A stretch of 64,000 nt of DNA, taken from the NCBI RefSeq assembly GCF_000189635.1, contig NW_002476154.1:1-64000 (forward strand), read 5' to 3'. The translations under genes and the position numbers were made by a program. This document shows, in pieces, positions 1 to 64,000 of the stretch; the stretch's first letter is position 1, and each line of letters opens with the position of its first letter. Source of the stretch: Tetrahymena thermophila SB210 (lineage: Eukaryota > Ciliophora > Oligohymenophorea > Hymenostomatida > Tetrahymenidae). The notes under the pieces are model-generated. The model did no database searches. It saw only the letters and a program-made list of their open reading frames with translations, and was not told where the DNA came from.

Positions 1-1
1 A

Positions 2-301
2 CCCCAACCCCAACCCCAACCCCAACCCCAACCCCAACCCCAACCCCAACCCCAACCCCAACCCCAACCCCAACCCCAACCCCAACCCCAACCCCAACCC
101 CAACCCCAACCCCAACCCCAACCCCAACCCCAACCCCAACCCCAACCCCAACCCCAACCCCAACCCCAACCCCAACCCCAACCCCAACCCCAACCCCAAC
201 CCCAACCCCAACCCCAACCCCAACCCCAACCCCAACCCCAACCCCAACCCCAACCCCAACCCCAACCCCAACCCCAACCCCAACCCCAACCCCAACCCCA
301 A
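2..301. repeat. Macronuclear telomere, (CCCCAA)50
   Basis: Fifty uninterrupted copies of the hexamer CCCCAA run from the left end, with a single A before them, and stop abruptly at an AT-rich sequence. C4A2/G4T2 is the telomere repeat of Tetrahymena and relatives. Its perfect homogeneity, total length near 300 bp and terminal position mark a real chromosome end made by telomerase, not an internal repeat. No degenerate telomere variants follow it. Confidence 0.98.
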
Positions 302-1380
302 AAAATCTTAATTTTATGATGAGAATATATTTTTAAAATAAATCTTTATATACATATGTACTTAATAACACAGAATATAAACCTCTTTCACAAAATAAGT
401 GTAAAAATTAATAATAATAGAAATAAAAATGATATTATTATTCTTAATATTTATTTGATCTTGAATCATGGGTTTCAGAATTCTCGTTTTCACCATTATG
501 AAACTATTTACATAGCTTTTCCTTTTTTTGATTTTTGTCTTCTGATACTTCTCCCAATTTTGGTTTATTTGAGATATCTATTTTTTTTTCTTCTTTCTTT
601 TATCAAGTTTTTTCATATAGGTCTCTTTGTAGCATTTAATTCAGCTTTGAGATGTCACCTGGTAAAGAAAAAATTATTAAAATTTATATTTTTTTAAAAC
701 TGAATAGGAAAATTTTTTTATTTTTTAAAATTAAACAATTTTATTTATAAATTTGCATATATAAATTACATATTGAAAAAAATAAAGATTTAATCATTTT
801 AAGTAATTAAATAGTAAAAGACTCAAAATTATATTTATTAAATGTTTGCTATAAAATATGTTAGGCTAATTTTAATTTAATTAAAAAAAATGGATAATTT
901 AAAAATATTTATTTTGATTATTTTGAATTCACAAAAATAGTTATTAACAGATACTTTTATCATCTGCTTTATATAAAATCAGAAATTTGGTGTTTTTAGG
1001 TAAAAATTATTGAATTTTTTTATCTGTTTTTAGATATTTTAAATTTATATAATGAATGAATGATATATTGAAGAAGGAATACTTTTTAATAAAATGTTAA
1101 TAAAACGAAAGATCATTATTACTATACATTATATAAGGAGAAAATAGATTTAGTAAAAACTCTTATTCTCAATAAAACTTTGGTTAGAAATATTAATCTA
1201 TATAATAAAATTAAAATGCCAAACAGACTTTAATATTCTTCCTAAACTTTAAGATAGATTGCTTTTGATTACAGTTTATTTCTTACTTAATTTCTTTTAT
1301 TTTTATTTAATTGTTTATTATTGAAGTCTATTATTAAAACTATTATTTGCTATAATTTAGTTGATTTAATATAATTCCTA
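302..1380. other. Gene-free subtelomeric spacer
   Basis: AT-rich sequence between the telomere and the 3' end of the first kinase gene. No reading frame with protein-like composition is visible. The open stretch starting at 356 is rich in Phe, Leu and Ile from T-runs and has no recognisable motif. No subtelomeric repeat family was noticed. Confidence 0.6.
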
Positions 1381-3855
<2,475 letters not shown>

Positions 3856-5338
3856 AGTTTGCTTAATCTATTTTAAATATGTTGTTTGATTGTATGTATG
3901 TATTAATCTGCTTTGCTTTGTTTTTTTTCTTAATTTTTTAATTTTTGTCTTAAGAATTATCAAAAAAATAATTGTTTTATGTATTTACTAAGGATTCTAT
4001 TCTTTTTATCTAATTTTTTATTCCTATCTCAATATAAATAATGATGATGATGCCTCATCCAATTCTGTCAACTATTTATTCTAAATAACTATTCAGTCAA
4101 TTTATTTATAAGCTATTAACTTAATTCCAAACTTTCATTTTCCTTATTTTTACATATTGTGTTTCTTTGAGTTTATTAGCCACTAAATTACTTATTAAAT
4201 TAATAACATAATAGCACTTAAAAACTTTTGTAAAAAAAATTTGTTTTAAAATGTTAATAATCATATAAAAAGAATTACAGTAGAGTTTTTCTGTGCTAAA
4301 ATTTTTATTTAATAAAAAGAAACAATTAAATAATTAAATGCTTAATATTTTTAATTAAAATTCACTGTGGTTTAAATGCACTAATTTAAGAAAAATTATT
4401 AATTCATTTTTACGTTGACAAATAAAAACTTTTAAGTAAAAGAAAATATATTTGATTATATTTATTACTAATAACAGCTTAAATAAAATCAAAAATCAGA
4501 TATTTATACGAATTTATTTTGATATAATTTTTAGAAACACTTACAATTAAATAGAATTAATTAGAATTTTCAAAAATTAAAAGTATTAGCTTGAAATGAA
4601 TAGTCATTAAGAGTATTTTGTTATTGTTTAATAAATTTAAAATACTTTCACTTTTATATTATTTTATTTCTTATTTTTTTTTAACCTTTTAATGAAAATT
4701 AAAAAATATCAAAATATAAATTCAATTTTACTTTTCATAGTAATCTTTTAGTCCTTAGTCTATATTTTAGAAATTTTAGCATAAAAATATAAAAATAAAC
4801 AATTTATATGCTTTAAAAATATTAACTTTCTTTAGTAATTTGTTGATAACAAGGAAATAAAAGAACTGAAATTTTCCCAACTTTAAACTCATAATCTTGC
4901 ATAACTATTTATTTTAAATATTATATAGGATAAAATAAATTGAGATCATCATCCTCTAAAAATTTGGTATCTAATTTAAAAAAATAATTCAAGATTAATT
5001 ATTTGATAACAAGATATTATAGTTTGATTATACAAATATGTGTGTTTAGTTAAGGTAATTTACTATTTTATTTTTATTTTTTTAGTAAATAGATGTATAT
5101 ATTAAGGAAATTATTCTATTTTATTATAAAATACTTTTTTTAAATTAGATTTTATTTGAATTGATTTCTTATAATAATTTTGTGTCTAAAATAAATTAAA
5201 TAAAAGTCTTGAGCATATTAATATATCTAGCTTGTTTGATAATATTGTTAGCTCAAATACCTAAATTTAATTTATAATTAATATTTCGTCAAAAAAATTA
5301 TTAGAATAATTTAAAATACAATCAATTAAATAGTTACT
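3856..5338. promoter_or_regulatory. Divergent intergenic region between MAPK and capping enzyme
   Basis: About 1.5 kb of AT-rich DNA between two divergent start codons, so it must hold both promoters and 5' UTRs. Close to the kinase start is a short microsatellite (TGTATGTATGTAT, around 3891-3901) that also lies upstream of the second kinase gene. No coding signal was found inside. Individual promoter elements cannot be named from sequence alone. Confidence 0.55.
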
Positions 5339-6847
5339 ATGGGAGATTTTCAAATTCTTTTGCATAGGCCTGGTAATGAAGTCATTATGGGAGAAGAATT
5401 TAACTACATTTAAGGATACTTGAATGAATTTAAAAAAGAAATGTTGATTGAAAATAAAATAACAGATCCAAGAAAAATAGAAAGAATTGATTTTATTGGT
5501 GCTTAACCTGTTTCAATGAGAAATAGTCATGCTGATAGGATAAGAGAAGAAAGAGATTAAGCAGATATTAGCTATATTGTTTGTGAGAAAACAGATGGTG
5601 TAAGATATATAATGGTAATTACAAATAATGGTTATTGCTACTTAACAGGAAGAAATACCTCTACTGATTCTGAAAATAAATATAAGCTAAACTAAATCAA
5701 TGTTTAGTTAAATAAGCAACTATTCATTGATGAAAATGATGATGAAGAGGAGAATTTGCAAATTTTAGAAATTTTTGATGGAGAATTAGTTTTAGACAAA
5801 AAAGGTGACAATTACTATTTAAAATATTTAGTTTTTGATTGCTTAGTTCATTTTGGAGAGAAGGTTTCTAATATTGATTATTTAAATCGTCTCACAAATG
5901 CATTATACTTTGTGCAATACAATAATAGTCTCTATGAGATTAATGGAGAGGAACTGCCAAAACCTTAGCCATTTTGTGAATTTAAAGCTAAAGCTCTGTC
6001 TTAATTTTTAGAAACAGGAGAGACTGATAATTTTGAAGATTCAGAAAATGATCTTGTTATTTCGATATGTGTTAAAGATTTTTTCAAAATAAAATACTGC
6101 AACTACTTATTTGATAATTACATACCTTCTCTTCCTCATCACAATGATGGTTTGATTTTCACTAAAAATAACTCAATTTATAAACCAGGAACTGACGAAA
6201 ATATAATTAAATGGAAGCCTCCATCAATGAATACAATAGACTTTCTTCTAGTGGCAAACTAAGACAATATATTATGCGGTATTGACGAAAAAAAAAGCGA
6301 TGGAAATTATCTTCTATAATCAAGAGTTATAGATTTATATGTTATGGATAACAATTTGGAGAGAAAAAATTATGAAATAACATTTTTTGATTTTATGATT
6401 GTAGACCCAGACTTTTTCGAAGAAGTTATTCAAAAAACAAGTGAAAAAGAAGGTGCCAAAGGTGTTGTTGCAGAATGCAAGTGGATTGATTTGGATTAAG
6501 ATAAGGGAGAAATAATCAAGAAAATTTATACAAGTGACACTGATAAAATATTAGTTTTACCAGAATTTCCAGATGATAGCAATTAAGATGATAATCGTAA
6601 ATGGATAGCTAGCTAAAAATAAACTTATAAAGAGAATAAATTCTCTAAAGGATGGGGTTTTGATAGATATAGATTAGATAAAAACTTTTCAAATAATAAA
6701 AAAATAGCTAAAGATATTGTTTCTTCAATAAAAGAGAATCTGGATTCTAAGGCTCTTATGCAAAGATTGATGCCTAATTAACATCAAAATTCTAACATGG
6801 GTAATCCTAATCTTGAACCAAGTATACAAAAAAAATAAAAAAGATGA
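5339..6847 (+). CDS. mRNA capping enzyme, guanylyltransferase
   Basis: Single-exon gene of 502 aa. It transfers GMP from GTP to the 5' diphosphate end of nascent mRNA through a covalent enzyme-lysine-GMP intermediate, in the nucleus. All nucleotidyltransferase motifs of cellular capping enzymes can be read: motif I EKTDGVRY with nucleophile about K84, motif III IFDGELV (about 145-151), motif IIIa KYLVFDCLV (about 162-170), motif IV HNDGLIFTK (about 268-276), motif V IIKWKPP (about 289-295), and motif VI GWGFDRYRLDK in the OB-fold (about 438-448). No RNA triphosphatase domain is fused, so the organisation resembles the separate guanylyltransferase of fungi and alveolates and not the bifunctional animal enzyme. 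The stop is TGA at 6845-6847, and in-frame TAA/TAG codons throughout confirm the ciliate code. It converges on the first giant membrane-protein gene 266 bp downstream. Confidence 0.96.
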
Positions 6848-7113
6848 AAACACAATAGAAATTTCAATTTTATTAATTTGACTATTAGTTAATTTATTTA
6901 AGAATTTTATAAATTTGTATTCATTCGTTTTTAGTATGTGAAAAAATTAAAATTATTTATTAAATAGAATTCATAAATCTTAATAAATTTTAAACTATAT
7001 TTAAAATTTCTCAAAATAATTTTATTAATAATTAATTAAATTTAAAAAATTTATCATAAATCTTTGCTTTAAAATTTTAACATATATTTATATATATAAA
7101 CTGTTTCATAAAT

Positions 7114-10100
7114 TCATTAAAATGCATTATTTATTTTGATTTATTTAGATGAACTATCTAAATTGTACTGTTTGTGTATCGATGACCTTGTTTTAAAACT
7201 ATAGGATTCAACTTTCTAAGGCTCTTAAACTAGATTATTTTATTAGCTAGTTTCTATGATATAATCTTGACCATCTTCATCAACATCTTCAGATTGCTAT
7301 TTTTTATACTTAAAAAGCCTGAAAACTGAATTATTCTTTTTATTAAGTTCAAATTTGGGACTATTGCACGAGGACGCTTTCGAGGATAATTACATATTAC
7401 CAGTTAATGCTTTTATATAAAAATTAAATTAATACACTGCTTAAATTAAAATAATTACGGTAGCATTAAGTATCTGAATTAAGGTTGCTTGATATAGCTT
7501 GTATGGGTTATGTAAAATTATTATTTAAGTTGCTAATATTTTAGTTAGCTTTGTCATGAATAATTTTACTGATATTTGATCTTAAAAATTTCCATCTAAA
7601 ATATACTTTACTACTAACTTAACTCAAGTTATTTATCTATTTAATGTACCTTTTTGGTAAAATTTTTCTTAAGAGAAAATTTAATCCTCTTCCGAACCAA
7701 GAATTTTTATCGCTTGCTTTATAAGCCAAAATAATACAAATTAAGTGAATGAAAAATAGAAAATCTAAAGCCATAATGAAAGCCTCCATAAAAAATTAAG
7801 TAGAGCTTTTATCTTAAATAATACTTACCAAAAAGACTTTAAAAACTATTAAACTATAAGCTGTTAATTCAATATAGGTGATTCTTAATTAAATAAAAGG
7901 CTTTATTTAAAAAACAAATTTTAAATAGAATACAAATATGAAAATGATTAGAATTGTTGAAGAATTTATAAAAGTATTTGATAGAAGAATATGAATATAA
8001 ACTATCAATATTTTTTTATAAATTCTAACAAACTCCCAATAATAATACCTTTCTTTTAGTTCCCCATAAAAGTAGCCAAGATTATATTTTGTGGAACATT
8101 CGTTTAAGCGCTTTCTTTTTTTGATCAGCATAAATAGGAAAACCAAAGGTATAAAAGACCATAGAAACAAGATTATTAATGAATATGGATATATGAATGT
8201 TTTTATGTTAGTTTAATCACATAGTTAGGTTAGATCATTTGGATTGTACTTCTTAGATCCTATTTATCTGCATGTTAATGAATTAGAAAAGTAAGAAATC
8301 TATTCTACTTAAAAGAAAGTAAATAATATCGAAAATAAAGTGATATAATGATGCTTTTTAATTACTTTCTTACTAAAAATTTGAATTATATAAAAGCAAA
8401 GATAAAGTAGACTAATAAAGAAAATAGGAATAAAGCTTTAAATCAAGGCACTAATAACTATTTTTCCAGTTTTTTCTATAGTTTATGCACTAAGAATACA
8501 TTCTATACCAAAAGCAAATTACCTATTTGTTTATCCAATTAAGTTTCCAAGAATGTTTATGTTTATAGGTATAAGTTGAGGCTGACCAATTAAAATATAT
8601 GATAATTAAGTATAATTCACAATAATTTTTATAAAAAAACCTGATTTATCTTTTATTGAATTTTTAGAAACTGGTATGATTTTCATTGCTCTTAAATAAT
8701 AGCATCTTTATGAAAAAATAAATTAGTTAATAAAAACTTTTAAAGTAAAAAGTAAATATCCGATGAAAAAAAATCCTTTTAAAACCAAGAAAGCATATTA
8801 TAATGTACTTTAAGAGCAAACTTCACACTTCCCTAATTAAAATTGTTAAGTATACCTTTTATTTTTCCAAATTTATCCAATTGTGTCACACTATTCGCAT
8901 AAAGGACCCATATAACCTTCTATACATCCTTGCTGATTCTATGGATTTTATTCTTAGCATGATCCAATATTAGAATCGCAAGCCAATATTTCATCAGAAA
9001 AATTATCACTTCTCCAATATCCATTTTTCAACATAACTGTTGCACCTTAGCAGCTTATAGCTGAAAAAGGACATGAGTTGCATTCATTTTTAACACCATT
9101 TTGCTATTGGTTTTACGAATTTTTATATAAAATCTAAGGATCTATAAGTTAATATGAACCAGACTAACATTATTTACAAGTATTTATTAAATTTGTTGAC
9201 TATTATATTATCTCTCCCAATTTACATTATCGAAAAATAATTTACATAGCAATTGGTTTTTGAATTATTGATTAAGAGTAAATATTAGAGCTTAAAGTAA
9301 ATATTTATAGGCTTGATAAAACTCCTTAAATTTAAAGACCTGTGAGCTCAAAGCTTTGGCTTGTTTCGTTATATTGATTATAATTCAATATCTTTTCTCC
9401 TATAAGCTAGGTTTATTAAATATTTTAATTGGAAATTTATATCTGAATGTTTTATAGCTCTTATTGAATATCACTAGGGTATAAATTGCTAGTAAGTGTC
9501 TCTTTAGAAAAAGTAAGGTATCTATTATAATTATCTATTATATATATTCTCAAAGCCAAATACCCTCCACTTTAGAAATTTTTTATTTCAATATATTTTT
9601 AATAATCAGATTAATAAAAGGATGGAACTTAGCTCTGGTTGTTCTAAAACTCAAATTCATAATCAGTACTTTAATTTGGGTCATAATAATTTTAAATTAT
9701 TAGATTTTGCAAATAAGTTGCTGAATCATTGCCATAAATTTCAGCTTAATTATTAAACACATTTACTTAAAATGGGAAATTAGTGGGTATGTTTAAGTAT
9801 TAAGAATTTGTTTAAACTATTCTTATTCCTCCACCTATTAAAGCATAATTATTTACAATTTAAGTGTCTTTATCAAATTTTATTTAGCAAGTTCCAATAT
9901 TTTCTATATAAAACGCACCTCCACTACCTTTGGCTCTGTTTTTTGAAAACTAAGACTCATTTAATTGAATTAATGAAATCACATTTTTAAATTAAATAGC
10001 TCCACCATTTTAAGCTGTATTTTTATTGAATATAGATTTAGAAAATTAAACTTAACTAGATGAATCTATCAAAAATCCACCTTCATTGCTAGTAAAGTTA

Positions 10101-13100
10101 ATATAGTTTATTTAAACATATGAGCTTTTTATTTAAATCAAATGCTATTAAATAACATTTTATATTAATGTTGTGTTTTAAAAGACTATTAAGTCGTCAA
10201 TAAAAGTAATTAATTAACTCCCTTAAGTGTAATTACTGTATGATTATATGATTGCTATACCAATATTATTCTGAATAAAAGAATCAGCAAAAAAAGAATA
10301 GGAGCAACCAAATAGTTAAAAGAGAGCTAAATTATATATATTATAGGAACTACCTTAAAGACTAGCCTAATTTTAAGTGATGCTAATATTTCTTAAATTC
10401 AATTAGCCGATTAATGAAAATCTAAAAATTTAATTAACATCTATGTTTTATTATATTTAGACGTTTTTTATTGTTACATTTTTAACATCATAAAAGTCAA
10501 AGAAATATTTTTAAGAATTAGGCTAAAATATACAGTTCTATATTATCAAATCTGAAATCTCCACAACTTTAATATTCATGAATTTTAAAAGACTACTTTC
10601 TTATTTTCCATAGTTTTATAATCCGCTGAGTTTAATCTAATTTAGATTTATATGGTCAATATCTTGGAATGTCAATTATGTTAAACTAATCTGCTATTAT
10701 ATTACAGATATATTCTACCAGGTAACATTTTAAGTATTTTGGTTGAGATTTATTTAGTAAGTGGAATTAGAACTATTATTAAAAATGAAAAAGAAATCTT
10801 AAAGGTAGAAATTTTACTGAGAGAGAGTATTAAAAGTATCTTGTGTTATAGTTAAGTTATTTGAACTTAAGCTTTAAGCAGACATTATTACTTAAACATT
10901 TTATATATTTTCCTATGTCATAAAATTATTGATTGTTTCAAATTAGTTTCCTGGTAATTAAAGAAATAATATATTATTCCATGTATTTTAGTTCATCAAA
11001 ATTTTTCCAAAAAAGCTAAAAGCCTCAACATATTTTGGGACCAAAGAAGTTATTATTTATTCAGCTTATAGTAAACTAGAGCTATTAATAATAGATGCAC
11101 ATTAATAAGCATTTTAATCTTAATAGATGCTTAAGCTAATATTATCCTAAAATACTCCTGATTAATGTAATATGTATAATTTTATGATGTTTTATTCTTA
11201 ATTGTAAATGTATCCTAAAAATCTTGGATATTAATATGACTATTAGGAAATAAGTTAAAAAGTGTTGCCTTGCAGCAAATATAATTCATACCTATTTTAA
11301 AGTAATAATACAATTTAATTATCATTTATGGCATGATAGTCTAAAATAAAATCCTAAAAATTGTTTTTTTTGATAATTGTCAATAGCTATATTGTTTAAC
11401 TTCTTGTATATACATTGATTTAGTAGCTACAGGATGTCAAAATAAAGGAGTCTGTTAATTTAATCTAATTTCCTTGGTCATTTGGCAGCATTAAAAAAAT
11501 TTCTTATTATTTAGTATCAATATTCCAAACATATACTCTTTTTTAACCACTAAAAAAGAAAATATATTTAGAATAAATTTGGTCAAAAATAAAATTTTAT
11601 AGGTTTATATTTATTTCTTCATTTACTAGTTAAATTAGGTTAATTTACTAAATTATTTATTATTTATTTGAATCTATAATTATCAACAATCCTCCATTTG
11701 TTACATATAGAACTTGAGGTTAAGATTAATTTTATTCATTAACTATTAATTTAATTACAGATATATTAATTGCAGAAGTATCTGTTGATAAATTATAGTA
11801 CTTACATGATTTATCTTTTAAATTATATTAAAGCATTTACCCATTACTAAAACCTACAAAAAGTGTACTTTTGCTTCTATTTGAAGCAAAATTTGTTATG
11901 AAAATTTGTATATCTAGCTAGATTATATTTATTATAGTTGCTGATTAAATATTACAATGAATAATCTTTTTATCATATGTAAGATATACATCATTTAATA
12001 AGAAGCGATAGAACTATATTTAGTTTAATGTTAGCTAATTTGGTAGAATATTATTATTGATAGAAGATTAATATAGTTAATAAAAAATTATTTAGTTGCT
12101 GAACCCATAAATTAAAATATCTCGAGAAGTATCATATGATACATCTATAGGTGGTTAATTAAATGTAGTTTCATAGGTCATAGAGAAATTTTAATACTTA
12201 AGAACATTAGAATCTTTGTTGATAATCAAAAATTGTATTTCTTAATTACTTACAGGAAAGGAAGTAAATAATTTTGGAGATTCTGTTAGCCCAAATTAAT
12301 ATTTAACACCTTCTTTGCTATAATTAATTTAATAAATAGAAGTTTTACTATATACAAAAATGTTATTATATATATTATCAAAAGTGAAACCCAACAATTA
12401 TTCATTTCTATCAGAAACCTCACTTATCTTAAAGTTATTTCTAATATTGTATTCATTATAAAGCTCATAGACATAAAAATTACCTACATCATCTAAAAAT
12501 GACAATTTTGTTACATTTTCATCATAATAAGTTTATACTACTAACCCTACTTTATTCCAATTAAAAGCACCAATTATTTTTCCTGCTAAAGATTAAGAAG
12601 GTATATTATACACATATATCTATGCAAATAATGAGTTATTAGTATAAAGAATTATTTAAGAAAGCTACTTAATAAAAAGGTAATTTAGTATGCTTAAACC
12701 AGAAGGAGCTTAAATCTTACAACTTTCTGAAAAATTAATCTTATTTAAGAAAACAACATCTTTTAATAATTAAATAAAAATTTTAAGATTATATTTGTAG
12801 AAAGAAATAAACTTAAAATGAAAACAAAATAGAATTAATTATATTAGCTTATTTGAAATATATTTAGTACCTAGAATTATAAAATATTGATAATCTAAAA
12901 AGATAAAATGAATAAATTATTTTTCTTAAAATATTTTAAAATGTAAAAATAACTAATAAGCAAATTCAAATTCAATAAATATTTTACATTAAGAAGAATG
13001 AAATATGATGTAGTCTTTTTGAACTTCAAAGCTTGTGAATATCCCATAATTTTCAGACAAAGTGTATATATAGGTACCAATTAGACTATAAACTTATATT

Positions 13101-16100
13101 TAATCATAATATAGATAAATATTTTGATTATTTTCATCTATGCCTATATTAAATTGATTCTAAAATCCATTTAAGTTAACTGTTAACTTTATCTTATTTA
13201 AAGTTTTATTTATTATTGTAAATTAAGTAAGAGAATTGCTACATACTATAAAATTTTAAGTATTTTTGCATTAAATGAATGTTTTGTCATTCGAAATAAC
13301 ATACAACAAGTTCATTGAAGAATCCAACTTTACTAATTAAGACCCGTATATATAAAATTATTAACTTAGATCATCAAAAATCCATCCATTTATTTATTTC
13401 ATTCCTTTATAATAATATTTTTTATTAATATTACCATACATTGATAAAAGTATTTAGTTATAGCTCCAACAAATAATACTTTATAAGCTAGATATTTCAT
13501 TAATAGCACTAAATGGAGTATCATATTTTGATTATGGAGGAATTAATTCTATGAAAGAGTTTGTAAACAAATTAAATGAAGTTATTTAATATTTTGTTCT
13601 TACAAAATACATGTAAAGAGTTGTACTTTATATAACCTCTTATATTTCATCATCTTAGTGCTAGTTCGACATAAAATATTGGTTATCAAGTACTTAGTAT
13701 CTTTTAAATTAGTACTTTAAAGCACATGATAATCCTTATTATGTACCAACATAATCCAAATAGTTATTATTGGAACCAATTTTCATTTTAGTTTAAGTTA
13801 TCTATGTAGCACTTTACACATAATCATGCCCACAAGTGTATATAATATTTCTACTTAAATCAAATTAATACTCTTCGTGAACTGTAAAAAAATTTAATTA
13901 CATGATATGTTTAACATGATAAAAAACTTTTCCTGCATCGTTAACAATTTTTATAGGATCATCTATGAAAGGTGAATGTTAATAAGTGTAGGTATTTTCA
14001 AAAGAAGATGTTGAATTTTTTTGAATAGCATGAATTCTCACAACAGGATTTGATGTTGCAGAGAAACCTACTAAGAAATAAACTGAATCATCATTAATAA
14101 CTCTCTTAGCTTGGTTTACAGAGATTAGGGCGACATTTGGAACTTGATGAATTAATTCTAAAGAAAAATTGTAGATATCAAAATTTTATTTATTATCAAA
14201 TGTTAATATTTCTTCAATAATAAATTAATTGCTAATGACATCTTAATCGGTAGTAAATATTTAAACACAATTCACATATGTAATTTAATTTTAGGTGTTT
14301 AATTAGCTAATCAATTTGGATTGTTATTGTTATTAATCTATTGTTATTTAATATATTTAGATTTAGAATGTGTTATATACCACTAATTTTAAATCACTAT
14401 TTAAATATATATTTTATATTTAATTGAATTAGTTATTATCACATTAATTAAATAATTACTAAAAATCAGAAGATAGTATCGTTATGCAATTATTATAGCT
14501 TATAGCTATCTTATCAAAATTTATAGAAAAAGAATTTATTTTGCTTACATCTGAAAATTAATTAACTATCAATTATAAAAATGGATTTATTAAAAAAATG
14601 ATATTATTCATCTATGCAACAACAAAATTATTTGAAAATCTTCCAATTTACAAACATTAAAGTTAGTTATTAGAAATAACTCTAATTAATTAGATATCAA
14701 TTCCTTATGAAGTATCATAGAATATTATATCTCCATTTTAGTGACAAGTTATTAGTAAAGGAGGTTGATAAATTTAAATCATAGAATTTACTTAAGAATT
14801 AGGAGTTGGGTAGGGCATTTAATAATTATCTACTATTTTTATTTCTAATTAAGAAATATAGGTCGGACTTTATCTAATTATTTAAATTTCAGAATTAATA
14901 AATACAAGATCATATGACTAACAACTTTCTTAAATAATTGTATCACTATACATATTTTTTATTTTTAATAATTATTAATTTTAAAAGGTTGGGAAATTTG
15001 TTGTTTAATAGATTTAAAATGTTGAATCTGATTATTAGAAATTATATATCTTTAAATTTAACAAATCATCAAGGACAATTATTTAATTGTTTTTGCTTAA
15101 AAAATTACCCACTTCAAAATCTAAAATAATATCATTGCTGTATTCATCAACAAACTTGGTTGCTTATGAGCTAAGGTTGTAATTAAAAAAAGAGCTTTAA
15201 GTCAGAATTATTAAATAAATATTATATGAAGGATTGTTTATTTCAATTATTTTCCCTTTTAGAATTTTCTGATTTGAAATTACTATTAAACATAAGTTAT
15301 CTTGAAAATTAATGTCTAGCACTCCATTTTAATGTATTGAAAAATACCTGTATGAATAAGATGTTTCTAAGATAGATATTTATGCACTAACATTTGAGAT
15401 ATCACAATTAATTAAACCATTTATTTATAGTAAATTATTTTAATAAGTAAGCTATTAAACAATTATACTTTAAGCATTTTATTAAACTAATAAATTTGAT
15501 TGGAATGATAATTAACTTCCATTAAAGCTAATTTTAAATATATTTGAAGTTAAAGGCAAATTATTTTTTAAGTCATAGATTATTTAGAAATTATGCTAAT
15601 TATTGATAGTTGATCTTATTAGCATAAATTAATTATTCAATTTAAATAACTTTGATTGTTGATCAATAAAAAATTCATTTGAATTATAAATTAGTTTTCT
15701 ATTTTCTGTAATAACATCCCAAATAAAAATTTGATTTTTAATTGTTATGACTATAATATTTCCATCTAAACTTATAACAATCAAGTCATTACTAAGGAAA
15801 TTAGTATGTCTAATCAATTAAGCAGATACTTTATCATAAATAGATAAGTATCCTACCTAAATAACAACGTAGTATATGTTTTAGTATACTAATATTTACT
15901 ATGGAGTATCAGACCCAAGGAAGTTCTACTATGTTTTAAATTATGATGAACATTATAAAAGTTTTTTACAAATTTTCTGAAGAGGATCGCCAATGTAAAG
16001 TGGACTGCAAATTGATACACAGTTTCCAAAAGATTCATTTGTTTAAGATTCATCTATTTATAAGTAGAAGCCATCTAAGCAAGCAGAATGAACACATTTT

Positions 16101-16444
16101 TTTGTTATTGTATCTAATTAATAGTTCTAGTAACATTCAACACAAATAAAGCTATTTATCTAATTATCTTATTTAATGCAATTTAAACATCCAATACCAC
16201 AATTATTATTGTTTTAGCAAATACAAAGATATATTGCTATGAACTAAATGATAAAAAAATTTGGAAATGTTCTTTATTTCATTTTTTTATTTAGTTTTTA
16301 TTGATACTATTTCTTATATATCTTTAAGTATTAAGATAAATAAATAACTTTGTGTTTATTTTTGTTAATTTAAATATATTAATAGCACTTACTAATATCA
16401 TTTGCACTAAAAAGAAAAATAGATAAAAATATGATTAAAGTCAT
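7114..16444 (-). CDS. Giant receptor-like membrane protein, tandem copy 1
   Basis: Roughly 3000-residue secretory-pathway protein. A first 52-nt exon (16393-16444) encodes a hydrophobic signal MTLIIFLSIFLFS; a 156-nt intron then leads to the Cys-rich start with CGIGCLNC. Next come propeller-like segments with an IWD motif (FIWDVITENRKLIYNS, about 15.7 kb) and a beta-helix region with polymorphic-membrane-protein-like repeats such as NTAQNGGAI, NRAKGSGGAFYI and NNYALIGGGIRI (about 9.7-10.1 kb). A second Cys-rich/EGF-like block follows (NGYWRSDNFSDEIL and GYMGPLCEQCD, about 8.9-9.1 kb), then about seven hydrophobic helices (about 8.8-7.4 kb) and a charged tail ending at TGA 7114-7116. A second intron lies near 12.78-12.96 kb; more are possible. 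Ligand and function are unknown; the layout suggests a cell-surface receptor or channel-like protein. The first-exon choice is inferred from splice phase. Confidence 0.82.
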
Positions 16445-16811
16445 AATGAAAGGTATTATTTAAATTAATTTTTTTGAGTAATATATTTTTATAGAAATAT
16501 TTATCTAATAAATTAATTTAATAAAAAATTTTATTAATTAATGTTTAAAATATATAAAAAGTAATAAATTCTTATAAAAAATAAAAAAAAATCTATTTAA
16601 TATTTAAGAAATTTAGAGAGAAAATAATTAAGATTTAGAAAAAAAAAATATTCATTAGTAATATCAAATGCAGGAACAGCTATATATTAAATAATAGATT
16701 TTAATAAAAATAATTTTAGTTAATATTTTATAATATTAAGTAATTTTTAATATTTACTTTTTGGTTATTAAATTAATATTTATAAATTATACTTCTTTTT
16801 ACTTTACTAAA
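16445..16811. other. AT-rich spacer upstream of giant gene 1
   Basis: About 370 bp between the VWA gene's stop and the start of giant gene 1, both on the minus strand. It is nearly pure A/T with homopolymer runs, and presumably holds the promoter of the giant gene. Nothing else is visible. Confidence 0.5.
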
Positions 16812-18075
16812 TCAAATCAATTTCTTATCAAGTGCACTAATTACTCCTTCCCACATTTACTTTTTTTGAGAGACTATAGGAGTTTCAATCTTTTCAGCTT
16901 TAGCACATTTTAATACTGTATCATCTCTATAAGGTAATTCTAATTATTAATCAGAATCAAACTTTAAACATTCAGATTCATTTTGTAGCTTAACATCATC
17001 AATGGCACAAATATATTCCTCTTTATAAGTACAGCCTATATCATCATAACAATCTTCTCTGCAATCATATTAATCATAATTGGAAGGTAAATCTAATTCT
17101 ATAGTTTCAGCATAATTTTATTCAAAGCATTTTTAAAATACTTCCTCCATTTTATTTACTTCATTGACTGCTTTTATTAAATGATAATCTACTTTATATT
17201 ATTTTAGTAAGTTATTGATATCTTCCTTTTTAGTTCCACAAGGACAGCCATTTTATTGCCAAGAAGGGTCTGAACTAAGCCCTCCATACTCTGATCCGTG
17301 AGGAGGGGCATCACAAATGTGGAATAAAAACCTTAAAAGTAGTAAATTAAATATTTTTGTTTTTAATTTTAAAGAGAAATTTAATTACCTTTTACTAAAA
17401 GTCAATCCATCTTCACTTAATCTCCATGAAGAATTCTTTAGACCCTCTCTCAGACCATCCATAACAGCTTCTGGCCCATCTCCACCACCTTATGCGCTAA
17501 GTTTAGATAGGACTTGAACTAAATTTTTAGATGTAGTTAAATCCGTAAATTCTGTAACATATGAACTTTCTTGTGGAGGATGATCCTATCATTAATTATT
17601 TTATGTTAAGATTTTTTAAATTTTTTAATTTTTGTAAAGTAGAAATAAATTTAATTAGTTTTTGATTTTTTATTTAATTAATTAATATTAGCTCATAACA
17701 GCCTTGTTTAGATTAAAAGCTCTAAATCTTAAGATATTAAATTAATTATATCTAAAATAAAATATTTTACAAAAAAAATACATTCATATATTAATTAAAA
17801 TTTATAATTACTCTGTAGGCACATAGACCAAATTTGATATTGAATTCCATTTTATTAAATTTTTCAACAATTTTTTTGATTGTATCAATAGCTGGCTAAA
17901 AATAACTTCCCATAGATCCTGTTGTATCTAAAACAAATAATATATCTACGTTATTATGATAATCTTCTCTATCACTATCAGCTAAGTCAAAATCATCAAA
18001 ATGAAGATTTTTTTACTCTTCACCCTTATTTTATTTTGATTTCTCAAGCGATTTTCTTCTTAGACAAATATCCAT
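16812..18075 (-). CDS. von Willebrand factor A (VWA) domain protein
   Basis: 326 aa in three exons (17812-18075, 17389-17585, 16812-17331) whose summed length is an exact multiple of three. After a charged N-terminus, the VWA beta strand VDILFVLDTTGSMGSYF (from about residue 43) carries the metal-ion-dependent adhesion motif D-x-T-x-S (D50, T52, S54). Exon 2 holds GGGDGPEAVMDGL, and exon 3 starts FLFHICDAPPHGSEYGG; both are hallmark segments of the VWA subgroup seen in eukaryotic alpha-kinase-associated and related proteins. A C-terminal tail has repeated Cys (DCREDCYDDIGC) and ends in SALDKKLI before TGA. No kinase domain or membrane segment is present, so it is probably a cytosolic binding protein. 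It lies between two copies of the giant gene family on the same strand. Its specific role is unknown. Confidence 0.92.
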
Positions 18076-18684
18076 AATGAGAGTATTTTAAATAAATGAA
18101 TCTATTTAAATGTAATAAATTATACTTATTTTTTGTTTTGGTTTACGAAAGTTATATTTTAATAAATTCAAAATATTGGTAGAGACGCCAATATATTTTT
18201 TATAATTTAACAAAGAGACACTTTAATCGTCTATTTTAACATTAATCTGATAAAATAGATTATTTTTAAATATCAAACATAAAAAATTAGTTAGAGTCTA
18301 GTTAATTAAGTAAAAAGAGATGATTATTATTACTATTCAAGCTACTTTTTGCAAAAAATTGATTTTTTAAAATAAGACCTTTCTATATTGGCACGTGAGT
18401 GAGTAAAATAAACATCAAACTTTGACAAAAATAGTAAACTTATAAAATGGTGACTACATTTTTGTTTGTTTATCTTTTACTTTTAGAAGAGTTGCTATTG
18501 ATCAATATGTAGAAATATTTTTATATGATTTAAATATAAAATTAAATAAAAATGATTATTCTATAAATTTTAAAATTAATTAATTATTTTAATGTGAGTT
18601 AAAACTAGAGATAAGTTTCAAAAATTTAAAAAATACTTTTAACTATATTTTTTAATGTTACAAAATACTTAAAAGAACATAGAA
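18076..18684. other. AT-rich spacer between giant gene 2 and VWA gene
   Basis: About 600 bp of low-complexity AT sequence downstream of giant gene 2 and upstream of the VWA start. It should contain the VWA promoter and the 3' UTR of gene 2. No reading frame with protein-like composition was seen. Confidence 0.5.
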
Positions 18685-21600
18685 TCATTAATATGTAAAT
18701 TTTTCATTCATATCAAATAATTTAAAACTTTTAGTTAAGGATTATTAGACTGAAGGTCTTGTCTAAAAAGAATATTATTCAACTTTTTTTGGATCTAATT
18801 ATTCTGTTTAGTCATCTCCTTGGCTCTCACCTTCATTTACATAATCGAAAATAGTCTATTCTTTTGGATATTAATTATAATTATATAATTGAAAGCTGTG
18901 TTTCTTTTTTGGATTCTCTATTAATTATTTAGGGCTAGAAGACTATGAATAAGTGTTAGTATTTATGTTGCTATTTTAAAAAACTAAGAAAATTTTATAA
19001 AAATGTGATAAATATTTTAATTAATTTTACGAAGTCGCGATAATTGATTCTAACTTAATTTATTAGCATCAACACATTTGTCCTTTATATTATCTATGTT
19101 TTGATTTGCCTTTTTTTAGATTATATGGTATAAATTTGATCTTATAAATTTCCATCTAAGGTATGCTTTAAGACTCACTTTTCTAAAATTAATTATTTTT
19201 AATGCAATTGTGATTGGTAGAATTTTGAAAATAACTTTTTTCAATATTCTACCGATAATAGATTACTAGTTACTAGCTTTATATATTAATATTATGCTTA
19301 TTAATGAAATAAAAAATATATAATCTATTGCTAAAATAAATAATTCGATAGTGAATTGGGTTGAGTTCAAATCCTATGTAAGAATTTTTAAAAGCATTTT
19401 CAAAATTATAAAAGTATAAGCTATAGTTTCGCTCTTAGTAATTTATTTAGAGACAAAAGGTTAGAAATAGAAAACAGCTTTTATATAGGTTCCAATAATA
19501 ACTATAACTAAAACTTAAGAAAAATTGAAAAATGAACCAGACATAAAGATATGCAGATAGACTAAAGCCACTTTTAAGTACATTCTTACAAATTCCCAAA
19601 AGTAGTATTTGCTCTTCAATTCACCATAAAAGTAACCTAGACTATATTTTGTCTTGCATTAATCTAATTTATTTCTTTTTTTAAAGAGCTAATATAAAAA
19701 TGCCAATGGCATTATAGACCATCCAAATAAAATTATTAATGAATATGGTAAAATGAAAGCTTATATGCTCTATTTTTCGCATAACTAAGTTAAATCATTA
19801 GGATTATATTTCTATGAACCTATTTATCTACAAGTTAGAGAGTTAGAAAAATATGATATTTGCTCTAGCTAAAAGAATATATATAATATTTAAAATAGTG
19901 TCCAGTAATGATATTTTTTTATATATTTTTGGCGTATCTATGAAATTACAAATAGTAAAAAACTCATAATTACTATAAAAACTACAGGAATTAAGCTCTA
20001 AATCAAGGCATAAACAGTTACTTTGCCTAAATTATTGAATGCATCTATACTTATGAGGCAATCTATTCCTATACTTAGTTACTTATTAGATTTGCCAATA
20101 AAATTACCAAGAAAATCAAAGCTAACTGGAATAATTTAAGGTTATTCAATTAGGAGTGATGATAACTAAAGATAGTTTACTATTATTTTAATAAAAAACC
20201 CTGAATAATCTTTAACAGAATTTTTAGAAATGGGAAATATTTTCATAGCTCTTAAATAGAAGCAAGTTTATGAGTAAGTAAATTAATTTATGAATACTCT
20301 AAGAGTAATTACGAAGTAAGCTATCAAAAATATTGCTTTCAGTATAATGAAGAAATACTAAAGAGCCTATTCTGAGCATAAATTACAAAATCCAAGCTGT
20401 ACTTGTTAAGTATATCTTCCATTATCCCAGATTTATCCAGTTATATCACATTATTCACATAGAGGACCTATATATCCTTAAACACATCCTTCCAAACTCT
20501 AAGGATTTTCAGCTTAACATGAATTAGTGTTGGTATTACATTATAAAATTTCATCTGAATTGTTACCACTTCTCCAATATCCATCTTTAAGAATTATTGT
20601 TGATCCCTAGCAAGAGTTAGCAGAGAAAGGACAAGAATTACATTAATTTTTTACCATATTTTCTTATTTAATTAATGATTGCTATTATAAGGTTTAAGGA
20701 TCGATTAGCTAATATGAACCTACTTCACACTATTTACAAATACTTATTTCTGCTGTTGATTATTGTATTATTTCGCCTAATAAGCATTCCCTAAATTAAA
20801 TTAACATTAGTATAGGTTTTTAATTTTATGATTGTGACAATACACTAGAACTTATAGAAAATATTTGTTATGTTTCTAATGTACCATATATTTATAACCC
20901 AGTGAGTTAATAGCTTCTGCTGTTAGCATCATATTAATTGTAATTTAATATCTTTTCACCTATTAATTAACTCTATTAAATGTTTGAGTTATCAATCAAA
21001 ATTTCAATAGCTTTTAATTCTAACTCTATTTCTTGTGGATATAATCCATTTGTTAGATTTTCTTTGGAAAAAGAAAGATATCTATTATAATTATCAACAA
21101 TATAAATTCTTAAAACAAGATAACCTCCACTTTAGAAGTTATTTATTTAAATAGACTTTTAGTATTGAGATTAATATTTAAGTGGTAAATCACTTTAATT
21201 ATTACTAAAATTAAAATTATAAGATGTTTACTAATCTGGTATTTTATAATTTTAAAAAATTAAATTTTATAAATAAGTAGTAGAGTCATCACCATAAATT
21301 TCTGCTTTATTGTTGAAAACATTATGTTAAAAGGGGTATCTTTATGGTATAATAAGCGTATCTGCACTTTTCTTTACTATTCTTACTCCTCCTCCTATTA
21401 AAGCAGTGTTATTTTAGACTTAACTATCAGCATCAAATATAACTTAGCAAGAACCAATATCTTCCATATATATAGCACCTCCACTACTTTTTGCTTAATT
21501 ATTTAAAAATTAAGATGAATTTATTAAAATTTATGTAAGGATTCCTTAAAAATATATTGCTCCTCCATTTTAAGCTTAATTTTAAATAAATTAGCTATTC

Positions 21601-24600
21601 GAAATCATAACTTTATTTGATAAGCTGATCATAAGACCTCCTTAATTTTAAGAATGTTTTAGGTTATTAATTTCTACAAGAGAGCTTCTAATCTAGTAAA
21701 TTGGTTAGGTATTGAGTGAATTATTATTAGAAATAATTGAATCAAGTTATAAAATATCATTCATCAGGGTTATTAGCTCGTTATTTTGAGTGTAATTACT
21801 ATAAGTTTATAAAATAGGAACTTAATTGTTATTTTAAATAACAAAATTCTATAAAAAGCTTTAATAACACCCATACAATTAGAAATAGGCTAAATTTTAA
21901 TCATTCTAAATACTTGATTAAAGTAAACGATTTTTAGATGAAATAGTATTTCCTATTACTTAAATATTTTTTAAAGTGAGATTTGAGACTAGTGAAAAGC
22001 TAAAAATTTAATTTATATTTTAATTAGACATAATTTTAACCAAATTAATAGTTATATTCTAAACATCATAAAACTCAAACAATTATTTTTATGATATTTA
22101 TGAATAAAAACTATCTTAAATTATCAATTCATTAATTAAAACATTCTGGATTTTTATAAATTTAATCAGACTACTTTGCATATTATTTTAAAAATTGCTA
22201 TTCTGTAATGATTATAGATTTATTTAATTTAGAATAACTTATTTGACATTTTGTATAACTATCTCAGTTGCGTTAATTTATTATTATTAAATTGATATAT
22301 TTTGCCAAATAATATTTTAGATATTTTAATTCAGAGAAAATTAATTTGTTTGATTACTGTTTTAAAAAACTAAGCTATAGTTACTTAGATAAAAAGTTTA
22401 TTATTATATGTTTTAGAAAGTATCTTATGCTAAATTTAAGCTATTTGATGTTTAATTTTAGGGTGATGTAATTATTTAAGTATTTTAAAGAGATTATTAT
22501 TACATAAATGTATTTATCATATCATATTAGTCTCCTGATATTTATAAATAAATTAAATTATTCCAATTAGGTTAATTAGTTAATATTCTTCCATTAAAAC
22601 TAAATGCCTCAGATTACTTAGGAATAATAGATTATATTTATTAAATTGCAGTTAAAAAATTCTAACTATTTACTATACTTGCGCACTCTGTTACAGAATT
22701 ATCATCGTAAATTCCTAAACTTATATTTGTTTCGTATAATTTTGTTTAATCAAGTATGTAAATTTTTAAGAACTTTGTTACCTAATTGTAGATATATCCT
22801 AAAAATCTAGGATATACAGATTGCTATTGAGAAATTAACAAGTTCTTTTTTTCTTGAATTAAAAATAACTCAAATCTATTTTATAAAAGTATGATGATCT
22901 AATTGTCATTTATTACTTAGTAGTTGAGAATAGAATCATAAAAATTATTTCTTTTAATTATTGTATAAAGTTAAATATTTTTAGCCCTTGAATACACATT
23001 TATTTGATAAAAGCATGATGTTAAAATCCACAAATTTGTTTGTTTTATATAATTTCCTTAATCGTTAGGAAGCATCAAGAAATTTTCTTGTAAGTTAGAC
23101 ATGAAATTCCAAGTGTAGATCTTCTTCTAACCACTAAAATAGAAAATGTACCTTGAGTAAATTTTATCATAAATAAAATCTTACAGATTTACTTAATTGT
23201 CTTCATTAACCAGACTGATTAGATCAATTTTTTTTATTAGCTAGTTATTATTAATGTCTATTAAAATTGCTTGACCTCCATTTGTAACAACTATAGCCTA
23301 CTGTTATGATTAATTATCATCATCTATTAATATCTTGATTACAGATATGTTTATTGCTTATGTATCTGATACAGTGTAATATTTTGAATTTTAGTTATTT
23401 AAATTATACTAAAGTAATTGTCCATTACTAAATCCAACTAGCAAAATATCTTTATACTTATTAGATTCAAAGCTAGTCACAAAAATATGAGTATCTAATT
23501 AAATAATATTTATTATACTGGCCTATTAAATATTACAATGTATTATCCTTTTGTCATATGTGAGATATACATTACTCATTAAAAAGAGATAGAATTAAAT
23601 CTAGTTCAGCATTTATGTATTAGGTATTAAATTATTATTTGATGAAAATTAATATTTTTATGTAAAGCTAAGATGATTTGAAAATGCGTAAACTAAGACA
23701 TCCAAAGAAGGATCATAAACAACATCTATTGGTTATTAGTTTAAAGTAATTTCATATTACAAAGTAAGATTTTTATATTTGAAAATGTTGTTGTCATTGT
23801 TTACTACTATAAATTAAGTTTCATACTAGCTAATTGGAATAGGTATAAATAATTTCGAAGGTTCTTTTAACCCAAATTCATATTTAACTCCAGTTTTACT
23901 ATAATTTATTTGATATATTGCGGTTTTGCTATATATAAAAATATTATTATAATCACTATTAAAAGTAAAACCAAGAAGTGATTCATTCCTATCGTAAACT
24001 TCTGTCAATTTGTAATTATTTAGGAGAGCATATTCATTATAAAGTAAATAAATATAAAAATTTCCTGTGTCATCTAAGTAAAGAACTAAGCTTTAGTCTG
24101 AATCATAGTCCATATCTATAACAACTCCTACTTTATTCCAAGAAAATGGCCCTGTAATTTTACCAACTAAATCACCAGCAGGTATACTATATATGTAAAC
24201 TTATGCAAAAAGAGAATTATTACAATAGAACATTATTTGTGAGAGATTTTCCATGTAAATATATTTCAAAATACTCAATCCAGAAGGTGCTTAAATTTAG
24301 CTTTAAAGCTAAAAAGTCTTTCTATCTATAAAAACCATATCTATTTTTTATTTTTATATATTTCATAAATATTAAATAAATATTTTAATTATAATTTTGT
24401 AGAATAAATTTAACTATTATCTGTTAATAATAAAAAAAAAATATTTACATTAGTAAGAGGAGAAAATAACATAATTAGTTTATACTTCAAAAGTATTAAG
24501 AGTGTTAGCATTCAAAGAAATAGTTTAACTAAAAACACCTAGCAGATTATAAACATAGACTTAAGTATCGTAGAGATAAATATTTTATTGAGCTTCATCT

Positions 24601-27600
24601 ATACCTATTTTAAATTAATTTTAGAACCCATTAACTTGAACAGTTTGTATTGTGTTCTTTTTTTTATCAATAATTGAGTACTAAGAAGGAGAGTTACTAC
24701 AAATAATTGTATTTTAAGTGCTTTGACATACTATAAAGTTAAGGTTTTAAGATTCGCTTGAAATATTTAACAAAAATTTAAGATTAGTATCTAATTTTAC
24801 TAAACTAGACCCATAAATGAAGAAATGATTATTTACATCATCAAATATCCATCCATTAATTTGCGAAATTCCCTTAAAATAATATTTCTAATTAATATCT
24901 TCGTATGTGGATAGAAGAATTTAATTGCTGTTCCAACAAATTATACTATTTAAGATTGGTATTTCTGAGATTTATGAGAATGGGGGATCACTAGATAATT
25001 AAGGAGAAAGTAATTCAACAAACTAGTTATTAAATAAATTAAATGAAGATATCTAATAGCTAGTCCTGACAAAATACATATACAAATTTGTACTTTATAA
25101 AACTTATTATATTTGGTCATTACTATGAATACCAGAAAGCACATTCGATGTACTTAAAATATCATATCTTTTTAGCTAATACTTTAATGCTCCTGACAAA
25201 CCTTACTAAGTTCCAGCATAATCCAAATAATTATTACTTGCACCAATCTGTAATTTAGTTTATGTTGTTTAGGTTGCTCCAAAAATATAATCATGCCCAC
25301 ATGTATATGTAATATTTCTATCAAAATCCATTTGATATTCTTCATGCAAAGTAAAGAAATTTAATTGCATTATATGTTTAACATGGTAATATACTTTTCC
25401 TGCTTAATTAACATTTTTTATAGGATCATCAATAAAAGGGGAATATTAAAATGTGTAGTCGTTAGCAAAAGAAACTGGAGAGGTCTTTGTTATCCCGTGT
25501 ATTCTCACAACAGGATTTGCAGATTTTGAATATCCTACTAAAAAGTAAGCATTATTATCATTTACTACCCTTTTTGCTTAATTTACTGAACTTAGCTCTA
25601 TATCTGAGACTTAATGAATTAATTGAAGAGAAGAATCAAAAATACTAAAGCTAAATTAGCTGTCGTAAATTACTACTTCATCGATTGAATAATTATTATT
25701 TAGTTTATCTTAGTCAGAATTAAATAAAACAATACAATTAAAGTATGTGATACTATTTTGAAATGTTATCTTGTTTAAATATTCTGCTTATTATTATTAT
25801 TAAGATTAATCAATATTTATTTAATAAATTGAAATCTCTTATGTTGTTTGAACGTATAATTGTAGATCATTATTTAAGAAAACGCTCTAAACGTTAAAAA
25901 AAAAATTATTATCACACTAATTAAATAATTAAGAAAAATCTGGGGAAAGAATAGTTATACAGTAACTATAACTGATAGCCAGCTTATCAAAATTTAAAGA
26001 GAATGAATTAATGTTTTTTAAATTATTATTTGAATTTACCACTTATTATAAATAAGGGTCAATCAACAAGATTGAGTTATTCATCTATGCCACAACATAA
26101 TTATTGTTAAACCTCCCAACTTGTAAACATTATGCTTATTAATTTTAAATTTTATTTATCAATTTAAAATCAAATCCTGATGAAGTATCATAAAATAATA
26201 TATCACCATTCTAATGACAAGAAAGTAGCAAAGGAGGTTGATATATTAGCACTAAGGAATTTACCTAAGAACTAGGTGTAGGATAAGGCATTTAATAATT
26301 ATCAATGATTTTCGTTTCTAGCTGTGAATTGGAAATAATATTCTTTCGTATTATTTATATTTAAGAGTTCATAAGAGCTATTTCATATTATTACTAACTT
26401 TCTTGAATTTAAATTTGCTGATTTTAATACTATGTTTGCATTTTTAGTAATTACTGGGTAGCAATTAGTGGGAAATTAGTGTATTACTCCAAATTGAATG
26501 TTAGATTGGATGATAGTAGATTATAAATTTGCAATTAATTTAAATTATTCATTATAATTATTGAGTTATTGGCATTCAAAAAATTCCCCACTTCAAAATC
26601 TAAGATTGAATTATTATTGTTATCTGTGATGGTTTACTTTGAAGTTGTATTCAAATTAAAATCAAAAAGTAATTGCTAAGTTAAAATAATCAAATGAATG
26701 CTTGTTGAGATTTCCCCTAAATTAATTAATTTTCCTTTTTTGATATCTTGTTCTTTTAGTTTTATGAGGCAAGAATTAAGACTAAGATTTATTTCAAAAA
26801 TCCCATTTTTATGGATAGAAAAATATTCATCAAGAGATTAAGTATTGATTATTTAAATAGTTTCTCCTACATCTGAAGTATCGCAGATTACTTTGTCACT
26901 TAACATTATCTGTAAATTATTTGAATTTGAAAAAACAATTTATTAAACTATCATAGAGTTTTCAAGTTATTTAAAAGTAAGATTGTTGTTTATTTTAATC
27001 AAGCTATCACTCTAATCTATCGAAATTGAATTAGAGACTATAGATTTACTGTTAACAAAATCATAAATTACTATTAATTGCAATGAGTTTCCATTAACAT
27101 ATTATAACATTATGTATTGATTATTCAAAATTCTTAATTATGTTTATTGATTTATTGATAAATCAGTGCTATTGTAAATATACTATCTCTACCCTGATAT
27201 AATATCCCATAGAGCAACTTAATTTTTATTAGTTAACACAGCGACTAAACCATTTATATTTTAAACTCTTAAATCATTAGATTAAAAGTTTATATGTCTT
27301 ATTAACTGAATTTAGCTTCTATCAAATAAGGATAAATAACCATTTTATACCACGGCGTAGTATATTTCTTAGTAGATGAATATTTCTTCGGGTAAACTTG
27401 AACTGAGAAAGTTTTATTCTGTTTAAAATTCAGAAGAGCATTAAGATAAAAGTACACAGATTTTCTAAATAGGATCTCCTATATAAAGTGGATTACAGAT
27501 AGAAACACAACTTCCCTTAGAATCATCACCTAAAGATTCATCTATTTAAAGAAATAAGTTGTCTTAGCAATTAGAGTAAACGCATTTGTTGCTACTTGTA

Positions 27601-27764
27601 TCAATATTGTATCCTTAATTGCATATGCTGCACTTATAAGAACCTTGATTTTGTTAGTCAATATCACAAATCTTACACCCAACACCACAATTATTTTTAT
27701 TTTAGCAGTAAACCAAGCTAAATATTATTAAGCAAGTTAATGTTGATTTTATAAACCTAACCAT
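18685..27764 (-). CDS. Giant receptor-like membrane protein, tandem copy 2
   Basis: Paralogue of the 7114-16444 gene with the same domain order. It starts with a clear signal peptide at 27764 (MVRFIKSTLTCLIIFSLVYC) directly followed by CGVGC. The N-terminal Cys module ends at CSSEFQTEQNFL, matching CSSQFKTQQNFL in copy 1. In the propeller region, NIFIYSKTAIYQINYSK (about 23.9 kb) aligns with NIFVYSKTSIYQINYSK in copy 1. GGG-type beta-helix repeats lie around 21.3-21.6 kb, and the Cys/EGF-like block with GYIGPLCEQCD around 20.4-20.6 kb. Membrane helices run to about 19 kb, and the tail contains DPKKVEQYSFQTRPS before TGA 18685-18687. An intron is visible near 24.35-24.45 kb at the position homologous to that in copy 1. 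Ligand and partner are unknown. Not every codon was checked for stops. Confidence 0.82.
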
Positions 27765-28666
27765 TTGTCACTTTTCTTCAAAAATTTTATTTCAATTCAA
27801 TTTAATTGATTTTTTTAAATTTATTATACAATTTTTAGAGGCTAATTTTTTATGTCTACTTTTAAAATGCATTAAATGAATTACAAATTTATATCTTTTA
27901 AATAACGACGTTATAAACAAAATTATTTATTATAATATTTATTCTCAATTTGGAAAGTTGTGTTTACAATTAAAAAATATTTAAAATTTTTGATAACCAG
28001 AGTTTAAATAAGATAATAAAATAATTATTTTTCTAAATTTTAACAATTCTACAATATTTTAATTTATAAAAATTTATTAAAGAAAAATAAAAGATTAAAT
28101 TCTGATAATTAAATCAAAAAATTCATTTAAAAAATTATTGTTATTATGATTTTGTTTTATATGATCTTGAATGTTTAGATTATAATCAAATAATTAATAA
28201 ATTATTTAAATTTACCTTAGTACTAAATAAGGCTAAACTGATATTGATTTTTTCTTAAAATCAATATCGTTTGCTTAATAAAACACTATTCTGATATTAC
28301 TGATAATTGCAACTAATAATTTAATAAATCTTATTAATAGTATTTCAACAAATTAAATTGTATCATACTTGAATACAGAATTTTTATATAATAAATCTCT
28401 CTTAATTTTTTTTATTCTCATAGGAAAAACATTATCCATTATTTAATAATTTATATTTGGCATACTTTTGTTTTATATTTTGAATACAATTTTTATCTTT
28501 TGATTAAGTTTTTAATATTTAGAAAAAGGATAGAATAAAAAGTAAAGAATATCTTTATAATTTTTTATAAAAAAAGAATTAAACTCAAAATATTTTTATA
28601 TCTAAAAATATTACTGTAGCTTTAAATTATTGTCTCTTGAAATTTTATTATAAAAATCTAATAGTT
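27765..28666. other. AT-rich spacer upstream of giant gene 2
   Basis: About 900 bp with no convincing coding signal. It presumably contains the promoter of giant gene 2. A 14-nt inverted pair around 28239-28272 (CTGATATTGATTTT...AAAATCAATATCG) could form a hairpin; its meaning is unknown. Confidence 0.4.
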
Positions 28667-29059
28667 TCAAAATAAGAAATGGAAAATTGTAATTTAAAAT
28701 TTTATTTCCTTTCTTAAATTAGAGTTTTCATGGTATATTTTTTGAAGATTTTTGTAAAGTTTTACAAAATTTTATTTTATTTTTTTAAAATGATATTTTT
28801 ACTGATATGATATTATAGAAATTAGATATTTTAGCAAAATTAATTTGTGTTTGAAAATTGTAAATTAAGATAAAATACCAATAAATTCAGCCAAAGCATA
28901 AATTCCATAATATATACTGATCACTAAAAATCCGAACTCTAAAAATTTGTTTTTATTATACCCATTTATATTCTTATATATTAATATTGATTGTATAATT
29001 ATATAATACAAAAGAAAGAATTTTAGTGCTATTCTCAATGGTGAAATAAACTCTATCAA
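28667..29059 (-). CDS. Possible small membrane protein, weak
   Basis: An open frame of 130 codons in the ciliate code, from ATG at 29059 to TGA at 28667-28669. The first half has two hydrophobic stretches of helix length (ALKFFLLYYIIIQSILIY and LVISIYYGIYALAEFIGIL); the second half is Lys-rich. No family is recognised. In such AT-rich DNA with one stop codon, frames of this length occur by chance, so this is a tentative call. It abuts the broken transposase on the opposite strand. Confidence 0.22.
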
Positions 29060-29095
29060 AATTAGAGGAACTCAGAACGAAGGTATACTTATTCT

Positions 29096-30004
29096 ATGAA
29101 GATAATGAATCAAAAGGAAATAGCTAAGTATTTTTAGGATGAGTATATACCAAAATTATCAACAGTTTATGATATAATAAGCAGTTATGAATAGGATCAC
29201 GCTACATAAAAATTTAAGGGTAGTGGTAAAATTAGTAAAATAATAATTAGATACTCATAATCTCAAGTTAACTAGACTTTGAAGTAAAAAGCATTGAGAA
29301 GATGTAGAAGAAAAAAAATAATTCTTTCACTCTGTTAATGATAATAGAAGGAAGTATGAATATAATAAGAATCTATAAAAAGTATAAATATTTCTACTGA
29401 ATTTTTGATAGTTAATCGTATTTTACACTTAAAAATAGCTTATTCATTGAAAATAATTTAATTATACCTGTAATAATAGATAAACTCCTTCAAATATCAA
29501 AAATAATCCCAAAAAAATTTTAAGATAAAATTTTGGTTTGGATGTGCATTTCAGAAAGATTAATTTCCTTTCTTAACTTGTTTCCAAAAAATTAATCATT
29601 AAATAAAAAATTATCTAAGCTCATAAATTAATTAAGAAAATATTAATTTGTTTTATTGAGGAAAAACATCATTCTAACTACTGCTATATGTTTTGGCTAG
29701 ATCTCAGGATCTCAGTACATTGCATTATGCCAATAAAAAGTAAAACCTCTTAAATGAAAATAATAATACTTTATTTAAAAAAAGCGATAACCTATCAAAT
29801 GTTCCTAAAAGCAGATGTATTGAAGATTTTTGGCTTACTTAAAAAAAGGTTACTAATATTAGATAAAAAGGGAAGTAAATGACATTTCCTCATTGAAAAA
29901 AAGAATTAATTACTGCATTAAGAAAATAATATGAAATTTATAAAATGATTAGTAGAATCTACTTCCAAAAGGCTCAACAAAATCAGAAAAATCAGAATTA
30001 TTGA
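29096..30004 (+). pseudogene. Broken Tc1/mariner-type transposase
   Basis: Pieces of a transposase of the IS630/Tc1/mariner superfamily in two frames. The first frame (29096-29341) encodes a helix-turn-helix region KEIAKYFQDEYIPKLSTVYD followed by GSGKISK, the usual TVY...GSG-x-x-x-K pattern that precedes the catalytic domain. After a frame change, a catalytic-core-like strand FWFGCAFQKDQFPFLTCF is readable around 29.54 kb. Further on, ARSQDLSTLHYANK and NVPKSRCIEDFW (about 29.7-29.85 kb) match the family's DLxxxHYA and NxPxxRPIExFW blocks, including the final catalytic Glu. At least three in-frame TGA codons and one frameshift make it non-functional. No terminal inverted repeats were identified by eye. 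Mobile elements are normally removed from ciliate macronuclei, so a relic here was retained. Confidence 0.75.
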
Positions 30005-30638
30005 AGCTAAAAATAACAACTGATATTAATTATTTATTTATTTATTTATTTTTTTCTCATGTTTTTAAAACTTGTTCAGGTTTAAGAGGAAATTTGATAA
30101 TTTTGAATGAAATTGTTTATTTTTATTTTTTAATTAATTAATTAATAAATGCCAAACATACATTATACTTTTATTTTATAGATAAATAGATTATTTATAG
30201 AACATTTTAACTTATTATTTATTAAATTTAAATTTTTTTATGTTGGAATTATATAAAAAATGCAAGATTAGAGGATAATTACTTATTTACATTATATATG
30301 AATAACAACTTTCTTATTTTTAAATTTATTAATCCCTTGAAAATTTTTGCACCAATATTTTTAAAATTAGTAATATAATTTCAACTTATATTTATATAAA
30401 TATTAAAGAAATAAAATCAAATTAAAATTAAAATATCTAATAAATTTAAAAATTTTATTTTTATATCATTTTAAACTCTAAAGATTTTTAAAGTAAAAAA
30501 ATATGTATTTTGTTTTTCTAAACTAATAAAACATATTTTAATTTAGTCTAAATATTTTAAAATTAAAAAATAAACTAAATTCAAACATAAAAAAATTTAT
30601 TTCAATTTATTTTATAAAAAAACATTAAAATAATACTT
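30005..30638. other. AT-rich spacer downstream of giant gene 3
   Basis: About 630 bp of A/T-rich DNA between the transposase relic and the stop of giant gene 3, including a short TTTA run near 30.04 kb. No gene is visible. It may include the right end of the transposon relic. Confidence 0.45.
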
Positions 30639-33600
30639 TCAAAAATTTAAATTAAATAGTCTAAATTAATTTTTAGAATTTAGTCTAACATTAAATTAGT
30701 ATTATTCAACCTTGCTAGGATCTGTGTGTAGGCTCTCCTACTAAGTTTAAGTTTCTTCTACATAGTCTTACTCTATAAATTTATTATTTTCATGCATTTA
30801 ACTGATAGTCCGCAGTTAAAACCTAGAACTTTTTTTATTAAAAGATTTTTTTTATTATAAAATTGGAGTATTTGATGCAGTAGCTTAAAAAGAGCTTAAA
30901 TGTTCATTGAATTAATCTTTTATAATAAATAAAAATATATTTTAGATTTAATTAATAATAAATATATGTTTTTTTTACTTTAATAAGATGAATTATGATT
31001 TTCTAGATTTATGTTAGAAACTTTATTTTTAAGTTAACTAATATTCTAATTAGCTTTGAATTGTATAATATTATGTAAATTTTTCCTGATTAATTTCCAT
31101 CTAATATATGTTTTGAAGCTTATATTTCTTTAGTTTAAAATCTTATTTATTAATTTTTTTGGTAAAAATATTATCATGAATTTTTGAACAACTTTCCCTA
31201 ATAATGAATCATTATTATTTGCTTTGAAAATTAATATGGTAATTGTAAAAGCAAAAAAGAATAAATTATCTAGAGTTAAAATTAAAATATCTATAAATAA
31301 TTTGGATGTACTTTAGTATTGGAAAAGAGATTATAAGAATATTTTAAGTATAATAATTGCATAAGCTAAAATTTCACTACCAAGTATTCCTCTAGAAATA
31401 AAGGGTTTTAGTTTTAGAATAACTTTTATATAAACTGACATTAATATTATTATTAACATATCTGAAGACTCTTAAAAGCTTTATTAAAGCAATATGTGTA
31501 GATAAACAATTGCTATTTTTAAGTACATTCTTATAAATTCCCAATAAAAATATTTATTATTTAGCTCTCCATAAAAATAGCCATATTTATATTTAGTTTT
31601 GCATTCGTTTAGATAATTTCTTTACTTATAGAGTTAATAAGCAAAAATTAAAGGTAATAATGACCATAATAATAAAATAGATGATGAATACATTTTAGTG
31701 AAAAATGAAAGACTAGAGTCGTGGCATAATAAATTCAAATCGTTAGGGTTATATTGTTGGGAACCAATTTATCTACATGTCAAAGAATTTGTAAAGTATG
31801 AAATCTAATTAATCTGATAAAAGGTATAGATTATTTGAAATACCACTATATAATGGTGGCCTTTAATTAAATTTTTAAATAATATTGATGTTATTAAAAA
31901 AGCTAAAAAGAGTAAAGATATTTGAAAAATTGGAATTAAACTCTCAATTAAAGCATAGGTGACTATTTTTCGAGTTCTTATAATTAAACTAGGATCAATA
32001 ATACAATCTATACCTAAGCTCATTTATTTATCTGATGAACCTAAATAGTTATTTAAAAAATTAAAATTCAATGAAATAACTTATGGTTGTTGTATAAGAA
32101 GTTGTGATAGCTAAAAATATGTGATCAATATTTTTATATAAAAGCCTGAATAGTCTTTAATCGAATTTTTTGAAATAGGAATTAGTTTTATGATTCTTAA
32201 GTAATAGCATCTCTAAGAAAAAATAAATTAATCAACAAAAACTTTCATGGTAAATATAAAGTATGCTCCTAGTAAAACACCCTTTAGTAGTATGTAAAAG
32301 TATTAAATTAATCTTGATGCACATATTTCACACTGCTTTTATTGAATTGATTTAGTATATCTCTTTCCGTTCCATACCTCTCCTATGATATCGCATTATT
32401 CACATAGAGGACCCATATATCCTTCGACACATCCATTTTTATTTAAAGGATTTTCTGCTTAGCAAGAATTATTATTTGTGTCACATTCTAAAATTTCATC
32501 TGTTGTTTCACTACTTCTCCAATAACCATTCTTTAGTTATATAACTGAACCTTAGCAGCTTAAAGCAGATACAGGACAAGGATAGCATTAATTTTTAATA
32601 TAATTTTCTTAAGAATTCTATGATTGTTAGTATAAATATTAGGGATCAACTAAAGAATATGTACCTGTTTAGCAAAATTTACATATGCTTATCTAATTAG
32701 TTAAATCTTATATTATTTCTCCTATTTAGCACTCTCTGAATTATACTTCCATCATTACAGGAAGTTGTATTTGAGATTAAGAATATATATTAGAGCTTAT
32801 GGAGAATACTTAAGCTGTCTATAACGCACCCTAAACCTACAAACTAGTAATTTCATAACCTAAGCTTGTTGAATTATATTAATTATAATTTAATATCTTT
32901 TCTCCAATCAGTTATGAATACTTTGTATTTATATTATCAAAAAGTATCTAAATACTTTTTAACTCAGTCTCAACATCGCTAGGATAACTTCCATTTATCA
33001 AATTCTACAATGAGAATGAGAGGTATCTATTATAATTATCTACTATATATACTCTTAAATATAGATTAGATCCACTTTAAAAATTATTTATTTTTACATA
33101 TTTTGAATAGTATTATTTGTAATCTTTGGGTAAATCTGACTAGTTGTTGTAAAATTCAAAAATATACTCACTTTTTTGTTATTAAAAATCATATTTTTAA
33201 ACTACTATACTTTGCAAATAAGTAGTAGAGTCATCTCCATATATAGTAGCTGTATTATTATATACATTTTCATAAAAAGGAAACTTTAGAGGAATATTTA
33301 AATTTCCAGATATACTACTTGTAATTCTAAGTCCTCCTCCTATTAATGCCTTATTTTCATACACTTTAGTTTAAATATCAAAATTAATTAAACATGTTCC
33401 AATATCTTCAAAATAAAGTGCCCCACCACTACTAAATGCTGTATTATGATAAAAAGAACAGCTTTTAAATTATACTAGTTGATTTATGTTTGTAAAAAGA
33501 ATAGCACCTCCATTCTAGGCAGTATTTAAAATAAACAAGCTGCTTGAGATAGTTACTTATTGTGATAAACTTATAATTATACCACCAGTATTCATATAAT

Positions 33601-36600
33601 AATTTAATTTATCTATTTAGACATAAGAGCTCTTTATTTCAAAAAGTTATTGCTATGTATTATTATTAGAAAAAACTTAAAAATTTTCAATTTTTAAAAC
33701 ATCGTCAATTAGTATAATTATTTAATGGTTAGTAGTAAAATTGCTATATGACTTTAATATAGAAATTTGAGTATTATTTTAAATTATAAAGTTATTAAAT
33801 ATAGAATTTTAGCATCCAAATAACTAAAATAAGCTCTAAGTACCAAATAATGCTGTTTAAATTTTTAAAAACAAATACTGCTAACTGCTAAGCTAATTGT
33901 AAACAATTTATACGCTATCAATTTTCAAATTTTAAACTAAAGAAAATTTAAAAATCTAAGAAATATCTTAATTTTGATTAATCTGTATATTTTATATTAT
34001 AACTGTATTGATATTGAAAAAATCAAAGAAAATCCCATCAGAGTTGTTAGTTAGTTAGCATCCTTCTATTACAAGTTATTAAATGTAAATTTGTGTGATA
34101 TTAGAAAACTGCATTAAACTTGTATTCTTTAGGGTTTGCAATTACTAAATACTAAGTTAATTGAAAACTACCTATTCAATATTGCTAAATACTATTCCTT
34201 ATTATATAATTTATTGGTTAATTATGCTAATATTCTACCAAACTATATTTTTAATATTTTAATTGAATGAAATTTAGTTTGAAAGACTATTATTTTAAAA
34301 TACAAAATTATAGTTGCTCAAGTAAAAATTTTATTATGATACCACCTCAAAGGTATTTTAAGTCAAAGTCAAATTGTTTGTTGTTAAGTCGATAGGATTG
34401 ATAAATACTTAAGTATTTTAAAATTAAGATTATGTGATGAATTAATTTATGCTTTCAAACTATTCACTATTAATGTACAGATAAATTATATTATTCCAGT
34501 TTTGATAGTTACTAAGTATAGTTCCATAAAAGCTAAAAGTCTCTGCTTGCTTTGGGACTACTGATTATAGAAGTTGTTCAATATTCATTAAATTATCACT
34601 ATTAATTAAGCTTGCACATTATGCAATATCATTCTACTCATATATGTTTAGACTTATGTTATTTTCAAATACTCCTAGTTAGTGCAAACCATATATTTTA
34701 AGAAATTATATGTCACTATTGTATATATATCCCATAAATCGTGGATATGTGTAAGATTATTAAGAAATCAAATTAAATTGGTTATTTTAAAGTAAAAACA
34801 ATTCATATCTACTATCAAAAAAAATAATTATTTGGCTATTATTAATTATTAAATAATCTATTATATTATCATAAAAGTTATTTCTTTTGATAATTGAAAT
34901 TAATTGAATCTTTTCACTTAGTGAATATATATTCAATTAAAAAGTATTTGATGTCACAATTAGAGAATCAGTCATTTAGATTTTATTTCCTTAATTATTT
35001 GATAACATTAAAAAACCTTCTAATTTACTAGTTAGATAGTTCCAGACATACACTTTTTTTTATCCTCTAAAAAAGAATATGAATCTATTATAAGTTATAT
35101 CATACTTAAGATCTATTAAATTAATATTAAATTCTTCATTAACAGAGGAAATTAGATTTATTTCTTAAATTAATATTTATTAGGTTATATTTATTTGTTG
35201 TACCATACCACCATTTGTTGCAAATATGGCTGTCTATTGCAAATTATTATCTATGCAAATAGATACTATAGATGTGTTAATAGTTGAGTTACTTGATATG
35301 CTATAATATATATATGATTAATCTAGCAAATTGTACTACAATAGGCTTCCATTGCTTAGTCCGATTAAAATTATTTTATTATTCAAATTGGATGTATAGT
35401 TAGTAACGAACGATTAAGGATCTAATTCAATTACGTTTATTATGCTTCCAGTTGTAATATCGCAATGAATAATCTTTTTATCATAAGTTAAATAAATGTT
35501 ATTTTGTAAAAATTTAAAAAATTTAACATCTTTAAGTTAAATTTATAATTTTTATTAGTTATTAATTTCAAGATTTTAGTAATTCAAGTAAAATACAATA
35601 CAATCACTAAATCCTACAACCAAAACATCTTCTGTATTTGCATACAACAAATCTATCGGCATTTAGTTAAATGTGCTCTCATAAATAATTGACTGATTTT
35701 AATATCTAAATAAATTATTATCTATATTTAGTAAAAGGAATTAGCTCTCTTATTATGATATAGGAATTTAGGTGAATTATTTAAAAGGCTCATTTAATCC
35801 ATATTGATATTTGACTCCGAATTTACTATAATTAATTTAATATATAGAAGTCTTGCTATATACAAACACATTATTGTAGATTTAGTTGTATGTAAAACCT
35901 ATTAATTACTCATTTCTATCTAGAACTTCTGTTATTTTGCAATTATTCAAAATATCATACTCATTGAATAATTCATAAATATAAAAATTTCCAGTATCAT
36001 CTAAGTACATTATGTCATTTTAGCTAGGATCATAATCTAGACCAATCACTATACCAAACTAGTTCCAAGTAAAGGCTCCTTATATTTTCCCAGCTAAAGT
36101 GGTTGAGGGAATATTGTAAATATATACTTAGGCGAATAATGAATTATCACAATAAATAGCAACTTGTGATAGAGAATCCAGATAAAGATAATTTACAATA
36201 TTTAAACCAGATGGTCCTTAAATTTGACTTTCTATAGTTTTTTATATTCTATCTATCACAATCAAATCTATTTATTTATAAATTTTGTTAATTTTAAAAA
36301 AGAAAAATAAAATTAAAATTACTTGATGGTGAAAATAATACCACAAATGACTGATGTATTTCGAACTTCTAGAATGAGTTAGAATCTATCTATATCATTT
36401 GATTATAAATACCTTGAATACTAAAAATTTATATTTATGAGTCAAAGAGATATAAGCTTTGATTTTCATCATCTATTCCTATTTTAAATTAATTCTAAAA
36501 TCCATTTACTTAAATACTTTGAATTAATTTATTTGTATTCTTATCGATCAAAGAAAACTAAGTAATTGAATTGCTGCATATAAGAATATCTTAACTATTT

Positions 36601-39600
36601 TCGCATTAAATGTATTTAAGATTTGAGGTTTAGCTTGATATTGTTTTTAACAAATTTAAACTCGAATCTAATATAGCAAATGAAAATCCATAAACATAAA
36701 TTAATTTACGAGAATCATCAAAAATCCATCCATTAATTTAACTCATCTTTTTATAATAATATTTTTTATTAATCTCTCCATAAGTAGAAAGTAGTATTTA
36801 GTTTTAATTCCAGCAAATGATGCTATTTAAATCCTAGATTTCCTTGATCTGGGTAAATGGAGAATCAGATGAATTTTAAGGTTTTAAAATTTCAATAAAT
36901 GAATTTGTAAACAAGCTAAAAGATGTAATTTAGTAAGAAGTCCTTACAAAATACATAAATAAATTAGTACTTTGTATTACTTCTAGTATTTCTTCATCAG
37001 AAGCTTTTTGGCTAGAGAAAATATTTGATTCATCAAGAGTATTGTATCTTAAAAGTTAATACTTCAAGGATCCAGAAAGACCTTACTATGTTCCAGCATA
37101 ATCTATAAAATTGCTTTAAGATCCTAACTTCATTTTAGCTTAAACTGTTTAGGTAGCTCCTACAATGTAGTCATGTCCATATGTATATGTAATATTTCTA
37201 ACTAAATCCATTTAATACTCCTCATGTACAGTGTAAAAATTCAATTGCATTATATGCTTAACATGATAAAATACAGAACCAGCACTATTAGTGATTTTCA
37301 CAGGATCATCTATGAAGGGAGAGTACTAAAATGAGTCAATTTTGTAAGAGACAGTCGAATTTTTTGAAACTGCATGTATTTTTACTACAGGATTATCTGA
37401 ATCAGACAAACCAATCAGAAAATAAACAGAGTTATCATTTATTACCCTTTTAGCTTGGTTAACAGTAGTCAAAGCAATTTTAGAAATTTAATGAATGATT
37501 TAAAGCTAATTATCATAAATTACAAAATTTTATTAACTATCAAAATATACAATTTCGTCAATCGAGTAATTGTTTTTAATTAAATCCTAATCATTATTAA
37601 ATATTGTAATGCAACTGAAATACGTAATCTCGTTTTAGCTTTATATTTGACTCAGTTAATTTATTTGTTAATTGGGAGAAATTTAAATCTGATATAAGAT
37701 AATTTATTAGTTTGTTTAAATAACTATTTTCAAATCTGAATTCAAAAATATATTTATTATTTAAGAATAATAACTATCACATTATTAAAACAAATTTGAA
37801 AAATCTTGGGAAAATATAGCTATACAATTTTCATAACTTATTGCCAATTTATCATAGTTAAGTGAAAAAGAGTTTATGTTGCTCAAATTTATCTAATTTT
37901 TTTAAATTTATAGGTAAGGGTCAATAAGTAAAATCTGTTAATTCATTTAAACAGCAATGTCGTTGTTTGAAAATCTAGCAATTTGCAAACACGACTAAGG
38001 TTGGAATTGCATGCGAATAATAAGTTACATTTCTATACCAGAAGATATATCATAAAATACGATATCGCCATTTTAATGGCATGTAACAAGTATTGGAGGA
38101 TTATAAATTAAAGTTAAAGAATTCACTTAGGAACTAGGTGTAGGATAAGACAGTTAATAGTTATCAACTATTTAAATTTCAAGTTATGAATTTTGAAGGT
38201 TTTCTCTAATTATTTAAATTTATTATCCTATCATAATTGTTTGATATTAGGTATATTGCTCTAATGTATAGTTAAATTAATATTTTTATTGTATTTTTTT
38301 AATTTAATTAGATGGGGTATTCATCAAAGCCAAAGAATAGTAAATTTCAAATTAATTATTTAGTTAACTAATATTGTACACATTTATTAACTAATCTTAC
38401 AATATAATAATTTAGTTATCACCATTTAAAAAATTTCCAATTTCAAAGTCTAATATTGAATTATTTGTTATTTTTTAAAGTGATGAAGTTATTATATTAA
38501 AATTAAACAAATTTTATTATTTCATAAATATGAAATATTAGTTAATTTAACCTAAATTATCAGACGTTTCTATCAATTTCCCTTTTTAAATTCCTTGATC
38601 AATATACTTTACAGAACATAGTTAAGAGTTAAGATTTAGAATTAAAACTCCATCAGAGTGTATAGAAAGGTATAAGAATTATGAATTAGTTTTTTATATA
38701 GAGATAAAACTACCCACTTAATTAGTATCGCAATTTGAGGTATTTCCTAACTATATGCTTAACTCTTTTTATTAATACTACAGAATTATTTGAGAAACAG
38801 AAATACCATATTAATTTTGAACAATTAGCAAATCATTCTCAATTTAAAATTATTTTTAATCTATATTAATTTAAATTAAATTTGATAACAATGGCATCTG
38901 ATTAACTTAATCATAGATTATTTATAAAGTCAATGTTATTGAATCAACTGACTAGATTAAAAAAAATTGATTCATAAAACTAGATAATTAAGTCTTAGAA
39001 GTAAAATTAAAGCTAGCATTATTCATAATAAAAGTTCTTTGATTGTTAATAATATCCCATAGAATTACCTAATTATTATTTGTGAGTACAATTATTTCTC
39101 CATTTATATTTTAAATTTTTAAGTCATTTTAAGTTTAATTGACATGAGCTATTAGTTAAAGTTTTTACTATCCAAAAATAGACAGATACCCTTACTATAT
39201 TGCTACATAATAATCTTTCTAATAAACAAAAAAGTCTTAAGCTATGTCAATACCAATAAAATTTGGTTAAGTAGCAAATGAGGATGAACATTAGATAAGC
39301 TTTTTGCATACTTTTTAAATGAGATCGCCTATATAGAGTGGATTACAAATAGATACACAACTTCCATTTGAATCGTTATTAGAATTTTCATTAATTTAGA
39401 AGTAGAAGTTATCTAAGCATTTTTAGTAAACGCAAACATTATTTGAGCTATCAAATTAGTAACCCTCAAAACAAAGGTTGCATTTGTAAGAATTGCTGTT
39501 AGAGTCTACTGCACAAAATTAGCAACCTATCCCACAATTGTTTGAACTTTAACCTAGAATTAAAACGATATTGATTAAATTTATTAATGCTACAATAATC

Positions 39601-39602
39601 AT
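30639..39602 (-). CDS. Giant receptor-like membrane protein, tandem copy 3
   Basis: Third paralogue of the array with the same domain order. A signal peptide begins at 39602 (MIIVALINLINIVLILG), followed by NNCGIGC and an N-terminal Cys module with CVSICNPLYIGD as in copies 1 and 2. In the propeller region VYSKTSIYQINYSK is conserved (about 35.85 kb). Beta-helix repeats lie about 33.3-33.6 kb. The second Cys-rich/EGF-like block (NGYWRSSETTDEIL and GYMGPLCEQCD) is at about 32.4-32.6 kb. Membrane helices follow to about 31 kb, and a shorter tail has DPSKVEQYQFNVRL before TGA 30639-30641. An intron near 36.28-36.33 kb matches the position in the other copies. Function is unknown; the family resemblance is to large ciliate surface proteins. 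Not every codon was checked. Confidence 0.82.
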
Positions 39603-40425
39603 TTTGGTTTTAATTTTATAGTCTCTATTATCAAGATTACTTTTTTTTATCTTAATTATTTTTAATTATACTTTGTAAATGAGTTATTTAATTTATTATT
39701 TTTATTATCAAATTTTAAATGAATTTAAATAAAAGCTGTAGTACCTTATTATCCGATTCCAAAACTAAGATTTATTTGCAAATTTTTAAATGTTTTAATA
39801 TTCAATATAATTTATTATTTTTTTAAAATGCTAGAAACTTTAAAAAGAATTTACATTAATTGGGGATAAAAAAATATAAAGAAAAATATTTAAAAAATGT
39901 GGTTCTAAAAATTACTGTTTATTCTAATTTAAATTAATGAAATAAAGAAAATTATTTTTAAAATGGATTTTTATTCTAATTAATAATTGAATGAATAAGA
40001 GTAAAATTATAAACCCTTTTTTTAAAAGAAAAAATTTTAAAAATTGCTAAAAATAACTCTTTCTTTATTTATGAAATTAACTTGTTTTATTTTTTTCATA
40101 AATTTAAATTTGTCATTCTAAAAGGTGCTTAATATAAGTTGAAAATTGTTAGCTTAATGAACTTCCATAGAAAATTTTATTAATTGAAATTCATAAATTT
40201 CATAATTAGTTTTTTAAGTTTTAAACAGTGTAAAATTAAGCTTTTTGCTTTTAATATAAGTAAAAAATATCAATGACTATTTTAAAAAATAAAGTAGTAA
40301 AAACGAAATTAAAAATTGTAAAAGAAATATATTAACATAAAGAGTAGAAAGTTTTTATTTACAATTTTTAAAATAATTTTAATTATAAGACTTATTTCCA
40401 ATTTAACTAAAAATGCATTCACTAT
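39603..40425. other. AT-rich spacer between giant gene 3 and MAPK copy 2
   Basis: About 820 bp, nearly all A/T, between the start of giant gene 3 and the stop of the second kinase. It should hold the promoter of gene 3. Nothing else is supported. Confidence 0.5.
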
Positions 40426-42640
<2,215 letters not shown>

Positions 42641-45600
42641 AGTATTATTAATTATTAATATACTCTACTTTTATGTAAATTATTGAATATTAGCTTATTT
42701 ATTTTCCTTTAATAATATATGAATGTATGTATGTATCTATCTTAAATTATTTATTTTTATTGAAAATCAATTTTATCACAATATTTCCCTTTATCTGCCA
42801 ATTTATTGGTACCCTCTAATCTTTCAACGCATATAAACCTTTTTGCTTTTTGCAAAATCTTATCTTCAATAACTTATGCTGATTTAGTTATTTTATTAGC
42901 ACCATAATTCTAATTTTCATAACAATTAATAAAGGCGTTTTTTAAGTAAACAAAACAATCAATTATTTTTAGGAAAAAAAAAGCTTAAAAAATACTATAA
43001 ACCACACTTCCTTTTTTTTCTTTGAGAAAAATCTAAAATTTTAGCAATTTAGTTTATTTATTTAGTGAAAATATTCAAATCTCGAACAATATTATTTCTA
43101 TTTTAAATTCAGATTTTTATTTCATAGTTGAGATTTTTGTTTTATAATACTTCGAACTAAATTTTTTTTTTTATATTGCTTTATTATAGAAAAATTTCAA
43201 TAAATCATGTTTTAATTATCTTATATTCAACTTATAGAAAGTTATAATATATTTTTAAATATAAATCCTAATTTTAGAAGCACATAAAAAATGTAAATTA
43301 ATAATAATACTAAATACTAAATACAAAATTATATTTAAATCTTATGTAATATAATATAAGTTATGGTAGGAATTATCTATTAAATTAAAATAATTCTTAT
43401 ATTTAGCTTACATTTATTTATTTAATTTTGTTTGTAGTTTACTTTCTAAATAATACTTATGATTAAAATAGGTTTTTTATTAAATTTAATTTATTTAATT
43501 TTATTTTCATTAATTATTGCAAAAAAAATATGTGATAGTATTTATTTTATAATATTAATAACATATTTTTAAAGCATTAGCTTGAGTAAAATACTTCGTT
43601 TTGCAATATATTATTTGGATCTTAATTTTATTTAAGTTTGAAGGTTTTCTATCTTTTTTTATTTTTTTTATTTATTTTGTAAATTTTTTATTTAATCTAT
43701 ATCTTTTTAGTAATTGAATTTTATTTATTTTCATTATATTTTTTAGGTTTCTTTTTAGTGGTTGTGTTTGTTTGTTTTTGTGTGTATTTATAATTTACAG
43801 TTTAATAATTTAATTTTTTACTTATTTGATTGAAGATTGATTGATATATTTTTTGTTTAACAAAAGGTATTTTGAAAGTACGTAAAGAAAATTAGATTAT
43901 TCTTTTAAATAATTTATATTAATAGAAGAAAGAAAGAAGGTGAAAAAGAATTTTTCCTGCAATAAACGAGACTTTTATTAGAATAAAAATAGGATTCATT
44001 TATGATATATTTTAATTATTTTTAATATGTTTTTATTTAAAGAAAAGAGACTAAATTTTTGACATAGTAACAATAATAGTAATATGGTTTGTAAGTGATT
44101 TTAGTGGAAGCGATGTAAAGAGCTGAATTTTTTGGAGTATTTAAAAACTGAAATTTAGAAAAACTTTAAACGAAATCTACTTAACAAGCGTTTTACTACT
44201 ATTGCTAATATTATAAATATAAAATAATTGTTATCGCTTTATTTTTAACTCTCCATTCTACCTACCTATTTTCTTATAAGATTAATATTTTTTCAATTAA
44301 TAATAATAATAAATAAATTAGCGCAAAGTCTTGATCAATTATTTGATTATTTTCTTAATTTGTATTTATTCCTATTTAATTTATTAATAAAAATTATTAG
44401 CCAATAAAATTAGTATGCAAAAATTAAATAAGTTATTATTAATTTTATTTTTGTCGAAGATGAATTCTTAAAATTAATCAAATAAATATGGCTTTTCATT
44501 TGAATTATCAAAAAATTGAGTAAAATTTTTATATTTTTAGTTCATTTAAAATTTTCATGTTTTGGCATAATATTTTCTTCAAAGCTTTATTTAACACTTT
44601 AAATAAAATCTTCTTATACTTTGAATAATATTCACTTGCTTCATTGATTTAATCTGTTTATTAATTCAATAATTTATCCATTAAATATTCCTATTTGTAG
44701 GAGTTTGTTTTGCTCTCATGTGATAAATAAAATAGTAAAAAGATTATTTATAAATTTTTTATTCATTTTTACAATAAAATCTATTATAGAAAGATAAATC
44801 TTAAAGTATTATATCATCAGAAAAATATCTTTATTATAAACTATTTCATAAAATTATCTTTGCAATTATTAAGCTTTTTTTCTTCGTTTAATCTTATTAT
44901 TTAATTCTTAATTAAATCATCTTAATTTTATATTAAGATTTTTTATTAATATCTTCAATTTTCAAAACATTCTGAAAAGTAAATTTTTTTGTTTATTGTA
45001 AGAAATAAGTTTTGCTTATACTTATTGATTAATTCGTTGATTTAAATGTTTGAAAAATTTTTATTAAAATTTATTAACAAATTTTATTTATTTCTAACAC
45101 TTTCAATTATCTAAAATTTTGAAATTAAAGTATTTATTTATCTTCATAATCTTAAGAATTATTAAATTTTTATTTAGTTTTTTTTAATGAAAATCTAAAT
45201 AAAATAATTCTTTAAAATATTATTCATTATTCTCGACTTTAAAAATAAATATTTGATATTTTTAAACTAATTAATTGTAACTTAAATCTAAAAAAATCAT
45301 ACTTAAAATGTCTTCAAACAAAGTGATTCTTTATATCTTAGCATGTCCTTTCAATATATTCTCCTTCATTTATCTTTATAAAATAAATAAATTAACGAAC
45401 TGAATATTTTGTAAGCAAGCATTAATGCAAGTTAATTATTAAAAATAAAAATTTATTCCTTACTTTTAAAAAATTTTAGCATTGCATTATTGTAAAAATG
45501 CGTAGAAGTATGTATCCATCTTAGCAGTAAGTTTATGCTTTTTTCATATTGTTTGATTCTTTTGAAAGATTTTCTTTCTTTCTCTATGTTTATTTTATTT

Positions 45601-45900
45601 TTATTTTTGTTTTTATTATTTTGTGTTTGTTTTCTATGAAAGATTGTTTCTTTTTCTTGTTAGGTTTTATTTATCTATTAATTCTTTTTTATTTAATGAG
45701 AGATTTTATTTTTATTTATATGAGAGAGTTTATTTGTTTTTTTGTTTAGGTTTATTTTTAAAAATTATATTTGCCTTTATTAATCAATATGCCAAAAAAA
45801 ATATTAATGCCTTTTAAGAAAATTATATCATGCCTAATTTAAAAAAATTTTATAATATATTTTATATGCGAAGAGAGAGTTAGATGATAATATTTCAATC
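42641..45900. other. Gene-poor AT-rich region
   Basis: About 3.3 kb without a supported gene. The kinase 2 promoter must lie at its left edge, where a TATGTATGTAT microsatellite (about 42725-42735) is shared with the upstream region of kinase 1. An 86-codon frame on the minus strand (43996-44256, one hydrophobic helix) is the best open frame but shows no family resemblance. From about 45540 to 45770 the plus strand is strikingly T/G-rich with few cytosines, which creates Phe-rich frames that do not look like genes. Confidence 0.5.
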
Positions 45901-46330
45901 AATCTATTGTTTTTCTATAAGAAAAAAAGGGTATGCCTAGAATGAATGATATTTTGATAATTCCAAACTCTCCTTATGAGGAGGTTTTCACTTTTTAAAA
46001 GTATTTAGTAGTTTCTATTCATAATGGTTTTATTCTTTCATTAAAACGAGGGGAAACTGACTTAACTCCATGATTTATATCGGGTTTTAAAAACTTTTCC
46101 ATTAAAAACTTATGAAAGAATGTGTAATTATGAATAATTTTAAAAATTATGTAGACGACATTCTGTTTGATTGCCAGCTTTAAAAAATAGATCCATCCAT
46201 ATATAAAATTATTTAAAATTCTAAGCATTTAATTTGATTCGTTGTGACTAAATTTGTCACCATTAGGGCGCTACACTTCTTATAATTCTGAAATTATGAG
46301 AAGGCAGTCAATCCCAAATTGATTCCTTTT
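45900..46330. other. Unassigned complex-sequence island with hairpins
   Basis: This stretch is visibly less A/T-monotonous than its surroundings. It contains three compact inverted repeats: CTCCT-TATG-AGGAG (45970-45983), GTGAC-7 nt-GTCAC (46244-46260) and a 12-bp stem with a 4-nt loop (46276-46303, one G-T-type mismatch). Open frames of 70 to 110 codons exist on both strands but none has a recognised motif. It could be a structured RNA gene, a decayed coding gene or a retained piece of germline DNA. Confidence 0.35.
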
Positions 46331-47261
46331 TTCCTTTTCAAATTAAATTTTTTTTTCTTTATATTTTTTATGAAAATTTTTTCTTCCCCTTTTAATTAAA
46401 AAGTCTTGATTAAAAATTCAAATATGAATTTTCCTCTCTAATCACATCTAATTAAGAAAAAACTAAGAAACTAAAAATACATAATAAAATTTAATAATAA
46501 AATACTAATATCAAAATATCTAATAAATAAATTTACATAACTATTAAACAAAATTGTTTATAACAAAGATAATTCATTAATTTTTAAAATTAGATAATAA
46601 AACTCAAATACTTATTATCCTAATCGGAAAATAAAAATAAAAATGCATATTTATATTATTTTATTTTTTTTATTTACTTTAAATTAAAAATTATTAAGTA
46701 TTTAATTATTTTTATTATAATTTTATTCATAAATTTTAAACAACTAATTAAATTATTAATAAATCAATTTGTTAAATATTTGAAAATAAACATAAACTAT
46801 GAAGGTTAAAATTGTTTGAATTAGTTTTAAAATCTTAAAAGCTTATTAATTACTTTATGTGTGTTAATAATTAATATATTAAGTACTTTTAATTTAATAT
46901 AAATTTATTTAAAGCTATTTCAAATAATTAAATCATTTTAAAATTAATAAGCTTAATACTAAAAATAAATAATTTAATTTTACTAATGAATTCAATTGTA
47001 AAGATATATGTCCTTTACAAATATAAAGAAAATAAATTTATTTTATAGATTATTGAATAAGATAGTGAGTAGTAATATATATAATATAAAAGATAAAAAT
47101 GTACAGATATAATTAAATTAAAATTTATTGTTTAAACTAAAAAAAATTGATGATTTATTTCATGAGAAATAATGTTTGATTGTTTGTAATAATATTAGAT
47201 TTTAATGCTTTTTAAAATCATTTTTGCATTTAATTTGTATAGAGGTTAGTTATATAGTTAT
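46331..47261. other. AT-rich spacer
   Basis: About 930 bp of low-complexity A/T sequence downstream of the small Cys-containing gene on the minus strand. No feature is supported. Confidence 0.5.
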
Positions 47262-47660
47262 TCAAAATCCAAGACATTTTTTATAGACAGGAATATAGAT
47301 CTTGTTGAAGTAGAAGCTACTTAAAGTAGCAACTTTTTAGCTGACTGATTAGTCTAAGAAGCATTATTGGAAGTAAGAGTTGAAATTCAATTCATCATCT
47401 TATGAAGATTATTGCATGAATGTTGAAAAGTTAGAGCAAGCTGTGGAATTTAAACCAGAAAGGTAAGAATCAGCAGATTAACAATTCTTTTTTTCAGTCT
47501 CATCCTTGAGTTAATTACAGTCAAAGAGATTTTTCATAACGCAAACCTTAAAGTCTTCAATTGTAGCGATGTGTTTTTTATGTGATTTTTAAAGTAGAAC
47601 AGTGGTGCCTATTCCCAGAAGGGCAATAGCGCTTATGATAGCCCATAATTTAAGATTCAT
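47262..47660 (-). CDS. Small Cys-containing secreted or membrane-anchored protein
   Basis: Single-exon gene of 132 aa, from ATG at 47660 to TGA at 47262-47264. Residues 3-23 form a hydrophobic segment (LKLWAIISAIALLGIGTTVLL) suited to a signal peptide or anchor. The mature part has spaced cysteines (KVCVMKNLFDCN, KKNCQSADSYL, TACSNF, QQCFLD and KKCLGF at the very end), a pattern that fits disulfide pairing outside the cytosol. Codons are enriched in C-ending forms (ATC, GCC, TTC, AAC), as in well-expressed Tetrahymena genes and unlike the flanking DNA. In-frame TAA and TAG encode Gln. No domain family is recognised. The context is gene-poor, giving no functional hint. Confidence 0.8.
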
Positions 47661-49007
47661 TTTTTTATTTATGTTTTTTTTCTTTTTTAGTTTGGGATTA
47701 AAATTTCTATTGGTTTGAAATGAGTTTTATTAATTAACATTAATCATTAGAGTGATTTAAATATTTCTAAAAACACAGATATAGTTATAAAAGAATTTTT
47801 GGATAATTCATGAGCAATTACCGAAACTCATCCTAAACAGTAAAGACTCAAGAAGTTAAAGACTTTAAAAGAAATTCTTTTATTAAGTTTAATAAAAGAA
47901 AAAGTAGGATTGCGCATGTGGATGTATGAATATCTTTATTGGATCTAGTAAAAAAATATTTAAAATATATTATACAATATTTACTTCATTTAAAAGTTTT
48001 TTTATGCTTTAATTTTTCATATTTTGTGATATTTTTAATTAATATATCAAATTTAAGAAAAAAATCAATATATTTAAAATATCTATTTTTAATTTGGCAA
48101 TTTCTAACATTAATTAGTATATTGAATACTGTAAAAGATAAATTTATTAAATTTTATCCTATGAAATACTAAATACAAATAAAATTAAGCTAAAGTAGAA
48201 CTATTATTTAAACGATAAATAAAATAAATACAAAATATAAACTAAAATAATGTATTTTGAAAAATATTTAATTAATTGTATTTGCTTAACTTTTTTAATT
48301 TATAAAGGTGAATTTTTAACTTAGACACTTATGTTTAGACATAAATAATTTCTATTATGAGAGATTTTGTTTTCATTATTTACATTTATTAAAAAGTAAA
48401 TATGTATTTTTAAATTTCACACTGTTAAAGTATTATCTATTGTAAATATAGGTTTTTTTTTGATGTTAAAAACCAATTTTTTTATCAAATTTTTAAAACC
48501 TTTTGCAGCCTTGAAAAAATGTAGGCATTTTGAAGAAAATGTTTTCAAGTTTTCTATTTTTCATGGTATATGTATGCTATATATATATGTTGGTGTTTAT
48601 TATAATATTTGTTATATTTTCTTAAATGAATTTAGTGGTATTTAAAGTATTATTATAATATTTATCATAAATATATGAGTATTTTTTAATTCATGAAAAT
48701 TTAAAATATAATTGTTTTTTGTATATTATGAATTTTTAAATAATTATAAAGGTATAAATAATAATATATTTTATTTTTAATTAAGAAATTTATTTAGTTA
48801 TTTATAAGTCAAAAAAATCTTTACTTTTTAAATATAAAATATTAGAATAGAATTAGTTTAAAATAAAATTTAAATATTTTATTTATTACATTTTATAATA
48901 ATAAACTTAAAAATAATTAAGACTAATAAAGTAAATTAATTATCATTATCAAATTCTAAATACAATAAATAATAGATACAAAAATTACTTAGTAGTTATA
49001 CTAAATA
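47661..49007. other. AT-rich spacer
   Basis: About 1.3 kb upstream of the small Cys-containing gene. It should hold that gene's promoter near 47.7 kb. Short Phe/Ile-rich frames at 47939-48172 and 48460-48645 have the composition of random T-rich DNA and are not called. Confidence 0.45.
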
Positions 49008-49780
49008 TTAAAATTTAAAAATTAATTAAAAATCTCTTATAATTGAATATTTAAAAATTAATGTATTTATTTTATCATATGTCATGAATGTCAGCTAAGA
49101 GTATCATATTAATAGTAAAGAGGATTCTCATATGTACATTATGTATTTTTGTATTTAATTAATTTTATTTAAATTTTTTACTTATTATATAAAATCTTTG
49201 AATTTCTAAATATTATCCATATATTTTTGAAAGCTATGATAATGATAAATTATTTTTTTAAGGATAATATTTTTTTCTTTCATAAGATGATTAAGTAATC
49301 AAAATTAAATGTTTTATTTTTATTGATGATAAAATTGTATTAAAAAACAAAAAATGTTAGAAATATTTAAATAAATAGCTTTTTCTCTTTGATAACCAAG
49401 TTAAAATTTAAAAATAAATTAATTTTCTTTTATAAGTGAATATTTAAAAATTAATGTATTTATCATATGTCATGAATATCTGCTAAGAGTTTCATAATAA
49501 TAGTAAAGAGGATTCTCATATGTACATTATCTATTTTTGTATTTATTTAATTTTATTTAAATTTTTTACTTATTATAAAATATCTTTGAACTTCTAAATA
49601 TTATCCAAATATTTTTGAAAGCTATTAGAATGATAAAATATTTTTTTATGGATAATATTTTTTTTTTTCATAAAATGATTAAGTAACCAAAAATAAATGT
49701 TTTATTGATCATAAAGTTTTATTAAAAACAAAAAATGTTAGAAATATTTAAGTAAATAGCTTTTTCTCTTTGATAACGAG
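49008..49780. repeat. Tandem duplication, two copies of about 385 bp
   Basis: Two adjacent copies, about 49008-49400 and 49401-49780, align over their whole length with scattered substitutions and small indels. Shared landmarks are ATCATATGTCATGAAT, GTAAAGAGGATTCTCATATG and the copy ends TAGCTTTTTCTCTTTGATAA. No reading frame is conserved between the copies, so this is a duplicated non-coding segment. Confidence 0.9.
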
Positions 49781-51362
49781 GTTAATATTTTATGTAGATA
49801 TCTCTGTAATTTTTTTAATTAATTTAGTCAATAACTTAATATTTGAAATTATAAAATTGCTTTTTTTCTGATATTTATTATATAAATCCTACTAATCTTA
49901 GCTAATCAAATATTTTATTGTAAGAACCAAATATTATGCTATAATAATATAAAAAATGGTAATATTCAACTTTATTATATAGATGGATTAATTTTTTTTT
50001 GGGAATATCTGTAATCGATCATAAAAAATTAGTTATATGATGTATATTTAAATAAAAAATAATATTACAAATTTTTAATAGTAAAACCTATTTACTTTGA
50101 TAAAAACTCCACACAAATACCAATTAACAATTTTAAGTAATACCTATCAAAGAATTAAATTTTTAAAGAAAATAAAAGTTTTAAATATTTAAAAAGCATT
50201 TGTTTGTTTTAAAATCAATAAAAATAGAAATGCTTTCCTTATTAAAGTTTTAATAGAGTAAATTTCTTAAGAATGATGATTTTATATCATTATTATTATA
50301 ATTTTTATTGTTATAAAATACATGTGAATTTTATTTAGTTTATTTATTCTTAGTATTTGTATGCTTGAACATAAATTCTGATCATTTCCTTAAATAATAT
50401 TTACATAATATAAGCAATCCAAAGTTACCATCAAAAAAAATTTTGTGGATTAAAATCAGATGTTATATTTCAATGACTTGCTTTTAATTATTAATCTTAA
50501 TTAATCTATTAATTATATTTTAATTTTAAATTTGAGATTGGTACCTTATTTTTTCTTTTAAAATATGGATGCGAAGAGCAAAAATACCTGAGAAAATAAA
50601 TATGTTTTGTTGATAAGCCTATACTGAATACTTTTATCTATAATTAAGCTATGCTTTTACATATTTTAAAAATGTTTAATTAATTGTTTGGGTAAACATT
50701 TTTTAAATGATACATTTAAGGTATCTTTTTTGAAAAAGAATCATAGTTAATAATTAAAGTACAGGTTTTTATATTATTGTTAAATGGTTTTATAATAATT
50801 TCTATTTTTATCAACATACTTTAAAATCAAAGTTGATTTTAATTTTTGATACTGATTTTACAAAATAACGAATCAAGGCACTGACCTCTAAATTTATCTT
50901 TTATAAAGAATAATAAGCTACTATAAATTATAATTTAAAAGAATCATTGATACGTGTATTTAATTCAAAATTTATATAATGCATAAATTAATTAATTAGT
51001 TTACAGTCTTAATAATATTTCAATAAGTAGTAAAAAAATTTCCATCAAATGCATTTTCTAACTTTCAATTATAAACAACTATTGCAAAGATTATTTACCA
51101 TAGATTTGATCAAGAAAAATTAGCTTGAATTTTCATTATATTTTAACTAATTTATGGAATTAGATCTTAAAGTTTAAATTTAGTAAAATAATGAGCTAAT
51201 GGAGCAATTTTTTTAATAACAAATTGAAAGTGATCACTCGATTTCAAAATCGATTTTACACAAAAAATTATCTTTAAATACTCTCACTAGTTTACCTATA
51301 TAATAATAAATTAAATCAAAAAATTATAAAACCCTAACAAAAAATAATAAAAAAATAATAAA
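49781..51362. other. AT-rich spacer with palindromes near its right edge
   Basis: About 1.6 kb with no gene. Some 110-130 bp before the small gene at 51363 there is a dense set of palindromes: GTGATCAC (about 51230-51237), TCGATTT-CA-AAATCGA (51238-51253) and the perfect 12-mer AAAATCGATTTT (51247-51258). These may be binding sites for that gene's regulation; this is inference from position only. Confidence 0.4.
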
Positions 51363-51527
51363 ATGACTAAAGTTACCCTTGTTTCCTTACAAAACTCTCA
51401 ACCTATGACTGGAGTCTAAAAGAAGAACTAAAACAGAACCAAGCTCTAAGCTCCCAAGAGAAAGGAATAACAAAATATCTTTGAAAACGAAGATGAAAAG
51501 AACATCTAACAATGCAACTTAATTTGA
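51363..51527 (+). CDS. Small basic protein, 54 aa, strongly codon-biased
   Basis: ATG at 51363 in an AAAATG context opens a 54-codon frame ending at TGA 51525-51527. Its composition stands out sharply from the surrounding DNA: AAG, AAC, ACC, TCC, GTC, CTC and CCC codons dominate, which is the preferred set of highly expressed Tetrahymena genes, and five TAA codons are read as Gln. The product is hydrophilic and basic (GVQKKNQNRT, APKRKEQQ) with an acidic patch NEDEKN and a single Cys near the end. No signal peptide or membrane segment is seen. No family is recognised. It could be a complete short protein or a first exon; the clean TGA and AT-rich tail argue for complete. Confidence 0.65.
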
Positions 51528-53680
51528 GTGATATTTTGTTGAACTTATTCATCTATTTCTATCCCATAAAATATATAAATGATAGATACTCCTTACTGCA
51601 CTTATTTGTTCAATTTATGTTTGTGATCAATATTAAATTTTGCAGATAATAAATACTTTTTAAAATCATATTTTTACGATTAGAATTACATAAAAATTAT
51701 TCATTATAAAAATTTAATATCAATTCATTCAATGCTGTTATATTTAAAATACGAAAAAATATTTAATCTATTTATAAAACAAATTATTTATTAAATTATG
51801 AATCAATAAAATCAGATTCCGATAAAAGCTAATTAATTCTCAACAATAAATCTATGAAATTTTATTCCAACAAATGTTAATTAAATTTCAACTATAAATA
51901 AATTAAATTTCATTAATGAATTCATTAAATCTATTATAATACTAAGGAAAATATTCAAATAAATAAAAATAATAAATTAGCAATATCTGTTTTATTGTAT
52001 TATTTAGTTCATTGTGTGTATGCAATTTTCATCATTTTTAAATTTCTTTTTAAGCTTTATACAAATTTTTTAACAACAATTTTTTTAATTTAATCATTTA
52101 TTAATGTATAGAAAAAAGATTAAGTTATTTAAAAAATTAAATATTATGAAAGTAAATTAATTATATCTATTATTGAAATCTGTTATGATTAATAAATAAT
52201 TTTATATGAAACATTTTAATTGAGTTATTTATTTTATATTTTTATATTTTAGTATCTTTTATGAATCAAAAGATTTTATTTATATAATCATGTAGTGTGA
52301 ATTTTATATTGTTTTCTTTTTTATATTTTTTTTTAATATTCTTAAAATCTTTTTGTTTATTTTTAAAATTATATTTCTATTTATCTTTATATAATTTATT
52401 AAATATTTTATTAGAGAGAAGAGAGTTAATAAAATTTATTGTTTTTAAGTAAAGTAGAATGCTTATACTAACATTTTAGAAGATCTCAGGCTAATTTTGA
52501 TTAATATCTATATTTCTCATTTTCGCAAAAAAATTGAAATCTAAAAAAGGATAAAGAAATGTTGTAGTTTGTTTGTTTGGTTGATTTGGTTTTTGAATAT
52601 ACCAATCCAATTCAGATAGATTTTAATTTATTATCTAGCAGAATTAAGATGAAAGGCTATTTGAGAAGGTTTATTTTGTTGAATGAGTGAATGACTATTT
52701 CTACATAATAATGCCGTCAAGAGAAATAATTTCATAAATTGATTTCTCTTTATTACTACATAATTTTTTCAAAGTATGTTGTAAATTATGAAGGATAGAC
52801 AACCTATTCAACTTATGCAAGATCAAAAACTAGTATTTAAGCCGATTATATTTAAAAACTATTTTCAAACCTTCTTTTTAATAGTCTTCTTATTCGTAAT
52901 ATTTTATATTTATTAAATTTTTAATATTTATGAAAGTTTTCTTATTTTTAATTTGTTTAGTTTATTTTTAACGAATATCTTTTATTCTTCTAACAATTAA
53001 ATTAATAACTAATCAATATATCATCAAATTGAACAAAATATTGAAATCCTTAGGTTATAAAATAAAATAAATCAATCGGAAACTTTGTCTTTACTTTTTC
53101 ATAATGAATTATTTTTATTTTCTATGTAAAGTCCCACATTGTTTTAGATAAAAAATCTTATGCTTTTTTTCAAATAAAAATAAATAGAAAATTTCTAACT
53201 CTCCTGAGCACTATTAATGGAGTTTTCTAAAAAATAAATGAATTTCAAATACCTATGTTTATTTTCTTTTTATAAAATAAAAGCCATTAGTTGTAAATTA
53301 AAATGGTAGCTAAAAACAAAACTTCTAAATATATGATATAAATAAATATATTACAAACACATAAATAATTCTTTAAATTGATATATAAAAATATGTTTTT
53401 TTTCCTGTTTATAAAAAAAAACTATATAAGATTTACTACTTATTTTCATCATGTATTGTAAAATAGGAACTCTAACACATTAAATAAAATGGAAAAATAT
53501 TTAAATCTCATTTATCATCAAATAAAAGAATGCACAATATATCCAATAAGAAATTAATAATAGTGCGGAATTAGAAGAATCAAATATATACTTTGATAGT
53601 ATACCTAAATAATAATATTAAGATAAAAAATAATAATAATAACTAATATCATCATCAATTATATTTAATAAAAAGTATTC
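51528..53680. other. AT-rich spacer
   Basis: About 2.1 kb downstream of the 54-aa gene. A slightly less monotonous patch at about 52.45-52.75 kb contains no convincing frame on either strand. Nothing else is supported. Confidence 0.45.
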
Positions 53681-54795
53681 TTGATTAATAGTAAAATATT
53701 TAAAATGATTATATATTATAAATAATTCTTTCAATTCATTTACAAATATTTTTTTTTCCTTTTGTAATTCTTTTTATGTTAATTATACAGAAGAAAAAAT
53801 AAATCAAGCATAAAAGAAATATTTTTATTAATTTTCTTATTAGTAGTCAAAAATAATTATTTTGTTTTTTTCAAATTATCTTTCAAATAAATTATAATTT
53901 TATGCAAAATTTTGTATTTTTTACTAAGAGTAAAAATTAGCTTTTACTAAAGTTAAAAGTGCTAAGTCTAATAAATTAAAAAATTGATGGTTGAAACATA
54001 AAAATGATTGATAATATTTTTTAATTAAGTTGAGAAATGATAGCTGCTTAAATCTTTTATTAATATATGTTATTAATTTTACAATTTACTGATGAAATTG
54101 AATCTAAACCTAAATCAGTATAAGAATAAAACTCCTTTTGTGAAGTTAAATCCTAACCATAAAAATTAGGAGCAATTATGATGTAAAAAAGATACTCTTT
54201 TTTGAATTTGTCCTTTTGCCTTTTATTTTGATTGATATTAAAATATTTAAAATGATTAAGTTGTATATAATAAATAATTCTTTCGATTCAATATTTTAAA
54301 ACATTTACAAATGTTTTATATTTCCTTCATTTTGTAAAATTTTATGTTAATTACACAGAAGAAAAATAAATCATACATAAAAGTAATATTTTTATTAATT
54401 TTCTTATTAGTAGTAAGGATATTTAATTTGTTTTTTACAAATTATATATCAAATAAATTATAATTTTATGTAAAATTTTGTATTTTTTTTTAATGAGTAA
54501 AAATTAAGCTTTACTAAAGATAGAAGTGCTAATTCCAATAAATTTAAAAAATTGATGGATGAAATATAAAAATGATTGATCATATTTTTAATCAAGTTGA
54601 GAAATGAAAGCTAATTAAATCTTTTATTAATATATGTTATTAAATTTACAATTTACTGATGAAATTGAATCTAAAGCAAAAGCAGCATAAGATTAAAACT
54701 GATTTTGTGAAGTTAAATTCTAACCATAAAATTAGAAGCAATTACTATGTAAAAAAAGATACTCTTTTTGAATTTGTCTGTTTGCATTTTATTTG
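53681..54795. repeat. Tandem duplication, two copies of about 550 bp
   Basis: Copy 1 is about 53681-54227 and copy 2 about 54228-54795. They align end to end with about 10-20 percent differences by eye. Shared landmarks are ATATTTAAAATGATT near the start, TATTAATTTTCTTATTAGTAG, AAAAATTGATGG, TACTGATGAAATTGAATCTAA and AAAAGATACTCTTTTT near the end. No frame is preserved. The pair lies just upstream of the cysteine protease gene, so part of copy 2 may act in its promoter region. Confidence 0.9.
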
Positions 54796-54973
54796 TATAA
54801 GATGAGATAAATAATTTAGAAAGCCTGTTTATTGATTGATTTATTAATCTTTGTAATTGATAAATTCTAATTTAATAAAAGATTTAAAAAGTGCCTTCTT
54901 ATCTCAAAAATAAGATAATAAATAAATAATTAATTATTTATACAAAAGTAAAAGAAAATAAATATAAAGCAAA

Positions 54974-55969
54974 ATGAAATTAACTTATTTCCTTGTTGGC
55001 TTAGCTTTAATCGGTGCTGCCACTGTTTACTTAATTACAAGAAACCCCAACGGTGATGGTCATCTTGATATGTATTCATTCTTAAAATTCAAGAGATCTT
55101 TCAATGTTTAATATCACAATGAATCTGAGGAATCTTACAGACTTTCTGTCTTCTTAGAAAACTTAAAGATGATTGAAAAGCACAATGCTGATTCAACTAG
55201 AACCTATGACCAAGAAGTCAACTAATTCGCTGATTTAACTATTGAAGAATTCGAATCTAGATATCTTATGAAGTCTCTTCCTTCCTAATTAAACAAGAAC
55301 CTCGCCGTCTTAAACTTAAATGAGACTGCTAGTCAACCTATCGACTGGACTACTAAGAATGTTTTACCCGGTGTTAAAAACTAATAATAATGCGGTTCCT
55401 GCTGGGCTTTCTCTACTGCTGGTTTACTTGAATCTGTTTACAACATCCACAACAAACCTAATACTCCTATTTCTTTCTCTGAATAATAGCTTGTTGATTG
55501 CTGTGGTGCTGAAGGTTTCGGATGTGAAGGTTGTGGTGGTGCCTGGCCTACTGATGCTGTTGCCTACACTTAAAAATTCGGTATTGTCTAAGAGAGTTAA
55601 TATGCTTACACTGCTAAGGATGGCAAATGCAACAAAACTCTTGAAGGTGTTGGTTACAAGCCTTCTTAATAATTCTAAGTTACTGCTAGTGATGCTGCCC
55701 TTCAAGCCGCTCTCTAGAATTAACCTATCTCTATCTGCGTTGATGCCTCCTAATGGTCTTCTTATGCTTCGGGTGTTTTCCCTTAAAGCAAGTGCAGTTC
55801 TGATCCCAACGCAGCTGATCATGCTGTTTTACTTGTTGGTTACAATGCTAATGGTACTTGGAAGGTTAGAAACTCTTGGGGTACTTCTTGGGGTGTAGGT
55901 GGTTACATCACACTTGCTGCTGGTAATACTTGCGGTCTTGAAAACTATGCAATTTATGCCACATATTGA
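54974..55969 (+). CDS. Papain-family (C1A) cysteine protease, cathepsin-like
   Basis: Single-exon preproenzyme of 331 aa. Residues 3-22 are a hydrophobic signal or anchor. The propeptide carries an intact ERFNIN pattern (E52, R56, F60, N63, I67, N71) and NQFADLT (about 83-89), the inhibitor fold of cathepsin L-like zymogens. The mature domain begins near PIDWTTKN. The oxyanion Gln is Q137, the nucleophile C143 in CGSCWAFS, the catalytic His H283 in DHAVLLVGY, and the Asn N300 in RNSWGTSWG. Additional cysteines (CCGAEGFGCEGC) are typical disulfide partners. It would act in phagosomes or lysosomes, or be secreted. Codon use is strongly biased to the preferred set (AAC, GCC, TTC, AAG), which suggests high expression. 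In-frame TAA/TAG read as Gln, including Q138 and Q139 in the active-site approach. Confidence 0.97.
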
Positions 55970-56864
55970 TCTAATTCAATAAAAGAAATTATAATAGTAA
56001 GTATGTTTTTATCTTTACATGCATGTATTACAAAGTATAATTAATATATTAATTAATTAACTCGCTTCATTCAATCTTTGTTTACTAGAAAAATATTTGT
56101 TTTTACAAAATAATTAATTAAAATACTTCAATCAAATTAAAAATAATTCATCTATTTTATTTTATCAATCAAAACCTTTGCATTCATTAATCAACAAGAC
56201 TAAAAAACAAAAATGTTTTTAAAGAAATATAAACCCAATTTTATTTACAGTTTAGAAGCAAAAATAAAAGCGAAAAATCCTATTTTTAATCACTCAATCA
56301 ATAAATAAATTTTTTAATGCTTATGTAAGCAAATAAAGAAATTTTATTTCAATTTAAAGAAAGAAAAATTTTGCTAACAAAAAAATATAATCAAAGATTT
56401 TCAATTTCTTAACCAAAAAAATAATATTAAAAAAAAATCTTTTTTAGTCCTAATTCTTTTTACTATCTCGATTGTACTAAAGTAAGTAAAGAAATTACAG
56501 ATTTATAATTTTTCTTATTTTATTATACTTTTTTTTTTAATTCAATGAATTATTTCAACTTATAGATTACTTTAACTATTAAAATATTTAATCAATTCTC
56601 TATTTTATTTTTGCTAAAAAGAATAAAATGATTTAAATAATGACTACCTTTAATAGCTCTCTATTTTTTTAAAGCCTTTTAAATTTTAAATTTAATTTTA
56701 CTATTAAAAATGTTATTTTCTTAAATTGAATTAATCATGAAAGCATCATAATACATTTATCTAATTTCCGACTCAAAATATAAACAAATTACAAATTATT
56801 ACTTATTAAAAAATAAATTATCAAAATAGTAATCAAATTAATTATTTATTTCATTTAGATTTTT
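55970..56864. other. AT-rich spacer downstream of protease gene
   Basis: About 900 bp of A/T-rich DNA containing the protease 3' UTR. Nothing else is recognised. Confidence 0.5.
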
Positions 56865-57680
56865 CAATTTTGTAATTTTTAGATTATTAGCTTTAGTAAA
56901 AATAAATATTTTTTAGACACTTTAATTTGAAGATTACTAGATTAACTTAATGTAATTTTCCCATATAGAAATAAATTTTTATCTAATTTTTCTTATCAAT
57001 ATTATAATTTTGAAAGGATTATATGACAATAAATTATCTTTTTGATACTATCTCATATTAAGTATTTATAAATAATAAGCTCAGCATAAAAGTATTATTA
57101 AATTTATTGTTTCTTTCAAAATTTTTATAAAATTGATAAAAAAATAATTTAATTTCTAAAATTATAATTATTATTTACTAATTATTAAGATTTTTATTTT
57201 TGAAAGAGAATAAAATATTTAGTGAATTTTATATATTAACAATTTATTTATTAAATTTAAATTAGAAAACATATCATCAAAAAAGTACAAATTTATTGCT
57301 TTATTTATTTGAATAAGTTAAATTTAGATTACTATTTAGCTTCAGCAAAATTCTATTTATGTTTAGAAACTTTAATTTAAAAAGAGATTTTTTCAAAGAT
57401 AATTTAGATTAAATTAAAATAATTATCTCAAAATACATGATTTTTATCTTTATTTTTCTATACTTAATATTTTTATAAAGGATAAAATGATAATAAATAA
57501 TTTTTTCAAATACTGTCTTATATTAAATAGTATGAAATAATAGCTCATATTAAAAATATCAAATATTTTATTATTTCCTTCATTTAAGATAGATATTATT
57601 TTTGTTAGAAAATAAAAAATTTAAGAAATTTTTATAATCAATTTATTAAATTTAAATTAAATTAAATTAGATTATTTTTT
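56865..57680. repeat. Diverged tandem duplication, about 400-bp units
   Basis: Two old copies, about 56865-57295 and 57300-57680, share an ordered series of landmarks: TAGATTA followed by TTTAGCTT or TTAGCTTTAG, then AAACTTTAATTT or ACACTTTAATTT, then AAAGGATAAAATGATAATAAAT or AAAGGATTATATGACAATAAAT, then TAATAGCTCA or TAATAAGCTCAGC. Divergence is greater than in the other two duplications of this region, and boundaries are approximate. Confidence 0.6.
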
Positions 57681-57959
57681 TAATAAAATTATATAAAAAA
57701 TAATGATTCCATTTTAATGATAAATATCCACTTAATCTAGCTAGATAAAAATATTTAGAAAAAGAATAAAAAATAATTCCTACCTTTTGATTTATTTAGA
57801 AAATCAAATAAATTATTTCTTTTGTATGTTTTTGATTTAATTTTTAACTGACTGATTTGATGAAAAACTTTAACAAATAATCTTAATAATAAATTTCTTA
57901 ATTGATTAATTTCATAAATAAAGAAAAAATAAATAAATACCGAACCTTGTTTTACTTGA

Positions 57960-58440
57960 TAAAAAAGGTTTGGACATGGTGTTTGACTTATTAATTCAGA
58001 GATTCTACAATTATTTTAAATAAAACTCTCAAAGGATCTAATATGCCACTAAGTTTTTAACATTTCTATTCAAAAAAGAATCTTTGAAAAATAATTAGAA
58101 CACATAGTATTTCAAAATCAAATCAAAGCCAATCATGCTTAAAAAGCAAATAAAATTCTTATCTTCCTTCCCTTAGAGATACTTTGAAATAATAGATATT
58201 TTAAGAAAGTTGTATTTTAGTATGCGCTCATGGTTTTTAAGACATTTAGTTTTTAATCCTGGTAAAATGCTTTCGAGAAACGACTTCCCTCCGATAATGA
58301 GCAATTCTAAGATATAATACTAGTTGAACATAAACTTTCTGAAGAAAATCTTATTTTAAATATCTCAAATTAAAATATAAATTATGATAGTCTTTTTCAC
58401 ATTAAAATAATTTAAAAAATCTTCTCTCTCCTTTAAAACC
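57960..58440. other. Unassigned complex-sequence island, possible decayed gene
   Basis: A pocket with clearly higher G+C than its flanks. On the plus strand a long frame opens at ATG 57978 (MVFDLLIQRFYNYF) and stays open into AT-rich Lys-rich sequence. On the minus strand a roughly 100-codon frame reads LLIIGGKSFLESILPGLK with more protein-like hydrophobic patterning. Neither matches a family I recognise and they exclude each other, so no gene is called. A decayed coding sequence is as likely as a real short gene. Confidence 0.3.
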
Positions 58441-59407
58441 TTCTCTAATCTACTTTAATAAAAACAAAAGAAAGAAATTTAAATAACATCATCTAATAAA
58501 TAAAAAATCTTTAAATTAAGAAAAAAAGTTAACTAATTTATAAAAATTTAACAGAAAACAAAAAATAAAAATCTAACAGAAAAATAATTCATTAGAAAGA
58601 AAAAGAAATAATAATAAAAGAAAACAAATTATGAAATAAAAAATTTAACAACATAAATAAATTATTATAAAGTTGGATTTAATTCTTTAAAAACTTTGAA
58701 AAATTGTAATGAATTTTTAAAAATTTCTAATTAAATAAATTTATTTAAACATATTTAAATTTCATAATTCGATGATAATATTTATTATTTAAGTTTAAAA
58801 TAGGTTTCATTTAATTTTTGTCATATTAAAGAAATTTTTCGTAATTAAAAATTTATTTAAGTCAGTTAATAAATTTTATTTGAAAGATATTTATTTGATA
58901 GACTTTAAAATTATTAAATAAAAGATAAAGTTTTTAATGTCATTTCTTTTAAATTAAGGCTTGAGTTAAGAAGTATTTATTTTGTCTTAATTTTTATTTC
59001 TATGATAAATTAAGATTGGATGAAATGTAATCAAATAACAATATTGATATTTTATTAGTAACAAAAATAATTAGTAAAATTTATTATGGAGAATCATTAG
59101 GAAAAAAGGAATTAGTTATATATTAAGTTAGAATAGTACATACATACATTCAATAATAATTTATTGTGATATTTTTAATATTGTTATATAAGAAAATTGA
59201 TGATCCAATTTTAAATAGTTATTTATTTATTTATTAGTTCGGTTAGAAAGATTGAATCTTATTTTTTAATTAAATTGATTTTAATTCTTGTTGAATAAAA
59301 CTTATTGTTAGTTATTGTTTATTGTCGCAATTGCATTAGTCATATTATTAAGAAAAATTTAGAAGGAAATCTAAAATAATTTAATTTTATTTTATTTTAT
59401 ATTTTGA
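58441..59407. other. AT-rich spacer
   Basis: About 970 bp between the island at 58 kb and the stop of the pseudokinase gene. It contains purine-rich AAAG/AAAT runs (58.45-58.65 kb) and otherwise nothing recognisable. Confidence 0.45.
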
Positions 59408-62117
59408 TCAACTTTGATATTGTTATTATAATTGTTGCTGCTACTATTGAGCTTACTAATTATTATTTTCTTAAAAGAAAGGAGGGAATACTCCATCTAT
59501 TACTTTAGCCCCCTGAGCATTTCTTTTTGTATTTATAAATGGAAATGAATCAAAGACTTATATAAGCTTAGAATAAACTAATTTTGCATCTAACCCTAAG
59601 TCTTGTGACAATATTTAAATAGCACTAGATTCAGGTTTAAGATTTCTTATATGACGAGTATATTCTTAATAATTAGGAGCAACAAACCATTTTTCGCACA
59701 TAGGTAATACTAAGAGCATGCCTTCACATAATCTTTCCAATACTTATTCACTTGCACCCTAAAAATCTGCTGGCAGAGATTAATTTCTACTCCATCCTTA
59801 ACTGTGTTTAAGTAAATCTGTGATATTGATATTAACTCCTTTTGGGGTTACTTCTTTTGATAAGAATGGGTGTTATTTAAGATTTGCCAACGTAGATCTG
59901 CTTTGGTAATTAAATCTTAGAGTTTGGCAAAGAAAATCTAAAAATTCTTTTGTGAATCTATTTGTGGTTAATAAGTTATTTATTGAAAGATTAATTCGTT
60001 ATTTTTTTGAATTAATTTTTAATTTTTCGTCCATCATTTATTAAAGAATATCTTCTGCGTGCAATATGCAGCATACACGATATTGTGGATCTTATTTATT
60101 TTAATCATCGAGAAGTTTATGTATGCATTCATAAAGTAAACTTACATTCTCTATTATATCAAAAGAACCTATCGCGCAACTCAACGCAAGCATCCCTAAT
60201 CTAAATACATCATCTTGCTTTTATATTTGTGCTTTTTAATTTTATTGATTATTATTGTTATTATTATCTAAAGGAGGAACTTTAAAAAGATTTGGCGTAT
60301 TTACTCCACTCGGATCGAAAAGACTAATTTCAAATTAAAAGTTATTTATTTTAAAATCTATTAATTTGAATTTTTGTTTAATTATTTATTGATATTTCAA
60401 CGTAAAATTTTACTGAAGTTAAAAAAGGTTCAATCGTCAACAAATAGAAAAAATTTTAAAAGTAAATATTTGAACACATAAATGAAATTCTAAAGTTAAA
60501 AGGAACAAGAAATTAATTAATAATTAATTACCTCATTCTTTCATTTTATTTAGACATATTTACACTGTTGAAAAAATTCTATTACTACTATTAAGATCTA
60601 TACGAAATTCCTAATGATAACTAAAAAATTAAATTAATTTTTTTAGCAAAATATTAAATTTGGATATTTACTTTAACATTTCCATCCTATTTAAATAAAA
60701 TTTAACTTGGAGTAAGACCACCATAATAGCTATTCGGTAAATTATGAATAATATCTAATGCACTGATTGTTTGAATGACTATTTATTTAATTATAGATTC
60801 AGGAAGAGTACCGAAACTCTCAAGAAGATCCTTATATTTTGTATATATTAAATAACTAACTAGATTAGTTTTATAAAGTTAAAAGTTACTTGTAGACTGC
60901 CTCCGCTTAAGAATTCCGTTAAAATTGACACACAGCCTTCAGGCACATTCCAAAAATGGCCATATAGTTTTACATGTTTTCCTGTATTATGAAGTTTATT
61001 TTACCAAGTTATAACCCAATCTCTTAAGCTCTATCTAGCTTATTTACTAGATAAAGGAACCTCTTTCACTGAATACAATCTCAATGTAGGTGCATGAAAT
61101 ATCTTTTTTACTACTCCTGAATCTAAAAAAATAAAATATTAATATCTCTTAAAATATAACCAAATAAATGTCAAAAAAAGCAGAATCATAATAATCAAAT
61201 TAAAGTAGATTTTTTAATATATTTAATTTTTACCTCTTTAACATTTTATCACTCCTAAAGTAATCATCTCTTCTAATTTTATGCTAGATGAAGATATTTT
61301 ATTATTTTTACCTGCCTCTAGAAATTATTGCAATTTTTCTTTATTCCATTCCATTGGCTCTTTTATGGCTTCCGTTATTAATTGCATATTTTGCATGTAA
61401 GTTCTATAAGATCCTATTGGATTTTTAAGATTCTAAGACGGTTTCATGATTTGTTTTTTTTATATTATTTCTTGTTAATTTGCTTGATCGTTAGGCTACG
61501 GAGACATTCTTTCTTCATTCTTAATAATAAAAATATATTTAAATAAAAGCGTAAGTTTCTTTCTTTAATTGTAAAAAAATAAATATCATTGCTAAAATTT
61601 TAAATAATAATTTATTTTTTCATTTTTTGTAAAGTAAAATTTAATAAAAGTTCTTACAACATTTATTGGCTGCAGTAAGTTCTAGGCTTAATTATATTAC
61701 TATTGTTCGATCAGATTGTCTATATTTTTTTGGGCATCAAATATGCCTAGTTGCTAAACTTTTCCGTTCAAAGAACTGAGTTAATTCCTTTTTTGAATTT
61801 AAAAAGATATAAGTTAATTTTATATTAGCTAAATATTTTCATTGATTAGCTCATTTCGGAATTGCTAAATCAGATACGCTTAATTTAAGTTTAAATATTT
61901 AAATGATTCTCTGATATTTTTAAAAGAGAGTTTGTTTCGTTTAAATAGTTTATCTGGAAGAGCTAGTCAGATGTAAAAAAGAAAAACATCAATACTTTTT
62001 TTTAGTAAAGAAAGCATCTGGCATTTTACCAGCTATGATTCTAGGAGGAGGTCTTCTAAGCGTATCCCTTAAATTATCTTCTTTACTTAATTATGCATTA
62101 CTGCTTCCGCTATTCAT
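59408..62117 (-). CDS. MAP2K-like pseudokinase with conserved C-terminal extension
   Basis: About 650 aa in seven exons, ATG at 62117 and TGA at 59408-59410. The kinase-like fold follows the MAP2K pattern: SGVVKKIFHAPTLRLYSVKE with the ATP lysine kept, KLYGHFWNVPEGCVSILTEF, then GGSLQDLLESFGTLPE as in MAP2K GSLD..L. The catalytic loop, normally HRDIKPSNIL, reads YYGGLTPSQILF, so His, Arg and Asp are gone; DFG is replaced in VKLSLGISY. Phosphotransfer is therefore very unlikely, and a scaffolding or allosteric role is the usual inference. The C-lobe is recognisable (DDVFRLGMLALSCAIGS, LKQHPFLS). A further 150 residues (SLPADFQGASEQVLERLCEG, MCEKWFVAPNYQEYTRHIRN) end in a Gln-rich tail. Poly-Asn and poly-Gln tracts lie in the loops. 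Exon joins are supported by phase and motif continuity. Confidence 0.85.
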
Positions 62118-62357
62118 TTGATTATCTATTAAATTTATAATTGATAAAGTTTAGTGAATTCTGAAACGTATTTGTTAGCTAGTTTAATATTCTTTATTGT
62201 GCAAGTTCACTTCATAATCAATAAAAAATAAACAATAATGTGATTACTCCTATGCTAATTTTTATAAAATAATATGTTAACTTGTATTGGTAGCGCTATT
62301 ATTTAAATATCAACAATAGCAGATTTTATTTTGATGTAAAAAAATAAAGTAATTAAA

Positions 62358-63070
62358 TCAATAAATCTGCCTTTATTGATACCTATTAAAAATAAAATTT
62401 ACTCCTAATCCCTGCATAATTCCATCGTCTTCAATGCTTCTTAATTAATTGTTTGGATGACTACTTATTTTTTTCATCTACTTCTAATAAACTTCTGATA
62501 ATCTGTTTTGATAATAAATATATTCTACTAACTCATCTGAAATTAAATTTATATTTAAATATCACAAGCCTCTTCTGTTCTATTTTCTGTATTATAAATC
62601 CTTAACTGTTTTAATTCCAATTTTTATTTTCTCATTACTATTAATTGGAAGGGAGATTCCTTTAGTAATAAAAAAGCAAATGTATTTTAAAATGAGGCTG
62701 TGGTTATATAAAATGATGTTTCATCTAATTTGATTATTTTGCTTAATGAACTATTTCTTGTTCAAAGCATGATCTGAACAGAAAAAAAGCCTATTTTATT
62801 TAAATTCTCTTTTCTCTTTAAATCTATTACTTATCTTCCATATAGTTAAGATTAGTTAATTCCGCTTTCTCCTACTTTTCTTGAACAATTTGTAATGAAC
62901 AATTTATTTAACTTGATGGCTTAATATTATAGATTATTTAATTTATCAAATTATTCTTTAAGCTAATTGAATTTGCTTCTAAACAAGCATCAACTTTTAT
63001 TAATTTTCCTACTATAAAGAAATTATTTATGATATAATAAAGAATGCAACATTCTATTAATTTAATTATT
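62358..63070 (-). pseudogene. Broken or intron-split reading frame of unknown function
   Basis: Upstream of the pseudokinase start, three protein-like segments follow each other on the minus strand in changing frames. They are KLIKVDACLEANSISLKNN to QEKAELTNLNYMEDK (about 63.0-62.8 kb), SLSKIIKLDETSFYITTASF to LKQLRIYNTENRTEEACD (about 62.75-62.55 kb), and DELVEYIYYQNRLSEVYQKQ to RSIEDDGIMQGLGVNF ending at TGA 62358-62360. Their composition is unlike random AT-rich DNA. The breaks could be short introns that I cannot place with confidence, or frameshifts in a decayed gene. No clear start codon was found and no family is recognised. Confidence 0.4.
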
Positions 63071-64000
63071 AAATTGATTTTCTATATATTTTGAAATTCG
63101 TCTTTAATAAACTTTTACTTAAATTGAAAGAGAATTTAATTTTAAATTCAAAAAAATTATTTATATCATCAAATTATATTTCTACTATAAAGTTTACTTT
63201 CTCTTTTTCTTTTAAATTTGAGGAGAAATCATTTTTAAAAATATTTTAAAAATATACTAGGTTATTAAAATTAGTTGATTTTTATTTAATAAATAAATAT
63301 AAAAATAATTTTAAATAATTGAAAATAATAAATTGTTTATTAATTAATTATTTAAAATAATATTAAAAAAAATAAAAATATTTCTTTTAAAAATTAGAAT
63401 AAATTTTAGATTAGATTTTATTTTTTATTAAATCATAAATGAAAAAAATCAAATATTAAATTGGAGGAATATCTTTAACAAACAACACACTTATAAATGA
63501 ATAAATAATTTGAATTTCAAAATTAAGGAAAAATAAATAAAATACCTATTTTGAATTTATTTGATTAGTTTTATTTTTTCTTTTTGTTAGGAAAAAATCT
63601 TTCTTGATAATTTTTTCTTCGGTCTAAAAAACAAAACAAATCATAGGAGCGAAAATACAAAAAGAAAATAAAAAAATTATGTAGGAGCGAAATAAAATTG
63701 GTTGATTCTCTTGCTAAGAGAACAAACAAAATTATTTTTCGCGTTGAAGAGAAAACGTCCTTCTCTATATAACACCATTTAATCAGGTTATTTTTTAAAA
63801 ATTAAAATATTTTTAGGTTCACATAGATATTTAAAAAAATTCATCAATCATAATTAAAAAAACAAACAATGGTATGGTCTAATTCTTAAAAAATTATATT
63901 AAACTCTCAATACAAATAAGCATAAATAAAAACTAATCAAATAAAAATTTACCAAAAAATCCTGCTAAAATGAGAGAGAGAGAAGTGAGATAGAGATAAT
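63071..64000. other. AT-rich terminal stretch
   Basis: The last 0.9 kb has no supported gene. Two copies of AGGAGCGAAA (about 63645 and 63683) and a stretch with unusually many CG dinucleotides (TTTTCGCGTTGAAGAGAAAACG, about 63735-63760) stand out, followed by a GAGA run at the window edge. They may belong to the promoter of a gene beyond the window. Confidence 0.4.

Follow-up and report, generated by a model that had tools for sequence, protein, structure and literature searches.

Three giant tandem paralogues of Tetrahymena thermophila, probably ancient duplicates within a ciliate-expanded family of polytopic surface receptors or adhesins

Introduction

The closest described counterparts of the genes reported here come from the same organism and take part in mating. 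In the passages describing it, MRC2 of the mating-type recognition complex (MTRC) is presented as a protein with a pectin-lyase fold and eight membrane helices, for which its authors proposed a role in carbohydrate modification (PMC10901506). The passages devoted to MTA and MTB describe proteins with a large N-terminal extracellular part and a Cys-rich furin/growth-factor-receptor (GFR)-like segment, with a terminal exon shared with the multi-helix membrane domain; these proteins have five helices, are encoded as a head-to-head pair, carry mating-type-specific N-termini, and their genes are assembled somatically via DNA rearrangement (PMC10901506, PMC3608545). At the scale of the genome, sections of another study place WD40 and Cys-rich GFR domains among the top seven domains of Tetrahymena species-specific genes, report a high incidence of tandem duplication for these genes and list germline subtelomeres among the innovation centres of T. 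thermophila (PMC6564038). Furthermore, the telomeric ends of macronuclear chromosomes are described as products of the programmed breakage of germline chromosomes (PMC5182062). Here, we analyse a window of 64,000 nucleotides from the T. thermophila macronuclear genome, in which a first-pass annotation had pointed out three giant, same-strand, receptor-like paralogues occupying about 27 kb.

Results

The window opens with a macronuclear telomere (positions 1..301, no strand assigned) made of 50 copies of the CCCCAA repeat, and the chromosome to which it belongs is 258,519 bp long and telomeric at both ends. Three intact genes, A, B, and C, are found on the minus strand, and the interval 7114-39602 is bounded exactly by the stop codon of A and the start codon of C. 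The gene models, spliced at sites inferred from sequence and translated with code 6, place gene A at 7114..16282 (exons 16282-12988, 12759-7459, and 7409-7114; 2,963 aa), gene B at 18685..27764 (exons 27764-24449, 24340-19031, and 18983-18685; 2,974 aa), and gene C at 30639..39602 (exons 39602-36323, 36267-30979, and 30916-30639; 2,948 aa). Each gene thus measures 9.0-9.2 kb, the three together cover 27.2 kb as announced, and the encoded proteins range from 2,948 to 2,974 residues. The intron position that was said to be shared is indeed common to the three genes: intron 1 (12760..12987 in A, 24341..24448 in B, and 36268..36322 in C, all on the minus strand) interrupts the protein at the same place. 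A second intron, located toward the 3' end (7410..7458 in A, 18984..19030 in B, and 30917..30978 in C, minus strand), is common as well, and with these inferred splice sites both introns are in phase 1 in 3/3 genes.

The three proteins can be aligned end to end, with 56.0% identity between A and B (2,946 aligned positions), 51.3% between A and C (2,921 positions), and 51.9% between B and C (2,935 positions). The tail of A shares homology with the B and C tails, and self-comparison of the window at the DNA level gives matches with E values down to 6e-106. The alignment of spliced proteins that had been recommended as a check therefore reveals homology over the full length and supports the proposed descent from one ancestor, the three genes being old copies of one another. 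As regards selection, the recommended dN/dS calculation gives 0.18-0.21 among A, B, and C, ratios that are rough because dS is saturated, and 0.18-0.28 for three younger pairs, with no 150-codon window above 0.52. A, B, and C, like all pairs tested, are under purifying selection; they evolve slowly and do not have the appearance of switchable surface coats.

The predicted layout of the proteins, which agrees with the receptor-like topology given at first pass, comprises a signal-like segment, an 11-Cys module, ~1,500 residues that perhaps form a propeller, a PMP/beta-helix repeat region, a 13-Cys block, ~7-9 membrane helices, and a tail of ~175-190 residues. Both Cys blocks and the multi-helix membrane region are seen directly in the sequences. 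The 11 N-terminal cysteines are invariant in 16/16 aligned members of the family (exon-1 alignment of 16 rows, built without the near-duplicates L007 and L010 and without the C116 pieces), as are the 13 membrane-proximal cysteines in the seven rows of the exon-2 alignment (A, B, C, and four relatives). Family-averaged hydropathy displays nine C-terminal peaks, five of them strong (1.78-2.35) and four weaker (1.05-1.52); the rest of exon 2 does not exceed 0.98, so that the weakest helix peak is barely above background. The signal peptide announced for the three proteins is partly retained: the N-terminal signal-like segments of B and C exceed the hydropathy threshold, whereas that of A falls short of it and is recognisable on visual inspection.

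The fold assignments rest on sequence evidence and differ in strength along the protein. Both a sequence motif and internal repeats support a beta-helix region. With E values up to 1 accepted, the PMP motif is present in 6/7 members, the best match reaching 6.9e-5, the PMP repeat PF02415 (Chlam_PMP) scores 20.7 bits for a cut-off of 20.6 and 20.3 bits in another search, in which the repeats were absent from C, and the internal repeat score is 38.6, whereas none of 20 column shuffles exceeds 20.2. PMPs are bacterial autotransporters; A, B, and C resemble the Chlamydia proteins by GGA-type repeats inside a predicted beta-helix, whereas their matches are short and local and they are themselves polytopic eukaryotic proteins. 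In Pfam, PMP repeats alone are detected in exon 2, around the cut-off, no lyase family is among those listed at E up to 1, and no family exceeds its cut-off in exon 1 among the members whose scores were shown. The ~1,500 preceding residues may adopt WD-type propellers, the best PDB match being to WD-repeat proteins with a weak E value of 0.16. Repeat scores for this part are below those of column-shuffled controls, both in exon 1 (26.5 versus 30.1) and in residues 1-560 of exon 2 (20.7 versus 22.5), and no PDB match was obtained with the exon-2 sequence. The domain order first put forward is thus retained for the Cys blocks, the predicted beta-helix, and the predicted membrane helices, and is weakly supported for the propeller.

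A, B, and C are members of a large T. thermophila family found in several arrays, and the term triplication, correct for the three tandem copies, understates its extent. Using exon 1 of B as query against the same genome, 42 of 64 candidates were scored, corresponding to 41 loci once C116 is counted a single time. Exon 1 is nearly whole in 20 of these loci, covered over ~490-840 residues in 10, and matched over less than 330 residues in 11. With neighbours defined as lying within 25 kb, start to start, 22 of the 41 loci (including three short matches) fall into 8 same-strand clusters. All four relatives that were analysed keep the layout, beginning close to the N-terminus and ending with the last helices, and show a frame change or a stop at the intron-1 site; the C116 relative has a frame break within exon 1. 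A tree of 19 exon-1 rows, computed without L015 (one of the two C116 pieces), yields the branching order (C,(A,(B,C116))) with ultrafast bootstrap values of 99-100%. No publication naming this ~340-kDa family was found among the matches listed from the open-licence literature.

Discussion

A, B, and C are probably ancient tandem duplicates belonging to a ciliate-expanded set of giant, polytopic receptors or adhesins of the cell surface. Their formation would be most simply accounted for by unequal crossing-over in the germline, starting from one family member. The product would be a ~340-kDa multi-pass cell-surface protein, predicted to enter the secretory pathway, with an ectodomain of ~2,400 residues (Cys-rich cap, possible WD-like propellers, beta-helix, and membrane-proximal Cys block) anchored by the ~7-9 helices and followed by the ~175-190-residue tail. 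Each paralogue may represent a stably encoded receptor or adhesin with its own extracellular ligand, be it on prey, on other cells, or in the matrix, contact being relayed to the cell via the membrane bundle, and the copies would be kept by purifying selection and not varied through switching. The family gives experimental access to giant candidate receptors in an organism that serves as a genetic model.

On the basis of published descriptions, MRC2 appears as the nearest analogue of A, B, and C, being a large membrane protein of the same organism with a beta-helix/pectin-lyase fold and about eight helices, so that a beta-helix combined with membrane helices, called unusual at first pass, is not so for this organism; its size differs, MTRC proteins being of 92-212 kDa versus ~340 kDa, and the passages describing it mention neither a propeller nor a Cys cap (PMC10901506). 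This similarity in layout, together with Cys-rich furin/GFR-like blocks such as those described for MTA, MTB, and MRC1 (PMC10901506, PMC3608545), could suggest that the family consists of large MRC2 relatives acting in mating-type recognition or pairing. We consider this unlikely in view of the size difference and of the tens of loci, which exceed the needs of one complex. A, B, and C, all on the same strand, depart from the head-to-head arrangement of MTA and MTB. In a carbohydrate-active or structural surface coat, the beta-helix could otherwise act as an enzyme of the pectin-lyase type or as a scaffold that binds glycans, instead of forming part of a signalling receptor, as the beta-helix-type repeats and the activity proposed for MRC2 (PMC10901506) might indicate. 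This is quite improbable, since the match is to PMP repeats, with no lyase family among those listed at E up to 1, and since the large membrane bundle would be left unexplained. Should the family and MRC2 prove homologous, the mating-recognition machinery would fall inside a wider contact-sensing family. Receptors or adhesins as preferred here would also be in line with the WD40/GFR genes of the same genus, which are expanded and often in tandem, although the combined layout of A, B, and C is not described in the sections dealing with them (PMC6564038). A more speculative proposal, to which we grant a rather small chance, is that the family (41 loci by one exon) forms a ciliate contact-recognition repertoire directed at prey, kin, or mates, of which MRC2 would be a small specialised cousin and the tandem arrays a germline workshop for new specificities.

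The first-pass annotation had also evoked, as a possibility, a near-telomeric array of variable surface proteins. In a switchable array of this kind, known from some parasites, copies close to the telomere would be expressed singly and recombination would diversify them. Several features are in keeping with it: A, B, and C are arranged in tandem less than 40 kb from a telomere and encode large proteins with a predicted surface location, 6/6 full-length exon-1 members on telomere-capped contigs (three on C335, one on C325, and two on C145) are within ~65 kb of a telomere, and germline subtelomeres are listed as innovation centres (PMC6564038). However, every pair tested is under purifying selection, the copies are old, and a crude test finds no stretch of identity longer than 24 nt among the three genes; antigenic variation was rejected as the best explanation because of this selection, this age, and the lack of long identical tracts. 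Moreover, the telomere is macronuclear and need not correspond to a germline end; in ciliate macronuclear sequence, the presence of a telomere says little in favour of a subtelomeric antigen array. Other members lie deep inside uncapped contigs, and the exon-1 matches of C11 and C116 are separated from both ends of their contigs by more than 170 kb. Such an array is therefore very improbable, and the proximity of A, B, and C to a chromosome end is most likely incidental. Even less credence can be given to the decay of redundant copies, which would fit the broken exon 1 of the C116 relative and is contradicted by A, B, and C themselves, open over ~2,950 codons each with dN/dS of ~0.2.

Both ends were read for 17 member-carrying contigs, among which telomeres cap C335 and C145 on both sides and C325 on one side; several of the 17 are fragments measuring 13-30 kb, three have N at their left end, and C65, C405, C139, and C438 were outside this survey. 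The placement of full-length members on C335, C325, and C145 mildly favours the near-telomeric claim, in a sample of three capped contigs that is too small for a rigorous test of end enrichment and in which C325 itself spans only 55.5 kb. For C60, C398, and C39, one end each was read and found telomeric, and the short divergent matches that they carry lie far inside.

Gene structure and homology of the three paralogs

The giant genes A (16282-7114), B (27764-18685), and C (39602-30639), all on the minus strand and separated by 2,402 and 2,874 bp, give exact coordinates to the three same-strand paralogs claimed in the first-pass annotation, and their spliced models encode proteins of 2,963, 2,974, and 2,948 aa, respectively. 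Under the standard genetic code, no open frame of 200 codons is found in the window; under code 6, open frames extend up to 3,100 codons. Because the proteins align across their full length (identities of 56.0% for A-B, 51.3% for A-C, and 51.9% for B-C over 2,921-2,946 aligned positions) with no full 100-column block below 0.32, the proposed triplication stands. Furthermore, intron 1 is a phase 1 intron at an identical protein position in all three genes, in agreement with the shared intron position proposed earlier, and all four of the relatives fetched show a frame change or a stop at this site. A second phase 1 intron common to A, B, and C, with splice sites predicted from sequence like those of intron 1, sits in the tail past the last membrane helix, and the tails of B and C align to that of A once it is modeled.

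Protein architecture

A hydrophobic signal-like segment is found at the N terminus of A, B, and C, passing the hydropathy threshold in B and C and not in A. It is followed by a module with 11 cysteines invariant in all 16 aligned family members; a second cysteine block, ahead of the membrane region, has 13 cysteines invariant in 7/7 members. Family-averaged hydropathy of the C-terminal region displays nine peaks, of which five are strong (1.78-2.35) and the other four weaker (1.05-1.52), the maximum in the remainder of exon 2 being 0.98; if the number of helices is odd, the tail of about 175-190 residues would be cytosolic. The architecture is present from near the N terminus to the last helices in the four relatives fetched.

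The beta-helix is better supported than the propeller. Indeed, PMP repeats match six of seven members at E values up to 1 (best 6.9e-5), and the internal-repeat score of the region is 38.6 vs a shuffled maximum of 20.2. The approximately 1,500 residues after the N-terminal module may form a beta-propeller: four of the five PDB matches listed for the exon 1 family profile are WD-repeat proteins, close relatives of one another, at E values of only 0.16-0.25, and in a Pfam scan of 16 members, four of the six weakly matching families are WD40/propeller families, each in a single member (best E 0.0052). When columns were shuffled 20 times as a control, the maximum internal-repeat score was 30.1 for exon 1 and 22.5 for the first 560 residues of exon 2, values that the actual scores (26.5 and 20.7) do not exceed, and the propeller is therefore kept as a candidate. 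Of the domain order first proposed, both cysteine blocks and a multihelix membrane region are visible in the sequence, and motif and internal repeats support a predicted beta-helix.

A dispersed family with local clusters

Using exon 1 of B as bait, 42 scored rows from 64 candidates were retained in the same genome, corresponding to at least 41 loci, with contig C116 counted once. Exon 1 is covered nearly whole in 20 loci and over about 490-840 residues in 10; the other 11 match over less than 330 residues and so may have just part of the architecture. With a cluster defined as loci on the same strand and at most 25 kb apart start to start, 22 of the 41 loci (three of them short matches) fall into eight clusters, on C335, the contig of A, B, and C, and on C11, C345, C110, C21, C326, C45, and C46.

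In the exon 1 tree (19 rows), A, B, C, and the C116 member form one clade, (C,(A,(B,C116))), with 99-100% ultrafast bootstrap, so that B is closer to a member on another contig than to its array neighbors. This closest relative of B (C116:262600-272599) is about 77-81% identical and carries one frame break in exon 1. Younger pairs occur in other clusters, for example at 425k/435k on C11 and as a near-identical pair on C345. The latter, in tandem on a 15.5-kb contig, is 99.8% identical in exon 1 and represents either a very recent duplication or an assembly artifact. By eye, sequence at the left end of C326 resembles that at the right end of C216 but is inverted; family members are present on both contigs.

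Selection, chromosomal position, and possible function

The first-pass annotation raised the possibility of a near-telomeric array of variable surface proteins, a reading that is not supported, although the receptor-like nature of the paralogs stands. The dN/dS comparison that it suggested, performed by Nei-Gojobori counts under code 6, gives 0.18-0.21 for A, B, and C (dN 0.34-0.40, with dS saturated at 1.9-2.2). Values are similar in the less saturated C11 pair (exon 1, dS 0.285, dN/dS 0.19), for B vs C116 (0.19 for part of exon 1, 0.28 for exon 2), and in the C345 pair (0.18, resting on five differences only); the highest value in 150-codon windows of these younger pairs is 0.52. Furthermore, identical stretches shared among A, B, and C reach at most 24 nucleotides, which by this crude test speaks against recent conversion between them. 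The copies look old and maintained, neither homogenized nor pushed to diversify.

As to position, a CCCCAA-type telomere unit is repeated 50 times in bases 1-301 and the opposite end of C335 (258,519 bp) is likewise telomeric, so that this contig is a complete macronuclear chromosome. A telomerase reverse transcriptase encoded in the same genome carries no substitution relative to PDB chain 6d6v_A, the T. thermophila enzyme, in two segments of about 100 and 135 residues, the match being lost upstream of the first segment, where the translated frame runs out of the exon; the source is accordingly taken as T. thermophila. In favor of the near-telomeric reading, the telomere-capped contigs carry six full-length members, of which three are on C335, one is on C325, and two are on C145, and each is no more than about 65 kb away from a telomere, a count that yields no rate because most contigs carry no cap. 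On the other hand, the distance to either contig end is at least 36 kb for exon 1 matches on C11, C116, C216, and C249 (contigs of 159-871 kb), exceeding 170 kb on C11 and C116, and it is greater than 130 kb for three short matches, on C60, C398, and C39, which counts against it. Moreover, germline chromosomes of T. thermophila are described as being cut at Cbs sites before new telomeres are added in the somatic nucleus (PMC5182062), and a macronuclear end is therefore no evidence for a germline subtelomere; species-specific and tandem genes are reported to concentrate near germline centromeres and telomeres (PMC6564038).

The most economical reading is that these giant proteins are surface receptors or adhesins of one family, each paralog keeping its own ligand. 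Their predicted layout would resemble that described for MRC2 of the mating-type recognition complex, a pectin-lyase fold plus eight membrane helices (PMC10901506). WD40 and GFR Cys-rich domains are listed among the top seven domains of species-specific Tetrahymena genes (PMC6564038), a trend that the family expansion matches. The main value of A, B, C, and their relatives is to provide well-defined candidate receptors open to testing.

Neighboring genes

The array is flanked by two related minus-strand protein kinase genes (1662-2525 and 40428-42053; 40.6% identity over 330 aligned positions, E 5e-51). An mRNA capping enzyme gene (5240-6844, plus strand) lies between telomere and array, and a papain-family cysteine protease with an I29 propeptide domain is encoded at 54836-55966 (plus strand). 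Two young tandem DNA duplications are found at 49008-49790 (about 390 bp at 89%) and 53676-54794 (about 580 bp at 86%).
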